Shown here: positions 1 through 64,000 of the stretch, one piece after another
How positions within the stretch are numbered: position 1 is the first letter of the stretch
How the letters are laid out: every line of letters begins with the position of its first letter
NCBI GenBank assembly: GCA_030123605.1
Contig: CP126123.1
Span: forward strand, 868,001-932,000
DNA from: Nitrospira sp.
GTDB taxonomy: Bacteria > Nitrospirota > Nitrospiria > Nitrospirales > Nitrospiraceae
Length of the DNA stretch: 64,000 nt
Direction of reading: 5' to 3'
Notes under the pieces: generated by a model
What the model was told of the DNA's origin: nothing
What the model saw: the letters and a program-made list of their open reading frames with translations, nothing else
The model's database searches: none
Translations under genes and position numbers: made by a program

Positions 1-3000
1 ATGGTGCACGACCAGTAAGAGACGACTTGATTCCTTTTGCCCACGGTCGAAGTACGCTGCCTGAAGTAAGGGCCCCTCAGTGATGTTAAGGCTTTGTTGC
101 ACCTCCGTCGCCAACGTTTCGAGCACCAGCGGCCACGACTGATCGTGCCCCCGCATAACCTCCGTAAGGTCAATCCGCCGACAGAGAGTGTGTTTCTCCG
201 CCGAAGCATAGGCTTGAGTCCACCGGCCTGATGGATCCTGTCGAAATCGCAATCGCAAGGCATCATGATGGTCCACCAAGACCTGCATGGCTCGCTCCAG
301 CAGCGGCATCTCCATCGGCGTTTGCACCTCCAGCAGTACAGCCTGGTTCCAGTGATGCGGATTCGGATGCTGCGCCTCAAAGAACCACTGTTGAATCGGG
401 GTGAGCGGTACCGTTCCGGTCACCGGCCCTTGCGAGACCTGACCTTCCTGTTCGCGCACCACGGCGATTTCCGCCAGTTCTGCGATCGTCGGCCGCTCGA
501 ACAACTGTTTGGGCGTCACCTTAAGGCCGCATCGATGCGCGCGCGCAATGATCTGCAGACTGAGGATGGAGTCGCCCCCCAGCTCAAAAAAATTGTCGTG
601 GCGCCCGATACGGTCCCGTCGCAAGACCTCTCTCCAGATCTCGGCCAACCGCCGCTCAACGTCGGTCTGTGGAGCGGCATCGGTCTCCCCACTCTGGTCC
701 CGCAACTGTTCCGGATCAGGCAAGGCCGCTCGGTCCAGTTTGCCGTTTGAGGTCAACGGCAACGAATCCAGCTCGATGATGACTTGCGGCACCATGTAAT
801 CGGGAAGCTGCCGCGCCAGGCGTGTGCGGAGATCGGTCAGCTGTCCCGTCGAGCCTGAAGTCGGTACCACATAGGCCGCAAGCTGCTTAGCTCCGGCCAC
901 TCCCTCGCGCATCACCACCACGGCTTCCTGAATCTCCGGATAGTCCCTCAAGTGAGCTTCGATCTCACCCAGTTCAATCCGATAGCCGCGCAGTTTGACT
1001 TGGTGATCCCGTCGACCGAGAAACTCAATGGTACCGTCCTCGCGATAGCTCGCCTGGTCGCCGGTCCGATACATGCGTGCTCCGGTCTGAGGGTCGAACG
1101 GGTCCGGCCTGAATCGGTCGGCCGTCAATCCCGGCCGTCGGTGGTAGCCATGCGCAAGCCCCGCTCCTCCGAGATAGAGTTCACCTGTTACTCCGACCGG
1201 CGTCGGCTCCAAGTGTCGATCCAAGATGTACGCTCGACTATGGGCAAGCGGACGCCCGAGCGGAACGGTCGCACCCCGGCGCACCCCTTGAGCATCGAGT
1301 CGATGTGTAAGGACCCCGACCGTCGTCTCGGTCGGCCCGTAGTGATTGATCACCGTACAGGCCGGCGCTAAGGCATGGATCCGCTCGACGAGAGTCCACG
1401 TCAATGCCTCCCCTCCCAAAACCAAACACTGCGACGGTAAGACCTGCTCCGGATGAGTCGCGTCCAGCAAACCTGCCAAATGGCTGGGCGTGATCTTCAA
1501 CACGTGAATCTGCTCTCGTTGCATGTATGCCGCCATCTGCTCAGGATGGAACCCCCTGTCAGTCGAGAGGAGATGCAATGTCCGACCGGCGCACAACGCG
1601 CCGAACAGCACGGTATGGCCAAGGTCTGCCGCCACGGTGGAGAGCAAGGCCCACTGGGCGGCTGTCTCTGGCACCGGCATATTCGCCAGCATGCTCGTCA
1701 CGTAACTCACGAGGGCACGATGAGACACGACCACCCCTTTGGGCTGCCCGGTGGAGCCGGACGTATAAATCACATAGGCCACACTCTGCGGATGGGGAGG
1801 CGGTAGGTTTGCATCGGAGCCACCTTCATTGTCTCGATGAATGACATCCTCCACGTCCCACATCCGGATCGTCCGCAACGCCGCGACTGTGTCGGCGGAG
1901 AAGGCCACGCGTACGGCGGTTTGCGTGAGCAACACCTCGACATCGGCATCTTGCAATAGAAACACCAACCGTTCCGGCGGTATCGAAGGCTCTACCGGCA
2001 CATAGGCGGCACCGGCTTTGAGAACCCCCCAGATCGTAATCAGGAGTTCAGGAGACCGTTCGAGACAAAGCCCGACCCGCACACCAGGTCCGACACCGGC
2101 AGCGCGTAACCGGTGAGCCAATCGATTCGCGCGCCGATTCAACTCGGCATACGTGAGTCGTTGCTCTTCAAACACAATGGCCTGTCGTTCCGCCTCTCGA
2201 GCAGCCATGGCTTCGAACAATTCATGCACACACCGAGTCTCTGCCGGCATGTGGGATGTCGTCGGATTCCAGTCCACTAACAGGCGCGTTCGCTCTTCCG
2301 GCGTATGGAGCGTCAGATCAGCCAGACGGCCATGCGGATGGGCCATCATCCAGTCCAAGACCTTTCTGAACTGCGCCAACCATCGCGTCACCATGACGTG
2401 GCTGATTCGCCCATGGGCGTAGCACAATGTGATCTGAATATCCGTACCAGGTTCGATCACCAGGGAGACCGGATAATTGTTCCGTCCCTTGGTCAGCACA
2501 TACCCATCGCCCGCTTCTCCGATGGAACGTGTGCGAATCTGCAGGTCGTGAACAGCCAATCCGGCCTGCTCGCGGATGGGGAAATTCTCGAAGACGACGA
2601 TGGTCTCGAACAAAGGTCGTCCGTTCGGCACGTCGCTCCAGCCTTGAATCTTTGCCAACGGCGTATATTCATAATGACGAAGCGCGCTGTTTTGCTCTTG
2701 CAAGACCTTCAGCCACGACGATACTTGGACGTCGTCATCGACTCGCACTCGCACCGGCAGCGTATTGATGAACAGTCCGACCATCGTGTCTGCGCCTTCC
2801 AAATCCGGGGGGCGTCCGGAGACGGTCGTGCCGAACACCACATCTGCTCCCTGGTCATAACGTTGAAGCAACAGCGCCCACGCGCCTTGCATCATCGTAT
2901 TGAGGGTGAGCCGTTGCTGGCGAATAAAGGCTCCTACTCGCTCGCTGTCTCCAAACGACAACACGACTGTCTGTTCGGCGAAGGGCAATAGGCTCGGTTC

Positions 3001-3678
3001 CGAGGACGGCGACGATTCCGCAGCGGGAAGCCTTGTCGGTGTCGTGAAGCCGGTGAGGTATGTCCGCCAAAATCGTTCGGCTTCTTTGAGATCCTGCCGT
3101 TGCAGCCACGCGATATAGTCCCGATACGGGCGCGCGGGATCCAACTTCGGTTGCTCTCCTTGGATCAAGGCCCCATAGCAATCCAACAGATCTCGCACCA
3201 TCAACTGGAAGCTCCACCCGTCCAATAAAATGTGGTGATGTGTATAGAGTAATGCATAGTCCTGTGCCCCGGTTCGAATCAGTCGCAACCGTAACAACGG
3301 CGCCCGTCGAAACTCGAACCCTTGTCGACGATCTGTCTCCATCGTTGCACGCAGATTCGCGGCCTGCTCACCTTCGTCGGACGATTGCCAATCCGCATAC
3401 TCAATCGACAGCCGTACGGTCTTCTGGACGACCTGAATGGGACGCGGCACCTGTTCCCACACAAACGCGGTCCGCAACACCGCGTGATGCTGAACGACCA
3501 CCTGCCATGCCTGCTCGAAAGCAGGAACATCTATGATTCCTTCCAAGTGATAGACCGATTGATCCACATAGGGATCGACTCCCTCTTCGGCGACATGGTG
3601 GAATAAGAGTCCTTCCTGCAAGTGGGAGAGATAATACATCGACTCAATTTCGGCTCGACGGGATGTAGTCGGCATCAT
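1..3678 (-). CDS. Non-ribosomal peptide synthetase, C-A(Asp-like)-T-E, cut by the left window edge
   Basis: The frame is open from ATG 3678 to base 1, about 1,226 residues, and continues outside the window. The N-terminus (RRAEIESMYYLSHLQEG) looks like a COM acceptor leading into a condensation domain with HHHILLDG near residue 146. The adenylation domain has LTYAELN, YTSGSTGQPKG near 640 and GKLDR at its end. A thiolation domain follows, LGGDS with Ser at 1037. An epimerization-type domain begins PLTPIQQWFFE near 1100, and base 1 falls inside its VVHH motif. Specificity residues read by alignment to GrsA give DLTKVGHVGK, one change from the published Asp code DLTKVGHIGK. I infer that the module loads Asp and epimerizes it to the D form. 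The start lies 4 bases after the stop of the upstream synthetase, in the same operon. Substrate call is moderate; domain calls are strong. Confidence 0.93.
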   Translation of the reverse strand, partial: MMPTTSRRAEIESMYYLSHLQEGLLFHHVAEEGVDPYVDQSVYHLEGIIDVPAFEQAWQVVVQHHAVLRTAFVWEQVPRPIQVVQKTVRLSIEYADWQSSDEGEQAANLRATMETDRRQGFEFRRAPLLRLRLIRTGAQDYALLYTHHHILLDGWSFQLMVRDLLDCYGALIQGEQPKLDPARPYRDYIAWLQRQDLKEAERFWRTYLTGFTTPTRLPAAESSPSSEPSLLPFAEQTVVLSFGDSERVGAFIRQQRLTLNTMMQGAWALLLQRYDQGADVVFGTTVSGRPPDLEGADTMVGLFINTLPVRVRVDDDVQVSSWLKVLQEQNSALRHYEYTPLAKIQGWSDVPNGRPLFETIVVFENFPIREQAGLAVHDLQIRTRSIGEAGDGYVLTKGRNNYPVSLVIEPGTDIQITLCYAHGRISHVMVTRWLAQFRKVLDWMMAHPHGRLADLTLHTPEERTRLLVDWNPTTSHMPAETRCVHELFEAMAAREAERQAIVFEEQRLTYAELNRRANRLAHRLRAAGVGPGVRVGLCLERSPELLITIWGVLKAGAAYVPVEPSIPPERLVFLLQDADVEVLLTQTAVRVAFSADTVAALRTIRMWDVEDVIHRDNEGGSDANLPPPHPQSVAYVIYTSGSTGQPKGVVVSHRALVSYVTSMLANMPVPETAAQWALLSTVAADLGHTVLFGALCAGRTLHLLSTDRGFHPEQMAAYMQREQIHVLKITPSHLAGLLDATHPEQVLPSQCLVLGGEALTWTLVERIHALAPACTVINHYGPTETTVGVLTHRLDAQGVRRGATVPLGRPLAHSRAYILDRHLEPTPVGVTGELYLGGAGLAHGYHRRPGLTADRFRPDPFDPQTGARMYRTGDQASYREDGTIEFLGRRDHQVKLRGYRIELGEIEAHLRDYPEIQEAVVVMREGVAGAKQLAAYVVPTSGSTGQLTDLRTRLARQLPDYMVPQVIIELDSLPLTSNGKLDRAALPDPEQLRDQSGETDAAPQTDVERRLAEIWREVLRRDRIGRHDNFFELGGDSILSLQIIARAHRCGLKVTPKQLFERPTIAELAEIAVVREQEGQVSQGPVTGTVPLTPIQQWFFEAQHPNPHHWNQAVLLEVQTPMEMPLLERAMQVLVDHHDALRLRFRQDPSGRWTQAYASAEKHTLCRRIDLTEVMRGHDQSWPLVLETLATEVQQSLNITEGPLLQAAYFDRGQKESSRLLLVVHH

Positions 3679-3682
3679 GTCC

Positions 3683-6600
3683 TCATTGAATGTCTTCAAG
3701 AATGTGATTCAGCGCCTCCGGGCTGAGCTCGACGTCCGGGAAATCCGCCGGCGTATACCCGGCCGCCTCCCCCGCCAGACACTCTCGGATCAGTGTGCGA
3801 AGCGCCTGCTCATACCGTTCGCCCAGCGCCGCCATCGTGGCTCGGCGGTACCGGCGCCCGCTGTATCCCCACAGGACGTGCAGCCGGCCGTCGAGAATAT
3901 GGGCGTTGATGTCCCACTCATACGGCAGTCGGCTCCCCGCCGCCTGGTTGGGGCCCACGGACTCCGGTGCCGGACGCACCGGCGCCTCCGGCGGAAACGT
4001 CTGGTCCAATTGCCCCAAGTAGTTGAAGCTCACCGGCGCGGGCGGCTGCGCGGCCAGATGGCGCCGGACCTCGGGATCTCCGCCGCCGTAGCGCAGCAGC
4101 CCATAGCCGAGCCCCTTGTGCGGGAGCCGCCGCACCCGGGCTTTCACCGCCGCCAGCACGGCCCCCGGCGTCGCACCGGGCGCCACCCGCACCACGACCG
4201 GATAGACCGTCGTGAACCACCCGACCGTCCGCGACACATCGAGCTCGGGAAATACGTCTTCCCGGCCGTGCCCCTCCAGATCAAACGCCACCACCGCGCT
4301 CCCGCTCCACTCGCTCAGCACCTGAACCAGCGCCGCGAGCAGCACCTCGTGCAGCTGGGTGCGCGCCGCCGCCGGCACCGCCTGCACCAGTTGACGCGTC
4401 GTCTCTGCGTCCACCGACACCGTGACGATCTCGGCGTCCGCCTCGGTCGCCGCCCCCTGCGGGTCCTCGACCGGAATGGCCCAGGCGGCCGCTGGCTCAA
4501 TGGCCAGCCAAGAGGCCGCCTCCGCCTGGAGCGCTGCCGAGTGACTGTAGGCGTGCAACTGCGTCGCCCACGCTTGAAAGGAACTGCTCGTCGGCAGCCG
4601 CACCGGTGCCTGGGTGGTGAGCGCCTGATAGGCCGTCATCAGGTCCTCCAGCAGAATCCGCCAGGAGATGCCGTCCACCACCAAGTGATGGATGACCAAC
4701 AGCAGGCGCGCGGTCTGCGCCGGCCCGCGGGTGAACAGCACCGCCCGGACCACCGGCCCTGTCGTCAGATCGAGCCGCGCCTGCCGGTCGGTCGCCGCCG
4801 CCTCCAACGCCTGGGCTTGCTCGGCCACCGGAACGGCCGCAAGATCGACATACTCCACGGTCACCGCCGCTGCCTCGGCCGCATAGGCTTGTCGCCAGCC
4901 GTCGGCCGTCGGCGTAAACCGCAGCCGGAAGGCGTCATGATGGGCCAGCACCGCCTGCACCGCGTGCTCGAGCCGACGCAGGTCGACCGCCGGTTGAACC
5001 GCTAACAACACCGCTTGATTGTAGTAATGGGGATTCGCCACGCCTTGCGCAAAGAAGTCCTGCTGGATCGGCGTCAGCGGCACCGCCCCCTGCACCGGCC
5101 CTTCTCGTTCGGCCTCCGCCGGCTTGCCCGTGCTCACCGCCGCCAGCGCCGCCACCGTCTGATGTTGAAACAACTGCCGCGGCGTCACTCGGATCCCTCG
5201 CTCGCGCGCCTGAGCAATGACTTGGATGCTGAGAATGGAATCCCCCCCCAACTCGAAGAAATTGTCGTGAATCCCCACACGCTCCACTCTCAAAACCTGC
5301 CGCCAGATCGCCGCCAGCGTGGTCTCGAACTCCGTTCGCGGCGCTACATACAGACGGGCTTCCCCCCCCCCGGCCTCCGGGGCCGGCAGGGCCTTCCGGT
5401 CCACTTTGCCGTTCGGCGTGAGCGGCAGCTTGTCCAGCACCACGTACACCGCCGGCACCATATACTCCGGCAGCCGACGCCCCAGAAACTCCCGCACCGC
5501 CGCCACCGCCACCGGCGCGGTCGTCACCAGATACCCGACCAGACGCTTGGAGCCGGCCGGCTCCGCCCGCGCCACCACCACCGCTTGCCCGATGGCCGGA
5601 TGTTCGCGCAGCCGCGCCTCGATCTCCCCCAGCTCGATCCGGACCCCCCGCACCTTCACCTGCTGATCCCGCCGCCCAAGAAATTCGAGGGTCCCGTCAG
5701 CCCGATAACGCCCCAGATCTCCCGTCCGGTACAGCCGCTGCCCTGGCTGCTCGCTGAACGGATGCGGCCCGAACGCCGCCGCCGTCCGCCCCGGCTCGCC
5801 GAGATACCCCCGCCCCACGCCCACGCCCCCGATCCAGAGCTCCCCCGTCACCCCCACCGGCACCGGCGCCAGATCCGCATTTAATACATACAGCTCCAGG
5901 TTGGCCGCCGGCCGCCCGATCGGCACCACCGTCTCCTCCGCCCCCGGCGCCCGCGTCAGGGGATAGTACGCCACGTCGTCCGCACACTCGGCCGGCCCGT
6001 AGGCATTGAGCAACGGCACGGTCGGATACCGCGTCAACCACGCCCGGCAGAGCTCCGGCGTCACCGCCTCCCCCGTCGGCAACAACCACCGTAAGGCCGG
6101 GAGGGCCGGCGCTGGCTCCACCGCCACCACTTCCCGCAACAACGACGGCACCAGCTCCGCCACCGTCACGCCCGTTCGGGCGAATTCGGCCAGCAACCGC
6201 ACCGGCTCCTGCACGACGTCGTCGGACAGAATCTCCACCCGCCCCCCGCACAGTAACGCGCTCAGCCCTTGCCACACCGAGATGTCGAACCCGACGCCCG
6301 CGGTCTGTGCCACCACATCCCGGCTCGTCAGGCCCAGCACCGGGAGCTTTCCCCACACGTTGTTCACCATCCCCTGCTGCGAAACCACCGCGCCTTTGGG
6401 CTGCCCCGTCGACCCCGACGTGAACAGCACATACCCCACTTGCTGCGGATGCGTCCGGCGCGGCAGCCGCGGGTACCGGCCCGCCGGCAACGACGCCCGC
6501 GTGGCCACCCGCAGGTCGGGCCGCTCCGCCACGAGGGGCTCGAGCCGATGGCGCTCCGCTTCCGTCGTCAGCACCTGCCGCACGTGGCCCTGCGTCAGCA

Positions 6601-9600
6601 GTTGCCCCCACCGCGCCGGTGGATGCGTCGGATCCAGCGGCAGATACCCCCCGCCCGCCTTCAGAATGCCCAGCAGCAGCGTGACCCACTCCACGCCCCG
6701 CGCCGCCAGCACCGCCACCACCGTATCGGGCCCCACGCCCGCCGCCACCAACCCCCCGGCCACCTGCGCCGCCCGCGCGTCCAGCTCCGCATAGGTCAGC
6801 GCCTCCGCCCCGCCTTGCACCGCCACCGCCGCCGGCGTCCGCGCGACCTGCGCCTCAAATAACTCCGCCACACTCTGCTCCGCCGGGTACGCCGCCCCCG
6901 TCTCATTCCACGTCCGCGTCTGCTCACGCACCTCCGCGGCGCTCAGCACCGTCACCTCGCCCAGCCGCCGCCCCGGTCCCGCGACGATTTGCTCCAATAC
7001 CTGCCGAAAGTGCTTCAGCATCAGGGAGACCAGCTCCGCCTTGATGCGAGTGCGATCGAAGATGAAATTGATGGTGGTCGCAGGCCCTGGTATGACATCC
7101 AAGGTCAACGGATAGTGCGTGTGACCTTCGACGACCATATCCTCCACCGTCACGCCGTCCTGCGCGTCGGACAACCCCTGCCCCATGGGATAGTTTTCAA
7201 ACACGAGGAGACTTTCGAACAATGGTTGGCCGCGGGGCACATCGCTCCATCCTTGGATTTGATAAAGCGATGCATATTCGAATTCCCGCATTTCCAGATT
7301 CTGGTTCAGCAAGGCTTGAAGCCACGTCACGATGGAGCTTTCGGAATTGATCCGGACACGAAGCGGAAGCGTATTCAGGAAGAGCCCGATCATCATCTGC
7401 ACCCCAGGCAGATCCGGGGGCCTACCGGAAACCGTGACACCGAACAAGACGTCGTCCTCGCCGCTGTAATGCCTCAACAGGAGAGCCCAGACACCTTGGA
7501 TCAACGTATTGAACGTGATCTTATGGCGCTGACAAAAAGCCGAGACGAGTTGCGTCTCATCTTCGGGGAGACGGAGCGACTGTTGCTCAAATTCCAGAGA
7601 GGACTCGTCGTGGGAAGGTGAAGCGTGCTCCTGTACCGCCACGACAGTGGAAGCGGTGAACCCGGCCAACGCCGCACGCCAATATCGTTCGGCCGAACTG
7701 AAATCTTGCCGCCGGAGCCAGGCAATATGATTCCGATACGGAGGGGCCGGTGTGAGCGATTCCCTTTTTCCATGTCGAAGACCCCGATAGCGGAGAAAGA
7801 CTTCTTTGAGGAGCAGCGATACGCACCAGCCGTCAAGCAAGACGTGATGGTGATTCCACACGAAGAAATAAGCCTGTTCCGCGATGCGGATGAGAGCGAC
7901 TCGAAGCAGGGGCGCCGTCGAGAGATCGATGCCGTTGGTTCGGGCAGTTCGAAGGTACAGTCCCAATCGTGCTTGTTGCATCTTGCTCGAAAGCCCTCGC
8001 CAATCTTCGACTTCAATCGGCAAGGTCGCCCGTGCGTGAACGATTTGAAGCGGCTCGCGTAGACCCTCCCACACAAAGGAGGTGCGGAGTATGGGATGCC
8101 GATCGACGATCCCCTGTAACGCTTCTTGAAACAACGGAACGTTCAGATCGCCCGTCAGCGTACAGCTGAGCTGCTCGATGTAGACCCCGGAGTTTTCATG
8201 GATGGTATGGACCAAAAACCCTTGCTGCAGCGCGGTCAAGGGATACACGTCATCGATGCCCCGTCGCGTCTCAAGGAAACGGTCGATCCCGGATTGGTCC
8301 AATCCGCTCAGGGGAAAATCCGACGGTGTACGGCCCCCTGTTTTTGATTGTAGGCAATGTTGTATCAGCTCGTTGAGGATCTCCAGATACGTCCGGCTCA
8401 GTTGCTGAACGGTCTCGTTGTCATATCGAGACCGACTGTATGTCCATGACATGTGCAACCGTTCGCCCAAGATGTCGCTGTTGATATCCAACTCGTACGG
8501 AAGCATCGCCTCAGGATCGCGATCGACTCCGGCGGCATCGATCGACGGTACGAAGGGAGAATCAGCCGGAAGAACATGGTCCATCTGTCCGAGATAATTG
8601 AAGCGGACCTGAGATGCCGGATAAGACCGCAGGGTTTCCATGGTGGATGTCGAAGGCTCAAGATAACGAAGGATGCCGTATCCGATTCCTCCATGCGGAA
8701 GGCGCCGTAGCTGTTCTTTGACGGATTTCAAGCAATCGGCGAGTGGCGCATCCGGCGACCACGACAACAGAATGGGCGTGACCCCCGCGAACCAACCCAC
8801 GGTGCGAGACAGATCCACATCCGAGAAGAGATCCTCGCGGCCATGACCTTCCAGATCGAGCAAGACCTCTTCATGGCCGCTCCATCCGCCCAGCGTTCGC
8901 ACCAATGCCGTGAGCAATACATCATTGATATGTGTTCGGTAGACAGCCGGCACATCCTGCAGCAGGGCATGGGTGGAGGCCTCGTCCATCCAGACATGAA
9001 GCGTCTCCGAAACGAGTTCGCGCTTGTCTCCCGTCGGGTGATCGACGGGAATCGGAAGTGCGCGTCGATAAGCAGGATCGAGCCAATAGGCGGCTTCGCG
9101 TTCCAGTGTTTCGGACGTGACATGCTCCGCCAATCGTGTTGCCCAACGTGCATAGGACGTACTTTTTGTCGGCAATGATACCGACAGGCCCGCTGCGAGC
9201 TGCCCGTATGCGAGATGAAAATCCTCCATCACGATCCGCCACGAAATCCCATCCGTCACCAAATGATGCATGACGAACAGCATCCGGTCTGGTGTTGCTC
9301 CGCCCATCGCGAAATACACCACCCGCAATTGAGGGCCGACGGCGATATCGAGGCTGCGCTCCCAGCGATCGATCTCCTCATCGAGGTGGACACGCCGACT
9401 CTCCGGGGGAATCGAGGACAGATCGATCAGGTGCATCACCTGTTGATTGTCCTGGGCGGCGTACCGTTGCGTCCATCCGCGTTCGTGACGATCGAAGCGC
9501 AAGCGCAACGCATCGTGATGGGCTACCACATGCTCCATCACCTCGGTCACAATGGAAAGATCGAGCGGCCACTTCAATTCCAACAGCAACGACTGATTCC

Positions 9601-12600
9601 AATGATGAGGATTCGGAGCGTGGAGCTCAAAAAACCAGTGTTGAATCGGGGTCAGGGGAATGCCCTCGACATCGGCCGCATCATCGGCAGGTGGAATGTC
9701 GGCACGAGTGACGACCGGCGCCAGCTCGCCGATCGTCTGCTGCTGAAACAACTGCCGCGGCGTCAACGCAATCCCTTGCTGTCTGACACGAGAGACGACT
9801 TGGATGCTGAGGATGGAATCGCCGCCCAGTTCGAAGAAGTTGTCATGAATCCCGACACGCTCCACACCCAGGACCTCGCGCCAGATCGCCGCCAGCGTGG
9901 CCTCGAGCTCCGTCCGCGGCGCTGCATACGGACGGGCCTCCGACCCGCCCTCCTCCGGAACCGGCAGGGCCTTTCGGTCCACTTTGCCGTTCGGCGTGAG
10001 CGGCAGCTTGTCCAGGAATACGTACGTCGCCGGCACCATGTACTCCGGCAAGCGGCGTCGCAGGAATTCCCGTATTTCCGCCGACGCCACCGGCTCGGTC
10101 GCCACGAGATAACCGACCAGGCGTTTGTGGCCGGCCTGCTCTTCCCGCGCCACTACGACCGCTTGCGCGATATGTGGATGCTCGACCAGCCGTGTTTCGA
10201 TTTCGCCAGGTTCGATCCGATAACCCCGGAGCTTGACTTGGTGGTCCACTCGGCCGAGACATTCAATGGTGCCATCCGTCCGCCGACGGCCCACATCACC
10301 GGTGCGATACAGCCGCGTGCCGTCTTCTCGAAACGGATGGGGCACGAAGCGCTCGGCGGTGAGGTCCGGCCGTTCCCAATAGCCGGTCGCCAGCCCGTCG
10401 CCGCCGATGTAGAGTTCCCCGACCACGCCGATCGGCACGAGTTGCAGACGGCGATCCAGCAGATAGATGTCCGTATTGGCCAGCGGCCGTCCGATCAGGA
10501 TCGGCCCCGCCGGATGGTCCACCCGGTGCGCCGCCGACCACACGGTCGTCTCCGTCGGGCCATACACATTCCACAGCGCGGCCCCTGTCCGTGATAAGCG
10601 CGCGGCCAAATCCGGAGCCAAGGTTTCGCCGCCGCATAACTGGGTCAGCCCCGGCAAGCCTTGCCAGCCGGCGTCCAGGAGCATCCGCCAGGTGGCCGGC
10701 GTGGCTTGCAGGATGGTGGCGTCGGCTTGATTCACCAGATGCCCAAGCTTCGTCCCGTCCGCCGCCGTGTCCGTCTCCGCCAACACACACTCCGCCCCCA
10801 CCATCAGCGGCAGGAACACCTCCAGCACCGCAATGTCGAACGACAGCGATGTGACCGCTACGACACGATCGCGCGGGGACGGTCTTAACAGAGCCTGCAT
10901 GGCGCACAGAAAATTCATGACGCTTCGATGCGAGATCATCACACCCTTGGGGCGTCCGGTGGATCCGGACGTATAGATGACATACGCCGTCTGGGCGGAG
11001 TGGCTGGCGCCCCGTCGGCGTCCCGGCGGCGGGGCGCCCGGCAGCGTGCCGTCTTGGTTCAGATAGAGGACCGGCGCCGCACAGGCCGGCAGTCGGTCGG
11101 TCAGTGCCCGTTGCGTGACCACCCCAGCCACGCGCGCATCCTCCGTCATCAAGGCCAGACGCTCGCTCGGATAGCGGGGATCCAACGGCACATAGGCGCC
11201 GCCGGCTTTGAGAATGCCGAGTAACCCCACCACCATCGCGATGGAACGCTCCACGCACAAACCCACTCGCGCGTTCGGCCCGACCCCTGCCGCCACGAGC
11301 GCGTCGGCCACTCGCTCGGCACGCACCTCCAGTTCCCCATACGTCAGCGACTGTTCGGCACCTCGCACCGCCACGGCCTCCGGCGTCCGCCCCGCCTGCT
11401 GATCCACGACCTGATGGACACATTGATCGTGGGGATACGCTGCCGCCGTAGCATTCCAGTCGACTACGGCGCTGCGCCGCTCGGGCTCCGTCAGCAACTG
11501 TACGTCCGACAACCGCGTCTCCGGCGCGGCAATCACCTGTTCCAGCACGAGCCGGTAGTGTCGCGCCATGCGGGTGATCGTCTCCGCGTCAAATAAATCC
11601 GTGCTGTACTCAAGTTCTCCGGTCAGCTCTCCATCTCGCTCCGTCAGATCAAGGGTGAGGTCGAAGCGGCTGTGCTGCAGATCGACCTTGAGTCGGGTCG
11701 CCTCAATGCCCGGCACATCCACCGCTCGAAGGTGATCTTGATCCAATGAGAACATGACCTGGAATAACGGGCTATAGCTGAGATCACGAACCGGTTGAAG
11801 TGCATCCACCACCTGTTCGAATGGACAGTCCTGATGCGCCTGTGCGCCCAGGACCGTCTCCCTCGCCCGCCCCACGGCCTCGCGGAAAGAGGGATCGCCG
11901 GACAAGTCGGTGCGCAACACGAGAGTATTGACGAAGCAGCCGATCAGCGGCTCAACTTCGCGGTGAGTTCGATTGGCGACCGGCGTTCCCACCGCGAACG
12001 CTTCCTGCCCGCTATGGCGAGACAGGAGCACCTGAAATGCCGCCAACATGGTTGTGAACAATGTCACGTTCTGCCGCCGACTGAACGATATGAGAGACTC
12101 AACCAATGTGTGAGGCAACACAAAAGAAAACAACGCGCCCCGGTAGCTCTGTGAAGGAGGCCGAGGCCGGTCTGTCGGCAACGCAAGAGTCGGCACATCG
12201 GTACCAAGCCGGTTCTTCCAATAGGCCAACGAATCGTCCAGCCTCGAACCGACATACCGTTGACGTTGCCAGCATGCATAATCGGCGTATTGAATTGGCA
12301 AATCTGGCAACGTAGAAGGGCGGCCACCCGTGTATTCCTGATACAGAACGGAAAATTCCCGCACCAAGACTCCCAAGGACCATCCGTCCGAAATGATGTG
12401 GTGCATCGTGAGCAGCAACACTTGTTCCTGAGGAGCGACGTTCACCACACTGACACGCCAGAGCGGTCCCTCGTCGAGCGTGAACGGAAGGCGAGCATCC
12501 TCCGCTGCCAGGCGTCCTATGGCTACGTCACGCTTTTCCTCTGAACGGACTTCAAGGTCGAGCACCGCAATGGAGATGCGCTTCTCAGGGGTAATGCGCT

Positions 12601-15600
12601 GAACCGGCCGGCCATCAACCGTCGCCAACGTCGTACGTAAGGCATCATGGCGGCTCGCGATTCGATTCAATGCCAGTTCAGCAGCCGAAAGATCGAATGT
12701 GCCTCTGAGATGAAGAGCGGCCGCAAGGTGATAGAAGGAACTGCCGGCTTCGAGTTGATCCAAGAACCAGAGCCGCTCTTGCGAAAACGACAACGGGGCC
12801 GGATCGAACGGTGAAGCGGCGGTCACGAGGAAAGAGTCGCACGCCGCCGGGTGATCGCGTAGGTCCGCGAGCAGCATCGCTAAACCGGCGATCGTCGGCG
12901 TCTCGAAAAAGTCGGCCGGAGCCACTTCCCGTTGGTAGAGGGTGCGTACTTGTGAGAGAAGCTGCACGGCGAGGAGCGATTCACCACCCAGTTCGAAGAA
13001 TGAATCGTGAACGCCGATGCCGTTAATCTTCAGAAGTTCTTCCCATGTACCGACCAGACGCTGCTCCATCTCATTGGAAGGAGCGCGATAAGGGGTCGCG
13101 AGCGGAGGGCGCCGGTGACCAGGAGAGATGGACCGCGCGTCTACGGCTTCTTGCTCGCTCTCTACGTCCTCATCGCGTTGCGGGGGCAAGCACGCCTCGC
13201 TTCTCACAGCCTCCACCCAGTACCGCTGTCGCTCGAATGGATAGGTGGGTAACGGAACGCGGTATCGTTCTTCGCGGGCATAGATGTGCGGCCAATCGAC
13301 GCATCCGCCCGCGAGCCACACTCTTCCGAGGGCTTCCCACACATGTGCCTGTCCCGGCTGCCGCTTGTGCGGATGTGAAAACGAAGAGATGACGGACATA
13401 GAAGTACCATCGGAACCGCTCATGGTCGAGAGCCGACGGCGGGCTAGGGTACTGAGCGTATCGCCGGGGCCGACCTCCAGGAGAACACGGTTCGCCTGCT
13501 TCACCAATCTGTCCAGGCCGGCAGAGAAACGGACTGTCCGTCGGAGGTGGCGCACCCAATAATTCGGCGTGGTTACCTCCGTCTTCGAGATCCAGTCGCC
13601 GCTCACGTTGGAGAGAAAGGGTATCGTGGGCTCACGGAACGTCACTTGCTCCAATGCTTTGTGGAAGGCCGGGAGAATCGGCTCCACCATGGCGGAATGG
13701 AACGCATGGGAGACATGAAGGCGTCGGGCGGCAATGCCTTGTGTATCGAGTCGGGCCGCCGCCGTTTCAATGGCCTCCGTGGGACCCGATAAGACGGACA
13801 GCCGCGAGCCATTGACGGCCGCCACACTGCAACTTCCGAGGAACGAGGCCAGGTCGGCTTCATCCAGGTTCACGGCGAGCATCGCTCCGGCAGGAAGGGT
13901 CTGCATCAACCGTCCACGTTCGGCGACCAATCGAATGGCTTGCTCGAGCGAAAAAACGCCGGCCAGGCAGGCGGCGACATACTCGCCGATGCTGTGACCG
14001 ATCATGGCGTCCGGTCTGACACCCCACGCCATCCAGAGTTTGGCCAAGGCATACTCCACGATGAAGAGAGCCGGCTGGGTCAGGGCGGTTTGATTGAGCC
14101 GGACCGACATCATCTCTTTGTCATGATCAGCCGGATACAGAATCTCCCGCAGATCACAACCCAGATGCGACGCAGCGAGGTCCGCACACCGGTCGATTTC
14201 TTCTCTGAAGAGAGGCTCTTCACGGTAAAGCTCGCCCGCCATGTCGACATGCTGAGCGCCTTGTCCCGGAAAGAGAAAAGCGACGGGCCGATCGGCCTGA
14301 ACCGGTCCCGACTCCAGAAAGCGGTGAGGATCTCGTTCATTCAGAACGCGGCAGGCATCGTGATGATCATGGCAGAGCACCACCCGGCGATAAGGAAAAT
14401 GCCGACGGCCGACTTGCAGGGTATACGCAATATCGGCAAACGAAGCCGATGAACCTTCCGCGAAAAACTCCATGAGCCGAGTAGTGGAGAGGTCCAGTGC
14501 GGACGGGGATTTGGCCGATATCGGCAACACATGCCAGATCCGCGAAGAAGACTCGATCTGGTGGGGAGCTGCCTCTTCCAGCACGACATGTGCATTGGTG
14601 CCGCCCAACCCAAACGAGCTGACGCCGGCCCGGCGCGGCATCCCGTTTCTCCCCCAATCGCGGAGAGCGGTGTTCACGAAGAACGGTGTGGCGGAAAAAT
14701 CAATTTCGGGGTTCGGATCGGTGAAATGGAGACTCGGCGGGATCTGTTTGTGGACCAAGGCCAGGACAGTTTTGATCAAACCCGCGATACCGGCCGCAGC
14801 GTCAAGGTGACCGATATTGGTCTTCACCGAACCGATCGCACAGAATCCTCTGTGATCCGTCTGCGTTTGGAACGCCTGGGTCAGTGCAGCCAGCTCGATC
14901 GGATCTCCCATGGGCGTACCGGTTCCATGTGCTTCGATGTATCCGATCGTCCTCGGATCGACCCCGGCTGCGACTTGCGCGGCCCTGATGACGTTCGCTT
15001 GCCCTTCGATACGCGGGGCCGTGTAGCCGACCTTGCGGGCACCGTCATTGTTGATGGCTGATCCCCTGATGACGGCCAAGATATGATCGCGATCGGCCTG
15101 TGCTTCCTGAAGCCGCTTGAGAAGCACGAGACCCACTCCGCTGCCGCCGACCGTTCCCTGTGCGCCGGCATCGAACGCTCGGCAATGGCCGTCCGGAGAA
15201 GCGATGCCGCCCTTTTGGTACAGGTAGCCGACGTGTTGCGGAACCGTGATGGACACACCGCCCGCCAACGCCATGTCGCATTCGCCGGCAAGTAGGCCTT
15301 GGCAAGCCAGATGCACCGCTACCAACGAGGTGGAACAGGCCGTTTGGATCGCAAGGCTCGGCCCTTCCAAGTTCAGTTTGTACGAGGCGCGTGTGCAGAG
15401 TGAATCCTTCTCCACGCCGAGCAAGGCAGCCATATCCGCCGCGGATTGAAGCAGAACGCCTCGGGGAAAGAGATTGAACAGGTAGCCGCTCGAGCTCGAT
15501 CCGGCATAGACGCCGATCGGACCGGGAAATCGATCAGGATCATAGCCGGCGGATTCCAACGTTTCCCACGCGCATTCCAAGAAGAGACGGTGTTGAGGAT

Positions 15601-15898
15601 CCATGACCTCGGCCTCTCGGGGGGTGACGCCGAAGAAGCCCGCATCAAACAAGTCGATGCCGTCCATGATGCCGCGCATGCGCACATAGTGCGGATTCCG
15701 GCGCAGCGATTCCGGCACCCCTGCCTCTGTGAGGTCCTGTTCGCTCAACAACGAAAGAGATTCCACTCCGTCACGCACATTCCGCCAATAGGCAGCCAGG
15801 TCAGGGGCGCCGGGAAACCGCCCTGCCATACCGATGACCGCGATGTCCAAACCATCGCGCAGGATTTCCGACTCAACTGATGACGACGATCGACTCAT
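3683..15898 (-). CDS. Hybrid PKS-NRPS, KS-AT-ACP-C-A(Gly-like)-T-E-C-A(Dab-like)-T-E
   Basis: A 4,071-residue three-module enzyme. KS spans about 17-440 with TACSTS, Cys188. AT has GHSIGEY, Ser636, and a HAFH motif near 730 that fits malonyl-CoA. ACP is LGGES, Ser974. No KR, DH or ER is present, so a beta-keto unit is expected. The second module has C (HHIISDG, His1166), A (YTSGSTGRPKG near 1643), T (Ser2028) and an E domain with HHLVTDG and EGHGRED. The third has C (HHHVLLDG near 2684), A, T (Ser near 3552) and E. The codes I read are DILQLGVVWK, close to Gly codes, and DIWELTADDK, a pattern I associate with 2,4-diaminobutyrate. The C-terminal tail (TPADFP...ILEDIQ) resembles a COM donor matching the next protein. 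The start is coupled to the upstream stop by an ATGA overlap. Confidence 0.95.
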   Translation of the reverse strand: MSRSSSSVESEILRDGLDIAVIGMAGRFPGAPDLAAYWRNVRDGVESLSLLSEQDLTEAGVPESLRRNPHYVRMRGIMDGIDLFDAGFFGVTPREAEVMDPQHRLFLECAWETLESAGYDPDRFPGPIGVYAGSSSSGYLFNLFPRGVLLQSAADMAALLGVEKDSLCTRASYKLNLEGPSLAIQTACSTSLVAVHLACQGLLAGECDMALAGGVSITVPQHVGYLYQKGGIASPDGHCRAFDAGAQGTVGGSGVGLVLLKRLQEAQADRDHILAVIRGSAINNDGARKVGYTAPRIEGQANVIRAAQVAAGVDPRTIGYIEAHGTGTPMGDPIELAALTQAFQTQTDHRGFCAIGSVKTNIGHLDAAAGIAGLIKTVLALVHKQIPPSLHFTDPNPEIDFSATPFFVNTALRDWGRNGMPRRAGVSSFGLGGTNAHVVLEEAAPHQIESSSRIWHVLPISAKSPSALDLSTTRLMEFFAEGSSASFADIAYTLQVGRRHFPYRRVVLCHDHHDACRVLNERDPHRFLESGPVQADRPVAFLFPGQGAQHVDMAGELYREEPLFREEIDRCADLAASHLGCDLREILYPADHDKEMMSVRLNQTALTQPALFIVEYALAKLWMAWGVRPDAMIGHSIGEYVAACLAGVFSLEQAIRLVAERGRLMQTLPAGAMLAVNLDEADLASFLGSCSVAAVNGSRLSVLSGPTEAIETAAARLDTQGIAARRLHVSHAFHSAMVEPILPAFHKALEQVTFREPTIPFLSNVSGDWISKTEVTTPNYWVRHLRRTVRFSAGLDRLVKQANRVLLEVGPGDTLSTLARRRLSTMSGSDGTSMSVISSFSHPHKRQPGQAHVWEALGRVWLAGGCVDWPHIYAREERYRVPLPTYPFERQRYWVEAVRSEACLPPQRDEDVESEQEAVDARSISPGHRRPPLATPYRAPSNEMEQRLVGTWEELLKINGIGVHDSFFELGGESLLAVQLLSQVRTLYQREVAPADFFETPTIAGLAMLLADLRDHPAACDSFLVTAASPFDPAPLSFSQERLWFLDQLEAGSSFYHLAAALHLRGTFDLSAAELALNRIASRHDALRTTLATVDGRPVQRITPEKRISIAVLDLEVRSEEKRDVAIGRLAAEDARLPFTLDEGPLWRVSVVNVAPQEQVLLLTMHHIISDGWSLGVLVREFSVLYQEYTGGRPSTLPDLPIQYADYACWQRQRYVGSRLDDSLAYWKNRLGTDVPTLALPTDRPRPPSQSYRGALFSFVLPHTLVESLISFSRRQNVTLFTTMLAAFQVLLSRHSGQEAFAVGTPVANRTHREVEPLIGCFVNTLVLRTDLSGDPSFREAVGRARETVLGAQAHQDCPFEQVVDALQPVRDLSYSPLFQVMFSLDQDHLRAVDVPGIEATRLKVDLQHSRFDLTLDLTERDGELTGELEYSTDLFDAETITRMARHYRLVLEQVIAAPETRLSDVQLLTEPERRSAVVDWNATAAAYPHDQCVHQVVDQQAGRTPEAVAVRGAEQSLTYGELEVRAERVADALVAAGVGPNARVGLCVERSIAMVVGLLGILKAGGAYVPLDPRYPSERLALMTEDARVAGVVTQRALTDRLPACAAPVLYLNQDGTLPGAPPPGRRRGASHSAQTAYVIYTSGSTGRPKGVMISHRSVMNFLCAMQALLRPSPRDRVVAVTSLSFDIAVLEVFLPLMVGAECVLAETDTAADGTKLGHLVNQADATILQATPATWRMLLDAGWQGLPGLTQLCGGETLAPDLAARLSRTGAALWNVYGPTETTVWSAAHRVDHPAGPILIGRPLANTDIYLLDRRLQLVPIGVVGELYIGGDGLATGYWERPDLTAERFVPHPFREDGTRLYRTGDVGRRRTDGTIECLGRVDHQVKLRGYRIEPGEIETRLVEHPHIAQAVVVAREEQAGHKRLVGYLVATEPVASAEIREFLRRRLPEYMVPATYVFLDKLPLTPNGKVDRKALPVPEEGGSEARPYAAPRTELEATLAAIWREVLGVERVGIHDNFFELGGDSILSIQVVSRVRQQGIALTPRQLFQQQTIGELAPVVTRADIPPADDAADVEGIPLTPIQHWFFELHAPNPHHWNQSLLLELKWPLDLSIVTEVMEHVVAHHDALRLRFDRHERGWTQRYAAQDNQQVMHLIDLSSIPPESRRVHLDEEIDRWERSLDIAVGPQLRVVYFAMGGATPDRMLFVMHHLVTDGISWRIVMEDFHLAYGQLAAGLSVSLPTKSTSYARWATRLAEHVTSETLEREAAYWLDPAYRRALPIPVDHPTGDKRELVSETLHVWMDEASTHALLQDVPAVYRTHINDVLLTALVRTLGGWSGHEEVLLDLEGHGREDLFSDVDLSRTVGWFAGVTPILLSWSPDAPLADCLKSVKEQLRRLPHGGIGYGILRYLEPSTSTMETLRSYPASQVRFNYLGQMDHVLPADSPFVPSIDAAGVDRDPEAMLPYELDINSDILGERLHMSWTYSRSRYDNETVQQLSRTYLEILNELIQHCLQSKTGGRTPSDFPLSGLDQSGIDRFLETRRGIDDVYPLTALQQGFLVHTIHENSGVYIEQLSCTLTGDLNVPLFQEALQGIVDRHPILRTSFVWEGLREPLQIVHARATLPIEVEDWRGLSSKMQQARLGLYLRTARTNGIDLSTAPLLRVALIRIAEQAYFFVWNHHHVLLDGWCVSLLLKEVFLRYRGLRHGKRESLTPAPPYRNHIAWLRRQDFSSAERYWRAALAGFTASTVVAVQEHASPSHDESSLEFEQQSLRLPEDETQLVSAFCQRHKITFNTLIQGVWALLLRHYSGEDDVLFGVTVSGRPPDLPGVQMMIGLFLNTLPLRVRINSESSIVTWLQALLNQNLEMREFEYASLYQIQGWSDVPRGQPLFESLLVFENYPMGQGLSDAQDGVTVEDMVVEGHTHYPLTLDVIPGPATTINFIFDRTRIKAELVSLMLKHFRQVLEQIVAGPGRRLGEVTVLSAAEVREQTRTWNETGAAYPAEQSVAELFEAQVARTPAAVAVQGGAEALTYAELDARAAQVAGGLVAAGVGPDTVVAVLAARGVEWVTLLLGILKAGGGYLPLDPTHPPARWGQLLTQGHVRQVLTTEAERHRLEPLVAERPDLRVATRASLPAGRYPRLPRRTHPQQVGYVLFTSGSTGQPKGAVVSQQGMVNNVWGKLPVLGLTSRDVVAQTAGVGFDISVWQGLSALLCGGRVEILSDDVVQEPVRLLAEFARTGVTVAELVPSLLREVVAVEPAPALPALRWLLPTGEAVTPELCRAWLTRYPTVPLLNAYGPAECADDVAYYPLTRAPGAEETVVPIGRPAANLELYVLNADLAPVPVGVTGELWIGGVGVGRGYLGEPGRTAAAFGPHPFSEQPGQRLYRTGDLGRYRADGTLEFLGRRDQQVKVRGVRIELGEIEARLREHPAIGQAVVVARAEPAGSKRLVGYLVTTAPVAVAAVREFLGRRLPEYMVPAVYVVLDKLPLTPNGKVDRKALPAPEAGGGEARLYVAPRTEFETTLAAIWRQVLRVERVGIHDNFFELGGDSILSIQVIAQARERGIRVTPRQLFQHQTVAALAAVSTGKPAEAEREGPVQGAVPLTPIQQDFFAQGVANPHYYNQAVLLAVQPAVDLRRLEHAVQAVLAHHDAFRLRFTPTADGWRQAYAAEAAAVTVEYVDLAAVPVAEQAQALEAAATDRQARLDLTTGPVVRAVLFTRGPAQTARLLLVIHHLVVDGISWRILLEDLMTAYQALTTQAPVRLPTSSSFQAWATQLHAYSHSAALQAEAASWLAIEPAAAWAIPVEDPQGAATEADAEIVTVSVDAETTRQLVQAVPAAARTQLHEVLLAALVQVLSEWSGSAVVAFDLEGHGREDVFPELDVSRTVGWFTTVYPVVVRVAPGATPGAVLAAVKARVRRLPHKGLGYGLLRYGGGDPEVRRHLAAQPPAPVSFNYLGQLDQTFPPEAPVRPAPESVGPNQAAGSRLPYEWDINAHILDGRLHVLWGYSGRRYRRATMAALGERYEQALRTLIRECLAGEAAGYTPADFPDVELSPEALNHILEDIQ
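5160..5560 (-). repeat. Duplicated A-T segment, copy 1 (third module)
   Basis: The end of the Dab-like adenylation domain and the start of its T domain are nearly the same as the equivalent part of the Gly-like module at 9745-10140. Shared long DNA blocks include CAACTGCCGCGGCGTCA, CAGATCGCCGCCAGCGTGG and CCACTTTGCCGTTCGGCGTG. The similarity exceeds what protein constraint requires and suggests recent duplication or gene conversion. Confidence 0.7.
5362..5371. repeat. C10 homopolymer (G10 in the coding strand)
   Basis: Ten consecutive C on the plus strand encode the Gly run in the linker between the Dab-like A domain and its T domain. Runs of this length are prone to slippage; a change of one base would remove the T and E domains of the third module from the protein. 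Confidence 0.85.
9745..10140 (-). repeat. Duplicated A-T segment, copy 2 (second module)
   Basis: Partner of the segment at 5160-5560, with the same DNA blocks and nearly the same protein from LPEYMVPA through GKVDRKALP to VGIHDNFFELGGDS. Differences cluster just outside, in the T-domain helices. Confidence 0.7.
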
Positions 15899-16548
15899 TT
15901 CGTTCTCATGACGGCCTGCTGGGCACGTCGTTGCTGCATCCGACGCGCCCCGGCTTCCTGCTTGTCTTTGATTTGCTTCGTTGTCTGAGCATCAGTGACG
16001 GGCGCCGGCGCCGCGGCGACATAGGCAGCCAATGCTTCGACGGTCGGATAGCGAAAGAGATCCACCATCGAGACCTCGCGGGATGCGATGGCACGTACCT
16101 TGGTCAATACTTTCGGCAACAGCAGGGAATGTCCGCCCAACTCAAAAAAATTGTCGTGCAACCCGGCGGCAGGAAGCCCGAGAAGTTCACCCCAAATATC
16201 GGCGATGGCCCGTTCGCATTCATTGCGCGGCACCACCTGTGTGACACCCGTCGATGCCGTTCTGGCCTTAGCCAGCAAGGCTTGTCGATCGATCTTTCCG
16301 CGAGAGGTTACGGGAAAGGCTTCGATGAAGACCCAGGTGCTCGGCACCATATAATCAGGCATCCGCACGTTCAGAAAGGCTCGCAGATCCTGGGCGGTGA
16401 ACGAACCTCCCATGATGCGGGGCACGATATAACCGACTAGATGCGCATCACCACCCGTGCGTTTGCGCTGCATGTTTTCCAGACGCAGACGCAGCAACCG
16501 TCGCTGCGGTTCACTTAGACGTTGGATGCGCGCAGTCAGATCCGTCAT
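15895..16548 (-). CDS. Stand-alone adenylation C-terminal subdomain plus thiolation domain
   Basis: A 217-residue protein holding the part of an adenylation domain that the upstream synthetase lacks. After a short helical linker (LSEPQRRLLRLRLEN) it has HLVGYIVP, the A9-like motif MPDYMVP and the A10 motif RGKIDRQAL with the catalytic lysine. A thiolation domain follows, FFELGGHS with Ser141, and then an Ala/Pro-rich tail. It starts one base after the stop of the FAAL-NRPS gene (TGACATG on the minus strand) and its own stop overlaps the next start as ATGA. I infer that the two polypeptides assemble into one working A-T unit, or that a frameshift broke a formerly single gene. The two frames differ, so a sequencing or real frameshift is possible, but the clean stop/start junction favours a genuine split. 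Confidence 0.9.
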   Translation of the reverse strand: MTDLTARIQRLSEPQRRLLRLRLENMQRKRTGGDAHLVGYIVPRIMGGSFTAQDLRAFLNVRMPDYMVPSTWVFIEAFPVTSRGKIDRQALLAKARTASTGVTQVVPRNECERAIADIWGELLGLPAAGLHDNFFELGGHSLLLPKVLTKVRAIASREVSMVDLFRYPTVEALAAYVAAAPAPVTDAQTTKQIKDKQEAGARRMQQRRAQQAVMRTK

Positions 16549-16549
16549 G

Positions 16550-19500
16550 TCACTTCACCGCCTTAACGACGGCCATAGAGTCGGCCCACCAATAATGGCA
16601 ATCATCGGGAGGGAGGAGCGAGCGGACGAGGCTCAGCGTGAAAGACCCAAAATGCCGAAACAGCAGTCGTTGATGTCGCCGGCTGAACGAATCGATCTCG
16701 TTGGTGTAATAGGTGAAGCACCCGCCGGGACGCAGCAATCCGGCCGCCGCCGGAATGAACGCCTCGGCGAAGGTGATGCCGTTGATGACGGCCTCTTCAA
16801 ACTCCGCCTCACTGGCCGGATAGGTGTCGAAGAACACGCCGTCGAAGGGTCCCACGTGGTCGACGACCTCTTGCCATGTCCCTTCCACAAGACGGATGTC
16901 GCGATCCGAATACTGTCTGCGCCAATCGGTAAAGGCACGCATGACGTCGCGATTGCATTCGATGATCGTGTGCGAACGCGGGCCTCGTTCTTGAATATAA
17001 GACGCCGAAATTCCCATGCCGAATCCGACTTCCAGGATGTCGCCCCGGGATTCCGTGACGATATCGGCCATGGCTTTCATCAACGGCGTTTCCCAGTCCT
17101 GCATGACCTGCTGCCCTTCGATGATGAGCTCCGATGGCCTGTAGTCCGCTCGGCTTCCGGCCCAGCCCCGTTCGATACCGGCGCGGTCAGACCCGGAAAC
17201 AAAGCGCTTGGCATGATCATCGAGCGCCAAGAGATCGTCGGAAAACTCATCCAGAGCGCGCCGTAGAAGCCAATTCCGTTGATTGGAGCGCGGCGGCGAC
17301 AGAAATTCTTCTTTATTGATCTTGAGGTACACGTCGAATTCTGACTTCCGTTGGATCACGGTCTTCCTCCGTTCATCGGGGGTTGACTCCACTTCGTATA
17401 ACCACTGTGCTTCGACCGCCGGAACGGATTCGATCTCCCTGAGCAACCGCTCTTGAGCACTCGCGCCGATCCCATCGAAAATCGTCGTCCAATCACCGGA
17501 TGTATTGGTTTCCAGAAAGACCCTGGCTTCCTTCACTTCCGGATGTTGGCGCACATGGTGTTCAATTTCCGCCAACTCGACGCGAAACCCTCGAATCTTG
17601 ATTTGCTCGTCACGCCGTCCCAAGAATTCCAGGTTGCCGTCCGATCGCCGCCGCGCCCGATCCCCGGTGCGATAGAGTCGTTGGCCGATGCGCCGGCTGA
17701 ACGGATGCGGGAGAAATTTTTCGGCCGTCAGCGACGGAAGGCGATGATATCCGCGCGCGACTCCATCCCCACCGATATACAGATCACCAGGCAGGCCGAC
17801 CGGAACCGGTTGGAGATTGAAATCGAGAACGTACAACTCGACATTGGACAGGGGACGGCCGATCGGGACCGTGGTCATCGCGAGCCAATCCGTCTTCGCA
17901 TCCGGGACGTACAGACTGGCCGTGACCGTCGCTTCGGTCGGTCCATACGCATTGCACCAGCCCACCTGATCGCCCGCTACGCGTCGCCAGCGCCGCACAT
18001 CGTCCGGCGATGCCTTGTCGCTTCCGACGACGACGAGACGGAGCGGCGACGGCATCACAGCGCGACGGTGCTCGAGGTCCTCGACCCATCCTGCCCAATA
18101 GGGCGTCGGAAGGTTGAGCACCGTGATGCTCCGTTCCTCGATGAAGGCGTGAAAGTCGGCATAGGCCGGCATCGCCTCAGAGGGCCGCAATACCACGGTT
18201 GCACCGGCTAACCATGTCGGAACACATTCTTCGACGGCCACATCGAAACTGATGGAGGCGAACTGCAGCACGCGATCGTGCGGTCCCAGTCCATACATCT
18301 GAGTCATGGCCGTCCCATGGTTCACGAGGGAGCGATGGGTCACGCTGGTCCCTTTGGGCCGGCCGGTGGTACCGGAGGTATACAGCAGATAGGCAACATT
18401 GTCGGGGTTCGCCAGGTTGAGGAGATTTTCGCTTGAATGTTCCGCCGCTATTGGCCAGTGATCATCCAATACAAAGATCGGTGCCACATCGCCTGGGACG
18501 GACGCCTGGACGCACCCCTGTGTCAATACGAGCTTCGGCTGCGCATCGTGAAGGATCGCAGCCTTGCGTTCCTCCGGATAGCCGGGATCGATCGGCACAT
18601 ACGTCGCTCCGGCTTTGAGACTTCCGAGCAGGCCGATCACCATTTCAAGAGACCGATGAACGCACAGCCCGACCGTCACCTCTGGCCCGATGCCCTGTGC
18701 GCGTAAGTACCGGGCACATTGATTCGCACGGGCATTGAGCGAGGCATAAGTATAGGTGCGGCCATCACAGACCAGCGCGGGGGCATTCGGAGTCTGCGCC
18801 GCCCGAGCTTCGAACAACTCGTGCAGGCAGGACGTATGGGGATAGTCCTTCTGCGTGGCGTTGCATTCGACCAGTACAAACTGCCGTTCCTCCGCCGACA
18901 GTATGCACAACTCGCTCAGCGGCACGTCGGGAAAGGCGATGATCCGATCCAGCAATTTCTGAAAGTGTCCCGCCATGCGCGCAATGGTTGATTCGATGAA
19001 TAAGTCGGTGCTGTATTCGAATACGGCGCCGATCGTGCCGTTTGCCCGTTGCGCCATTTCCAGCGTGAGATCGAACACCGAGGTTTCAGTGCTCATAGCC
19101 AGCCTGGACGCCTCAAGGCCTCCCAACCGACGGATGTCCGACGGCTTGTCTTCCAGCACGAACATCACTTGAAACAACGGTGTATGGCTGAGCTCTCTGG
19201 CCAACCCCAATTCGTCGACCAGACGCTCGAACGGAACGGATTGGTTGGCTTGCGCCCCCAACACGGTCGTCCGGACCTGCGCCAGGAAGGTAGAAAAAGC
19301 AGGGTTCCCGGACAGATCGGCACGTAAGGCCACCGTGTTGACAAAGCAGCCGATCAGACCCTCGCATTCTCTGGAACGGTTGGCGATCGGTGTACCGACA
19401 CAGAAGTCCGCCTGGTCGCTATAACGGAACAACAGCACATTGAACGCCGACAAGAGTGTCATGAACAATGTCGTTCGGTAGCGTGCACCCAGCGCTTGCA

Positions 19501-22291
19501 ACCTCCGCATGGTTTCCGCCTCTATCGTCCAGGCATAACGCGCTCCGCGGTGTCCTTGCACATCCGGGCGGGAACGGTCGAACGGGAGGTTCAGAACGGG
19601 GGCGACATTGTCGAGTCGAGCTCGCCAGTACGTCAGCTGCCGTTGGGGCTCTTCGTTCTCCATGTGTCGGCGCTGGGACAAGATCAGATCGGCATATTGA
19701 AAAGGGAGTATCGGCAAAGCCGATGATTGTCCTGCCACGAACGCCCCATACAACGTGGACAGCTCTTCATTGAGAATGCCCATCGACCATCCGTCCGTCA
19801 CGATGTGGTGAAGAGTGAGGGCCAAAATATGGTCCTCTTCTCCCATGCGGACCACACGCCCGCGCAGGAGCGGACCGTTCGCCAAATCGAACGGCCGACG
19901 GGCGTCTTCTGTTGTGACCCGCCGAGCTTCCTCTTCCCGCTGGATCTCGGGCACATGGCGCAGATCGTCGAGCGACAGCATGAGGTGGAGCAGCGGAAGA
20001 ATGACCTGTACCGGCCGCCCGTCTTGCACCGTGAAGTACGCACGCAGAATGTCATGGCGGGAAATGATTTCGTCGAGCGCACGACGCAACGCCTCCACAT
20101 CGAGCGCGCCTCGCAAACGAAGCGCGACGGCAACGTTGTTCACCGGGCTTCCGGGAGACAATTGATCGAGAAACCAGAATCGCTCCTGCGCGAACGAAAG
20201 GGGCAACACCTCTTGCCGGGCTATCGGCTGAATAGGATCCGCCGGCTCGGACGGTATGGAGCGGTCGGTGCGAAGCATCGTCGACAGATAGGCGACGAAC
20301 TCTCCGAAATTCGAATGATCGAATAACGTGTCTAATGGTAACTCCACCCGGTAAACTTCTCGTATCCGAGCCAACACCTGCAGGCCTCGCAGGGAGTCTC
20401 CACCGAGCGCAAAAAAATCATCACTCTGCAGGATCGGATTGTGGTGCAATACCTCGGCCCAGATGCGGGCGACGATCGTGTCGAGTTGCTCCGGAGCATC
20501 ATCATCAAGCCTCGTCTCCCCATCGGTAGGGGTCATCATGGCGGGCGTTTCCTGCAGGGCAGACTCCCTGATCACAGTCAGCTCGCGGGCAAGGTACTTG
20601 GTGCGGCAGAGCCGTCGTTGCACCTTTCCGCTCGACGTCTTGGGAAGCGTTCCCGGCTTGATGAGCACCACGACGGACACGGAAAGTTCGTGTTCATGCG
20701 CTACCGCCTCGCGGATGGCGGCAATGGCCGCCTCATGGTCGAATGCCTTGACGCGGAGTTCCGCTTCTTGCACGACGACCAGTCGCTCTTCCCCCTGCTC
20801 GACGATGGAAAACGCAGCCCCCGCATCAGCCCTGAGGACGGAGTGGCTCTCCTCGACCGTTCGTTCGATGTCGTGCGGATAATGATTGCGACCACGAATG
20901 ATGATCAGATCTTTCAGGCGACCGGCGATGAACAGCTCCCCATGGTCCAGCAGGCCGAGATCCCCGGTGCGGAGGAACGGACCTTCGCCGGTATCGGCCA
21001 ATCTGGCGTGAAACGTAGTTTCGGTCTCTTCTTTTTGCCGCCAATAGCCGCGTGCGACGCTCTTCCCGCTGATCCACACCTCTCCGACCTGCCCGTCCGC
21101 ACATTGGGTCCGGAGTTCGGGATGGACGATTCGAATCTGCTGATCGAGCCTGGCCGTACCGCATCCCACAAGCATCTGAACGCGATCGGCCGACGGCGAA
21201 TCTATGTGCCGGTCGTCGAATGCGGTGCCGATTGACCGGATGACGGGCGGATTCCCGGCTTCTCCTCCGGTCACCAGTAAGGTGGCTTCTGCCAACCCGT
21301 AGCAGGGATAGAAGGCTTCCTGACGAAATCCGCAAGACCGAAACGTTTCGGTGAACCGGCGGAGCGTGTCGGGACGAATGGGTTCCGCCCCGTTGAACGC
21401 CACGGTCCACGTGCTCAAGTCCAGCGAGCATCGTTGTGCGTCCGAAATCTGCCTCACGCAGAGGTCATAGGCGAAGTTCGGACCGCCGCTGGTGGTGGCA
21501 CGATACCGCGAAATGGCGGAGAGCCAGCGAACCGGTTTCTGCAGCACATGCACCGGCGACATCAGCACGCAAGGCACACCGAGATAGAGCGGTTGAAGCA
21601 CATTTCCGATCAACCCCATGTCGTGGTACAGCGGCAACCAGCCGACAATCACTTCCTGCCGCGTGTGCTCGAAGGCCTCCTTGATCATTCGTTCGTTATG
21701 CAGGAGGTTGCCGTGGCTCACCATCACGCCTTTCGGCGTCCCCGTTGAGCCCGACGTGTATTGGAGAAATGCAAGGGTATGTTCGTTGATGTCAGGCTCA
21801 CACCAATCATCACTTGCATCGATCGGCAAGGTATCGGTGGTCAGCCACCGCAACGCGGCAAGCCGCTCATATCCGGCCTCTTGGTCGGACAGACGGCGGA
21901 TGGCGGCCTGTACCGCGGTGGTCGTGAGCACATAGTCCGCATCGGAATCAACGGCGATGGCCTGAACGCGCGGCAACCCCCGCTTCCGCCGCGGCGGATA
22001 GGCTGGCACGGCAATGACACCGGCATACAAACAGCCCAAGAAGGCCGCAATGTAGTCGAGTCCGGGAGGATACAAAAGGAGGGCCCGTTCACCGGCCGCT
22101 CTGCACGATTGCAACCATGCCGCAATCGCTTTGGCCTGCCGCTCCAGATCGGCATATGTCAGGGCAATGCCATTCGTTTCTCCGTCCAGCAAAAACTCGT
22201 ACGCGCGCTGGTTCGGTATATCCGCGGCTCGACGGCGCAACAGTTCAACCAGGGTGAGCGGCTCCATGTGTATCGCGGTGCTCAGAGACAT
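16550..22291 (-). CDS. Initiating synthetase: fatty acyl-AMP ligase, ACP, C, A (core) and embedded GAMT-like methyltransferase
   Basis: A 1,913-residue loading protein. Residues 1 to about 580 form a fatty acyl-AMP ligase (YTSGSTGTPKG, GWLPLYHDMGLIG, SSGKVQRR). ACP LGGDS has Ser633. The condensation domain has HHIVTDG near 828-834, and the adenylation core has LLYTSGTTGRPKG near 1305, YGPTEAT and A8 RGFRVELAEIE near 1567. After A8 the protein does not enter the A9/A10 subdomain. It passes through about 130 residues into a class I methyltransferase with ILEVGFGMG near 1750 and FDGVFFDTYP, both typical of guanidinoacetate N-methyltransferase, then stops. The code I read is DVENVGAV-T, which shares D, E, N and G with the Orn code DMENLGLINK; the substrate is unassigned. 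As in PvdL, the FAAL should prime the chain with a fatty acid. Confidence 0.95.
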   Translation of the reverse strand: MSLSTAIHMEPLTLVELLRRRAADIPNQRAYEFLLDGETNGIALTYADLERQAKAIAAWLQSCRAAGERALLLYPPGLDYIAAFLGCLYAGVIAVPAYPPRRKRGLPRVQAIAVDSDADYVLTTTAVQAAIRRLSDQEAGYERLAALRWLTTDTLPIDASDDWCEPDINEHTLAFLQYTSGSTGTPKGVMVSHGNLLHNERMIKEAFEHTRQEVIVGWLPLYHDMGLIGNVLQPLYLGVPCVLMSPVHVLQKPVRWLSAISRYRATTSGGPNFAYDLCVRQISDAQRCSLDLSTWTVAFNGAEPIRPDTLRRFTETFRSCGFRQEAFYPCYGLAEATLLVTGGEAGNPPVIRSIGTAFDDRHIDSPSADRVQMLVGCGTARLDQQIRIVHPELRTQCADGQVGEVWISGKSVARGYWRQKEETETTFHARLADTGEGPFLRTGDLGLLDHGELFIAGRLKDLIIIRGRNHYPHDIERTVEESHSVLRADAGAAFSIVEQGEERLVVVQEAELRVKAFDHEAAIAAIREAVAHEHELSVSVVVLIKPGTLPKTSSGKVQRRLCRTKYLARELTVIRESALQETPAMMTPTDGETRLDDDAPEQLDTIVARIWAEVLHHNPILQSDDFFALGGDSLRGLQVLARIREVYRVELPLDTLFDHSNFGEFVAYLSTMLRTDRSIPSEPADPIQPIARQEVLPLSFAQERFWFLDQLSPGSPVNNVAVALRLRGALDVEALRRALDEIISRHDILRAYFTVQDGRPVQVILPLLHLMLSLDDLRHVPEIQREEEARRVTTEDARRPFDLANGPLLRGRVVRMGEEDHILALTLHHIVTDGWSMGILNEELSTLYGAFVAGQSSALPILPFQYADLILSQRRHMENEEPQRQLTYWRARLDNVAPVLNLPFDRSRPDVQGHRGARYAWTIEAETMRRLQALGARYRTTLFMTLLSAFNVLLFRYSDQADFCVGTPIANRSRECEGLIGCFVNTVALRADLSGNPAFSTFLAQVRTTVLGAQANQSVPFERLVDELGLARELSHTPLFQVMFVLEDKPSDIRRLGGLEASRLAMSTETSVFDLTLEMAQRANGTIGAVFEYSTDLFIESTIARMAGHFQKLLDRIIAFPDVPLSELCILSAEERQFVLVECNATQKDYPHTSCLHELFEARAAQTPNAPALVCDGRTYTYASLNARANQCARYLRAQGIGPEVTVGLCVHRSLEMVIGLLGSLKAGATYVPIDPGYPEERKAAILHDAQPKLVLTQGCVQASVPGDVAPIFVLDDHWPIAAEHSSENLLNLANPDNVAYLLYTSGTTGRPKGTSVTHRSLVNHGTAMTQMYGLGPHDRVLQFASISFDVAVEECVPTWLAGATVVLRPSEAMPAYADFHAFIEERSITVLNLPTPYWAGWVEDLEHRRAVMPSPLRLVVVGSDKASPDDVRRWRRVAGDQVGWCNAYGPTEATVTASLYVPDAKTDWLAMTTVPIGRPLSNVELYVLDFNLQPVPVGLPGDLYIGGDGVARGYHRLPSLTAEKFLPHPFSRRIGQRLYRTGDRARRRSDGNLEFLGRRDEQIKIRGFRVELAEIEHHVRQHPEVKEARVFLETNTSGDWTTIFDGIGASAQERLLREIESVPAVEAQWLYEVESTPDERRKTVIQRKSEFDVYLKINKEEFLSPPRSNQRNWLLRRALDEFSDDLLALDDHAKRFVSGSDRAGIERGWAGSRADYRPSELIIEGQQVMQDWETPLMKAMADIVTESRGDILEVGFGMGISASYIQERGPRSHTIIECNRDVMRAFTDWRRQYSDRDIRLVEGTWQEVVDHVGPFDGVFFDTYPASEAEFEEAVINGITFAEAFIPAAAGLLRPGGCFTYYTNEIDSFSRRHQRLLFRHFGSFTLSLVRSLLPPDDCHYWWADSMAVVKAVK

Positions 22292-22304
22292 GAGTGCCTA
22301 CGCA

Positions 22305-23318
22305 TCATCTCGATTGGCCGACGGCCTCGGCTGAGCAAGATTCAGCCATGGCGACCAGGATCTTGCGCGGCCCCTTAAACGGCGCCCGTCCATGTGCGGC
22401 CAACATGTTGTCCAACAGCATGACGTCTCCAGCCTGCCAAGGAAATTCGACGGCGACGTTTCGATAGACTTCCCGAATTTCGTCCAAGACAGAATCCTCG
22501 ATCGTACTGCCGTCGCCGTAGTAGGTTTGCCGAGGGAGATCTTCCTCCGCTACAACCTGAAGCAAGGATTCCCGCACCGCCGGCTCAAGATTCGAGACAT
22601 GAAACAGGTGAGCTTGATTGAACCATATCGTTTCACGCGTCTGCGGATGCACCGCCACGGCCTGACACACATGACGAGTGCGAAGGTCGCCATCTTCTTT
22701 CCATTCCAGGTGAATGCCCGCTCGCCGACAAAACCGGTCCACTTCAGCACGATCGGACGTGTTGAAGACTTTCTCCCATGGCAAGTCGAGCCCGTTTCCA
22801 TAGTTCCGTACGTACATGACCTTTTTTTCGATGAACCGGGTTCTGATTTTCTCCGGGATGCGATTGAACACGTCACGACTGTCGGCAATCGGAGTCGCGC
22901 CTCCTTCTTGTGCGGCCACTGCACAGTAAAACCAAATCTTCATCGGCCATTCGTTCGTATAGGCATTTTCATTGTGGAGCGGAATGTGTTGATGTGCCGG
23001 ATATTCCGTAGACGTGTAGATCCGATTGGCGATGTGTGAGCGGGGGGTGGAGCGGAATTCGTACCCCAATAAATCCGGCGTCACCTGCTTGACCATTCGC
23101 TCGAATGCCTCAGTTGAATCGATGGGGAATCCTCGGAAGAGCATCCCGCCGAACTTCGGCAGATAGGCATGAACCCAGGGACGCAGGCCCTCCATCTGTA
23201 CAGCACAATCCCGGTCGCCAGTCGGCGTGACCACCAACGGAAGCCGGCAGTCGGACGAAAAGAAACTTTTCGTCAACGGCTGCAGCGCGGTCGTGTTTAT
23301 GTCACTAGGCGAGCTCAT
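22305..23318 (-). CDS. TauD/SyrP-like Fe(II)/2-oxoglutarate dioxygenase, probable amino-acid beta-hydroxylase
   Basis: A TauD/TfdA-family non-heme iron oxygenase. The HxE part of the iron triad is seen as PLHNENAY, and the distal histidine as MLAAHGRAPF, followed by a conserved arginine region. The family includes SyrP, which hydroxylates carrier-bound Asp at the beta carbon, so with an Asp-coded module in the same operon I infer formation of beta-hydroxyaspartate, a metal-binding residue. The open frame extends upstream to a GTG at 23396 that would overlap the thioesterase stop. I chose ATG 23318 because a GAGGGGG Shine-Dalgarno sits just before it. The stop lies 13 bases before the FAAL-NRPS start. 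An alternative role is hydroxylation of another residue such as Dab. Confidence 0.88.
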   Translation of the reverse strand: MSSPSDINTTALQPLTKSFFSSDCRLPLVVTPTGDRDCAVQMEGLRPWVHAYLPKFGGMLFRGFPIDSTEAFERMVKQVTPDLLGYEFRSTPRSHIANRIYTSTEYPAHQHIPLHNENAYTNEWPMKIWFYCAVAAQEGGATPIADSRDVFNRIPEKIRTRFIEKKVMYVRNYGNGLDLPWEKVFNTSDRAEVDRFCRRAGIHLEWKEDGDLRTRHVCQAVAVHPQTRETIWFNQAHLFHVSNLEPAVRESLLQVVAEEDLPRQTYYGDGSTIEDSVLDEIREVYRNVAVEFPWQAGDVMLLDNMLAAHGRAPFKGPRKILVAMAESCSAEAVGQSR

Positions 23319-23388
23319 CGATGCCCCCTCTTTCATCGGCGGCTGATGCGAGTCGTTGTCGCAATTCGAACCGTTCTGTTGTCGTTCA

Positions 23389-24159
23389 TCAGTCACGTGC
23401 TTCAGGCCTCATTCCACCCTGCAACACGCGCGACACGATGCTCACCAGAGGGTTGTGCGCGTCCCTCAGAAAAAAATGGTCGCCTGGCAACCTCCACAGA
23501 TGAAACTGCCGATCAGTCTGTTCGCTCCAGCCTTCAAGGGCCTCCGCCTTGACGATGACGTCGTCACTGCCTGCGAACGCCGAAATTGAGCACTGCAGAG
23601 GGGGGGCACTCACATGACGGTACGTGTCCCGCAACGCGAAGTCCGCCCGCAAGGTCGGAACCATCAGCGCCATCAGTTCTGGATGAGCCATGACCTCCGG
23701 CGGGGTTCCGTTGAACTGCTGCAGGCGGTCGAAAAAGGCGTCCTCCGACAGATCCGAGATGCGGTCCGTATCGACCACCTGAGGCGCGGGACAGGCGGAC
23801 ACGAACAGATGGTCGGGCAGGAAGCTGCCACCCCGGCGTAATTCACGCGCCAGCTCGAACGCAATCAATGCGCCGATACTGTGACCGAACAGCGCGAAGC
23901 TGCGATCCAGATAAGGCTCGATCGCCTTGCTCAAGGCTCGAATCAACGACGGCAAGTCCCCGATCGCCGGCTCATTGACCCGCGTCTCCCTTCCTGGCAG
24001 ATGGACGGACCAGATTTCGATGTCGGAAGACATGCGATCCGGCCAGGTTCGAAATACGGACGGCCCTCCGCCGGCATAGGGCACGCAAAAAAGCCGAATG
24101 CGGCCTTCCGTGGCCCGAGCGGGCACGATCCATCGTGAACGCGAGGTCGCAGTCAACAT
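23389..24159 (-). CDS. Type II thioesterase
   Basis: An alpha/beta hydrolase of about 256 residues of the external thioesterase family, which clears misprimed or stalled acyl groups from NRPS and PKS carrier domains. Visible are RLFCVPYAGGGPS near the N-terminus, the nucleophile elbow FGHSIG with Ser94, an acidic site in AGSDDVIV, and LPGDHFFL with the catalytic histidine. The start is set by a TAATG junction, where the MbtH stop codon TAA shares one base with this ATG, so translation is probably coupled. A longer frame from 24258 would overlap mbtH and is not needed. It sits inside the assembly-line operon, as such enzymes usually do. Confidence 0.93.
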   Translation of the reverse strand: MLTATSRSRWIVPARATEGRIRLFCVPYAGGGPSVFRTWPDRMSSDIEIWSVHLPGRETRVNEPAIGDLPSLIRALSKAIEPYLDRSFALFGHSIGALIAFELARELRRGGSFLPDHLFVSACPAPQVVDTDRISDLSEDAFFDRLQQFNGTPPEVMAHPELMALMVPTLRADFALRDTYRHVSAPPLQCSISAFAGSDDVIVKAEALEGWSEQTDRQFHLWRLPGDHFFLRDAHNPLVSIVSRVLQGGMRPEARD

Positions 24160-24395
24160 TAGACGGCGGCCTCGTTGACTTTGGCTTGCTCGTCCATCCA
24201 TTTCCGCAGGCTCAATGGTCGCATGTCGGTCCACACTTCTGCGATGTAGGTCAAACAATCAGACTTGAGTCCGGTCTTCCCCACATCCCGCCATCCGGAA
24301 GGGTTGGCTTTATACTCCGGCCAAATGGAATATTGCTCCTCATGGTTCACCACCACTTTGTAAATCGTCGTGTCATCTTGCTCGTCTCGACTCAT
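24159..24395 (-). CDS. MbtH-like protein
   Basis: A 78-residue protein with the full MbtH signature: [26 protein letters not shown] and TDMRPLSLR. These proteins bind the N-terminal lobe of adenylation domains and are often required for NRPS folding or activity. Two adjacent ATGs are possible. I chose the second, 24395, because AGGAGG lies five bases before it and only two bases before the first. The long upstream extension of the open frame has no MbtH homology. The gene lies between the acylase (gap about 80 bases) and the thioesterase (TAATG overlap), in the position expected for an accessory to all four adenylation domains of this operon. Confidence 0.96.
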
Positions 24396-24475
24396 CATTG
24401 CCTCCTCGGTGTAGTGACTGCATGAACATTCATCGACGGCGATCGGCGGACATTCACCGCTGCCGTCCTTCTGAC

Positions 24476-26848
24476 TCAGCTCAGTGAACCGATGGGAACC
24501 AGAGTCAACGTATGGCGGGTCGGCGACCCGATCAAAGGCAAGGCCGTACCCTGGCTCCAAGCTTGTTGTTGATCACGGTAATGAGGTGACAGCGGATGAC
24601 CGGACTGTCCCCCCGGCATGTGCAAAATGCCGCTTTCCGCATGTCCCGGTGAGACCACGAAGCGTTCGGTGGCGGACACCTTCCCACTGACCATTCGCAC
24701 ACAAGCGTCACAACCTGGCGCCTCACTGTCCGACATGTCGAGCAGCCACGAAAGGCCGGGCAGCGCTCCGCTCAAAGGATGTTGAATCTGCAGATGATTG
24801 ATCTGCCCCCACGTGACGTTTTCCGGGGATGCGCCATAGGTGTCTCGGAGTTCCTGCCAACTTCGCTCCATTGCGTCGACAAAGAACGACCGCCAGGCTT
24901 CGGAACCTTGGCCGGAAGGGGCCAATTCCGGTACTCGAGCGGTCAATAACGCCCGCAACGGGGTTTCCATCCCTCCGACATAGGTAAACTGCCGATCCTC
25001 GGCGAGACATCGTTCCAACAACGGCATGAAGATCGATCGGGCCAAGACATCGCGAAACTGAATCAAGAAGCCGTACCCGACGCTGTCGATATCGGCATGG
25101 CCATCCCAGGCATCCACGACCCGGCGCAGCGGTGCGAGGCCGGGATGGCTTCGAACCTCCTCATCGGTCAGGACCTCTCGCGCGATCCGTCGATAGAACT
25201 CGTAGAACTCGCTTTTCGTATCCAGTTGGATCCGCAACAGATCGGCTTCTTGCGCTCCCTGCACGCCGCGCAACTGCTCCGCAATCCGGTAGGCACGATA
25301 GCCGCCGACGAAGGAATGCCCCACGGTATACGGATACTGCGCGAGCATGCGTTGGTTGGCGCTGACGATGAACCCGGACGGCGGATCGATGATGCGGGGC
25401 AGTTCTTCGGCGGGAACATACCCGGCCCAACCCTTCGCCCCGTCCGCCCACGACACACTGACCGAACCGTCAAATCCCCGCCGAATGGGAATCCTCCCGG
25501 TGTACGTCCAGGCGATGTGTCCTTCGGCATCGGCCAGCATGACATTGTTCGCCGGTCCTTTCGCGCGATTCAGGACCTGAATCGCTTCGTTCACCGTGCG
25601 CGCTCCGTCCATATGGAACAGTCCGATATCGACGGCATCCGGATCGAGACCGGTCCAACGAACGGCGACCTTGTACCCGAGCAACGGCTGCTCCGCCACA
25701 GGGCCCCACACGGTATCCATACAGTAGACGATCTCATCGGGGTCGCCTTTGACGGCAATGACCTCGCGTCTGGTCTCGAAGCGGCGCCACCCCTGCGGCG
25801 TCTGATACTGGTTGGGGTCATCCCGATTCAGGTCGAGCCGCACGAGATCCACAAAATCGCCTTCGATATTCGTAAACCCCCACGCCACATGACGATTCGT
25901 TCCGACAACAACCACGGGAATACCCGGAACGACCAGGCCTGTCATGTCCACACCGTCATAGCGCAGGCGGACGCGGTACCAGGTATTGGGAACCGTCATG
26001 TCCAAATGCATATCATTGGCCAGCATGGCGCGTCCTCCGGCGACATGAGAACCGGCAAGGACCCACCCGTTTGAACCGACAGCGGGTTTTTCGCGAATGA
26101 CGTTGGCGTAACGAGATTGGTCGGAGTCAGGCGGTCGACGCATGGCCGCCAGCTCCTTCACCGGTATGGACACATGAAACTGATCCGGGTCTGTCTCGTG
26201 CAAAACGGCATGCGTATACAGATCGACATCGGGCAATAGGAAGGACTGTACGCTTGAGGGGAGCGCCTTCGCCATGACGGTCCGCATACGCTCATCGTCC
26301 TCATACAAATTCAGCATCTGAAACATGGCCAGAACGATGAGCAGGGAATCCGCTTCCTGCCAAGGTTGAGGCCTGTACCCGAGCAGGAGAAACTCCGGCG
26401 GCAATGTCGTCGCCTGCGCCAAAAAACTATTGATGCCCTGCGTATAGGCGTTCACGGTTTCCTGTTGGTCAGGCGGGAGCCCGACATATATCGCGCGTGC
26501 CGCCTGATGCAGACCGAGTCGTCGCTGCTTGATATCGTTTGCCACGGCGGCGCGGCCAAACACCTCGGCCAACTCCCCGGCCGTACTTCTCCGCAACAGA
26601 TCCATCTGAAAAAGACGATCACGGGCGATGACATACCCTAAGGCTCGGAAGGCATCTGCGCGGGTCTCGGCGACGATGGTCGGCACACCGTGCTCGTCCG
26701 AAGCGATCGACACGGCCGCCGTCAATCCCGAGATCGGGGCGGTGCCATCCAGCACGGGAAGCGACGCCCGCAGAGTCATGACGCCCCACAGTCCTGCCAT
26801 CACCAGGAAGACAATCATGATCAGCACGATGCGAACGGTGAATGTCAT
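24476..26848 (-). CDS. Penicillin acylase/PvdQ-type Ntn hydrolase, membrane-anchored
   Basis: A 790-residue precursor of the penicillin amidase family. Residues 5-27 form a hydrophobic segment (signal peptide or anchor), which places the enzyme outside the cytoplasm. The beta-chain start is predicted at Gly258/Ser259 in AVGSNGWV; Ser259 would become the N-terminal nucleophile after autocleavage. Further family marks are LANDMHL and [12 protein letters not shown]. In the pyoverdine pathway PvdQ removes the fatty acid placed by the PvdL FAAL domain. Here a FAAL loading domain and this acylase share an operon, so removal of the acyl chain in the periplasm is the natural inference. The start ATG overlaps the aminotransferase stop as ATGA. 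Substrate is inferred from context only; a role in quorum-signal acylation turnover is an alternative. Confidence 0.9.
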
Positions 26849-28242
26849 GCCTGATCTCGGGTCGCAGCCTTGACGGCAGCCAAAAAGATGGCCGCAATCT
26901 TGTCGATCTCTTCCGGTGTGACGATCAAGGGCGGAAGAAAACGAACCACGACGTCATGACGCCCTCCCAACTCAACGATCAATCCCCGGCGCAGTGCCTG
27001 CGTCTGAATGCTGCGGGCCATGACGGCATCGGCGGGGTAGCTGCCTCTGTGATCCGGCTCCGCAAACGGATCAACGATTTCCACACCGACCATGAGTCCA
27101 CGGCCGCGGACATCGCCCAGAATGGGATACTCACGCTGCATCTGACGAAGCCGATCGACCAGCCGCTCGCCCATGGCCGCCGCATGGTGATCCACCCGCT
27201 GCTCCAGAACGAATTCCATCGTGGCGATGCCCGTCGCCATGGCCAATTGATTTCCCCGGAAGGTTCCGGCGTGCGCACCCGCCGACCAGCGATCCAATTC
27301 CGCCTTGTATACCACCACACTCAAGGGCAATCCCCCGCCGATCGCTTTGGACAACACCACCACATCCGGAACGATGCCCGCTCGCTCGAAGGCGAAGCAC
27401 GTGCCGGTCCGTCCAAGCCCGGTCTGCACCTCATCGATGATCAGCGGAATCTTACGTTCCTGAGTGATACGCCGGATCTCACACAGCCACTCGTCGGGAG
27501 CGGGAATGACCCCGCCTTCTCCCTGCACCACCTCGACGATCATCGCCGCCGGCCTCACGATGCCGCTGTTCGGGTCGTCAAGCAGCCGTTCGATGTATCG
27601 ACTGGACAAGCGATGCCCCGCTTCACCTCCGATACCGAACGGACATCGATAGTCGTAGGGAAAGGGTAGGAAATGGACGTCCGACATCAGCCCGGCCACC
27701 GCCTCCTTGGGCGAGAGACATCCCGTGAGACTCAACGCGCCATGCGTCATGCCGTGATAGCCCCCATGGAACGAGAGGATGGAACGGCGTCCCGTGGCGG
27801 TCTTGGCGAGCTTGATCGCCGCTTCGATGGCATCGGCCCCCGACGGCCCACAGAATTGAATGCGCGCCTCGCCGGCGAACGTTTCCGGCAAGCAGGAAAA
27901 GAGCCGCTCGGTAAACTCGTCTTTCGTGGGTGTGGTGAGATCCAACGTCTGGAACGGAAGTTTCTCCTGCAGCGCTTGCTGGATGGCATCGATGACGACC
28001 GGATGGTTATGCCCCAACGCCAACGCCCCCGCACCGGCGAGACAATCGATATACGTATTGCCTTTCGTGTCCTGAACATAGATCCCTTTGCCTTTTCGCA
28101 ACGCCACCGGAAGTCGCCGTGGATAGCTTCTGGCATTCGATTCACGGGCCGCCTGTCGTTCCAGGTACGGGTCCAATTCGTCACACGACGTCATCGCGCC
28201 AGTCGGCAATTCCCGCCACATTTCATCGAAAGGAACGATCAT
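26845..28242 (-). CDS. Diaminobutyrate--2-oxoglutarate aminotransferase (PvdH/EctB-type, class III)
   Basis: A 465-residue class III PLP aminotransferase. The cofactor-binding aspartate lies in LIIDEVQTG and the Schiff-base lysine is Lys299 in VVLSKAIGGG; FCGPSGADAIEAA and GAHAGTFRGN match the diaminobutyrate group. The enzyme converts aspartate semialdehyde plus an amino donor to L-2,4-diaminobutyrate. That fits the adenylation domain with code DIWELTADDK encoded downstream in the same operon, much as PvdH serves pyoverdine synthesis. AGGAGT precedes the ATG. The gene starts 9 bases after the exporter stop and overlaps the acylase start by ATGA. Other class III substrates such as ornithine or lysine cannot be excluded from sequence alone. 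Confidence 0.9.
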   Translation of the reverse strand: MIVPFDEMWRELPTGAMTSCDELDPYLERQAARESNARSYPRRLPVALRKGKGIYVQDTKGNTYIDCLAGAGALALGHNHPVVIDAIQQALQEKLPFQTLDLTTPTKDEFTERLFSCLPETFAGEARIQFCGPSGADAIEAAIKLAKTATGRRSILSFHGGYHGMTHGALSLTGCLSPKEAVAGLMSDVHFLPFPYDYRCPFGIGGEAGHRLSSRYIERLLDDPNSGIVRPAAMIVEVVQGEGGVIPAPDEWLCEIRRITQERKIPLIIDEVQTGLGRTGTCFAFERAGIVPDVVVLSKAIGGGLPLSVVVYKAELDRWSAGAHAGTFRGNQLAMATGIATMEFVLEQRVDHHAAAMGERLVDRLRQMQREYPILGDVRGRGLMVGVEIVDPFAEPDHRGSYPADAVMARSIQTQALRRGLIVELGGRHDVVVRFLPPLIVTPEEIDKIAAIFLAAVKAATRDQA

Positions 28243-28251
28243 GGGAGACTC

Positions 28252-30096
28252 CTATTCGGTAGGCGCAGCCAATACTGCGCTTCTTGTCACAGACCCGTTG
28301 GCATGACTCGTCCGGTCGGTGGAGCCGGCGATCTGTCCAAAATCCATCCGGATGCATCGGTCCGCCGCGGAAAAGTAGCGGTCATCATGCGTAATCACGA
28401 GCACCGTTTTGCCGCGGGCTTTCAGATCCGGAAGCAACTCCGTGTAGAACACCTTTCTGAATACCGGATCTTGGTCCGCCGCCCATTCATCGAACACATA
28501 AATCGGCCGATCTTCGAGATAGGCGGTCAATAACGCCAATCGCTTCCGTTGTCCCTGCGAGAGCGCCAAGGTCGAGAGCACTCCGTCCTTCGCGGAGACC
28601 TTGGAGCTGAGTTGCAACCGCTCCAGGTACGCCCGCGCCTGGCCGTCAAGGTCGTGATGCGAGAGCCCCAACAGTGTCTCGAACAGATGAAAGTCGGAGA
28701 ACACGACGGAAAAGAGTTGCCGATAGTGCTCCCGATTGGCGGCATCGATCGGCATGTCGTCGAGCCGAATTTCACCCGACTCGGGCGTATAGAGGCCGAG
28801 GAGCAAGAGTGCGAGGGAGGTTTTGCCGCTTCCGTTTCCGCCGATGAGGAAGACGATCTCGCCGCGGGTGACCGTCAGGTCGATGGGTCCGAGGCAAAAA
28901 CTTCGCTCCTCCTGTTCACGATAATACCGATGTGTCACGCCGACCAACTGCAGCCGCCTCCATTCGTTGTCGCGCAAGGGATCCGTGGCCTGTGTTGCCG
29001 GCGCGTCCGGTTTCGTCTCGCGCTCCGTCTCTCTCGATGCGGCCAGCGACAATCCCAGGTCACGCACCTTCTTCAGCGCGACGTTGGCTCGACCTACGCT
29101 CTGCAGCATTTCCATGATCTGAGAGAACGGCCCCATCATATACAGCACGATCAGTGTCGCTCCCGTCACGGTCGTTAAAGGAAGGCTCAACCACGGAGCG
29201 AGGACGAACAACACCCCTCCGATCACGCCGTAGAACAGGAACATTCCCCAGCTCGAGGCAATCGAATACAACCACATGCCCATCAAGAAGTCCCGTTTGT
29301 ACGCCGTCACGGTGGGATGCAGCACGGTTGTGACGAACGCGTGACGCCGCTCGCGATGCAACTTCAATTCCTTGATGCCGTCCATGATCGACCGAAAATT
29401 ATGGAAGAGAGTATCGTTCGTTTCACGCGCATCCTCGAAGTACCGCAAGGCCTTTCGCTCGTACGCTTGAAACATCACGGCTCCGATGCCCATCAGTACC
29501 AGGGTCGCGAGCAGCAGGGGCCAGGACAGCCACCCCAAGTAGGCCAAACAACCCACAACCGTCGCGGCATTGATACAGATGATCGGTAAATACGTATACG
29601 CGTTGGCGATGATCTCCGCATCATCATTGAGCGCCGCCAGTAAGCGATGCTGACCTAATTGCTCCACATGACGCAGCGGGGCGCGCAAGATCTCGCGGCT
29701 CAGATGCATGCGCAGATCGGCAATGGCTTCCTGAGCGAGTTGAACGAGAAGCAACTCGGAAAAGGCTTTGGAGGCGACGACCACGACGGCCAGCCCGAAG
29801 AAACTCCATGCCACGAGTGCCCCATGCTCCGTCGAATCCATCGCAGCATTGACGAAGGCGATGATCCCGGCGCTCGCGCATCCGCTGAGTACTCCGACCA
29901 CAATCGATAAGACCGCCACGCGCCAGGATCTCTGTATCAGAAAGCGAATGAGACTCACGTCGTGACTCGCATCGTTATTCTTCGCATGTTGGTGGAGACG
30001 GTCATGTCGTCGCATGTACGACGGGACATCGGATGCGTCACCGTCCGTCCATTGGTCCTTTTCGGCGCAATCCATATCGGGGTAGACGCCGACCAT
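28252..30096 (-). CDS. PvdE/SyrD-type peptide-exporting ABC transporter (TM-NBD fusion)
   Basis: A 614-residue half transporter that should work as a homodimer in the inner membrane. The N-terminal half is hydrophobic with several membrane spans. The C-terminal nucleotide-binding domain has Walker A GGNGSGKT near residue 421, signature LSQGQRKR and Walker B PIYVFDEWAADQDP. The unusual LSQGQ signature and EWAADQD are typical of the cyclic-peptide exporter group containing PvdE, which moves the acylated pyoverdine precursor to the periplasm. That topology would deliver the peptide to the acylase encoded two genes downstream. It is the first gene of the minus-strand operon; GAGGG lies about 9 bases before the ATG. 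Confidence 0.92.
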   Translation of the reverse strand: MVGVYPDMDCAEKDQWTDGDASDVPSYMRRHDRLHQHAKNNDASHDVSLIRFLIQRSWRVAVLSIVVGVLSGCASAGIIAFVNAAMDSTEHGALVAWSFFGLAVVVVASKAFSELLLVQLAQEAIADLRMHLSREILRAPLRHVEQLGQHRLLAALNDDAEIIANAYTYLPIICINAATVVGCLAYLGWLSWPLLLATLVLMGIGAVMFQAYERKALRYFEDARETNDTLFHNFRSIMDGIKELKLHRERRHAFVTTVLHPTVTAYKRDFLMGMWLYSIASSWGMFLFYGVIGGVLFVLAPWLSLPLTTVTGATLIVLYMMGPFSQIMEMLQSVGRANVALKKVRDLGLSLAASRETERETKPDAPATQATDPLRDNEWRRLQLVGVTHRYYREQEERSFCLGPIDLTVTRGEIVFLIGGNGSGKTSLALLLLGLYTPESGEIRLDDMPIDAANREHYRQLFSVVFSDFHLFETLLGLSHHDLDGQARAYLERLQLSSKVSAKDGVLSTLALSQGQRKRLALLTAYLEDRPIYVFDEWAADQDPVFRKVFYTELLPDLKARGKTVLVITHDDRYFSAADRCIRMDFGQIAGSTDRTSHANGSVTRSAVLAAPTE

Positions 30097-30322
30097 CGAC
30101 CGAGCCCTCAGGTCCGATTGACAAAAACATCACCATCGAGGGTGTTATCCGGAGAATAAACATGGGTGAACCGGAAATCGAACATGGCCCACAGTCCTGT
30201 ATTGCCATTATTGTTGGAGCAATCCGCATCGCGAGTTGTTCTCACAACCGGAGATCAAAATATGGGTTCCCGTCCTCACGCCGAATCTCCTGATTCCATT
30301 GGCGTTGCAACGATCTGACCAC
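30097..30322. promoter_or_regulatory. Divergent promoter region between the biosynthetic operon and fecI-like gene
   Basis: The 226 bases separate the first gene of the 30-kb operon from the divergently read sigma-factor gene, so promoters for both should lie here. The stretch 30195-30230 is AT-richer than its surroundings and holds TTATTGTTGGAGCAA-like half-sites. I could not recognise a convincing Fur box or a FecI-type promoter by eye. The assignment rests on gene arrangement only. Confidence 0.5.
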
Positions 30323-30856
30323 ATGAGATCTTCCGGCATGAGCGAACGCGCCTTCACCACGGCAGATCGTTTTCTGCTTTTCCGAGAGTACTACGACGAG
30401 CTCGTCGTCCATCTCACCAGGAGGTTGCGTTCACGCGACCAAGCCATGGACTTGGCACAAGAGACGTTTCTTCGCGTATTGACTCAGGGAACGAATACGC
30501 CTGTCGAGCATCCACGTGCATTTCTCTATAAGACCGCCTGGAATCTCTCGGTCGATCTCTTCCGTAAAAAGAAACGACAGGCCGAGGAATCTCTTGAAGC
30601 AGAAGAGATCAGGGAGGTCTTGACGGTATCAGCCAATCAGGATGCCATCGTGGAATCGAAAGAGCAGGTGGAGATCCTCTGTCGTGCGGTTCAAGAACTT
30701 CCCCCCAAATGCCGCCAGGTATTTCTGCTCAATAAATTCAAAGAACGATCGCATGCGGAGATCGCCGCACGGTTGGGCATCTCGAAGAGTATGGTGGAAA
30801 AACACATCACCAAAGCGATGGCCCACTGCCGGCAGCGATTGGAAGACACCCTCTAG
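30323..30856 (+). CDS. FecI-like ECF sigma factor
   Basis: An extracytoplasmic-function sigma factor of about 177 residues. Region 2 is seen in LVVHLTRRLRSRDQAMDLAQ followed by ETFLRVL, and region 4 in LPPKCRQVFLLNKF and SHAEIAARLGIS with a helix-turn-helix. FecI-group sigma factors direct transcription of ferric-siderophore uptake or siderophore genes after a signal from an outer-membrane receptor via a FecR protein. A FecR-like gene lies downstream on the same strand, and the siderophore-type operon is divergent, so control of that operon is likely but inferred. ATG 30323 and ATG 30338 are both possible and neither has a clear Shine-Dalgarno site. The stop codon lies at the very edge of a repeat element. 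Confidence 0.9.
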   Translation: MRSSGMSERAFTTADRFLLFREYYDELVVHLTRRLRSRDQAMDLAQETFLRVLTQGTNTPVEHPRAFLYKTAWNLSVDLFRKKKRQAEESLEAEEIREVLTVSANQDAIVESKEQVEILCRAVQELPPKCRQVFLLNKFKERSHAEIAARLGISKSMVEKHITKAMAHCRQRLEDTL

Positions 30857-31174
30857 CAGGATGTTGAAAAGGCCCGCCAGCGGCGTTCTCGCATCGCTCA
30901 GAAGCTTCACTGTACGGTCATGGGCCCTGAGCCTGTCTCGACAGGCTCAGGGCGGGCGGGTAAGACGGTGACGATTCGCCTCGAAGACACCGCCGCCTCA
31001 CCGACTCGGCGGCGCGCACAGGCGTGGCGCTCGTTCTTCCTCGCGCCGTGCGCCTCGCTGCGGCCTTGCTGGACGGCCTTTTTGACCATCCTGCACAGGG
31101 CTATGAGACTGTCCACGACTCCTCGTGGTGCCGGTGTTTACGGGTACTCGAAAGGTTTTTCAACGGCCTGCTAG
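30853..31174. repeat. MITE/REP-like inverted-repeat element between fecI-like and fecR-like genes
   Basis: The element begins at the stop codon of the sigma-factor gene and has nested inverted repeats. The outer ends are CTAGCAGGatGTTGAAAA at 30853 and its imperfect reverse complement ending at 31174. An inner pair, gcaggatgttgaaaaggcc at 30857-30875, matches the complement of 31075-31094. It encodes no evident protein and contains a strong hairpin at 30925. The structure is that of a non-autonomous miniature element or REP cluster. It separates two genes that are normally adjacent. Confidence 0.72.
30925..30952. repeat. Perfect 13-bp-arm palindrome (REP-type hairpin)
   Basis: CCCTGAGCCTGTC and its exact complement GACAGGCTCAGGG are separated by TC. 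The arms form a very stable hairpin inside the MITE-like element. It resembles widespread REP palindromes. It could stop or attenuate transcription from the sigma-factor gene into the anti-sigma gene, but no T-run follows it, so it is not a classical terminator. Confidence 0.7.
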
Positions 31175-31248
31175 TCCGTGAAGGCCGCCCTCCTCTCCTT
31201 TCCATAAACGAGCGGCAAGAGCCCTACCTGCTCGGCCGGTTGCCATGC

Positions 31249-31264
31249 CCTGACCAAGGTCAGG
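31249..31264. promoter_or_regulatory. Short palindrome upstream of the fecR-like gene
   Basis: CCTGACC-AA-GGTCAGG is a perfect 7-bp inverted repeat with a two-base spacer, about 110 bases before the anti-sigma gene. It could be an operator or a small hairpin. The only support is its symmetry and position. Confidence 0.3.
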
Positions 31265-31374
31265 TTCAGCACGGTCTGATTCGTCTTACCTCATAGGAAG
31301 GTTGCGCGGAACAGGTACCCATTGCGCCGTGCACGGCGTTCGGAGCATAGTACCTACCTTCCAAAGGGCCCGGT

Positions 31375-32430
31375 ATGAGAAGACGTCACGATCCAGCGAC
31401 TGGCCTGCGGTCTACACGACAACAAGCTGTTGGATGGATGGTCCGTCTCCGTTCAGGGGAGGCCGACGACGCCGATCGGGAACAATTCGACATCTGGTTG
31501 GCCAAAGACCCTACCCATCGACAGGAATTCGATCGCCTTGTTGCAATGTGGAACACCTTGGATCGCGCCAAACCGTTGTTGGAGAGGGACCTTCTCGAGG
31601 CAGAGGCCGTATATCACAGTGCTTCACGCAGTTCGGCGTTGAGTTTCTGGTTCCGTCAGGGAGGTCCGGGACGCCGCCTCATGACCGTCGGCGCATTGGC
31701 GGCGCTCCTCATTCTAGTCACCTCATGGTGGTGGACTTGGCCCTCCGAAGCAGTCCGTTACCACACGGCAAAAGGAGAACAACGACACGTCACCCTCGCG
31801 GACGGTTCCTCTGTGATGCTGAACACGGCATCCGAAATCATTGCGCAATTTTCCAACAAGGAACGGTTGGTCGTGCTCGATCACGGAGAAGCGTGGTTTG
31901 AAGTGCGACACGACGAGAAGCGGCCGTTTCGCGTGCTGGGCGCCAACGGTGCCGTACTCGATATCGGCACACAATTTATTGTGAACAAATCCTCGGAGAA
32001 GGTGATGGTCTCCGTATTGGAGGGAACCGTCGAAGTTCACGTGCCCGCCGTACCGGAGTCGCCTATGGCCGTTCGACCGGCACGGGTCCATCAGGGGGAG
32101 CAAGTCTGGTACGATGCCACAGGGCGGGTATCGTCGATCGACTCGTTCAACCGATCAATGGTCGGCGCATGGCGCGAAGGGAAACTCGTCTTTCAGACGC
32201 TGCCGCTCGAACACGTGCTCGCGGAAATGGCTCGATACCGACCCGAGGACATTCGCGTACTTGATCCCGAGCTGAAAAACATCCCGGTCAGCGGCGTGTT
32301 CAACATTCGAGATCTGCAGCACTTCGTCCAGGCATTGCAGGATGCGCTTCCGATCCGAGCGATCTGGGTCAATCCTCAACTCATCATCATCGAGCCGAAG
32401 TCGGCCACGACGACACACCGGAAGTCGTGA
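31375..32430 (+). CDS. FecR-like anti-sigma/transmembrane signal transducer
   Basis: A 351-residue protein with the FecR layout. A cytoplasmic DUF4880-type region (AVGWMVRLRSGEADDADR) comes first, then a single membrane span near 103-117 (ALAALLILVTSWWW), a periplasmic FecR domain (RYHTAKGEQRHVTLADGS, LNTASEI, VLEGTVEVHV), and a C-terminal STN-like region (FNIRDLQHFVQALQDALP). It should relay receptor status to the ECF sigma factor encoded upstream. AAGG lies about 8 bases before the ATG. The usual third partner, a TonB-dependent receptor gene, does not follow. The distance of about 520 bases from the sigma gene is abnormal and is filled mostly by a repeat element. Confidence 0.92.
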   Translation: MRRRHDPATGLRSTRQQAVGWMVRLRSGEADDADREQFDIWLAKDPTHRQEFDRLVAMWNTLDRAKPLLERDLLEAEAVYHSASRSSALSFWFRQGGPGRRLMTVGALAALLILVTSWWWTWPSEAVRYHTAKGEQRHVTLADGSSVMLNTASEIIAQFSNKERLVVLDHGEAWFEVRHDEKRPFRVLGANGAVLDIGTQFIVNKSSEKVMVSVLEGTVEVHVPAVPESPMAVRPARVHQGEQVWYDATGRVSSIDSFNRSMVGAWREGKLVFQTLPLEHVLAEMARYRPEDIRVLDPELKNIPVSGVFNIRDLQHFVQALQDALPIRAIWVNPQLIIIEPKSATTTHRKS

Positions 32431-32738
32431 ACCGCTATTCGTTGCTCAATCACCTTCCGGCACCAGGACGCCGGTGCCGCCGCTGCATCCCAAGCGCAAT
32501 CCTCGAAACCAGTCAAAGTGCGGGAAGTGGTCGTCAACGAGGCGGTGGACCGGACGCCGGCCAATGATTCACCACAACCCTTTGGGAAGCTCACGGCCCA
32601 CCGGAACCACCTGGAGAACCGGCGAGGCTTTTTCCGGAAACTGGACATTCCTGGCGCCTCATACCCATGATAGGTTCTCTTCCGACTATTTTATTGTGCG
32701 CGCCCTCTTTTGCCCAGAAGACAGCGAGGAGTGCTCCC
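32431..32738 (+). other. 308-base gap, possible relic of a TonB-dependent receptor start
   Basis: No intact gene was found. A plus-strand frame through 32461-32671 reads as coding-like protein (AAAASQAQSSKPVKVREVVV, then NEAVDRTPAND) and ends at a TGA near 32671. An Ala-rich stretch followed by a VREVVV-type strand is what the mature start of a TonB-dependent receptor often looks like, and a receptor is expected after a fecR gene. The rest of the frame does not look like a receptor plug. This is a weak inference. Confidence 0.3.
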
Positions 32739-34538
32739 ATGAGCGTGACCGTTGGTCTCGATGATCACAAGGCATCCGCCCCTCCGTTGCGAGCCTCTGT
32801 CCAGGCGGCGCTGAATGCCAATGATCCCCTTGCGGCCAAGAGGCTGTGCGAACAACATCTCCGCGTGCTGCCGGACGACCCCGATGCGCACCGATATCTG
32901 GGCCAACTCCTCATCATGCTCGGAGAACGCGAGCAGGCCCTGACTATCGCTACCCGCGCCACAGCATTGACACCGCAAGACCCCCGCACCTGGTCCGATC
33001 TTGGACGGGTCCATGTCCTGTCCGGACATCGTCGTGACGCGATCCCCTGCTTCGAAAAGGCCGTCGATCTCGCTCCGGATTTTGCCGACGGCTGGCATAA
33101 CTTGGGCCTGGCGCTCCGGCAGACCGGACAGACTCAGCGGGCCTTCGACGCCTTGAAGCAGGCCTTGCTCATCGATCCGACCCGAGCGGAGACCTATCTG
33201 AGCCTTGGAAATGTATTAGTAGATGCACAACAGTTGGAGGACGCCATCGGTTGTTTTGAACGGGCGGTGGTCTACGATCCTTCGCTGGCGAAGACCCACA
33301 CGCGCCTGGCACAGGAACTGTCTCACCGAGGCGACGTCGACCGTGCAGCATCGCTCTTTCGGCGTGCACTCTCACTCGATGGCGAAAGTATCGAGAACTG
33401 GTTCGGGCTGGGGCGCACCCTCGAAGACCTCGGTCAGCAAGAAGCTGCGTTGAGCTGCTATCGGAACGTGTTGGAACGACAACCGGGACACGCCTGGGCG
33501 CTTGGAAATTATTTGGCGCTGGCGAAAGGGGATGAAGGCCGAGAATGGATCGAGCAACTGGAACCGGCGCTGGATCGAACGGATGGTTCGGCAGAAGCTC
33601 AGGCCCTCATGGGGTATGGGCTGACCAAATGGTATGACCGCCGAGGTCGTTTCGGGGAAGCTGCCTGGGCAGGCCGCCGCGCCAACGCCGCCAGGCGAAA
33701 GACGGCCGGGCCGTTCAACCGTACCGCACTGACCGGCCGGATCGATGCCATTATCGCGGCATACACCGTGGAATTTTTTGCCGAACGCCGCCACAGTGGG
33801 ATCGGGACCGACCAACCGGTGTTCATCGTCGGCTTGCCGCGCTCCGGCACGACGTTGACCGAGCAGATTCTCTCGGCCCATCCGCTGCTGCATGGCGCGG
33901 GGGAGCTTCCCGATTTGGCACGACTGGCGATGGAGTCCCTCGATGGAAAGGACGCGGCGCGGTGGCAGGGTGCGCTCAAGCTCGATGACGACATGACCAG
34001 CCGGAGGCTGGCCCATGAGTATTTGAGCGCATTGCGGCGCGGTGCCCCGCCGGACTGCCGTCGCATCAGCGATAAGCAACCGCTGAATTTTTTCCAACTC
34101 GCCTTTGCCGCCCTGCTCTTTCCCAACGCCCGTGTCATTCATTGCCGGCGGGACGCGCGGGACAATGCGCTGTCGATCTGGATGGAGAATTTCAATGCCG
34201 ATCAAACGTACGCCACCGACTTTGGCGATCTCGCCCACTTCATGGCCGAGTATCGTCGGCTGATGGCGCATTGGCACGCAGTGCTTCCGCTGCAGATCCT
34301 GGATGTGCACTATGAAGAGACGGTGACCGACCTGGAGAGACAGGCCCGTCGAATCATGGCGTTCCTCAAAGTGCCCTGGGACGACCGCTGCTTGGACTTC
34401 CATCAAAGCAACCGGGCCGTGCAGACCCCCAGCCGATGGCAGGTACGTCAGCCGATTTACAGCAGTTCCGTACGTCGTTGGCTACACTATCGCGAGTATT
34501 TGCCTGACCTGGTAGCGGCGTTTTCCGAAGAATCGTAA
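32739..34538 (+). CDS. TPR-repeat sulfotransferase
   Basis: About 599 residues. The N-terminal half is a run of tetratricopeptide repeats (for example DAIPCFEKAVDLAPDFADGW and ALLIDPTRAETYLSLGNVL), and the C-terminal half is a PAPS-dependent sulfotransferase. The 5'-phosphosulfate loop is seen in FIVGLPRSGTTLTEQIL, and the 3'-phosphate region probably in HCRRDARDNALSIWMENF. The start was set at ATG 32739 because GAGGAG lies about 8 bases upstream; a frame from 32667 has no such site. The APS kinase that makes the donor PAPS follows after 27 bases. The acceptor is unknown. The position between siderophore regulators and iron-uptake genes suggests that it may sulfate the peptide product, but a surface glycan is equally possible. 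Confidence 0.88.
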   Translation: MSVTVGLDDHKASAPPLRASVQAALNANDPLAAKRLCEQHLRVLPDDPDAHRYLGQLLIMLGEREQALTIATRATALTPQDPRTWSDLGRVHVLSGHRRDAIPCFEKAVDLAPDFADGWHNLGLALRQTGQTQRAFDALKQALLIDPTRAETYLSLGNVLVDAQQLEDAIGCFERAVVYDPSLAKTHTRLAQELSHRGDVDRAASLFRRALSLDGESIENWFGLGRTLEDLGQQEAALSCYRNVLERQPGHAWALGNYLALAKGDEGREWIEQLEPALDRTDGSAEAQALMGYGLTKWYDRRGRFGEAAWAGRRANAARRKTAGPFNRTALTGRIDAIIAAYTVEFFAERRHSGIGTDQPVFIVGLPRSGTTLTEQILSAHPLLHGAGELPDLARLAMESLDGKDAARWQGALKLDDDMTSRRLAHEYLSALRRGAPPDCRRISDKQPLNFFQLAFAALLFPNARVIHCRRDARDNALSIWMENFNADQTYATDFGDLAHFMAEYRRLMAHWHAVLPLQILDVHYEETVTDLERQARRIMAFLKVPWDDRCLDFHQSNRAVQTPSRWQVRQPIYSSSVRRWLHYREYLPDLVAAFSEES

Positions 34539-34565
34539 GACTCGGATGGACCTTTTGTGGACAGG

Positions 34566-35156
34566 ATGCCGCACGGAGCCCGCCGAAACGTTCCCGTGTG
34601 CCGGTTCATAGAAAGGATGGAGGAAGCAATCCCTCGGCAGGGTTTCACCGTCTGGTTGACCGGTCTTCCCGGTGCCGGGAAGACGACGCTCGCTCGATTA
34701 CTGGCGCAGGACCTGGCTCGACGCGGTCTGTCGGTTGAAACGCTTGACGGCGATGAGGTTCGCCGGCAATTGGGAAGAGACTTGGGCTTCACCCGAGAGG
34801 ATCGGAATGAAAATGTGCGCCGCATCGCCTTTGTGGCCGGGTGCATCACACGTGCCGGCGCCGTCGCAGTCGTCGCCGCGATCTCGCCCTATGCCGAAGC
34901 CCGGGCTGAGGCGCGCAAGGAAATCGGTCGATTTGTCGAAGTGTTCGTGCGCTGTCCGCTCGCCGTTTGTGTTCAGCGTGACCCGAAAGGACTCTACGCC
35001 AAAGCCTCACGGGGCGAGGCGCTTCATGTGACCGGCATATCGGATCCGTATGAGGAACCGATGCATCCGGACGTGATCGTCGATACGGATCACGAGCTTC
35101 CTGAACCGAGTCTGGCTACCATCGTGAGGTATCTGGATTCCGCTCGCTATCTTTAG
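34566..35156 (+). CDS. cysC: Adenylylsulfate kinase (APS kinase)
   Basis: Phosphorylates adenylyl sulfate to PAPS, the donor for sulfotransferases. The P-loop is GLPGAGKTT, then DGDEVRRQLG, the family block FTREDRNENVRRIA, ISPYAEARAEAR and KGLYAKA. At about 197 residues it is a stand-alone kinase, not fused to ATP sulfurylase. Start choice is uncertain: ATG 34566 gives the usual 30 residues ahead of the P-loop region, a GTG at 34557 and ATG 34617 are alternatives. It lies 27 bases after the TPR-sulfotransferase and is surely its partner. No other sulfate-assimilation gene is nearby, which argues for a dedicated sulfation role. Confidence 0.93.
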   Translation: MPHGARRNVPVCRFIERMEEAIPRQGFTVWLTGLPGAGKTTLARLLAQDLARRGLSVETLDGDEVRRQLGRDLGFTREDRNENVRRIAFVAGCITRAGAVAVVAAISPYAEARAEARKEIGRFVEVFVRCPLAVCVQRDPKGLYAKASRGEALHVTGISDPYEEPMHPDVIVDTDHELPEPSLATIVRYLDSARYL

Positions 35157-35237
35157 CAGGCCCCTGCATGGCTCGTGCAGGGATCGTTTCCTCGGTATTG
35201 CGGCACAGCGCGATCACTACCGACGCCCCTTGTTCGC

Positions 35238-35561
35238 TCACAACAACAGGATGACCGGCGCGGACAAGAGACCCGTCACGCCGATCAACGCCGCTGTTCG
35301 AGGCGCGAATGGCAACAGGAATACGATCGCCAGCCCGGCGACGGCCAGCATGCCGACCCATTCCACGGGTCCGAAAGACCAGCCGTTTCGTAGTACTCCT
35401 ACAGCAAGCGAGACGCTCAATGCCAGCCATCCCCCCAATCTCAATAGAGGACCTTTCAGTCTTGACTGTGGCTGTACGAATACCTGCCGGTAGTGCTTCG
35501 GCATGGAGAGACATAATGCGAGTAGACCGTTGTAGCTCAAGGCCATTTCGATCCATCGCAT
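35238..35561 (-). CDS. DUF3325 family small membrane protein
   Basis: A 107-residue integral membrane protein with three or four hydrophobic segments. It starts MRWIEMALSYNGLLALCLSM and has KHYRQVF, a residue pattern I recognise from DUF3325. Such proteins accompany PepSY and DUF3649 proteins in ferric-siderophore uptake operons; their biochemical role is unknown. The start is set one base after the PepSY gene's stop (TGACATG). A longer frame to 35648 would overlap that gene and is rejected. It is the last gene of this minus-strand trio. Confidence 0.85.
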   Translation of the reverse strand: MRWIEMALSYNGLLALCLSMPKHYRQVFVQPQSRLKGPLLRLGGWLALSVSLAVGVLRNGWSFGPVEWVGMLAVAGLAIVFLLPFAPRTAALIGVTGLLSAPVILLL

Positions 35562-35562
35562 G

Positions 35563-37101
35563 TCACACCTGCTGTGTTTCGAGAACCGGCTCGCTCGCAG
35601 GCTGCGACGCGGTCCCGATCCGCCCAACGTGCCGCCCCCCCCACCCAAGGAGCAGTCCTGTCGCCAGACTGGTCAGGTCGATCCCGGCCAACCTCCACAT
35701 CTCATTGGGGATGGTGATCAGCATGTGACTCTGTGTGGTGGCCATATTGAGCAGCGGCAAACACGCAAAGAGCGCGCCGCCGCCGTATAACTGTTCTTTC
35801 CAGGCGGCGGACCATTCACGCCTCAGAAAAGCGTGGAGGACGCAGAAGCCCCAGGTCAGAAAGAACATGCGCATTTCCCACAGCGCCCTGCCTGCAAGGT
35901 CGGTCGGGAGGAGGCGGTTGCTCCAGAAGAAAGCTGCCGTGGCGATCGGGAGGCCCGCCACGATAGCGATATTCAGTCGCTCAACAAGCCGGTACCACAC
36001 TGTCGTGGCCGCGTCAAAATGGCGCGCACGCCGCTTGACGGTCCAAAGCACGAGTCCCGTGGCGATCATGACGCTGGCGGCGAGCCCCATCAAGAAATAG
36101 AGCCACCGGATCGTGATCTTGTCGAACCAAATATAATGAAGGCCGATCACCACGGAATAGGTCAGAAAAGCCGGTTGAGTGGCTTTCCAAACTTGAAGCG
36201 TCTCCCCGGTCGCACCGTCGAATGTGACTCGATCGGAGACCAATGCCAGCCGGTCGTCTGTGCGGCGCGTGATTTCTACGAGTGCGTGCCGATCGCCGGG
36301 ATTGTGGACTTCGATCCATTCGGTCGTCCCGCCGTCCCAATGCTCGCGAGCTCTCCGTTCAAGTGTCTCCAAGGAAACCAACGGCGCTCGGTTGTGTTGC
36401 GGAGACCGCTCGATGCGCTGCTCCATATCGGCGACGACTTGTTCCTCATCGCCGCCATACAAGAGATCGACTCCGGCCGGAATGTAGATCTGCCCAAAAA
36501 TCACCAGCCCGGTAAAGGTGATCATGAAATGGAAGGGCAGTACGAGCACACCGGTCAGATTGTGAACATCCAACCACGCGCGATGGGGCGACGATCTGGG
36601 ACGGAAGGTGAAAAAGTCTTTGAAGATCCGGCGATGAATGACCAGTCCGGTCACTAACGCCACGAGCATGACCAGGGCGGAGGCTCCGACGACCCATACG
36701 CCGACACGGTCTAAATGCAACTGATAGTGGAACCGATAAAAGAACTCCCCACCGTGCGTGTCACGAACGGCCACCGGCTTGCCTGAGAGCGGTTCGATCA
36801 GCCGTTCCTCGAATTGATCCTGCCTCTTCCAGAAGATCTTCGTGACCGGGAGTCGGTTGGTGGGAAGCTCGATCCACCAGTGATCCGAATTGCCGCCCAG
36901 CGTCGACAACTGTCGCGTGACGGCGTCGACATTGAGTGCGGCGGCCGGCAGATGATGCAGTTCCGGCTGCATCCAATAGGTGATTTCCTTGTCGAATACG
37001 GTCAGGGTCCCGCTGAAGAAAATAACAAACAAGAGCCATCCAAAGAGCAATCCGCCCCAGGTGTGCAGCCAATCCATCGATTGTGTGAAGCTGTCTTTCA
37101 T
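35563..37101 (-). CDS. PepSY-associated transmembrane protein, probable siderophore-linked reductase
   Basis: A 512-residue inner-membrane protein of the PepSY_TM (PiuB/FoxB-like) family. The first span (GGLLFGWLLFVIFFSGTLTV) is followed by a periplasmic segment. FRFHYQLHLDR- and LDVHNLTGVLVLPFHFMITF-like histidines match the heme or metal-binding helices of the family, and IGLHYIWFDKITIRWLYFLM lies before the last cluster of spans. Members act in ferric-siderophore reduction or uptake across the inner membrane. It lies between DUF3649 (upstream) and DUF3325 (downstream, TGACATG junction). The trio normally accompanies a TonB-dependent receptor, which is missing here. Exact electron-transfer chemistry is inferred. 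Confidence 0.9.
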   Translation of the reverse strand: MKDSFTQSMDWLHTWGGLLFGWLLFVIFFSGTLTVFDKEITYWMQPELHHLPAAALNVDAVTRQLSTLGGNSDHWWIELPTNRLPVTKIFWKRQDQFEERLIEPLSGKPVAVRDTHGGEFFYRFHYQLHLDRVGVWVVGASALVMLVALVTGLVIHRRIFKDFFTFRPRSSPHRAWLDVHNLTGVLVLPFHFMITFTGLVIFGQIYIPAGVDLLYGGDEEQVVADMEQRIERSPQHNRAPLVSLETLERRAREHWDGGTTEWIEVHNPGDRHALVEITRRTDDRLALVSDRVTFDGATGETLQVWKATQPAFLTYSVVIGLHYIWFDKITIRWLYFLMGLAASVMIATGLVLWTVKRRARHFDAATTVWYRLVERLNIAIVAGLPIATAAFFWSNRLLPTDLAGRALWEMRMFFLTWGFCVLHAFLRREWSAAWKEQLYGGGALFACLPLLNMATTQSHMLITIPNEMWRLAGIDLTSLATGLLLGWGGRHVGRIGTASQPASEPVLETQQV

Positions 37102-37140
37102 GGCTGCGTCGGGGGGTCCTTGTGGGAGCGAAGGCCCGGT

Positions 37141-37443
37141 TCATCCCCCGGCGGTTCGCGCGAGCGGGACGGCAACCGCGGCACAAGCAGCGGCCGGGAC
37201 CAAGAGGCCGATCCAGGCCCGTTGCGGTGTCGATGCGGCAAAGGCCCACAGAATGGCGACCGTGTAGAATACAAAAGACAGCATCGACGCGGTCAGGATC
37301 GCCTCAATTTTTGATAACGGCAGCAACAACGTCAAGCACGCCGTGGCCGCATAAGTCAGACCATAGCCGCCGAAGGCGGCCGCCAGGACCCGCGCCGTCA
37401 CGTTACGCCAGGATACCTTCTGCACTCGGTCTGGAGTTCTCAT
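37141..37443 (-). CDS. DUF3649 family small membrane protein
   Basis: About 100 residues with three hydrophobic segments (VLAAAFGGYGLTYAATACL, IEAILTASMLSFVFYTVAIL, LLVPAAACAAVAVPLA). The AFGGYGLTY block is what I recognise in DUF3649, a family found with PepSY and DUF3325 proteins beside siderophore receptors. The start was placed at ATG 37443; ATG 37455 is a possible alternative, and a frame to 37488 adds a non-membrane leader. It is the first gene of the trio, 39 bases before the PepSY gene. No receptor is found upstream. Confidence 0.8.
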   Translation of the reverse strand: MRTPDRVQKVSWRNVTARVLAAAFGGYGLTYAATACLTLLLPLSKIEAILTASMLSFVFYTVAILWAFAASTPQRAWIGLLVPAAACAAVAVPLARTAGG

Positions 37444-38531
37444 CGCAGGTTCCATGCAGTTGCCGGGCGAGATCCACTCGGACGCCATGAGGCACGGGGG
37501 TCATCTCATTTGAAGAGAGCGCCGTCCGTGGTGGAAGAGGGTTGCGGCTGTTCTTCTGTGTAGACATAACGCAGAGTGGCGCGCCACACACACGTGCCCA
37601 TATATACATGACGTCTACTCAACGAAAAACCACACCCTCGCCGGCGAATAATCACGATTCTGCAGTTGATCCGTCTTACCCACCGGGTTACGGGCGACCC
37701 CCGCCTCTCCTGCTTGCCCCGCCGAAAAAACCTCCAACAATCCGATTCCCGCCGTGGACGTGCTGTCGGGGCTTGGTGAACGGATTCAAGCGCCTCTGCC
37801 TCCCACCCGAGGACTGCATGATCACCCTGAACACATTGCGGCGCGCCTTCCCATGATCCCGTGCAAGTTGGTTCATATCTGAGCGGGATCAACACTGAGG
37901 TTACCATTCTTGCCTTCGGAGCAAAGGCTCACCAAGTACACACTCAAGCGTACCGATCAGATCAGAATCTGATCGTTTTTACATCGGAGCAAATTCATGA
38001 GCCGTAGATTGTTGAGAACTGACGGTTGATTGCCGACATTTGAATCGTTTCATCCCGAACAGATCTTCCCGCTCACGCTCTTCGAGGGTCTGTCGGATGG
38101 TCCTGACTTCTTGGGTCAAAGCAGGAATCATTACTCATTGAGCGCATTGATTCGGCGCCTCACCTTCTCGCTCTCAGATCCGAGCTTCTTCAGCCGCAAC
38201 TCCACCGAGACGTTGTTCAGGATCTGCTTCAACATTTGTTCGAATCGTCGCGCCGTTGCATCAATGTGTGTGGACACCCCTGACGTGGCATACCCCCGAG
38301 CATCCAACGCTCGAAGCACCGGAGCATATTGAACTTCAGGAAACCGGAGCCCTCACACATTGCGATCGGTCAGTTCGATGGGAGAGTCCGCCTTGCCGCA
38401 TAACCGGCCGACCAGAGCGAGGCTCGGCATTCCATGCCGAGCGCTACAATCAATGCGGAGAGAGCTTGACCCATCGCATCTCGTATTGAGCTGCTGCCGG
38501 TTTGATTGACACCAACCTATGCTCATTCGTC
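37444..38531. other. 1.1-kb gap with no confident gene
   Basis: No frame here has convincing coding character. A 62-codon minus-strand frame (38131-38319, GTG start) has a helical, charged C-terminal half (RFEQMLKQILNNV, LRLKKLGSESEKVRRRINAL) that could be a relic of a coiled-coil protein. A minus-strand stretch at 37550-37640 contains a GAP and an ATLRYVY-like string in two different frames, reminiscent of a TonB-dependent receptor C-terminus, but too short to accept. The region lies between the iron-uptake trio and an insertion-sequence relic. Confidence 0.4.
37960..37980 (+). terminator. Weak hairpin followed by T-run
   Basis: GATCAG and CTGATC, separated by AAT, form a 6-bp stem followed by GTTTTT. 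It has the layout of an intrinsic terminator on the plus strand, but the stem is short and AT-rich, and no plus-strand gene ends just before it. Confidence 0.3.
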
Positions 38532-39220
38532 CTATCGTTCGAACTCCTTCGGACTGAGATCCCCAACGTGGAGTGCCGCCGTCGGGGATTGTAAACGCGC
38601 TCGATGTCATCGAACACGCCGGCTTTCGCCTGGTCTCGGGTACGGTACAGCGTACGCGCGATGCGCCGGTCTTCAGCAGGAAAAGCAGCGTTCCATCGCG
38701 ACCTTGTCCCAACAGTTGTCGGAGCGGCTCATACTACAAGCTAAGTCCTGGTGCGCCGGGAGCCGTTGGAACGGCTCGCTGGCGTATTGGCTGCCTCGAT
38801 CCGAGTGATGTAACACGGCCTCGGGCTTGCCCCGTCGCCAGATGGCCATGACCGACGCATCGGTGACCAATTGGGCCGTCATCGTCGCCTGCATAGACCA
38901 GCTCGCCATCCGTCGGGAGAAAAGATCGATGACGGCGGCGACGTAGAACCACCCTTCGGCCGTCCAGAGATACGTGAAATCGGCCACCCATTTGCGCTTC
39001 GAGGTCGGGACGTCAAACTGGTGATTGAGCACATTCGGCGAAACCGCGGTCGGCGACTGCAGGCCGGTATCGGCAGGCACTCGACGCTGTCTGGGCGGTG
39101 CCCGCAAGACCTGTTGCCGCATCAGTCGCTCGATCCGATGCAGACCGCACGTTTCGCCCTCAGTCAGCAACTCGTGCACACACGTCTCGCACCGGAGGTT
39201 CGGTCACTCTGCAGGAAACT
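38532..39220 (-). pseudogene. IS3-family transposase (orfB) remnant
   Basis: Pieces of an IS3 orfB integrase can be read in order on the minus strand in shifting frames: FLQSDRTSGARRV near 39180-39220, then HELLTEGETCGLHRIERLMR, the integrase core (KRKWVADFTYLWT, YVAAVIDLFSRRM, HHSDRGSQYAS, SDNCWDKVAMER), then after a stop RIARTLYRTRDQAKAGVFDD, IERVYNPRRRHSTLG and finally DLSPKEFER before a stop. At least three frameshifts are needed, so it cannot make an active transposase. No orfA and no clear terminal inverted repeats were found. It marks the right side of the siderophore-type island. Confidence 0.88.
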
Positions 39221-39327
39221 CGTCCTGATCTTGGCGCCCAACACCTGTGGTCTTCTACCTCCATCATGACGCCTTCCTCTGGCATTCACGGCCGTCTGCT
39301 GCGAATACATATCGCAGGTCCTCCGTT

Positions 39328-39777
39328 CTATGCCGTAGGGACCTCCAGCACGTACAATTCTCCCTTCATGCGCTCATGGAGATCACAGTGGAAAGGAAAG
39401 CTTCCGGGTTTTTCGGCATTGAACCGGATCACCAAGGTCTTCCCGGGATTCACGTAGAATCCTTCCACGCCTTTCCCATACGTCGCGATCTGATCATCTT
39501 CCCCGGAGACGAGAAGCCCGATCAGCATTGTTGACGTAAAGCCGTGGCGGACTTGGTCACGATTCTGCAAGACAATCTCGATGGGTGTCCCTATCTGGAG
39601 GGGGCCACCCTTGGCCAGAAAAAAGGCGCGCTCCTCAATGACGATCTCGATCCGTTGCTCGTAGCTTCCTTGAATCTGGATCTGGGATCGTGCCTCTCTC
39701 AGGTTTGGCGCTACGACCGTCCAGAGCAGCGCCAGGATACTGACAGCCGCGCCAAGGGAGGGGAGATGGACTCTCAT
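39328..39777 (-). CDS. Secreted cupredoxin with complete type 1 copper ligand set
   Basis: A 149-residue protein. A hydrophobic N-terminal segment (AAVSILALLWTVVAP) serves as signal or anchor, followed by a cupredoxin fold. Candidate ligands are the histidine in VRHGFTS and the C-terminal cluster FHCDLHERMKGEL, giving Cys, His and Met. It should be a periplasmic electron carrier or copper-binding protein. GAGG lies close to the ATG. It is the last of four cupredoxins on this strand between 39.3 and 42.3 kb, and unlike the others it keeps a methionine as a possible axial ligand. Its electron-transfer partner is not in the window. Confidence 0.85.
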   Translation of the reverse strand: MRVHLPSLGAAVSILALLWTVVAPNLREARSQIQIQGSYEQRIEIVIEERAFFLAKGGPLQIGTPIEIVLQNRDQVRHGFTSTMLIGLLVSGEDDQIATYGKGVEGFYVNPGKTLVIRFNAEKPGSFPFHCDLHERMKGELYVLEVPTA

Positions 39778-40133
39778 GGTGCACCTCGCTAGATTGTGAA
39801 GATCAGTCCTCCATCATTCGTTCGCTGAAATTCCATCGCGTTACCGCCCAAGAACCCGTCGAATATTCCGGTCGGCGTCACCGTTTTCGATGCGATCGTG
39901 ATGGGTAGACGACCTCACTATGCTCCTCCCGGCCGGCATTCAATGGGAACGTAGATTCGGTCGTGCTGCCCATCAGGCCATGACCTCATATCAAGATCTT
40001 GTGCAAGAGAGGTGCCCTGTGCGAACCAGAGAAGAAGTACGAGGAAGCGCTGGCTTCAGCGGACTTATGGGTCGAGCGATGATGGATCAGAAGGCCGGCC
40101 TAGCCGGACCCGTAGAAGAAAGGGGCAGGAGAC
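39778..40133. other. 356-base gap, nothing recognisable
   Basis: Only short frames are present, with arginine-rich translations typical of noncoding antisense frames. No hairpin or promoter stood out. The gap separates the cupredoxin at 39.3 kb from the interrupted membrane gene. Confidence 0.4.
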
Positions 40134-40562
40134 TCATACGGTCTTGTCCCACCGCTGCTTATGGCGCTTCACATCGTGTGAGGCGGATGGAGTGACCTGA
40201 TACCAGTAATCCCAGATCGCGCCCGCGGTCTTGGCACTGATTCCACCCTCCTTGGCTTCCAACATATCCATGAAGCGGCTCATGGCCGCGTAGGTCCCTT
40301 CCCGATCGCCGTTCTCCTAAGGGCTTCGCACGAAAGTGAGTTGATCCAGACAGACTCCGAACATCTCAGGCTCTCCCTTGACGAACGCAGCACCTTGCTG
40401 GACCAGTACGAAGCCGGTCAACTGCTCAAGCCATCCGTCTCGTTGTGGCGCCGCCAGCGGTCCTCGTTCCACACCGAGGTAGGCGACCAGGAACACAGCG
40501 CTCGCCACCGTGGCTACCATCCCAGCCATTACTGCCATATCGATGTGGTCTAAGCATTTCAT
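40134..40562 (-). pseudogene. Membrane-anchored hypothetical protein interrupted by an in-frame TAG
   Basis: One continuous frame of about 142 codons is broken only by TAG at 40317-40319. The first 81 codons give an N-terminal anchor (MAVMAGMVATVASAVFLVAYLGVERG) and a soluble part; the remaining 60 read ENGDREGTYAAMSRFMDMLE, AKEGGISAKTAGAIWDYWYQ and VKRHKQRWDK. Both halves have coding-like composition, and the second has no start signal of its own except an internal ATG at 40283. I do not recognise the family. GGAG precedes the first ATG. It sits among periplasmic cupredoxin genes, so a role beside them is likely for the intact ancestor. Loss of function by point mutation is the simplest reading. 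Confidence 0.7.
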
Positions 40563-40829
40563 CGCGACATCTCCGCTCTATTTACCGTCCTGTCGCCCGG
40601 CCCTCTCTCTATCCGGCTATCCAGGCACTCTGCCCCTTGGGCATCTTGGGCTATTCGATTCGTGGCGGCCCGGCATGGCCCGTCACGTCGTGAAACTCCG
40701 AGCGGTAGGACGATCGTCGTTCGTGAGATGACGACCTGTTTCATCATTCCTCCCTTGTTCGGCTGGTAGTGGCTCGGCAGCGGTCGTCGCGGGCCGACAG
40801 CAAGTCCGCGTCCTCCCGCTGCCTTGTCG

Positions 40830-41294
40830 TCAGGGCACCACCCGAATCGCGCTCCGCAAGGCTTGATCGGCTCCATGCAACGGACAGAAGAATGGGCAGG
40901 TCTGTGCCCCCGACGCATCCGTTTCCGGTTCACGCTCCAACTGTGCTGTGCTGACTTGGACCCTGACGGTCTCTCCTGGGGCAACATAGATCCGTAACGG
41001 TTTCACGGTCGGAGCGTCGGGTCCCTCCACACTAATCTGTTCGAAGAGGCCCGGAGCCTCAAACACATGGGTGCGGGGCGTCGGGTTCCAGAGGATGAAA
41101 AACAGTCCTCCTTCGAGATCGGTGCGCTTGTGAATGATCACCTCACGCGGAGACCAGGCCGCCGCGTCGCCTTCCAGATCGTGAATGACAAAATGGAACT
41201 CTCCGCCAAGACTCGCTGCGGGCATCGCACCGGTCGCCGCGATCAGCAGGAGGAGGCTGAGCGATGATATCGACATGCGGTGAAGGCAATGCAT
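40830..41294 (-). CDS. Secreted cupredoxin-like protein (paralog of the next upstream gene)
   Basis: About 154 residues with a signal peptide (LSLLLLIAATGAMPAASLG). The cupredoxin core carries histidine in RTHVFEAPGLF and the cluster FFCPLHGADQ, giving Cys and His; no methionine follows at the usual axial place. AGAGGAAC about 7 bases before ATG 41294 sets the start; the longer frame to 41432 has no homology. The sequence is clearly related to the neighbour at 41347-41799 (matching blocks EFHFV, W-P-EV-IH, FEEI/FEQI, PLR, VRVQ-STAQ, FFCPLH, IRVVP), so the two arose by tandem duplication. Confidence 0.82.
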   Translation of the reverse strand: MHCLHRMSISSLSLLLLIAATGAMPAASLGGEFHFVIHDLEGDAAAWSPREVIIHKRTDLEGGLFFILWNPTPRTHVFEAPGLFEQISVEGPDAPTVKPLRIYVAPGETVRVQVSTAQLEREPETDASGAQTCPFFCPLHGADQALRSAIRVVP

Positions 41295-41346
41295 GCAGTT
41301 CCTCTCTTTTCTTTGGCCTCGTTTATCCGGCCCGGACTGATCGAAC

Positions 41347-41799
41347 CTACGGCACCACGCGGATCGTCCCGCCCAGATGGGCATCCCCCTTGTGAAGGGG
41401 ACAGAAGAACGGAAACTCTTCGATCGCATCATCCGCGCGTCTCACAAATTGCGCCGTACTGATTTGCACTCGGACCGTGTCTTCGGAGGTCACGTTGACC
41501 CGTAACGGCTTGGTGACAATGTCTCCATGCACACCCGTGATTTCCTCAAACAATCCATAGGCCGCAAAGGCATGGGTGCGATCCGTCGGGTTCTCCAGGA
41601 TGAACACCACCCCGTCCTCCATTTCCGTGCTGCGGTGAATCGCCACTTCCTGCGGCACCCACAGAGCCCGTTTCTCACCGCGGTCTTGCACCACAAAGTG
41701 AAACTCCGCCGCCCCAGCCGGGCACCAGAGACTCAAAACGCCGATCAGGGCTGCGCTCGCCAGACTACGCACCGGACGGGATGGCCTCCTGCTGCTCAT
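41347..41799 (-). CDS. Secreted cupredoxin-like protein
   Basis: A 150-residue protein with a signal peptide ending near CPAGAAEF. Core motifs are DRTHAFAAYGLFEEI and EFPFFCPLHKGDAHLGG, with Cys and His plus a second histidine six residues later in place of the axial methionine. It is a tandem paralog of the gene at 40830-41294. AAGGACT precedes the ATG. The order 42336-41836, 41799-41347, 41294-40830 with gaps of about 36-52 bases suggests one operon of periplasmic copper proteins. Function is inferred from the fold only. Confidence 0.83.
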   Translation of the reverse strand: MSSRRPSRPVRSLASAALIGVLSLWCPAGAAEFHFVVQDRGEKRALWVPQEVAIHRSTEMEDGVVFILENPTDRTHAFAAYGLFEEITGVHGDIVTKPLRVNVTSEDTVRVQISTAQFVRRADDAIEEFPFFCPLHKGDAHLGGTIRVVP

Positions 41800-41835
41800 G
41801 GTGTGAGTCCTTCTGGCTATCGACAGACGGCGATC

Positions 41836-42336
41836 TCAGCCGCCGCCGATCTCGCCTTTGGTCTCAATCACATACAATTCCCCCTTGACTTCGGGGTGGA
41901 TGTCACACCAGATGGCATACCGCACAGTCTCGGCGATGCCGGTCGCAAGATCGAACTTCGAGGGCATAGTGGAGAAATGGAGCGTCATCGTCTTCCCCGG
42001 ATCCACGTGATAGGTTTTGACCTTCTTCCCCTCCAGCAGGAGTCCATCACCATCCATACGAACCGGCACTTCCTTGAACAGGTTCGCGGCAAACCCATGA
42101 GTCGTGCTATCCATGTTACGTACCACGATCGTGGTGTCCTGTGACGGCGTGGTAAAACCCACCGTGTCGTACCCATGTTCCCGATCCTTAATGGTGATCT
42201 CCACCTTCGACGGAGGCCCCCCCATCCCCTTCGCCTGCGCATATGCGGTGCCCGCTCCCGCACCGAGCAGCATCACCGCCGCCGCGATGACGATAGGAAC
42301 CGCCAATACTTTGGTTGTGTGTCCTCTGATGATCAT
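41836..42336 (-). CDS. Secreted cupredoxin-like protein
   Basis: About 166 residues with a signal peptide (VLAVPIVIAAAVMLLGAGAG, cleavage after AYAQA likely). The domain has a histidine in TTHGFAANLF and a C-terminal YAIWCDIHPEVKGELYV cluster that gives Cys and His but no methionine. GAAAGGAG nine bases before ATG 42336 sets the start. It resembles the gene at 39328 in its ending (KGELYV) and in VDPGKTM/VNPGKTL, so these two form a second paralog pair within the cluster. It is first in the copper-protein run. Confidence 0.83.
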   Translation of the reverse strand: MIIRGHTTKVLAVPIVIAAAVMLLGAGAGTAYAQAKGMGGPPSKVEITIKDREHGYDTVGFTTPSQDTTIVVRNMDSTTHGFAANLFKEVPVRMDGDGLLLEGKKVKTYHVDPGKTMTLHFSTMPSKFDLATGIAETVRYAIWCDIHPEVKGELYVIETKGEIGGG

Positions 42337-42463
42337 AATTGACTCCTTTCTCGCTGCCTGCACCGCTTCTCTCTCCGAGACACTTTCTTGCCCCCACGCT
42401 TCGTTTCAACACTGTGAGCCCGCCGTGTCACCTCCTTTCTGCTACATCAACCGTTCAATATCA

Positions 42464-42676
42464 TCAGCCCCTGCGCTTGCTGTCTTCGGTCTCATGCAGA
42501 ATCGCGCTGGTCATGCGGGGTGTCTCGGACAGGACCGCTACTACGAACATGGCGCCCAGCCAGTCGTCTTCTCCCACCGGCGCCCACATCCCAAGATCGC
42601 CGCCGTCCCGTGCCTCAAATCCTGACACGGGTTTCACAACCCCTCTCCTGAGAGGAAGGTCTGATTCCATGCGCAC
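42464..42676 (-). CDS. Small hypothetical protein
   Basis: A 70-codon frame whose translation (for example GVVKPVSGFEARDGGDLGMW and DDWLGAMFVVAVLSETPRM) has balanced composition unlike most antisense frames. No family is recognised and no clear Shine-Dalgarno site was seen before ATG 42676 or ATG 42670. It could equally be a chance frame. Confidence 0.28.
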   Translation of the reverse strand: MRMESDLPLRRGVVKPVSGFEARDGGDLGMWAPVGEDDWLGAMFVVAVLSETPRMTSAILHETEDSKRRG

Positions 42677-42825
42677 AGGGTAACCAGGCGTGTCTTGATG
42701 AACAATGAGTCGGTTGGATCAATTTGTGAGGGGTCCAGGATGATCCAGATAGATCAGCACAAAAAGCCGCTTCGAACGATATGTCTAAAATCGGATGAAT
42801 TCAGACCGGATGATCCGGCCTCAGA

Positions 42826-43215
42826 CTAGGAAGACGGCCTGTGGTGATGGAAGGCGACTGCGAGAGCCTCAATACGATTGTGTGTCCCGGCTTTCGTGCG
42901 AGTCTGAATACCGAAGTTGCGCACCCCGCCGCCGCGGCCGAGCCGATGTCCGACGGTGCATGAAGGCGAACAGAACAGCTGTCCGGCGAGCGTCTTACCC
43001 CGCATCACAACATGGTAGAGGCGCCCTGTCACGTCCGCTTTGGAGAACTCGAGCAAGCGTTCAGCCGACTTGTTCCAGAACGCAACGACACCCTGCTCGT
43101 CGGCGAGCATCACCCCGGCGGCTGTACGGCTGAGCATGGTGATGACTGAACGTTCCATAAGAAACAGCGTCTTATGAAGCCCGCTCTTCAGCGGGCCATA
43201 CGGTTCACATAACAT
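42826..43215 (-). pseudogene. PAS-LuxR regulator with internal deletion
   Basis: The first part is a PAS domain (LSRTAAGVMLADEQGVVAFW, NKSAERLLEFSKADVTGR, then CSPSC and VRNFGIQTRTKAG). The C-terminus jumps directly to GTHNRIEALAVAF, which reads as the last helix of a LuxR-type helix-turn-helix domain. The recognition helix and the rest of the PAS tail are absent, so the product cannot bind DNA normally. The frame stays open across the joint, which suggests an in-frame deletion. The probable start is ATG 43158 or 43215. I see no target or partner gene. Confidence 0.6.
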
Positions 43216-43349
43216 TACGCCGACTCTCTTCGAACCGCTCGCCTGTATTTCACCAACGCTTTGTCCGGTGGCTCAATCGGCAGGCGCATGGCCATGCTTC
43301 TTTTCTTCCTTCGCCCTGGATGAAGAGGAGCAATGTGGGGAGAATTGCA

Positions 43350-43725
43350 TCAGGACTGTCTATCACATTGGACAGTCGGTCCCGACCCATCACTGGTCCG
43401 CCGAATCGCTCCGTTTTCAGGATGAACGCGCTCGATGGTCTTCAAGCAAACCCAGGCCAGAGGCTGAACGACCACGACTAGCGAAGCAGGAATGGCCTCG
43501 ATACGCGCACATCGCCCGCCGAACAAGCCGATCAGGTTGCAGTCAACGTCGGCGCCCATGCAGCGTTACGCCACAGCGGCGCACCCAGTGGGATCCCATT
43601 CCTCCGCAGGGAATTGAGATCAAAATCATGGCGTATGCGACATCTTGTGGAGCAAGGATAATCCTCCACCACGTATCATCAGGGTCATCTGCCATGCGCT
43701 CGATGGCATCCGATATGCTAGCCAT
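43350..43725 (-). pseudogene. Possible decayed membrane-protein gene
   Basis: Two minus-strand frames that overlap at 43543-43559 read as one protein if a frameshift is allowed: DPDDTWWRIILAPQDVAYAM then ILISIPCGGMGSHWVRR, followed in the other frame by DVDCNLIGLFGGRCARIEA. The first piece has a membrane span and coding-like composition. The family is not recognised. The remainder of 43216-43767 shows nothing convincing. Confidence 0.3.
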
Positions 43726-43767
43726 CTCCCTGACGATCGTTCAGAAGCAGACTGGAGGAGGAGTGTC

Positions 43768-44205
43768 ATGGCGCAACGCGTCACGTCAGCCGATCTGATC
43801 AGGAAGGCCCTATCACAGCATCCTGGTTGCAGCATGGACGAGTTGGTAACGGTCTGCCCCACGCTCACCTGGAACCAGATCTTCCTAGAAGTGGACCGAT
43901 TAAGTCGAGCCGGTCATTTACGATTAATGCTGAGCGGCCCCGGTCGCTATACCCTTGTGTTACCAACTGAGAGGAAATCGTGCACCCGGCAGTGGTCCGA
44001 TGCGCCGGCACGCCTTCCGGTCACGACGCCATCCCGGTACGACACGGTATGCAACCGTTGCGGTGGCTTGATGGTCTCAGATCGGGAAGATAAGTTCATC
44101 GAGTGGCGGTGTATCCTCTGTGGGGAGCGCATTGACTCGATGCTCCTGACGCAACGCCGGAGATCGGAATCTGCCTACCTTGGGACCGTACACGCGGGTC
44201 GTTGA
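43768..44205 (+). CDS. Hypothetical protein, winged-helix-like N-terminus and zinc ribbon
   Basis: A 145-residue protein. Residues 1-70 (LIRKALSQHPGCSMDELVTV, NQIFLEVDRLSRAGHLRLML) look like a winged helix that ends in a beta-hairpin (GPGRYTLVLP). The C-terminal part has two CxxC pairs, CNRCGG and CILCGE, that can form a zinc ribbon. It may be a small DNA-binding regulator; no target is known. A GGAGGAGGAG Shine-Dalgarno site precedes ATG 43768, so the longer frame from 43645 is rejected. A small membrane protein follows after 62 bases. Confidence 0.72.
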   Translation: MAQRVTSADLIRKALSQHPGCSMDELVTVCPTLTWNQIFLEVDRLSRAGHLRLMLSGPGRYTLVLPTERKSCTRQWSDAPARLPVTTPSRYDTVCNRCGGLMVSDREDKFIEWRCILCGERIDSMLLTQRRRSESAYLGTVHAGR

Positions 44206-44267
44206 GTGCCCTCGGAGGTTCAAGGAGGAAATCATCAAAGGAGAGAGAAAGGGAGAAGACCGTCCAT

Positions 44268-44492
44268 ATGGACGAACCGCGTAAATGGGTCAGAGCGTTC
44301 CTGGGCGAGCTCTTCGCCATGCCTCGCCGGCACATGTTCGTGTTTCTCCTGGCAACCATTTTGTTGATTATCGTGCAAGTGGAAGTGATCGAAGGATGGC
44401 ATCTTATTCACCTCTTCGAGCTGCTCGGCATCATGTTGGTCCTATACATGGGATGGGTAACGTGGCGTGTCGCGCGAGCCCTGAAGCGATGA
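44268..44492 (+). CDS. Small two-span membrane protein
   Basis: A 74-residue protein with a basic, amphipathic start (DEPRKWVRAFLGELFAMPRR) followed by two hydrophobic helices (FVFLLATILLIIVQVEVI and LIHLFELLGIMLVLYMGWV) and a basic end. GAGAGAAAGGGAG upstream of ATG 44268 supports this start over one at 44202, which would overlap the previous gene. No family is recognised. It is probably cotranscribed with the winged-helix protein upstream and the DUF2934 protein downstream. Confidence 0.65.
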   Translation: MDEPRKWVRAFLGELFAMPRRHMFVFLLATILLIIVQVEVIEGWHLIHLFELLGIMLVLYMGWVTWRVARALKR

Positions 44493-44567
44493 AACATGAG
44501 ACGCCATAGGCTGTTGCTCAGGGAAAGGTCGTCTGTCCCTTCATGAGACCAAGAAGGAGGTGAACCC

Positions 44568-44840
44568 ATGACACCGTCGTCAAAATCGAAGGAGTCAGCC
44601 ACCGCACGAGTGCTCCCAACAACGGCTGGCGCACGAATAGCTGGGAAAGGCGTCTCGTCCCCGACACAAAACGAATCTCCCGAGAAGTTCATCGTGTGGC
44701 CTGTAGAACGACGCGAGCGAATCGCAACAAAGGCCTACGAGCTCTGGGAACAACGCGGATGCCGTCACGGCCATCACCTGCAAGACTGGTTCGACGCGGA
44801 AGCCTTCGTCATCCAATCACTGCCCGCAGCCTCCAAGTAA
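44568..44840 (+). CDS. DUF2934 domain protein
   Basis: A 90-residue protein. After a low-complexity Ser/Thr/Ala-rich start, residues 47-80 carry the DUF2934 pattern RIATKAYELWEQRGCRHGHH followed by DWFDAEAFV. The family is common in environmental bacteria as small proteins of unknown function, often in stress-response neighbourhoods. A strong AGAAGGAGGTGA site lies just before the ATG, so high expression is likely. It ends the plus-strand trio of small genes; the next gene is convergent. Confidence 0.85.
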   Translation: MTPSSKSKESATARVLPTTAGARIAGKGVSSPTQNESPEKFIVWPVERRERIATKAYELWEQRGCRHGHHLQDWFDAEAFVIQSLPAASK

Positions 44841-44933
44841 CCAGTCACCAACGCAAGTCCCCTTTTGACCCGAGAATGCGCACTTGCGGGAGGAGGTAAA
44901 CGGGCTTGTCGAACTCATCCTGAATACAGCGCG

Positions 44934-46139
44934 TTAGCGCAACCTTCGCTTGGAAGGTTGCATCTGCGGAATCGACTCATCCGCGTCGGACTGAGGCTCG
45001 ACGGTGGCCAGGAGTTTGTCGAACGCATTCCTATCCACCTGCAGTTCCTTCTCCAGCAATCGATCCGCGATCTTTTTGAGCGAAACCCCTGTCTGCGCGA
45101 ACGCGTGCAACACAGCCTTCACGTCGTCGAGGCCGTTGTTCAGCCTGTTGACTCGGCCTCGACAAGCGCGAACAGTCATCGGGGGTACCATGGTGACGGT
45201 CTCCGGAGCAATGATCGCTTCCACGTATGGTTCGTCGTGACACCTGAAATCGTTCGTGTCCGTACCGACCCAAAGTACCCGTTGACTCATCGCTCCTAGT
45301 CGAGCGAGTGCGTCCCAGCGTGGTCCAGAAAACAGCACCCGATACTGTTGATAGATCAGCGTAGCGATTGCGACGGCGATCTTTCCGCGGAGGCTCCTGT
45401 ACAGAGACCTTTCCGATTCAGACATGGATGTCGCGAGATAGGCGGATAACTCTCTGTCCGCCGCCGCCTCAAGACGACCGACGAACACGCTCGCCACACT
45501 TGCGACGCTCCCGACATCGACCCCCCGCGCCGCCAATCGCTCCAGACCCAAGAGAAAGGCCTCGACGACACGGGCATACGTCTCCTGAGAAAAGATCAGG
45601 GTGGCGTTGATATTGATTCCCTCACTGAGCAATTGCTCAATCGCCGAGAGCCCTTCCTGGGTGGCCGGCACCGTCATCATGAGATTGTCTCGTCCGACGA
45701 CGTCCCAGAGGCGTCGTGCCTCCTCCAGGATGCCGCTGGTATCTTGCGCCAGATAGGGCGATACCTCCCAGCTCACATAGCCGTCACGCCGCTTCGTGCG
45801 TGCATAGACCGGCTGCAGGAGATCGGCTGCGGTCTGGATATCCTCAATGGCCAGCCGTTCGTAGCGAGCCTTCGCGTCCAGACTTGGCTCTCGCGTGAAT
45901 GCATTCAATGCCTCGACATCGTCCGCACCGCCACGGACGGCTTTCGCAAAGGCAGCGGGATTGGCCGTAGCGCCGCTCACGCCTTCTTCGAAAATCGACC
46001 GTTTGAATGCACCGCTGTCAAGGGATCTTCGCTCGACGCCGTCCAGCCAGATGGATTGACCGAAGAGGCGAAGCGCCATAATCGGGCGCCTGATTTGAGC
46101 TCCCTTCGCTTCATCATACAGTGCTTCCTTCTGCTCCAC
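44934..46139 (-). CDS. Transaldolase-like protein lacking the catalytic lysine
   Basis: A 401-residue homolog of the type found in fused or long bacterial transaldolases. The fold is preserved along its length (LFGQSIWLDGVERRSL, GATANPAAF, YVSWEVSPYLAQDT, LLSEGININATLIF, ASVFVGRL). The family's Schiff-base lysine, which sits in F-I-K-V-P-A-T, is threonine here (MMTVPAT, Thr156, codon 45672-45674). A second conserved lysine in LWASTSTK is asparagine (LWVGTDTND). Transaldolase chemistry is therefore not expected. The gene follows hpnR by 24 bases. The GTG start at 46139 is preceded by GAGG; ATG 46079 is an alternative. A normal transaldolase is encoded at 50841-51962, which makes this a diverged paralog. 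Confidence 0.88.
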   Translation of the reverse strand: MEQKEALYDEAKGAQIRRPIMALRLFGQSIWLDGVERRSLDSGAFKRSIFEEGVSGATANPAAFAKAVRGGADDVEALNAFTREPSLDAKARYERLAIEDIQTAADLLQPVYARTKRRDGYVSWEVSPYLAQDTSGILEEARRLWDVVGRDNLMMTVPATQEGLSAIEQLLSEGININATLIFSQETYARVVEAFLLGLERLAARGVDVGSVASVASVFVGRLEAAADRELSAYLATSMSESERSLYRSLRGKIAVAIATLIYQQYRVLFSGPRWDALARLGAMSQRVLWVGTDTNDFRCHDEPYVEAIIAPETVTMVPPMTVRACRGRVNRLNNGLDDVKAVLHAFAQTGVSLKKIADRLLEKELQVDRNAFDKLLATVEPQSDADESIPQMQPSKRRLR

Positions 46140-46163
46140 GCCGACCTCGCGTTGTTTATACGG

Positions 46164-47708
46164 TCACAGGCTTAGACCCATTCTTGTGCCGTCCACGAAC
46201 CGTTCCGTCGCCTCATCGAGACGACGCCCTTGCCGCCCGCGGGCAGGATGAATATACAAAAGAGTCGAAGTGGCAGGGTGTGCAGGTCCTCGCGGAGGGG
46301 CCATTTCGTAAGTGACCGGTTGCGCATGGTCCGCAAGCTGCAAGGCAGGATTGTAGACACTGTGAAACTTCCAGAGCATCTTGACGAAGTTGGTTTGGCC
46401 CCGCAACAGATGCCCGGCTGCGATCGTTGCCGTGGATTTGAGCGCGGCCCATCCCAGATGTTTGGTGTTAAGGATCCGTTGGGTCTTGACCAGTTCGTCG
46501 TAGAACTCTGGGAGCGGTAATTTCGTCGGCAACACCGCATGTTGAATGTCATACAACCGGTAATCACGCGTTTGGATCTGTCGTGATTCCGTGACCCAAC
46601 TTTCGGTGCCGGGATAGGGCGTATTGACGCTGATGTTCACGATTTCCGGGATCTCCAGACACCACTGCCGGATGGTTTCGAACCGCTGTCGATCCCACTC
46701 GGGATCGGCGATCAAATTGATCGCGACGGTGATGCCCAACGAACGGGCGAATTCCAAGGCTTCAAAGTTTTTTCCCAATGAAATGCGCTTGCGATGTTGC
46801 TTGAGCCCCTCTTCGTCGATCGCTTCGATGCCCAAAAACATATATTTCAATCCGAGCGTCTTCCAGAACCGAAACACATCCTTGTTTCGGAGCAGCACGT
46901 CACCGCGTGTCTCCAGGTAATACTGTTTCTGGATGCCATGCTTGGCGATCGCCTCGCCGATGGCCATTCCATGCTCGGCTTGGATGAAGGCCACATCGTC
47001 GACGATGAAGACGCCCGGCTCTTTGATCCAGAGCAGATCGTCGATGATCCGTTCCGTACTGACCGCACGATAACTTCGTCCATAAAAGGTCCAGGCGCTG
47101 CAGAAGGAGCAATCCCAGGGACAGCCGCGCGTGAATTCGATCGAGGCGCAAGGATCCAATACGCCGATAAAGTACTTGCGTCGATGCCGGAGCAGGTCGC
47201 GGGCCGGTCCGAGTTCACTCAACGTCTCCACAAATCGGGGAGGAGGTCCTTCACCGTCCCGTGTCACACAGCCAGGCAGGGTCGCCACCGCGCGGCGATC
47301 CTGCTCGAACGCCGCGAGCAGGCTCGGCACCACGCCTTCGCCCTCTCCCTTGACGACGCAATCGATCGCTCCCTGGCTATGTTCGAGTAAGTCGTGTGCT
47401 ATGAATGAGGCACTGTGGCCTCCTACAAACACGGCACTGTGAGGCAGACGATCCTTCGTGAGTTTGGCCAGGTCGATGACCTCCGGCACGTTCGGTAAGT
47501 AATTGCAAGAGAAGCCGATCGCGTCGGGCCTCCACTCCTCGATCAGCCTCACATAATCCTGGTGAGACTCCACCTGCAGATCGATGATCCGCACATCGTG
47601 GCCGGCTGTGCGCATGGCCTGTGCGACCAGTTCCAACCCCAATGGCTCCAGCCGCAAATAGATCTTTGTATACATCAGAGGACCTGGATGAACAGCCAGC
47701 ACCTTCAT
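46164..47708 (-). CDS. hpnR: Hopanoid C-3 methylase, B12-binding radical SAM enzyme
   Basis: A 514-residue protein. The N-terminal cobalamin-binding region (LAVHPGPLMYTKIYLRLEPL, then GHDVRIIDLQVESH and GFSCNYLPNVPE) closely follows the HpnR pattern as I know it. The radical-SAM core has the cluster motif CPWDCSFC (Cx3Cx2C), then FLGIEAIDEEGLKQ and NISVNTPYPGTE. HpnR adds a methyl group at C-3 of bacteriohopanoids and affects membrane properties. GAAAGGAGGA precedes the ATG by about 11 bases. It is followed after 24 bases by the transaldolase-like gene. No other hopanoid gene is present, so its pathway must be encoded elsewhere. Confidence 0.88.
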   Translation of the reverse strand: MKVLAVHPGPLMYTKIYLRLEPLGLELVAQAMRTAGHDVRIIDLQVESHQDYVRLIEEWRPDAIGFSCNYLPNVPEVIDLAKLTKDRLPHSAVFVGGHSASFIAHDLLEHSQGAIDCVVKGEGEGVVPSLLAAFEQDRRAVATLPGCVTRDGEGPPPRFVETLSELGPARDLLRHRRKYFIGVLDPCASIEFTRGCPWDCSFCSAWTFYGRSYRAVSTERIIDDLLWIKEPGVFIVDDVAFIQAEHGMAIGEAIAKHGIQKQYYLETRGDVLLRNKDVFRFWKTLGLKYMFLGIEAIDEEGLKQHRKRISLGKNFEALEFARSLGITVAINLIADPEWDRQRFETIRQWCLEIPEIVNISVNTPYPGTESWVTESRQIQTRDYRLYDIQHAVLPTKLPLPEFYDELVKTQRILNTKHLGWAALKSTATIAAGHLLRGQTNFVKMLWKFHSVYNPALQLADHAQPVTYEMAPPRGPAHPATSTLLYIHPARGRQGRRLDEATERFVDGTRMGLSL

Positions 47709-48115
47709 GTGAACACCGTCCTCCTTTCGACGAAACCTTCCGTCTGATAACCGGGAGAGACCGCTCTGCCCACACAGGGTTCCTCCCTATCTCGGCCAGG
47801 CTTTTTTTCGCGTCCAACCGGACGACATATGCCCGGCCGTAACTGAGCAAGCCAGATGCCAGGTGAGACCGCGAGTAGGCTTTGAGGAAAACGCGTGGGA
47901 ATACCGACAGTTGGAATCAGATGAGCATCCGCTGGGGTCAGCGCAACCTCGCCGTCATACCTCAAATGCCGTGACAGCGTCGCGAGAAATCGCGACCAGT
48001 CACGATCTCTCTTCATCGAGACTGAATGGAAGGGAGACGCTGTCGGGCATCGTGCCCTTCATGGCGGCTCCTTCATGGAGAATCTTTTGTCGTCCTTCTC
48101 CCTCTCGCGGCGGAT
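47709..48115. other. 407-base gap upstream of hpnR
   Basis: No gene is evident. A minus-strand frame across 47705-48016 has composition suggesting noncoding DNA. Promoter elements for hpnR should lie here, but I could not identify a clear -35/-10 pair or hairpin. Confidence 0.4.
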
Positions 48116-50812
48116 TCATCGTTGCCAGAGAATGAGATCGGCTTCGAGGGGCACCGCCACACCGACATGGTACGGGATGACGCGTACCGTATAGTCCGAT
48201 GCGAAACGGACTGCCGAGACCGATGTGCGATAGACCGCCCCCCGTGATTCACCGGTTAGTTGACGCACGCGGGTCATCTCCTCTCGGATCGCACTGCTGC
48301 CGTTGATCCCATCGGCATACAGCTCGACACGGACGGCGTTCGGATTGAGGTCGTTGAAATACACTTCCGCCTCGAAGATATGCTGTGCGACAGTGGTCTG
48401 TACCTTTACGTCGCCGAAGCGCAGCCCGACCCATTTTTCGTTCAGCGTCCGTTTCCACTCGGCAATGCGTTTGCCCTCGATGCCCTTCCCGGCCGCGCGC
48501 TCACGGTAGGCGGTTGCAGCCGGGAGGTAATGTTGCTCGATATATTCACGCAAGACACGATTCGTCGAAAACCTGGGGGTCAACCGTGCCATGCTCTCCC
48601 GTATTCGTTTGACCCAATCGACAGGAACGCCGTGTGCGTCGCGACGATAAAATTCCGGGATCACCTCGCGTTCGAGCAGATCGTACAGGGCATCGGCTTC
48701 GGTCGCGTCCCACGCAGGATCGTCCCCATGGTCTCGGCCATCACCCAATGCCCACCCCACATCGGGATGATAGGCTTCCGCCCACCACCCATCCAATTCC
48801 GACAGGTTGAGGCCACCATTGACCAACACTTTCATGCCGCTCGTGCCACTGGCCTCCCACGGTCGCCGTGGCGTGTTGATCCAGACATCCACCCCCTGCA
48901 CCAACTGTTCGGCCAGCAACATGTCATAGTCACTGAGGTAGATCACTTGGGGACGTACCTCGCGCCGCCGGATAAATTGTATCCATTCTTGAATCAAGGC
49001 CTGCCCTCCCTGATCTGCAGGGTGGGCCTTACCGGCCAGGATGAGCTGCACCGGGCGCCGGGAATCTGTCAACACACGACGGAGCCGCTCCGGCTGGTGC
49101 AGCAACAGATTGGGACGTTTATAGGTGGTGAAGCGACGAGCAAAACCCAGCGTCAACGCATTGGGATCGAACATCTGCTTGACCCTCTCCACGTCTTCAG
49201 ACGACGCCCCGGAGGCCGCCAATTGGCGAGACAATCGTTCGCGGGCATAGCCGATGAGGGCATTGCGGGCGGCATTGCGTAATTGCCACAGCCGAGCGTC
49301 CGGGATCCCGCGAATCGTCGCCTCCAGACATTCCATCGTGCCCAGCCAGCGATTCTTGCCGCAGGACTCCGTCCACAGTGCATCGGCTTCCGCAGAGTCC
49401 CAACTCGGCATATGGACTCCGTTGGTCACATGCCGGACAGGCAGGTCGTCTTCCGGCCAGCGTCGAAACAGAGTACGAAAGAGATGGCGGCTCACCTGTC
49501 CGTGCACACGACTCACGCCATTGACCGCCCCGCTTCCTCGGATCGCCAAATAAGCCATGTTGAACGGTTCCGACGAATCGTTCGGATTCTGGCGGCCCAA
49601 TGCCAGCAAGTCGCGTAGGGGAATGACGAGGTGGTTCTTGGCATACCGACCGAGGTATTGCTCGATGAGCGCCGGAGCGAACCGATCAAAACCGGCGGCC
49701 ACCGCCGTATGCGTCGTAAAAAGGTTCCCTGCGCGTGTGACGGCCAATGAGACGTCGAAGGAATGCCCGGAAGTCTCCATAAAACTGCGGGCACGTTCCA
49801 ATATGGCAAAGGCGGCATGCCCCTCATTCAGATGGCAGACTTCCGGTCGGATATTCAGCGCCTCCAACAGCCGCCAGCCCCCGATGCCGAGCAGCAATTC
49901 TTGTTTCAGCCGCAACTCCGGCCCGCCTCCGTACAGCTCGCTGGTTATGCCTCGGTGAGCCGGGAAGTTCGCCGCATCATTGCTGTCCAGCAGATACAGC
50001 CGCACTCGACCGACCTGAACCTGCCAGGCACGCAGCCAAATCGAGTAACCGGGTAACGCGATCTCCAATCGCAACCACTCGCCGTTCGCCTGACGCAACG
50101 GGGAGATCGGCAATTGTCCGGGGTCGTTATAAGGGAACATCGCCTGTTGCGCACCGTCCTTATCGATCATCTGCCGAAAATAGCCTTGCTGGTAGAGCAG
50201 CCCCACGCCGACCACAGGGATGCCTAAATCGTTCGCCGCTTTGAGCTGATCACCGGCCACATTGCCCAACCCCCCCGAGTAGATGGGCAGTGCTTCACTC
50301 AACATGAATTCCATGCTGAAATAGGCGACACAGGTCAGAGGCGATTGTGGATGGGCGGCCTGATACCACGCAGAAGCGTTCGCCGCGTGACGCCTCGCCT
50401 GCACGAGCGTCTCGACCTGCGAGCGGAAGCCGGGATCGGCCGACATCCGTTGCAACCGGTCTCGAGACACCGCTTGCAGGACGACCCATGGATTGTGCGT
50501 ACATTCCCACAACACGGGATCCAGCTGCCGCCACACGTCATCGGCGCCATGATTCCAAGACGAACGCAGATCCAACGCCAACTCAGCCAGGTACTCGTAT
50601 CCGTCGACGTCCCTGTGTGCAAACCTGGCGAGGGGATTGTCGTCAGCCCTGTCTCTACTCACGATTTTTGCTTCCGTTGTGCGCTGGATCCTTCCATCGT
50701 CGCGTTGACGATCGCTTCGGCTTCTTTCAGCAGGAAGCTCAGATGGTCTGTACCGCAACCCTTCCATGGACCGCTTGAAGCCGACCGGCACCCCGTAGAG
50801 TGCCCGAGCCAA
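48116..50812 (-). CDS. glgP: Alpha-glucan phosphorylase
   Basis: About 898 residues, GT35 family, of the type with a distinct N-terminus (NPLARFAHRD, ELALDLRSSWNHGADDVW). It releases glucose 1-phosphate from glycogen-type glucans. Visible are AYFSMEF, YSGGLGNVAGDQLKAA, HLNEGHAAFA, TTHTAVAAGFDRF, RRFTTYKRPNLL and the pyridoxal-phosphate lysine in EASGTSGMK followed by NGGLNLSELDGWW. The frame begins at TTG 50812; an ATG at 50767 is a plausible true start because the first residues are not conserved. The transaldolase gene ends 28 bases upstream, so the two sugar-metabolism genes are probably one operon. Confidence 0.93.
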   Translation of the reverse strand: MARALYGVPVGFKRSMEGLRYRPSELPAERSRSDRQRDDGRIQRTTEAKIVSRDRADDNPLARFAHRDVDGYEYLAELALDLRSSWNHGADDVWRQLDPVLWECTHNPWVVLQAVSRDRLQRMSADPGFRSQVETLVQARRHAANASAWYQAAHPQSPLTCVAYFSMEFMLSEALPIYSGGLGNVAGDQLKAANDLGIPVVGVGLLYQQGYFRQMIDKDGAQQAMFPYNDPGQLPISPLRQANGEWLRLEIALPGYSIWLRAWQVQVGRVRLYLLDSNDAANFPAHRGITSELYGGGPELRLKQELLLGIGGWRLLEALNIRPEVCHLNEGHAAFAILERARSFMETSGHSFDVSLAVTRAGNLFTTHTAVAAGFDRFAPALIEQYLGRYAKNHLVIPLRDLLALGRQNPNDSSEPFNMAYLAIRGSGAVNGVSRVHGQVSRHLFRTLFRRWPEDDLPVRHVTNGVHMPSWDSAEADALWTESCGKNRWLGTMECLEATIRGIPDARLWQLRNAARNALIGYARERLSRQLAASGASSEDVERVKQMFDPNALTLGFARRFTTYKRPNLLLHQPERLRRVLTDSRRPVQLILAGKAHPADQGGQALIQEWIQFIRRREVRPQVIYLSDYDMLLAEQLVQGVDVWINTPRRPWEASGTSGMKVLVNGGLNLSELDGWWAEAYHPDVGWALGDGRDHGDDPAWDATEADALYDLLEREVIPEFYRRDAHGVPVDWVKRIRESMARLTPRFSTNRVLREYIEQHYLPAATAYRERAAGKGIEGKRIAEWKRTLNEKWVGLRFGDVKVQTTVAQHIFEAEVYFNDLNPNAVRVELYADGINGSSAIREEMTRVRQLTGESRGAVYRTSVSAVRFASDYTVRVIPYHVGVAVPLEADLILWQR

Positions 50813-50840
50813 CTTCGCGGTGACGTATGGTCACAGTTCC

Positions 50841-51962
50841 TCATGGGCGAGATGACGTCCTTGCCAAGGCTTCAAACAGCGTATCGAATGACTGCTTGAA
50901 CTTCACGACGCCTTCATCCTCAAGCTGCTGTGTCGCCTGGTCGAGGTTGATACCTAATTCTGGCAACCGCTCCAACAGAAACCGGGCTTCTTGGACATGC
51001 TGTTCGAGACGAGCTTTCGGATCGCCGTGGTCGCGATAGGCCTCGATCGTCGGAAGGGGCGCCGTATTGACCGTGTCCGGACCGATGAGAGCCTCCACAT
51101 ATTTCACATCGCTCTCGCCTTGGCTCTTCGTGCTGGTGCTGGCCCAAAGCAGACGTTGGACACGAGCCCCCTGATCGGCCAATGCCTTAAACCGACCGCT
51201 GCCGAAAATCTCCTTGTAAAGTTGATACGCCGCCTTCGCACTGGCGATGGCCACCTGCCCATGCAGAGTCTTCGCGAGAGCCGCCTGGCCACTGCCGCGC
51301 CGGATGATGTTATCCAACAGGGGATCCACCAAGCTGTCGATTCGACTCACAAAGAAACTGGCCACCGAGGCCACAGACTTCAGGGGTTTCCCACGCGCCG
51401 CCCGTGCTGCAAGACCGGTGAGGTACGCCTCCGCCACCTGGCAATACCGCGGCAACCCAAACAGCAGTGTCACGTTGACGTTGATGCCTTCGCTGATGAG
51501 TTCTTGGATGGCAGGCAGCCCCTCGGTCGTGGCAGGAACTTTGATGAAGACGTTGGGTCGGGCCAGCGCCTTCCACAGTCGATGCGCCTCTTCCACCGTG
51601 CCGTTGGTGTCATGCGCCAGGTGAGGGCTCACCTCCAAGCTGACATAGCCGTCCTTCCCGTCGGTCTCGTCATATACCGGTCGGAACGCATCTGCGGCGC
51701 CCTGCACATCGCGCTGACTGAGCGCCTCATAGATCGCGTCCACCTTTCGCCCCTGACGGGCCATGGCGCGAATGTCCTCGTCGTACTCATGACTCCCCAC
51801 GATCGCCTTCTCGAAAATAGCAGGATTCGAGGTCATTCCCCGCAGACCGTCTTCCTCAATCAGACGCCGCAGCTGCCCGCCGGTGATCACATCACGTCGG
51901 ATATAGTCCAACCAGACTGATTGACCGAACGTCTCCAATGTCTTCAAGGGATTGGCTTTCAT
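50841..51962 (-). CDS. tal: Transaldolase
   Basis: A 373-residue transaldolase of the pentose phosphate pathway, moving a dihydroxyacetone unit between sugar phosphates. The active-site lysine is Lys141 in NVFIKVPAT; GMTSNPAIFEKAI, EVSPHLAHDT, SEGINVNVTLLF, ASFFVSRID and WASTSTK are all intact. The start MKANPLKTLETFGQSVWLD is clear. It lies just upstream of glgP in the same direction, tying glycogen breakdown to the pentose phosphate pathway. It is the functional counterpart of the catalytically altered copy at 44934-46139. Confidence 0.94.
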   Translation of the reverse strand: MKANPLKTLETFGQSVWLDYIRRDVITGGQLRRLIEEDGLRGMTSNPAIFEKAIVGSHEYDEDIRAMARQGRKVDAIYEALSQRDVQGAADAFRPVYDETDGKDGYVSLEVSPHLAHDTNGTVEEAHRLWKALARPNVFIKVPATTEGLPAIQELISEGINVNVTLLFGLPRYCQVAEAYLTGLAARAARGKPLKSVASVASFFVSRIDSLVDPLLDNIIRRGSGQAALAKTLHGQVAIASAKAAYQLYKEIFGSGRFKALADQGARVQRLLWASTSTKSQGESDVKYVEALIGPDTVNTAPLPTIEAYRDHGDPKARLEQHVQEARFLLERLPELGINLDQATQQLEDEGVVKFKQSFDTLFEALARTSSRP

Positions 51963-52054
51963 TCTCGTTTCTCCTTTGTTCTTCTGTCGCGGCGTTCACT
52001 ATGCATTCGATCTGCGGATCTGTTCCAACTCTCACACCAAAGCGAGCTACGGCA

Positions 52055-52652
52055 TCAGATCGCCGCCACCTTGTCATAATACTGATGGTCTTCCCTGTAG
52101 CCTCCACACCCTTCCCCGATCCGGGCAAATGTGTCCACCAGCTCGATGGCACGAAGATATTTCACCATCTTGTACCCAGTCTTTATTTCGATGCGTAGGC
52201 GACAGGGGGCTCCATGTGGAATCGACAGCGGTTTCCAATTCATTTCATAAGCCAGAATTGTTTGCGGATCGTGGACTTCATCCAACGCCAAGACTTCGTA
52301 ATAGGCGAGCGGCGCGTATTCCTCCTGCGGAAACGCATGAAAGACCACATACCGAGCGTGTGGCAAGAGCCTGCACATCTCCAGGATGGTGCTCATCCTG
52401 ACCTCTCCCATTCCGCCACGGCCGACCATCCCTGAATACATAGGTCACGACACCCTCTCAGGCTCGAGGGACAATCGTCCAGCTGACGGGAATGTGAGTC
52501 GCCGCCGTTCTCCGGTCACACAGAGAATGGTCACACAACTGATGGTCTGCAAGAATCTGCCCGCCGCTCCGCATCAACAGAAAAATGCAAAACAGATTGA
52601 TAAAATGTCTGATTCGAAGCCAAAAAGGAAACCCCAACGTCTCCTGGTCCAT
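52055..52652 (-). pseudogene. Wrecked membrane molybdopterin-dependent oxidoreductase gene
   Basis: Three pieces remain in order. At 52550-52652 the start of a cytochrome b-like membrane part is read (MDQETLGFPFWLRIRHFINL, FLLMRSGGQILADH), then a jump to IPVSWTIVPRA and a stop. At about 52390-52445 CIQGWSAVAEWE is read in another frame. From 52405 to 52055 the end of a sulfite-oxidase-like molybdopterin domain follows (TILAYEMNWKPL, SIPHGAPCRLRIE, YKMVKYLRAIELV). At least two large deletions and one frameshift are needed. The intact family is a fused heme b/molybdopterin enzyme of several hundred residues. The last 128-codon frame may still look like a gene to an ORF caller but lacks cofactor-binding parts. 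Confidence 0.72.
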
Positions 52653-52828
52653 GCCGCACTCCTTGTCGAAACGGATGCGGGGCCACGCGACTCATCGGCA
52701 AGGCGTCCGTGACGCAATGCCGATGGTCCTCTTCACCACAACCTCATTGTGCAAATCTTGTACGTACGAACGTGACGGCGAAAACGATCCGCCTAACGAC
52801 GGAGCAGAGGCCGCCGGAAAAGGAGAGG

Positions 52829-53050
52829 TTACTTCGACAAGTTCTTCTTTCGTGTCTTGCTTCCCAACCGATTTCGTGGTCCTCGCCGTTGAAGCTCGTT
52901 CAGTAAGAGTCCTTCTGCAGCGCCCCGCTCTTCTACCGGTCCATGTTGAATTTTCCTAGTCAACCACATTTCATAGGCCAGTGGGTCCTCTTTTTGTTTG
53001 ACTGAAGGACGAGAGGCCGCTGGCTTTCTTTTGGTTTGTTTTTGCGGCAT
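52829..53050 (-). CDS. Small basic hypothetical protein
   Basis: A 73-residue protein rich in Lys and Arg at both ends (PQKQTKRKPAASRP and GSKTRKKNLSK) with a central helical part (YEMWLTRKIQHGPVEERGAA, LLLNELQRRG). GAGGTGTG lies before ATG 53050. No family is recognised. The charge pattern would suit nucleic-acid or membrane-surface binding, but nothing else supports that. Confidence 0.55.
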   Translation of the reverse strand: MPQKQTKRKPAASRPSVKQKEDPLAYEMWLTRKIQHGPVEERGAAEGLLLNELQRRGPRNRLGSKTRKKNLSK

Positions 53051-53217
53051 GTCACACCTCACTTTCTCGTTACGAGTCCAGACTGCTCCATTCAATTCCC
53101 TGTGCTATCCTTCAAGGTCATTTTACACAGACAGCGGCTTTGAATTGGCAGTCGTCGTGTGTTCCTTCGCCGCCTGTTCAGAGCTGGCACGGCTGCCCTT
53201 CCAAGGTGGCCGTCCGG

Positions 53218-53655
53218 TCAATCGAAATCCACGTCTCTAGACAAGAGCTCCCAATGCCCACCGATTCGCGCCCGCAAGAGATCGTGCTGAGAAACAGAGT
53301 ACGCCACTGCGCCGTCACGTTCGACCGGCAAATTCAAGACCTGATGCTGCTTCATGATCTTCGCTGCCTCAGCAATGGTGGTCATAGGCGTAATCACCAA
53401 CCGATCCTTCCTCATGATATCCTGTGCCTGCAGTTTCCAAAGATCCTGTCCCAAATCAAGCGCTTTCATGACATCCCACTCGTTGATGAACCCCAGGTAT
53501 GCGCCGTTTGCATCCACCACCGGTGCGCCGACAGTGTGGGTCGACAACAACGCGGCTGCGATCGACAGGCCGTTCTGCTCAGCATAAAACTTCAACGCAT
53601 TCGTAGCGTCGATCTGAGCCACAGTCTTGCTTCCACCGGCGGAGACATCCGACAT
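53218..53655 (-). CDS. CBS-domain pair protein
   Basis: A 145-residue protein made of two CBS motifs: VAQIDATNALKFYAEQNGLS with VGAPVVDANGAYLGFINEWD, and DIMRKDRLVITPMTTIAEAA with VLNLPVERDGAVAYSVSQHD. Such pairs bind adenosine nucleotides and act as energy or ion sensors. The start is taken at ATG 53655; an upstream ATG at 53751 in the same frame adds a basic leader and cannot be excluded. Its partner is unknown. It lies alone between two unrelated minus-strand genes. Confidence 0.78.
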   Translation of the reverse strand: MSDVSAGGSKTVAQIDATNALKFYAEQNGLSIAAALLSTHTVGAPVVDANGAYLGFINEWDVMKALDLGQDLWKLQAQDIMRKDRLVITPMTTIAEAAKIMKQHQVLNLPVERDGAVAYSVSQHDLLRARIGGHWELLSRDVDFD

Positions 53656-53860
53656 GATCCTGCGATCCGTTCCATATTTATTGAACAAACTGAGCGACCG
53701 CTTCACGGTCTTCGTCTGCCTGTTCGGAGCCGATACTTCGACCCCCTTCACAGGAGAAGCCAGCCCGAACGCCCGAGGAGGATCAAGTCTGTGGATGACT
53801 CGATCCTCCTCGATGCGGTCGCTACGGCCTGACCGCTCCTCTCCTCCTCGTCGCGTGCTC

Positions 53861-54646
53861 TTATGGTTGCGGCACGAAGGCGACGTCGGTCACCATGTTT
53901 TCATCATCCACCAACAGCACGGCCGACTCACCCTTGGAGAGCGTCGCCAGCCTCGGTTGGATGAGCGGCCGCACCTGATACGCGTGCTCGGCGCCGTCGT
54001 CGGTTCGAATGACGATGGTGTTGTTCTGCAAGGACTTCATGATCTTGCCGGGGACCTGGGCGAGGTTGCCCTTGATGGGCGACATCTTCTGCCAGAGCTC
54101 GGCCGCCCGATGGGCCGCTTCGGCGCTGCCAAACGTGACGTCCGCAATCTTGTTCAGCTCATCGATGAGGAATACGGCATCCACGCCGACCGGAACAGCC
54201 GCCATCTTGCTCCGCGCCACCGGCCGCACAAAGTGCGACTCTTCTTTCCCATTCGTGGTCCGTATCACCGCCTTATCAAGGCCGGTTTCCATCGGCCCGG
54301 CAAGTTGACCGCGCACTACACGATGGTGGCCCGACTCACCGACCTTATGCACATCGACCAGCAGGTTTTGCTCATTGACCGTGATCTCGATGCGGTCCCC
54401 TGGCTTGAGGTCCGGCAGGCCCTTTGCCTTCCGCACTCCCATGGGAACGTACCGAGGTTCCACTTCTCCGGTGTCGATGCGGGCTTGGTCGCTTCTGACT
54501 TCTACGACGGTACCCAGCAGGATCCGATCTCCAGGAAGAAGTTGTGGATGAGCCTGCCCGCTCTCGGAAGCTTCGGCGGAAACAGATGCGGTGAAGAACA
54601 AGCACCCTGCCAAGACCATGAGTCTCCAAAGGCCGTGTCGTCTCAT
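53861..54646 (-). CDS. Secreted hypothetical protein with repeated beta-rich domain
   Basis: A 261-residue protein with a signal peptide (LWRLMVLAGCLFFTASVSAEA). Three similar beta-rich segments follow, each resembling a small barrel: GTVVEVRSDQARIDTGEVEP with LKPGDRIEITVNEQNLLVDV, then VVRGQLAGPMETGLDKAVIR, and then VPGKIMKSLQNNTIVIRTDD with LSKGESAVLLVDDENMVTDV. The repetition suggests an OB-like fold repeated in tandem. AAAGGAG lies before ATG 54646, so the longer frame to 54754 is not used. I do not recognise a family. It is probably periplasmic. Confidence 0.75.
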   Translation of the reverse strand: MRRHGLWRLMVLAGCLFFTASVSAEASESGQAHPQLLPGDRILLGTVVEVRSDQARIDTGEVEPRYVPMGVRKAKGLPDLKPGDRIEITVNEQNLLVDVHKVGESGHHRVVRGQLAGPMETGLDKAVIRTTNGKEESHFVRPVARSKMAAVPVGVDAVFLIDELNKIADVTFGSAEAAHRAAELWQKMSPIKGNLAQVPGKIMKSLQNNTIVIRTDDGAEHAYQVRPLIQPRLATLSKGESAVLLVDDENMVTDVAFVPQP

Positions 54647-54754
54647 AATGATCTCCTTTCTGATTATTGTTGGATGTCCATCTTCAGCCTGCTTCCCCAG
54701 CAGATACGCATAAAGGCTCTTACTCGATCGAACGCTTTTCTTCCTATGCCTCAT

Positions 54755-55765
54755 TCCGATCCATGATCGGAAAACCTATATGCGACCTCTGCGGCGGCGG
54801 TTGCCGATGGCTTTCATCCGCAGGATGAAAGACGACCTCAGAATGTCAGATCCTATGAGCCGGCCTATCGCGAAGACTACCTGCCTCAGGTTGAAGTATG
54901 TGATGCGATTACCCTAAGCAAATGAAATGCCATGTAACGTCGCAATGCAGGCTTTGACATAAATCGTTATGATTACAATTGCGTAGATACGAGTATGCCT
55001 GAAAATTGGCCATCAAAGCCTATTTTGCATGCTTCTCTTACCGCGATATTTCACGACCTATCGCGAACTTCAATGAAAGAACGTGAACAGATCGAAAGAC
55101 TGAGGAGGTCGCTTGAACGAATACGGCAGAGATATGCGAGACATGAACACTCGTCCATATGGCTGAGAAACTCTAGTTTTCTCAGGCTTTCAACCGATGG
55201 GCGTTGAGGGTTTTCTTTTTGAGTTATTCGATCTCGATCAGGAACAAGACGCCAGGTGACTATCAGCTGACGGGCCTTTGGATCAACGTCGTCAGCGCAC
55301 GATTCTCTCGACGCCGATGGTTCATTGACGCTTCGTGTCTCGCTTTAAATCGATGCATGAGCGTCAACGCACTGTGCGCTTCGTGCGTCTTCGCCCTTTT
55401 CCTCGACTCATCGTTCGCAAGACCGTACTCAAAAGGGTGGCCATCATATTACGCGTGTCAAACGGAGACGCTGCCTGTTTCAAGTATGTGATGGCCCGCC
55501 GAGACAAACAGCGATGAACAGCGGATCTGACTTCGAAACCGATCACCCTCTCTCATCGACCATTGCCTTCTCCTGAGCGTACGGAAGCGGCAATCCGCCG
55601 GGATCCAGATGGATCAAGATCGAGCGATCCTGAACTGCGCCTTACCTGGGCTGCACAGGACCGACAGGCTGAGACTTCCGACGTAACACAAGCACTCCAC
55701 ACGTCGGGGCTCAAACAAGACGGATGAGATCTCGGAGTAATCCCTCCGTTTCATTCGCAGTGGAG
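54755..55765. other. 1.0-kb gap with no confident gene
   Basis: AT-richer than the surroundings. A 70-codon plus-strand frame at 54995-55207 has a charged helical part (MKEREQIERLRRSLERIRQR) but no Shine-Dalgarno site. A TTGACA at 54954 has no -10 element at a suitable distance. Frames at 55204-55546 on both strands look noncoding. Nothing here could be assigned. Confidence 0.4.
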
Positions 55766-57493
55766 TCACCGGAATACATTGGTTTTTGCGAGGTCGATGA
55801 TCTCGTCGCCCCGTCCATTGAGCACCGCCTTGATCATGTAGAGACTGAACCCGATCATCTGATCCAACTCGATGGACGGCGGCATGACGAGTTCTTGTCG
55901 GTTCACAAGCACCTCAACGAGGGCTGGACCGGCATGATGGAGCGCTTGGAGTAACTTGGGACGCACCTGTTCGGGCGCCTCCGCCGTCAACCCCAACAGC
56001 CCGGCCGCCTCGGCCATCTTTGCAAAGTCAGGATTGTGGAGATCCGTAGCAAAATCCAGAAATCCTGCTGCCTTCATTTCAAGTTCCACGAAGCCAAGTG
56101 CATCGTTCCTGAAGACCACCAGTTTGACCGGCGCTTGCAGTTGCCGAAGCGACAGCAGATCGCCCATCAACATGCCCAGTCCGCCGTCCCCCGACAGCGT
56201 GATCACCTGACGGTCGGGATGGCTCAGCTGTGCACCAATCGCCTGCGGCAGTGCATTGGCCATGGACCCATGCGTGAAGGACCCCAGTACTCTCCGCTTG
56301 CCGTTCAGCGTGAGATACCGAGCCGCCCACAGCGTCGGTGTGCCGACATCGCAGGAGAAAATGGCGTCTTCCGCCGCCACCTCGTTCAGCACCTTGGCGA
56401 CATATTGTGGATGGATCGGCTTGCGCCCAGGCACTCCCGAGGCCAGGTCGTCCAGCCCTTGCCGCGCGGTTTGATACTGTCGTAGCGCCTCCTTCAGGTG
56501 GCCGGCATCGCGTTTCTGCCCGACCCTGGGCGAAAGAGCCGCGAGCGTGGTCTTTACATCGCCGACCAGCCCCACATCCACTTTGGTCCGCCGGCCGAGC
56601 TGCTCCCCCCGAATATCGATTTGGACGATTGTGGCCTGTTCCGGAAAGAATTGCTGATAGGGGAAGTCGGTGCCGAGCATCAACAACGTCTCACAGTTCA
56701 TCATGGCATAGTAGCCGGAAGCGAAGCCGAGCAGTCCGGTCATGCCGGCGTCGAAAGGATTGTCGTATTCGATGAATTCCTTGCCGCGCATGGTGTGAAC
56801 GATCGGCGCCTGCAGCTTGCCCGCCAGGTCCATCAATTGATCGTGAGCACCCGCGCAGCCGGCTCCGCCTAAAATTGTGACCTTGCGCGCCCCATTCAAA
56901 AGGTCGGCCAACCGGCCGATCTCATCGTCGGATGGACGTACCATCGGCGTGGCGGTCGCCAATCGGAGGCGTGGTGCGCTCACCACGGCGGGTTGCAAGG
57001 CGATGTCACCAGGGAGCACCAACACAGAGACGCCGCGTCGTGACAACGCTGTTTGCACCGCGATCTCGAGGAGACGAGGCATCTGCGCCGGATGCGAGAC
57101 CATTTCGCAAAAATGACTACACTCACGAAACAGCTGCTCGGGATGGGTCTCCTGGAAATAGCCGCTGCCGATCTCGCGGCTGGGGATATGAGCGGCGATG
57201 GCCAGAACCGGCACCCGGCTTCGATGCGCATCATAGAGTCCGTTGATCAGATGAAGATTGCCCGGTCCGCAGCTTCCGGCGCAGACGGCCAAGCACCCGG
57301 TCAAGTGCGCTTCGGCTCCGGCGGCAAACGCCGCCGTCTCTTCGTGCCGCACCGACACCCATCGGATAGCATCTCGTTGGCGGATGGAATCCGTGATGCC
57401 ATTGAGAGAGTCCCCGGCGACTCCATAGACTCTCTTGACCCCGGCAAGAGCGAGCGTTTCGACCAATAGTCCCGCCACAGTGATCTTGCTCAT
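55766..57493 (-). CDS. poxB: Pyruvate:quinone oxidoreductase (pyruvate oxidase, acetate-forming)
   Basis: A 575-residue thiamine-diphosphate flavoenzyme, the same length as E. coli PoxB. It decarboxylates pyruvate to acetate and CO2 and passes electrons to membrane quinone. The catalytic glutamate lies in RHEETAAFAAGAEA; the ThDP/Mg site is GDGGLGMLMGDLLSLRQL followed by FRND; the C-terminus FSLYMIKAVLNGRGDEIIDL with LAKTN matches the membrane-binding tail of PoxB. AAAGGAACC precedes the ATG. It is monocistronic, with about 400 bases of noncoding DNA upstream. Confidence 0.93.
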   Translation of the reverse strand: MSKITVAGLLVETLALAGVKRVYGVAGDSLNGITDSIRQRDAIRWVSVRHEETAAFAAGAEAHLTGCLAVCAGSCGPGNLHLINGLYDAHRSRVPVLAIAAHIPSREIGSGYFQETHPEQLFRECSHFCEMVSHPAQMPRLLEIAVQTALSRRGVSVLVLPGDIALQPAVVSAPRLRLATATPMVRPSDDEIGRLADLLNGARKVTILGGAGCAGAHDQLMDLAGKLQAPIVHTMRGKEFIEYDNPFDAGMTGLLGFASGYYAMMNCETLLMLGTDFPYQQFFPEQATIVQIDIRGEQLGRRTKVDVGLVGDVKTTLAALSPRVGQKRDAGHLKEALRQYQTARQGLDDLASGVPGRKPIHPQYVAKVLNEVAAEDAIFSCDVGTPTLWAARYLTLNGKRRVLGSFTHGSMANALPQAIGAQLSHPDRQVITLSGDGGLGMLMGDLLSLRQLQAPVKLVVFRNDALGFVELEMKAAGFLDFATDLHNPDFAKMAEAAGLLGLTAEAPEQVRPKLLQALHHAGPALVEVLVNRQELVMPPSIELDQMIGFSLYMIKAVLNGRGDEIIDLAKTNVFR

Positions 57494-57897
57494 GAGGAGG
57501 TTCCTTTCTAACCCATATTATTCATGAATGCTTCTACTGTAACTGCCAATGCACCGCTGTGACAGGCTCGGTTGCCGGCTTTCGGCAGCCAAGCGGGCAA
57601 GTTCGCCGCTCGGTCGATCGACAGACTGTTTCAAGTATGCCTCCCATCCTCGCAACTCCGCGTACCCGTTTCACATGGTATCTTGGCAGTTTCGCTACGA
57701 ACTCTCATGAATAATGTGAGCTAGGCCTGTTCAAAATCACGGGGTCCGCGATTGAACATAGGCGATCGATCAAGAGATCCTTCCAAAAGGGTACCAATTT
57801 CGAGGACTAGGCCTCGAATCCGACATAGTATAAAGTTACCAGCACGGACGAATCGACCCATTTTCGGAAACTCGGGGCACAGCCCGAAGGAGGCACC
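57494..57897. promoter_or_regulatory. Divergent intergenic region between poxB and the PilZ genes, with inverted repeats
   Basis: Two copies of an 11-bp sequence in opposite orientation, ATTATTCATGA near 57508 and TCATGAATAAT near 57704, sit on the two promoter sides, about 190 bases apart, and each holds the palindrome TTCATGAA or TCATGA. A second inverted repeat, TTCGAGG-actagg-CCTCGAA, lies at 57799-57818, followed by an AT-rich TATAAAG at 57830. Symmetry near promoters suggests binding sites for a regulator; none is identified. Confidence 0.4.
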
Positions 57898-58263
57898 ATG
57901 CAGGCTCGCTACAGTCAACGGGTACCGGTGGAATGTCCGATAATGTTCGCCGGAGAGAGTGCCGTCGGCGAGGGACGCATGCTCGACCTGTCGATTCCTG
58001 GCTGTCTCTTGGAAAGTCCTCAAAAAATGTCTGCGGGAGAGTATGTCCAATTACGGTTGTTCTTACCAGATCTGCAGATGCCGGTACATGTGCCATTGGC
58101 CGCCGTCAGGTGGGTCAATGACTTTAGAGTCGGCATCGAATTTATTCGCACTTCCCGTGACGAACAACGTCGGCTCGAACAATTCGTACGGCGCCGTCTC
58201 GGCCACGGAGAGGCCTTGGCTTGGAGCGAACGCATCGTAGTGATTGGCGCAATGGGGTCTTGA
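57898..58263 (+). CDS. PilZ-domain protein
   Basis: A 121-residue single-domain protein. The c-di-GMP binding signature is present: RYSQRVPVECP (RxxxR) and DLSIPGCLLES (D-x-S-x-x-G), followed by PVHVPLAAVRWVNDFRVGIEF, the closing strands of the domain. It should bind c-di-GMP and regulate motility, secretion or surface structures by contact with an unknown partner. GAAGGAGG lies just before the ATG. A second PilZ protein follows after 48 bases, probably cotranscribed. Confidence 0.87.
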   Translation: MQARYSQRVPVECPIMFAGESAVGEGRMLDLSIPGCLLESPQKMSAGEYVQLRLFLPDLQMPVHVPLAAVRWVNDFRVGIEFIRTSRDEQRRLEQFVRRRLGHGEALAWSERIVVIGAMGS

Positions 58264-58311
58264 AAAGACAAGGAGACTAATTCAGCGAGACACCCCGAAG
58301 AGGCACCGAGC

Positions 58312-58653
58312 ATGTCGCAACAGTTTAAATTTCGAACGTACCAGAGGATCCTGCTCTGCGGATCCGGGTACTATCTTTCCGAATCTTTTCTGGGAAAAGG
58401 TACGATCTGGAACGTGTCCTCGAGGGGATGGCGGATTCAAGGAGATCATCAAGTCAGAGTAGGCATGACTCTCACGTTGCGAATGGATCTGCCGGATGAG
58501 ATGCTGCCCTTGGAAGTGGAGCGGGCAACGGTTCAATGGGTCCGCGGATTGGATTTCGGAGTACGCATCGTCAAAATGGGAAAACAATCAGCCGGGAAAT
58601 TGGAGCGTCTCATCGGAGAACATCTTCACCCACCTCATCACGTTGGCCGTTAG
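58312..58653 (+). CDS. PilZ-like domain protein with reduced N-terminal motif
   Basis: A 113-residue protein similar in layout to the PilZ protein upstream: NVSSRGWRIQG corresponds to the D/N-x-S-x-x-G motif, and ATVQWVRGLDFGVRIVKM to the closing strands. The N-terminal RxxxR arginine pair is not evident (KFRTYQRIL), so c-di-GMP binding may be weak or lost. The start has GAAGAGG about 8 bases upstream. Its stop overlaps the last bases of the convergent response-regulator gene by four bases. Confidence 0.78.
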   Translation: MSQQFKFRTYQRILLCGSGYYLSESFLGKGTIWNVSSRGWRIQGDHQVRVGMTLTLRMDLPDEMLPLEVERATVQWVRGLDFGVRIVKMGKQSAGKLERLIGEHLHPPHHVGR

Positions 58654-60062
58654 GCATCCTCGATCTCCTCCGCTTCGGCGAGATCCCCGAGGTCGGCGTC
58701 GGCACGTCCCTTCATCATAGACGGATGCAAGCCATATTTCTTCAACATCTTGTAAAAATCGGCTCGATATCGGCCGGCGAATTGCGCCGCCCGAGAAATA
58801 TTTCCGCCGGTCATCTGAAGCACGTTGCGTAAATAGGACCGCTCGAATTCCTCCTTCGCTTCGGTCAACGGCTTCAACGTGATATCCTGCGACGCGCCGA
58901 CCGTCGGAAGCAAATCCGGCGACAGCATGTCCTGTCTGGACATCACCACGGCTTTTTCAACGGCATTCTCCAACTCCCGCACATTGCCGGGCCAAGGGTA
59001 GATCATCAATCGGTGCATCGCCGCCGGTGTAAATCCGCGGATATCTTTATTGGAACGTTTCACACTTTGCTTCAAAAAATGTTGTGCGAGAAGCGGAATA
59101 TCGTCCTTACGTTCACGTAACGGCGGGATGGCAAGGGGCACGACGGAGACTCTGTAATATAGGTCGTGGCGAAAGGACCCTGCCTTCACGGCTTCGCTCA
59201 AGTCTCTATTGGTTGCCGTAATGATCCGCACATCCACTTTGGTCGCATAGTCGGCTCCGACCTCGCGGACTTCCCGTTCCTGCACTGCGCGTAGCAGCTT
59301 TACTTGCATCGGCAGCGACATTTCCGCGATTTCATCCAGAAAAATCGTGCCGCCGTTCGCGCTTTGAAACAGTCCTCGCTTCGCCGCCATGGCACTCGTG
59401 AAGGCGCCGCGGATATGCCCGAACAGTTCACTTTCAAGCAACGTCTCGTTGATGGCCGCACAATTCAAAGCTACAAAGGGCCCTTTCGAACGCCGGCTGT
59501 TCGCATGCAGCACGCGAGCCAGTACTTCTTTCCCCGTCCCAGTTTCCCCGGTCAAAAGAATCGTGGCATCTGAATCGGCGACCTGGGCGATCTGTTGAAA
59601 CAGCCGCTGCATGGCCGGGCTGCGGGCGATGACATTTTCCATGCCATACAGCTCCTTCACCAACGATTTCAACCGCTGAATCTCACGACCCATACGCTGC
59701 TGTATCAGTGCCTTATCGAGGGTCGCCTTTAATTCCATGTCGTCAAACGGTTTCGTTAAATAACCGAAGGCCCCACGTCGCATGGCCTCCACTGCATTGG
59801 GAATGCTCCCGTGGGCCGTGAGAATAATGACCGGCAGCCCCGGCTGTGTGCGCAACAGCTCCTCGGTCAACGCAAGCCCATCCTCAGCCCGTAACCGCAA
59901 ATCGGTGATGGCGATATCAAACGTTTCTTGACGTGCTGCCACGAGCGCATCAGACCCGGCCGTGCAGGGCGTCACCCTAAACCCCATCGCCGACAACCGC
60001 ATCTTCAACAGATGCAACAGGCCTTCGTCATCGTCTACAACGAGTATTCGCTCTTGCTCCAT
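58650..60062 (-). CDS. Sigma-54-dependent response regulator (GlrR/NtrC type)
   Basis: A 470-residue activator. The receiver domain has the phosphoacceptor Asp54 in AITDLRL and LTKPFD. The AAA+ domain has GETGTGKE, a GAFTSA loop in place of the usual GAFTGA, and GGTIFLDEIAEM. The C-terminal Fis-type helix-turn-helix begins near SYLRNVLQMTGGNISRAAQF. It should activate sigma-54 promoters after phosphorylation by the kinase encoded two genes upstream. The kinase, lipoprotein and regulator order is that of the glrK-qseG-glrR locus of enterobacteria. The lipoprotein gene ends 8 bases before this start. The altered loop is discussed separately. Confidence 0.92.
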   Translation of the reverse strand: MEQERILVVDDDEGLLHLLKMRLSAMGFRVTPCTAGSDALVAARQETFDIAITDLRLRAEDGLALTEELLRTQPGLPVIILTAHGSIPNAVEAMRRGAFGYLTKPFDDMELKATLDKALIQQRMGREIQRLKSLVKELYGMENVIARSPAMQRLFQQIAQVADSDATILLTGETGTGKEVLARVLHANSRRSKGPFVALNCAAINETLLESELFGHIRGAFTSAMAAKRGLFQSANGGTIFLDEIAEMSLPMQVKLLRAVQEREVREVGADYATKVDVRIITATNRDLSEAVKAGSFRHDLYYRVSVVPLAIPPLRERKDDIPLLAQHFLKQSVKRSNKDIRGFTPAAMHRLMIYPWPGNVRELENAVEKAVVMSRQDMLSPDLLPTVGASQDITLKPLTEAKEEFERSYLRNVLQMTGGNISRAAQFAGRYRADFYKMLKKYGLHPSMMKGRADADLGDLAEAEEIEDA

Positions 60063-60070
60063 GAGGGTCC

Positions 60071-60844
60071 TTACGGTTTGGATGGCTCCGACGGTTGCAG
60101 CGGAAGCACATTCGACGGGGGCTTGATCGGACGGGTTTTTCCTCTCATTTCCTGGTCGATACGCTTGAGCGCTTCCAGCTGATTCGTCAGCTCTTCGATC
60201 TTTTTGTCTCGGTCACTGATTTGTCGTTGCAAACTCTGAACGGCGGCCGGTTCGATGGACATCCGAGGGGAATCGCGCTTGGAATTGAATACCTCCGCCT
60301 TTCTTTCCTGATCCTGAAGTTCGCGTTGTAGGGCTTCGAGCGATTGCGCCTCGACATCCTGAACGGCACGCAATTGCTGAATCGTAAGTTCACGGTCGAG
60401 CAAGTCATGCACGGTTCGTTCTATCGTCTGAGAGAGAACGGCATGAGTATGAGCCGTCGCCGGTCCGGTCAGGACGGACCGCATCCACGTTTGATCAGCC
60501 GGCACTTCACCGGTGTGCAGCAATTGCAACCACAGTCGGCTCGATGCAGCGAGCTGACTCTTGGGTGCGACGGCGATGACTTTCTCGAAATGGCGGATGG
60601 CGGACTCCCGACTTTCATATAAGGCCGCCAATGCCCGGGTAAAGAATACATGATCACACGTATTTTTACTAGCACATTTGGCCGCAGACGGATTGTCCTT
60701 GCGCAGGAGGCCTTGCAGCGACTTGACACCGTCCGCATCCGTGGCGAAATAGGGAGTTTGGGGTGGAGGCGGATCGATTGTACCGCAAGCGGCCAGAAAC
60801 ACGGGCAAGAGCCACACTCCCATCGAGTATGCGAGTCGCATCAT
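60071..60844 (-). CDS. QseG-like lipoprotein
   Basis: A 257-residue lipoprotein with a lipobox LAAC at Cys20 and a long C-terminal coiled coil (LQRELQDQERKAEVFNSKRD, SLQRQISDRDKKIEELTNQL). The middle part resembles a TPR-like helical region. It sits between the sensor kinase and response regulator, overlapping the kinase stop as ATGA, as does QseG in the enterobacterial glrK-qseG-glrR locus, where it modulates the kinase. Homology in sequence is weak; the assignment leans on position, lipobox and coiled coil. Confidence 0.75.
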   Translation of the reverse strand: MMRLAYSMGVWLLPVFLAACGTIDPPPPQTPYFATDADGVKSLQGLLRKDNPSAAKCASKNTCDHVFFTRALAALYESRESAIRHFEKVIAVAPKSQLAASSRLWLQLLHTGEVPADQTWMRSVLTGPATAHTHAVLSQTIERTVHDLLDRELTIQQLRAVQDVEAQSLEALQRELQDQERKAEVFNSKRDSPRMSIEPAAVQSLQRQISDRDKKIEELTNQLEALKRIDQEMRGKTRPIKPPSNVLPLQPSEPSKP

Positions 60845-62313
60845 GGCGCGACTCCAGCTTTGGTCAGACGCAGAATGAACCGCACCGTCGTTCCTTTGCC
60901 CACTTCACTGTCAACCCAAATGCGACCACCATGGGCCTCCACTATTTTTTTTGCAAGAGCCAACCCGAGTCCGCTTCCAACCGAAGCATGCCGCGTTTTT
61001 GTGCGCCCCTGATAGAACCGGTCGAAGATATGCGGCACTTCTTCGGCCGGTATCCCCGGCCCCGCATCCGTGACGGAAACGAAAAGGAGCCCTTCGTCAC
61101 GCCGGGGCATCATGTGCAATTTCACCACCGCCCCTTCGGGACTGTACTTCAACGCATTTGAAAGCAGATTGTCCAGCACTTGTTCGACGCGCCCGCCGTC
61201 GGCCATCACCCAATACCGTTCGACAGGCGCCTCCACCAGCAACTGCACATGTTTCGCATCAGCCAGCAATCGGATCTTGTTGACCGAAACCTCGGCGATC
61301 CGTCGGAGATCCGTCGGGACAAAACGGTATTCCATCATGCCGGCCTCCATTTTCGACAGATCAAGGATCGTCGAAATCAGGCTCATCAACCGCCGGCTGC
61401 TGTCGGACATGATGCGCAATGTCGTCCGTTGGTCTTGCGTCAGAGGACCGGGAATTTCATCCAATAAAAGATGTGTGCCTTCTTGAATGGACGCCATCGG
61501 CGTGCGCAGTTCATGCGACACGTGGGCGAGAAACTCGCTCTTGATATCGTCCAACTGCTGGAGCTTGGCTCCCATCCACTTGACCGTATCGCCCAACTCT
61601 CGAAGTTCGCGCGGCGCCTGCCCATCCAATGACGCGCGAAAGTTTCCCTGCCCCATTTCTTGAATGGCCGCCTGCAGGCGGCGCAGCGGACGGAGAATAT
61701 TGTAACTCGCCACCGCCGCCAAGCCGAGCCCGAACAACAAGGCCAGCACTACCAACTGCCTGGTCATGGCTTCCGCATGGACGGAACTGGCACGCGACTC
61801 ATTCACACCGACCGCAATACGCGCCTCATGCGAAGCGATGTATTGTCGCAAGGTTGACGCCATTCGGCCGGCCAGCGCGTTTCGTCGATCATCGTAATCC
61901 GTCGCCGATTCAATCGATTGCCCGACTCCTCCTGCGAGTTGAGTTTGAAACAGAGCGAGTTGCGTCTGTTGAAGGCGCTCCACTTCCTTCAACAACCGAA
62001 ACTCCGGCTCGGAACCCTCACGCGCCTGTAAACTTTGCAACACTTGTTGGAACTCTTTGCTCGCTTCATTGCAATGTTCGAGGAACGTCGCCGCCGGCAC
62101 CGCCAGGTATTTCTTCTCACTCTGAATTTGTTCAAAGAAAAATGTCAGTAACCGCTTGGCGGAGTCAATCTCTCGGTGATGGTGCGAGCCGACTTCGGTA
62201 TTCAGGCCGGCCAACGTTCGAATTTGAAGTAAGGCGTAGAGGTTGACGGCGGTCATCACTCCGATAATGACCAGATACGTCAAGACCAGCCGCCAAAAAA
62301 TCGAGAGGCGCAC
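60841..62313 (-). CDS. Sensor histidine kinase (GlrK/QseE type)
   Basis: A kinase of about 490 residues in the inner membrane. It has a first span (LVLTYLVIIGVMTAVNLYAL), a periplasmic helical sensor of about 150 residues, a second span (LVVLALLFGLGLAAVASYNI), HAMP (LRPLRRLQAAIQEMGQGNFR), HisKA with the phospho-His in VSHELRTP, and an ATPase domain with DNLLSNALKYS, DAGPGIP and GSGLGLALAK. The frame opens at TTG 62349, but a GTG at 62313 starting VRLSIFWRLV fits the usual start of this family better. It is the first gene of the three-gene signalling operon; its stop overlaps the lipoprotein start. Confidence 0.9.
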   Translation of the reverse strand: MRLSIFWRLVLTYLVIIGVMTAVNLYALLQIRTLAGLNTEVGSHHHREIDSAKRLLTFFFEQIQSEKKYLAVPAATFLEHCNEASKEFQQVLQSLQAREGSEPEFRLLKEVERLQQTQLALFQTQLAGGVGQSIESATDYDDRRNALAGRMASTLRQYIASHEARIAVGVNESRASSVHAEAMTRQLVVLALLFGLGLAAVASYNILRPLRRLQAAIQEMGQGNFRASLDGQAPRELRELGDTVKWMGAKLQQLDDIKSEFLAHVSHELRTPMASIQEGTHLLLDEIPGPLTQDQRTTLRIMSDSSRRLMSLISTILDLSKMEAGMMEYRFVPTDLRRIAEVSVNKIRLLADAKHVQLLVEAPVERYWVMADGGRVEQVLDNLLSNALKYSPEGAVVKLHMMPRRDEGLLFVSVTDAGPGIPAEEVPHIFDRFYQGRTKTRHASVGSGLGLALAKKIVEAHGGRIWVDSEVGKGTTVRFILRLTKAGVAP

Positions 62314-62462
62314 GACGGAGCAACCCCCATGGGCGAAGGGCGCGAGCAACGGACCGATCGGTACTGTAGGTTAAGCCATACACCAGTTCCTGCACCCTCT
62401 CAACAAGTTCTACGTTTTATGCGGACCACAGGACGAATCCTTGCTTTATGGGAGGTTTCGCT

Positions 62463-63281
62463 CTAGCGGGAAGAATCGTGAAACTGCGATTGGTACAGTC
62501 GCTGACGCCGTGAGGAGGCCGACAGGGCCACAAACAGATGGCCGCGAAAGAGGAGCATGCCGACCGTGAGCGGTGGCGTCAGCAGGAGAGCCATGGCTCC
62601 GGTGAGTTCAGCCGAAATTCCCAGATCGGTCAACCAGGCGGTCAACACGGTGAACGGGACGAGCAACAACTGAATGAAATCGAGTCCCGCTCCCCTCCCC
62701 AGCCGGCTCGACAGTTTGATGAACAAAGAGAACCCCAATGGAGCGAGAACCAACGCCAACGGCAAGAACCACTCGATCCAGTTATCGAGTACGAAGTCAT
62801 AACTGCGTTTCAACACATCCAGCGGCGAGTCATGCCGCTGCAGGTAGATGACTTCCGGAGCGGGATTCAGCAGAATAAAGACCAGCAGAAGGCAGGCCGC
62901 CACCAGAAACTGGCTGTCCGGATTCGCACGCAGGCTCGTATCCAGCAGCATGGTGGGAATCCACAAGACGAATCCCACACTGATCACGTCCCAAAAATAA
63001 TGCCCCAGACTGTCGATCACGTCGCGGACGGTGATCCCTCGCATGCCCTTGATGGCCTGCTCGATCAGGCTGAGGGTCGCGCCGATCAGCAACGCATTGA
63101 CGGCACCCAGCAGAAAGCCACCGGCAATACCCAACGGCCTAGCAACCACGCCGGCGAACCACATCAACAGGGTGAACAGGATAACGGCGAGAACCACCAC
63201 CCAGGCGCGGACAAGGGAACGGCCGGTCGCGTGCAGCGCGCCACGATAGAGGTGCAATGTAGAGGTCAACAGCGTCAACAT
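62463..63281 (-). CDS. Polytopic membrane protein of unknown function
   Basis: A 272-residue protein with about six hydrophobic segments (for example WVVVLAVILFTLLMWFAGVV, FLVAACLLLVFILLNPAPEV, WFLPLALVLAPLGFSLFI). A conserved-looking motif YLQRHDSPLDVLKRSYDFVL lies in the loop between spans. No family is recognised and there are no catalytic motifs. The gap to the kinase gene is about 150 bases, so it may have its own transcript or lead the signalling operon. Confidence 0.72.
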   Translation of the reverse strand: MLTLLTSTLHLYRGALHATGRSLVRAWVVVLAVILFTLLMWFAGVVARPLGIAGGFLLGAVNALLIGATLSLIEQAIKGMRGITVRDVIDSLGHYFWDVISVGFVLWIPTMLLDTSLRANPDSQFLVAACLLLVFILLNPAPEVIYLQRHDSPLDVLKRSYDFVLDNWIEWFLPLALVLAPLGFSLFIKLSSRLGRGAGLDFIQLLLVPFTVLTAWLTDLGISAELTGAMALLLTPPLTVGMLLFRGHLFVALSASSRRQRLYQSQFHDSSR

Positions 63282-63506
63282 GAATCGACGGTCGCAACGA
63301 GTCGTTTCTCAGGGAAGCCACGGTGACGAGACACACTGCCGACACATTCGGAGGCGGACAATAATCTGGAATACCCGGAGAGGTCAAGTCGAACGGTGCG
63401 AGCCTTGCCTCCGGAGCAGGAGCGAAACAGGCTGTCGCGCCATTGACTTGCTCAGCGTGGTGATTATGTTCTTCCGGTAAAGACACACCATGAGGAGTGA
63501 TTCATT

Positions 63507-64000
63507 ATGGACATGAACCGCATGACCGTGAAACTTCAAGAAGCCTTGCAGAGCGCATCTGCCCTTGCGATGCGCCGGGGACACCAGGGGATCGACGTCG
63601 AACATCTGCTGTTGGCCCTCTTGGAACAGGAGAGGGGGATCGCGGGATCGGTATGTGAACAGGCCGGCGTCTCTCCCGCTGCAGTCCGTCAGGCAGCGGA
63701 ACAAGCGCTGACCAAGGTGCCGCAGGTTCAAGGTCCCGGCGCGGCACCAGGACAAATTCACCTGACTCCCCGCTTAGGCACCGTCTTGACCAAAGCCGAA
63801 GAGCAGATGAAAGAGCTGCGCGACGAATTTCTCAGTGTCGAACACATCGTTCTGGCCATGGTGGATGAAGGCGGTGTGTTTCGCCGGCTCAACCTCACGC
63901 GCGATCGCCTGCTGACGGCGTTACAACAGGTGCGAGGCAACCAACGAGTGACGAGCCAGGACCCGGAAGGCACGTATCAGGCGTTGGACAAATACGGGCG
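63507..64000 (+). CDS. clpB: ClpB disaggregase, N-terminal part, cut by the right window edge
   Basis: Residues 1-164 are present and the frame is open to the window end. The double Clp N-domain repeats are visible: LQEALQSASALAMRRGHQGI with DVEHLLLALLEQE, and LGTVLTKAEEQMKELRDEFL with SVEHIVLAMVDEG. This is the substrate-binding domain of ClpB, the AAA+ chaperone that rescues aggregated proteins with DnaK. The ATPase domains lie outside the window, so ClpA or ClpC cannot be fully excluded, but MDMNRMTVKLQEALQ is typical of ClpB. GAGGAG lies about 10 bases before the ATG. No heat-shock promoter was recognised upstream. Confidence 0.9.
   Translation, partial: MDMNRMTVKLQEALQSASALAMRRGHQGIDVEHLLLALLEQERGIAGSVCEQAGVSPAAVRQAAEQALTKVPQVQGPGAAPGQIHLTPRLGTVLTKAEEQMKELRDEFLSVEHIVLAMVDEGGVFRRLNLTRDRLLTALQQVRGNQRVTSQDPEGTYQALDKYG

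Follow-up and report, generated by a model that had tools for sequence, protein, structure and literature searches.

The enzymes of Nitrospira, which are key nitrite oxidisers, are rich in iron, and no described siderophore of this genus was found in the literature, among the matches listed. The stretch of 64,000 nucleotides analysed here (positions 868,001 to 932,000 of contig CP126123.1, called the window) carries an island of PKS/NRPS genes, and the main question is what this island makes. The initial annotation read it as a pathway for a metal-binding peptide that is primed with a fatty acid, exported and then trimmed in the manner of pyoverdine. The present analysis indicates that the island probably makes, exports and deacylates an acyl-primed siderophore, whose residues, methylation site, deacylation, secretion, release, regulation and iron binding are all predicted from the genes. 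The gene content, in window coordinates, is as follows.

28252..30096, minus strand: cyclic-peptide (PvdE/SyrD-type) ABC exporter (TIGR01194 489 bits, cut-off 286)
26845..28242, minus strand: L-2,4-diaminobutyrate:2-oxoglutarate aminotransferase, Dab supply (PRK06938 777 bits, cut-off 671)
24476..26848, minus strand: Ntn-hydrolase acylase (Penicil_amidase 565 bits)
24159..24398, minus strand: MbtH-like protein, 79 aa (PF03621 80.9 bits, cut-off 27)
23389..24258 (first possible start), minus strand: type II thioesterase with GHSIG (GXSXG) (PF00975 155.5 bits)
22305..23396, minus strand: TauD/SyrP-like Fe(II)/2-oxoglutarate oxygenase (PF02668 161 bits; HNE...H metal motif)
16550..22291, minus strand: FAAL-T-C-A(core)-MT protein, 1913 aa, predicted to load a fatty acid and then activate residue 1
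16553..17500, minus strand: insert following a8, made up of about 110 aa and a guanidinoacetate-methyltransferase-like domain, up to the stop codon
15895..16548, minus strand: separate A_C (a9-a10) + T protein, 217 aa (PF13193 25.5 bits; PF00550 50 bits)
3683..15898, minus strand: PKS/NRPS KS-AT-T-C-A-T-E-C-A-T-E (AT motif HAFH, read as malonyl)
1..3699, minus strand: N-terminal part of an NRPS C-A-T-E (module 5); the gene runs on to -998
30236..30856, plus strand: FecI-type ECF sigma factor (Sigma70_r4_2 58.5 bits, Sigma70_r2 43 bits)
31375..32430, plus strand: FecR-type anti-sigma regulator (PF04773 80 bits, DUF4880 57 bits)
32667..34538, plus strand: TPR-sulfotransferase (PF13469 151 bits)
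34557..35156, plus strand: adenylyl-sulfate kinase, PAPS supply (PF01583 203 bits; TIGR00455 212 bits, cut-off 138.7)
35563..37101, minus strand: PepSY_TM protein (PF03929 211 bits)
37141..37488, minus strand: DUF3649 small membrane protein (PF12365 22.2 bits, cut-off 21.2)

The start of the type II thioesterase at 24258 overlaps the MbtH gene, thus its true start is probably further in. The minus-strand operon, from exporter to FAAL-primed PKS/NRPS genes, and the divergent FecI/FecR-like regulators lie where the initial annotation had put them. Of the PepSY, DUF3325 and DUF3649 genes that it named next, the first and last were recovered, but the frame at 37506-37907 had no match in a Pfam search and DUF3325 was not confirmed. 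The PepSY_TM protein is possibly a ferrisiderophore reductase. The sulfotransferase and kinase genes (32667-35156) had gone unmentioned; sulfation of the product or of the envelope is possible. A scan of 29900-30500 for sigma-70 promoter and terminator patterns, which excludes FecI-type promoters, gave no hit.

The operon was said to run out of the window, and the line indeed extends 16.8 kb to the left, to -16846. Its full order is FAAL-T-C-A-MT, A_C-T, KS-AT-T-C-A-T-E-C-A-T-E, C-A-T-E, C-A-T, C-A-T-E and C-A-T-C-A-T-E, each being a separate protein. On a tentative assignment of codes to residues, the A domains comprise four Dab, one Asp and two basic-type codes; module 1 has a DVEN-type code, module 3 DILQQCVVWK, module 4 a Dab-like code and module 5 the Asp-like DLTKLLHVGK. 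The best PDB match of one Dab-coded module is PvdL, and a Dab aminotransferase lies inside the operon; both support a siderophore. By identity the C domains fall into two groups, four that are preceded by an E domain (M4, M5, M6, M8) and four others (M1, M3, M7, M9), which is consistent with the domain order.

Based on this order, a route can be proposed. The FAAL would load a fatty acid, and the split A domain would activate a basic amino acid as residue 1, probably one with a guanidino group, whose side chain would be N-methylated by the built-in GAMT-like domain; the 217-aa A_C-T protein would complete module 1 in trans. The chain would then be lengthened by one malonate, whose keto group stays unreduced, and by seven residues (X3, Dab, Asp, Dab, X7, Dab, Dab), with the Asp beta-hydroxylated by the TauD enzyme and residues 3, 4, 5, 7 and 9 turned to D by the E domains. 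Carried into the periplasm by the PvdE-type ABC exporter, the acyl-peptide would lose its fatty acid to the Ntn-hydrolase, and the RND efflux set that adjoins the line would secrete the product. The ferric form would re-enter through an STN-type TonB receptor and turn the operon on through FecR and FecI.

The acylase has a hydrophobic N-terminus and a nucleophile, Ser259, in AVGSNGW; it is probably membrane-anchored and periplasmic, and removal of the fatty acid is its proposed role. It had been called PvdQ-type, which is correct only loosely: its score with the PvdQ equivalog model is 57 bits, where the cut-off is 950, which rules out a PvdQ orthologue. Its nearest solved structures are the D-succinylase 7ea4 (192 bits) and penicillin acylases, with PvdQ at 47 bits. 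The acyl-prime, export and trim logic is borne out by the gene set and its iron-uptake linkage, except that the trimming enzyme fails the PvdQ model.

The candidate chelator genes of this island are the TauD hydroxylase and the Asp-coded module. The oxygenase is proposed, from its sequence, to be the Asp beta-hydroxylase; it shares 57% identity with a Methylomagnum and 54% with a Trichormus TauD, both from NRPS clusters. A search with PF13434 (ornithine/lysine N-hydroxylase) found no convincing enzyme in 29 Nitrospira genomes: partial matches of 19.6-25.7 bits occurred in nine of them, six passing the cut-off of 21.3 bits and the present genome lying below it at 20.7, and the model also matches in 12 of 14 control genomes. 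As these genomes gave only weak and partial matches, a hydroxamate siderophore is regarded as unlikely. Beta-hydroxy-Asp is the only clear iron ligand predicted for this copy, which speaks against a siderophore.

The linkage to iron-uptake genes supports the siderophore reading. Beyond the line's end lies a siderophore-type TonB receptor with an STN domain (TIGR01783 285 bits, cut-off 223.5), and the FecI/FecR-type regulators stand ahead of its start. The cluster family occurs in 11 of the 29 Nitrospira genomes examined, including this one and N. defluvii, and a sister genus has it in one genome. An STN-type receptor, together with FecI and FecR, adjoins the line in all nine clusters with enough flank (7/7 complete type I and 2/2 type II), although the clusters are related and the counts therefore not independent. 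STN was called by Pfam for the window receptor and by alignment over that region in the others. Outside the count are G003 and G011, whose clusters are cut by contig ends, and G016, whose cluster is truncated and whose STN receptors are far off. In type I clusters the receptor is 7.5-15.6 kb from the line's end. Receptor identity falls with that of the line, from 63% in the type II sister G084 (exporter 83%, FecI-type sigma factor 61%) to 26-38% over those stretches of the type I receptors that could be matched. This constant linkage makes a siderophore that is secreted and deacylated the best interpretation, and the line would make an iron-regulated, metal-binding product.

The view of the island as a lone set is not supported as worded, since a family of such clusters lies in Nitrospira and an automated survey assigns NRP-metallophore regions to 15 of 307 Nitrospirota genomes (PMC12971057). 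The parts of PMC3578206 and PMC7986553 that were available make no mention of these clusters. The family is a concrete, testable siderophore candidate for Nitrospira, N. defluvii included.

The most serious alternative concerns the end of this copy, which the initial annotation did not cover. The last domain of the line groups with E domains (39-43% identity), which rules out a terminal C domain, and the last protein closes with neither a TE nor a reductase. The search to the left that had been recommended thus yielded further modules but neither TE nor reductase, and a non-functional remainder, which had been named as a threat to the reading, is partly what was found. All eight complete relatives (G084 and 7/7 complete type I clusters) have a terminal TE, and the copy in this genome may accordingly be impaired. 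It is quite conceivable, although somewhat short of probable, that the line is decaying: recombination between near-identical Dab modules would have deleted the last C-A-T-TE gene, leaving little or altered product here and intact sister clusters. Repeats of 1.7-3.1 kb with 96.6-99.7% DNA identity occur in the line. Moreover, no TE-bearing Dab module was found elsewhere in the genome: apart from the modules already known, the search matched other ligases, weakly, and a smaller NRPS, the second of this genome, at 1.20-1.21 Mb. On the other hand, no gene of the line has an internal stop and the serine motif is kept in 10/10 T domains (nine by pattern, the PKS T domain by inspection); the chain could also be released by a type II TE, and assembly repeat collapse could mimic the loss. 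Decay of this copy is compatible with the siderophore explanation for the family. Module conversion and core swapping, both apparently recent, are evident in the line from Dab modules that are nearly identical and from module 7, whose A domain is a hybrid.

It is unlikely that the product is instead a polymyxin-like, cationic lipopeptide rich in Dab, acting as an antibiotic or on the envelope, with FecI/FecR/TonB neighbours present by chance or for other siderophores. Four Dab modules, two basic-coded residues, a single Asp and the adjoining RND exporter would suit it, and some lipopeptides that do not chelate, turnercyclamycin among them, also contain beta-hydroxy-Asp (PMC12971057). This reading is opposed by the linkage in 9/9 flanked clusters, by the parallel divergence of receptor and line, and by the type I members, in which Asp-coded modules and TauD hydroxylase domains each number two; in 7/7 type I lines the second TauD domain is fused just upstream of the second Asp-coded module, while no such fusion exists inside the window's own line.

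Acylases activate prodrugs in colibactin- and xenocoumacin-type systems. By analogy, deacylation here might free the residue-1 amine near a beta-keto amide, so that ring closure gives a reactive or chelating head, which is slightly less likely still. The FAAL start, the acylase with its hydrophobic N-terminus, and KS-AT-T right after residue 1 without a KR (none was found in the PKS gene 3683..15898) are in its favour. However, N. defluvii has a KR at that PKS position, and most of the remaining type I PKS genes share its greater length (among the relatives, KR was called by Pfam for G001 only), thus the keto group is no constant of the family.

Module 1 has an insert and a split that were absent from the initial annotation. 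Its A domain is interrupted after a8 by the GAMT-like domain, and the A_C-T half is a separate gene, without stops in the other frame, in 18/18 NRPS loci from four phyla. The methyltransferase matches guanidinoacetate N-methyltransferase 3orh at 2.8e-26, which is also the best match of its AlphaFold model (33% identity), and E137 and D225 are invariant in 18/18 aligned sequences; they align with the guanidine-binding pair of GAMT. With this modelled fold and acidic pair, the domain fits the GAMT family. It shares fold, pair and 33% identity with the human/rat enzymes (3orh, 1xcj) but is extended by 110 aa at its N-terminus, is embedded in the A domain of an NRPS and, unlike them, likely acts on a carrier-bound residue. 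Among 72,556 plasmid records, only two weak partial matches were found. Corallorazine is the one tested precedent: its methyltransferase likewise follows A8 and ends at a stop, with A9-A10 and T on the next gene, and the Crz1/Crz2 split works in trans in vitro (PMC11342130). That line is bimodular and Gly-specific, with an nMT in Crz1 that may or may not be GAMT-like, in contrast to the DVEN-type code, GAMT-like domain and free-standing 217-aa protein here. It is doubtful, yet conceivable, that module 1 is a distinct cross-phylum NRPS station giving a methylated arginine-type head, which after deacylation beside the beta-ketoamide would become a new iron-binding or cyclised head; an equally tentative part of this idea is a station whose A_C-T is a polypeptide of its own, while A-core and guanidine N-methyltransferase share one polypeptide or are spread over two. 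This conserved split is a natural A domain cut at the hinge, useful for NRPS engineering. Although a single base separates stop from start here (TGACATG), it is highly improbable that the split stems from an error of annotation or sequencing, or that a programmed frameshift gives one protein; both can be set aside, as the split recurs in 18/18 distinct loci from different assemblies, and the junction and relative frame vary (+1 in 13/13 Nitrospirota and Streptacidiphilus; +2 in DHS20C13, Pseudoduganella, Nocardiopsis and Streptomyces), which one shared frameshift signal cannot account for.

Among known systems, pyoverdine combines an acyl start, PvdE exporter, Dab aminotransferase, Ntn acylase and an ECF sigma factor with an STN receptor. 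The island shares all of this logic, including a PvdE-type exporter above the TIGR01194 cut-off, but differs in its PKS extension, FecI/FecR regulators and an acylase far from PvdQ. As neither a convincing PvdA-type ornithine N-hydroxylase nor a PvdQ orthologue was found, it is not a pyoverdine cluster. The Methylomagnum ishizawai plasmid NZ_AP019784 carries a hydroxamate-type relative (acylase, monooxygenase, acetyltransferase, MbtH, hydrolase, TauD, NRPS), with the same acylase, MbtH, hydrolase and TauD before the NRPS line and an RND set after it, but with a PvdA-type monooxygenase and a GNAT between acylase and MbtH; the existence of this relative favours the siderophore reading. Its NRPS genes have no MTgamt domain, and its listed features, from an incomplete PLSDB gene table, include no Dab aminotransferase or exporter. 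Beta-hydroxyaspartate siderophores such as cupriachelin and variochelin share the lipopeptide NRPS line, TauD-type Asp hydroxylase and uptake genes, and the cupriachelin type also has a FAAL/PKS start. Cyanochelin is a further beta-hydroxyaspartate NRP siderophore (PMC12971057). Compared to this group, the present island, in which no hydroxamate genes were found, is set apart by its acylase, PvdE-type exporter, Dab-rich line and split, methylating first module.

The window (G000:C1:868001-932000) lies in a single-contig genome of 4.32 Mb and probably carries a member of a Nitrospira siderophore family whose product would be primed with an acyl chain, exported and trimmed. This logic had been proposed in the initial annotation and is kept here as the best reading. 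The genes named there were found in place by ORF and domain searches, except for DUF3325, where the ORF has no Pfam match. The operon had been noted to run out of the window, and reconstruction of the full line from neighbouring stretches and domain searches shows that it continues leftwards to -16846 (negative coordinates lie left of the window).

Assembly-line proteins (minus strand, biosynthetic order, from domain searches) and genes beyond the line end
First: FAAL-T-C-A(core)-MT, 1913 aa
Second: A_C-T (a9-a10 and T), 217 aa
Third: KS-AT-T-C-A-T-E-C-A-T-E, 4071 aa
Fourth, to -998 in window coordinates: C-A-T-E, 1565 aa
Fifth, -4254 to -1003: C-A-T, 1083 aa
Sixth, -9020 to -4296: C-A-T-E, 1574 aa
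Seventh, -16846 to -9083: C-A-T-C-A-T-E, 2587 aa
-19830 to -17062, convergent to the line: STN-type TonB receptor
-26353 to -20668, beyond the TonB receptor: RND set

A second, smaller FAAL-primed NRPS of 3125 aa is present in the same genome (C1:1201883-1212983, L090/L091), ordered A-T-C-A-T-C-A-T by the models used and accompanied by its own PvdE-type exporter, which is 41% identical to that of the window.

The residue codes of the A domains were taken by alignment and anchors and interpreted after published specificity codes. Modules 4, 6, 8 and 9 share the code DIWELPADDK, which we take to be Dab; PvdL is the best PDB match of one of these modules, and a Dab aminotransferase gene lies within the same operon. 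Module 5 (DLTKLLHVGK) presumably selects Asp, which in beta-hydroxylated form would be the one chelating residue predicted for the product. The codes of module 1 (DVENVVAVTK) and module 7 (DVENVAAVTK) are assumed, with an unsure reading, to denote a basic or related residue, and the residue of module 3 (DILQQCVVWK) is likewise unsure. The AT motif HAFH is read by us as malonyl-specific, and the domain search found no KR in the window PKS. The C domains that follow E domains (modules 4, 5, 6 and 8) share 41-96% identity, whereas those of modules 1, 3, 7 and 9 are 45-51% identical to one another and 23-27% to the former group; thus, the E domains match the C domains downstream of them. The A domain of module 7 (L004, -9020 to -4296) is a hybrid of a module-1-like core and a C-terminal part nearly identical to the Dab modules, which, to judge from the sequence, is a natural A-core swap.

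The first module is split around an unusual insert. Behind a8 of A1 (16553-17500) lie about 110 aa and a domain matching guanidinoacetate N-methyltransferase (GAMT; 3orh, 2.8e-26). When the AlphaFold model of the insert (mean pLDDT 74.4, pTM 0.67) was compared with the PDB, the top five matches were GAMT structures, with 33% identity to 3orh. E137 and D225, invariant across 18 sequences (alignment A2), align with the guanidine-binding acidic pair of GAMT; we infer that a guanidino side chain is the methylation target of this MT. The gene stops directly behind the MT, and a9-a10 and T follow on the next ORF. This split was checked at 18 distinct NRPS loci, namely the window genome, 10 other genus genomes, the sister-genus genome G084 and six further loci from a Nitrospirales MAG (L062), a Thermodesulfobacteriota MAG (L067), Pseudoduganella (L068), Nocardiopsis (L070), Streptacidiphilus (L072) and Streptomyces (L073). 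All 18 have a stop at the end of the MT frame, followed by a stop-free A_C-T match in another frame. In 15 of them, one ORF encodes both A core and MT; in the three actinobacteria the MT forms a third ORF, preceded by the one with the A core (the A-core match of L073 is weak, 71 bits). One shared frameshift signal is excluded as the cause of the split, since the relative frame varies (+1 at 14 loci, +2 at 4). This count does not include loci L069, L071 and L074 (Micromonospora, Allokutzneria) from the scan of named genomes; their GAMT-like MT ORFs are free-standing, with no A core recognised immediately upstream.

A full-length insert is present in 12 of 175 family genomes, including the window genome; in another two the matches are partial or weak. 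In a scan of named genomes with the methyltransferase insert (17 loci), Ca. Nitrospira defluvii (FP929003) and other Nitrospira were closest, which assigns the window genome to this genus. Full-length acylase (at least 52% identity) and the insert co-occur in the identical 11 of 29 genus genomes; G020 has a weak and partial acylase match only. Moreover, exporter, Dab aminotransferase, acylase, type II thioesterase and TauD gene are all present in the clusters of all relatives (11/11). Type I clusters are complete in G001, G004, G005, G018, G019, G023 and G027 and partial in G003, G011 and G016, and run FAAL-T-C-A-MT, A_C-T, PKS, exporter, aminotransferase, acylase, thioesterase, TauD and then the NRPS line. 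The cluster of G016 (L049, C1 near 3465000-3471000) breaks off within the first NRPS protein behind the TauD gene, next to unrelated genes, and is apparently truncated. Five of the seven complete lines read X1-C2-Dab-Ser-Dab-Ser-Asp-Dab-Asp-X10, where X10 has a DVEG-type code in four lines but is Ser in G004. G019 departs from this pattern at two inner positions and has Ser as its last residue, and G023 is two modules shorter as called. In all seven, the protein preceding the second Asp-coded module carries a second TauD domain at its end, and the PKS of G001 contains a KR. Type II comprises the window and G084, which are collinear from exporter to module 6, with 58-85% identity of common proteins; the residue code of module 4 and the later modules differ.

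Linkage to iron uptake recurs across the family, in counts that are not independent as the clusters are related. All seven complete type I clusters carry FecI, FecR and an STN-type receptor past their final NRPS gene (receptor 7.5-15.6 kb away); in G084, receptor, FecR and FecI come in this order within about 6 kb behind that gene. The window cluster has its receptor 0.2 kb beyond the line end, with FecI/FecR ahead of the line start. G003 and G011, whose clusters reach contig ends, fall outside this count, and the truncated G016 cluster does not show this linkage. Receptor identity is 63% between the window and G084 and 26-38% between the window and type I clusters over matched stretches; thus, receptor and line diverge together. 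Directly behind FecI/FecR, a TPR-sulfotransferase and an APS kinase (32667-35156) could possibly serve a sulfated siderophore or a sulfated envelope component; comparison with G084 is limited by its contig end, 1 kb past FecI.

A terminal thioesterase closes the lines of G084 and all seven complete type I clusters (80-89 bits, cut-off 26.4). The initial annotation had proposed looking for one in the remainder of the window line, but the domain search found no TE in the last protein, which terminates in an E domain with 39-43% identity to the other E domains of the line. The last protein of G084, searched against the window genome, returned known modules, weak ligase matches and the second NRPS locus at 1.20-1.21 Mb. 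Between the Dab modules, stretches of 1.7-3.1 kb are 96.6-99.7% identical at the DNA level, and GC reaches 0.70 on module 4 (window 4001-6000; 0.54-0.65 in the remaining 2-kb bins), a pattern that may reflect recent conversion or acquisition. The lack of a TE could be due to unequal recombination or to a repeat collapsed in the assembly; a type II thioesterase might release the chain. The output of the window copy is therefore uncertain, while the siderophore family looks functional.

Relatives of the accessory genes are found in other systems. The TauD enzyme is 57% identical to a counterpart encoded on a Methylomagnum plasmid; the NRPS line of that plasmid is preceded by penicillin acylase, PvdA-type monooxygenase, GNAT, MbtH, hydrolase and TauD, with an RND set behind it. 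Furthermore, the TauD enzyme of the window is 54% identical to a C-TauD protein of a Trichormus cluster ending in a TonB siderophore receptor, and a Methylocystis plasmid carries a similar exporter and acylase together with NRPS/PKS. Near the C-TauD protein (Trichormus variabilis plasmid C, L103 11297-14536), separate C-A (722 aa) and A-T (314 aa) ORFs possibly form another split A domain. In an antiSMASH-based survey, 16 NRP-metallophore regions are counted in 15 of 307 Nitrospirota genomes, 'Nitrospir' is named once in the main text, in the count table, and beta-hydroxy-Asp is cautioned to occur in non-metallophores too (PMC12971057). A precedent for the split A domain with a methyltransferase is corallorazine Crz1/Crz2, whose split A domain with nMT was shown to be functional in trans (PMC11342130). 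The general kind of system is already known; what is new is the family architecture in Nitrospira and the GAMT-type split module.

Follow-up and report, generated by a model that had tools for sequence, protein, structure and literature searches.

A nonribosomal peptide synthetase (NRPS) of Nitrospira contains a methyltransferase (MT) domain resembling guanidinoacetate methyltransferase (GAMT), inserted at a point where the adenylation (A) domain is divided between two proteins. The presence of the GAMT-like domain is confirmed, and the conserved division of the A domain, which the initial annotation had missed, is the more unusual fact. Considering the sequence together with the genomic surroundings of its relatives, we estimate at roughly 60% the probability that arginine is loaded by this two-protein A domain and is N-methylated on its guanidine while bound to the carrier. 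The window analyzed here spans 64,000 nucleotides (positions 868001-932000 of the complete 4.32-Mb Nitrospira genome), and its relevant features are as follows:

16550-22291 (-): protein 1, 1913 aa, FAAL-ACP-C-A(N-part)-GAMT-like MT with nothing after the MT (Pfam domains and ORF)
18878-20215 (-): condensation domain (PF00668, residues 693-1138)
17492-18826 (-): N-terminal A-domain portion with motifs A1-A8 and the code DVENVGAVT (PF00501 and TIGR01733; code by alignment)
17192-17389 (-): N-terminal extension particular to this MT family and conserved in every relative, including those that stand alone
16553-17191 (-): GAMT-like SAM-dependent methyltransferase core (human GAMT E=2.7e-26; Foldseek E=3e-17, Z 26.0)
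17090-17092 (-): codon for the conserved Glu of QVMQDWETP, which aligns with GAMT's guanidine-binding Glu (E115 of A1)
16826-16828 (-): codon for the conserved Asp of FFDTYP, which aligns with GAMT's guanidine-binding Asp (D203 of A1)
16546-16552 (-): junction TGA-C-ATG, protein 1 stop and protein 2 start (sequence)
15895-16548 (-): protein 2 (217 aa) with the C-terminal A subdomain (motif A9, and A10 containing Lys85) plus the carrier (PF13193 and PF00550)
3683-15898 (-): downstream synthase KS-AT-ACP-C-A(Gly code)-PCP-C-C-A(Dab code)-PCP-C (Pfam, codes, motifs)
22305-23396 (-): TauD-type dioxygenase (PF02668)
24476-26848 (-): penicillin-amidase-type acylase, weakly PvdQ-like (PF01804; NF051460 57 bits, under its cut-off)
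26845-28242 (-): diaminobutyrate aminotransferase (NF005393 777 bits, cut-off 671)
28252-30096 (-): cyclic-peptide-type ABC exporter (TIGR01194 489 bits, cut-off 286)

Identity of the methyltransferase

The GAMT-type assignment was originally proposed from the motifs ILEVGFGMG and FDGVFFDTYP, both of which are indeed present and correctly placed within the 1913-aa ORF of protein 1. Searching the MT domain against PDB sequences (phmmer) retrieved human and rat GAMT (E=2.7e-26 to 3.4e-23), with no other PDB sequence below E=0.3. A profile built from 23 relatives retrieved GAMT at E=1.3e-38, the next match reaching only E=0.008, and the AlphaFold model (pLDDT 86.5) matched GAMT with a Foldseek E=3.2e-17 and a Z of 26.0; spermine synthase, the runner-up family, reached 15.8. 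The domain thus shares homology with GAMT over the whole core, a predicted fold clearly closer to it than to other class I MTs, and its Glu and Asp; sequence, profile and predicted fold all agree, firmly supporting the assignment of 16553-17191 as a true GAMT homologue. Pfam returned just the generic Methyltransf_25, below threshold, and no specific model. No ordinary NRPS N-MT came up among PDB sequences, with the single sequence or the profile, or in the fold search, in a library that may or may not contain N-MT structures.

The linker of about 130 residues preceding the MT, previously described as having no recognized motif, turned out to be composite. About 66 of its residues form the conserved MT extension, which falls outside the GAMT-matched part of the predicted model, and only about 34 are variable linker.

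The Glu and Asp were invariant in all 23 aligned sequences. They align with the two acids gripping the guanidine of guanidinoacetate in the 1XCJ structure, Glu45 and Asp134 in rat GAMT numbering. Beyond this set, an acidobacterial relative (L098) carries Gln in place of the Glu, and the MT ORFs of two gammaproteobacterial three-gene loci (L099:8462-9250 and L100:8467-9213) have lost both acids (Glu to Gln and Asp to His, in WQ and FHAYP/FHTYP). Acting on guanidine is therefore not required of every family member. The A domain neighboring the gammaproteobacterial MTs has a non-basic-looking code (DSALMAEVW/DSALIAEVW), and judging from these replacements this branch probably has an altered function.

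The division of the adenylation domain

The frame of protein 1 closes at the TGA at 16552-16550 and the ORF of protein 2 opens one base further, with a Shine-Dalgarno-like AGGCGGTGA located within the final MT codons at this junction. Protein 2 contains the motifs A9 (MPDYMVP) and A10 (SRGKIDR) and the carrier motif FELGGHS. Since A8 is on protein 1 while A9, A10 and the carrier are on protein 2, a single A domain extends over two proteins, with its catalytic (A10) Lys on the second, as in the split of the Crz type. The placement of the MT inside an NRPS module, as first described, therefore stands in that the MT lies between A8 and A9, but the A domain is not continuous in one polypeptide, its remainder being encoded by the separate ORF 15895-16548.

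The domain was present in 11 of 29 Nitrospira genomes, there as one open frame of 1911-2011 aa, and the stop codon, 1-nt gap and ATG were seen in all Nitrospira loci. Overall, 13 relatives carry A10 and the carrier motif on the ORF that follows (nine loci of the Nitrospira group, Nostoc, a Thermodesulfobacteriota MAG, a Pyrinomonadaceae MAG and Massilia), and L098, a second acidobacterium, has an identical split boundary. The A-domain split is hence a conserved feature of the Nitrospira group and five other lineages. The MT forms a third, separate ORF between the A-domain halves in Aeromicrobium, Streptacidiphilus, Streptomyces JHD 1 (where it is degenerate) and the two gammaproteobacteria; it follows an intact A-PCP in one Streptomyces locus (L056) and is free-standing in the other relatives. 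Among the embedded cases examined, there was none where the A domain continued in frame beyond the MT. The MT tree requires at least six changes between gene layouts, indicating that gene splits and fusions recur. A search of plasmids for MT relatives gave two matches, both weak.

These conserved splits bear on how domain insertions arise, and the two- and three-gene forms supply natural interacting A-domain halves that are useful in engineering. More tentatively, and at somewhat less than even odds, the family might represent a separate class of assembly-line MTs from the GAMT clade that methylates the guanidine of carrier-bound Arg and invariably divides the A domain at the gene level. If so, its free-standing, three-gene and two-gene forms would preserve a record of how a domain insertion can originate, in which an independent gene breaks an A domain and later fuses to one of its pieces.

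Substrate and proposed reaction

In the reaction that we favor, the module following the fatty-acid starter would activate Arg through an A domain made of two polypeptides, with the large subdomain coming from protein 1 and the small subdomain, together with the catalytic Lys and the carrier, from protein 2. An A domain split in this way has been shown to work in trans in the case of corallorazine (PMC11342130). The GAMT-like domain would occupy the A8-A9 hinge, the site of N-, O- or S-methyltransferases in other NRPSs, while retaining its own C-terminus and stop codon at the gene level. Once Arg is loaded onto the carrier of protein 2, the MT would move a methyl from SAM to the guanidine, the delta-N being a somewhat likelier site than omega by the precedent of GAMT and BlsL, and the methylated residue would then pass to the downstream ketosynthase. 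We infer Arg rather than ornithine as the residue, as well as its carrier-bound form and the methylation site.

Methylation of a guanidino side chain, which had been raised at the outset as conceivable, is supported by the invariance of the Glu/Asp pair in the 23 relatives and, in several lineages, by the genomic surroundings. VioC/GntD-type guanidino-amino-acid hydroxylases occur in each of the three Streptomyces loci and also in Streptacidiphilus. The MT of L056 adjoins such a beta-hydroxylase (380 bits, cut-off 345), and the clusters of L022 and L021 contain matches of 368.6 bits (above the cut-off) and 319.5 bits (below it); L055 and L056, being closely related, do not count as independent cases. 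Since 150 Streptomyces genomes contained 33 copies over the cut-off, a coincidental spacing of a few kilobases is improbable.

In Allokutzneria (L020:5399-16801 and L025:4428-13363), a free-standing MT is found amid genes for a flavin amine oxidase, a C-N hydrolase, an AMP ligase, a VinK-type acyltransferase and a PKS. At the level of broad families only, these match the arginine monooxygenase, 4-guanidinobutyramide hydrolase, CoA ligase and acyltransferase of the guanidinobutyryl starter route. In the azalomycin version of this route the guanidino group is methylated, and the methyltransferase gene is absent from the cluster (PMC5082578). In guanidinobutyrate-primed polyketide clusters, the free-standing MTs are candidate guanidino methyltransferases of the type missing for azalomycin. 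Distant Streptomyces MTs with a GAMT core co-occur with an arginine 2,3-aminomutase (652 bits, cut-off 600), an enzyme that the blasticidin pathway also has; this gene group, seen in L058, L059 and L060 and accompanied in L060 by a DegT aminotransferase, is perhaps blasticidin-like. Counting against the guanidine reading, the Micromonospora MT (L015:10114-13021) has in its vicinity genes of diaminopropionate type (PALP and ornithine cyclodeaminase, of the SbnA/SbnB kind) as well as a lone AMP ligase. We found no guanidine-specific enzyme in the Nitrospira cluster itself.

The A-domain code given in the initial annotation, DVENVGAVT, proved correct by motif alignment. It has an acid or amide at pocket positions 239 and 278, as do many codes of unrelated A domains paired with the MT (DVEDLGCIS, DVEEIAVVS, DVENIGAIT, and DVEDNGCIT in L056). 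A search of the literature found no published A code matching DVENVGAVT, and in 392 Burkholderiaceae genomes searched for an arginine yardstick we obtained codes, with no identified arginine module. Some of the Burkholderiaceae codes resemble that of Nitrospira (DMENAGAVN and DMENMGAVN), and these look like hydroxyornithine codes.

This resemblance raises the alternative that the MT targets ornithine, or a comparable diamine, at its side-chain amine, yielding N5-methylornithine on the carrier. The diaminopropionate-type genes of L015 fit such a substrate, and the acid pair could also hold an ammonium group. Nevertheless, the GAMT-type Glu/Asp pair is retained, the context of the relatives is one of guanidino chemistry, and no ornithine oxygenase over its cut-off was found in this Nitrospira genome, so that we regard methylation of ornithine as unlikely. 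Lack of an ornithine N-oxygenase match reaching the cut-off also led us to reject a hydroxyornithine siderophore as the leading idea, another type of oxygenase being possible.

Less probable still is that the MT simply takes the place of a usual NRPS N-MT, its target being the alpha-amine of the residue on the carrier. It shares the A8-A9 position with canonical embedded N-MTs (PMC11355689), and corallorazine, with the same split layout, contains N-methyl-Gly (PMC11342130). Against this, both the sequence and profile searches return GAMT only, the guanidine clamp is conserved, and free-standing relatives occur in pathways whose substrate, such as the 4-guanidinobutyryl starter, has no alpha-amine. 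An artefactual split (through a frameshift or a pseudogene) or an inactive MT is very improbable: two loci (L022 and L014) appear degenerate or orphaned, but the Nitrospira loci show a clean stop, 1-nt gap and ATG, the catalytic and carrier motifs are intact, and the boundary recurs in five other lineages, a conservation on which we rejected the frameshift explanation.

Returning to methylation of carrier-bound arginine, the cluster contains a built-in control for the substrate question. The A codes further along read, by our assumed assignments, Gly, Dab, Asp, Dab, DVENVGAVT again, Dab and Dab. The second DVENVGAVT module lies outside the window (G000:C1:858980-863704; L039:5983-10704), is 62% identical to the first, and has an intact A domain with no MT; it is predicted to incorporate the same residue, unmethylated. 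Two of the Dab NRPS genes (G000:C1:851154-858917 and 863746-866997) are identical over their first 1058 bp, which suggests recent duplication or gene conversion. Together with these codes, the Dab aminotransferase, TauD oxygenase, acylase, peptide exporter and a FecR gene in the cluster neighborhood point to a product that is likely a cationic lipopeptide, and possibly a siderophore. A TPR-sulfotransferase fusion protein is encoded at 32667-34538 of the window, close to the FecR gene.

Comparison with known systems

The Nitrospira MT resembles GAMT (PDB 3ORH, 1XCJ) in sequence (about 34-36% over the core), in predicted fold (Z 26), in the Glu/Asp pair and in the IIECN and DTYP motifs, but differs in being fused to an NRPS A domain and in its extra N-terminal extension. 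Where GAMT has its acceptor-carboxylate region, the Nitrospira MT has a conserved TNEIDSxSRRHQR segment, a replacement that would fit a thioester-bound substrate. A precedent for the chemistry is BlsL of the blasticidin S pathway, a GAMT-like SAM enzyme that methylates the delta-N of the arginine guanidine in vitro; unlike the Nitrospira domain, it is free-standing and acts on a soluble late intermediate (PMC5572114). The variochelins, lipopeptide siderophores, have an acylated arginine first, followed by a PKS module, and a TauD hydroxylase, but their guanidine is unmethylated and no MT is reported (PMC10999976).

Interrupted A domains such as those of KtzH, TioS and TioN likewise harbor an MT, in most cases at the A8-A9 site, but these act on main-chain N or side-chain O or S, with no guanidine methylation and no gene split described (PMC11355689). 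As the embedded methyltransferases in that review are confined to these positions, guanidine methylation on an assembly line would, if true, be an added reaction. A literature search found nothing joining guanidinoacetate with NRPS methyltransferase domains, and a 2020 survey of interrupted A domains (PMC8341866) may list such a family.

The layout itself is that of corallorazine Crz1/Crz2, in which the MT after A8 ends in a stop codon and A9/A10 and the carrier are on the next gene; this A domain is inactive as a single protein and adenylates once both proteins are mixed (PMC11342130). No corallorazine-like locus was seen among the three close Streptomyces members. In contrast to the Nitrospira domain, the corallorazine MT is described as a conventional N-MT that performs alpha-N-methylation of Gly (PMC11342130). 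As judged from its sequence, the Nitrospira case is thus a member of the GAMT family combined with a corallorazine-type split A domain, rather than a standard, continuous interrupted A domain.
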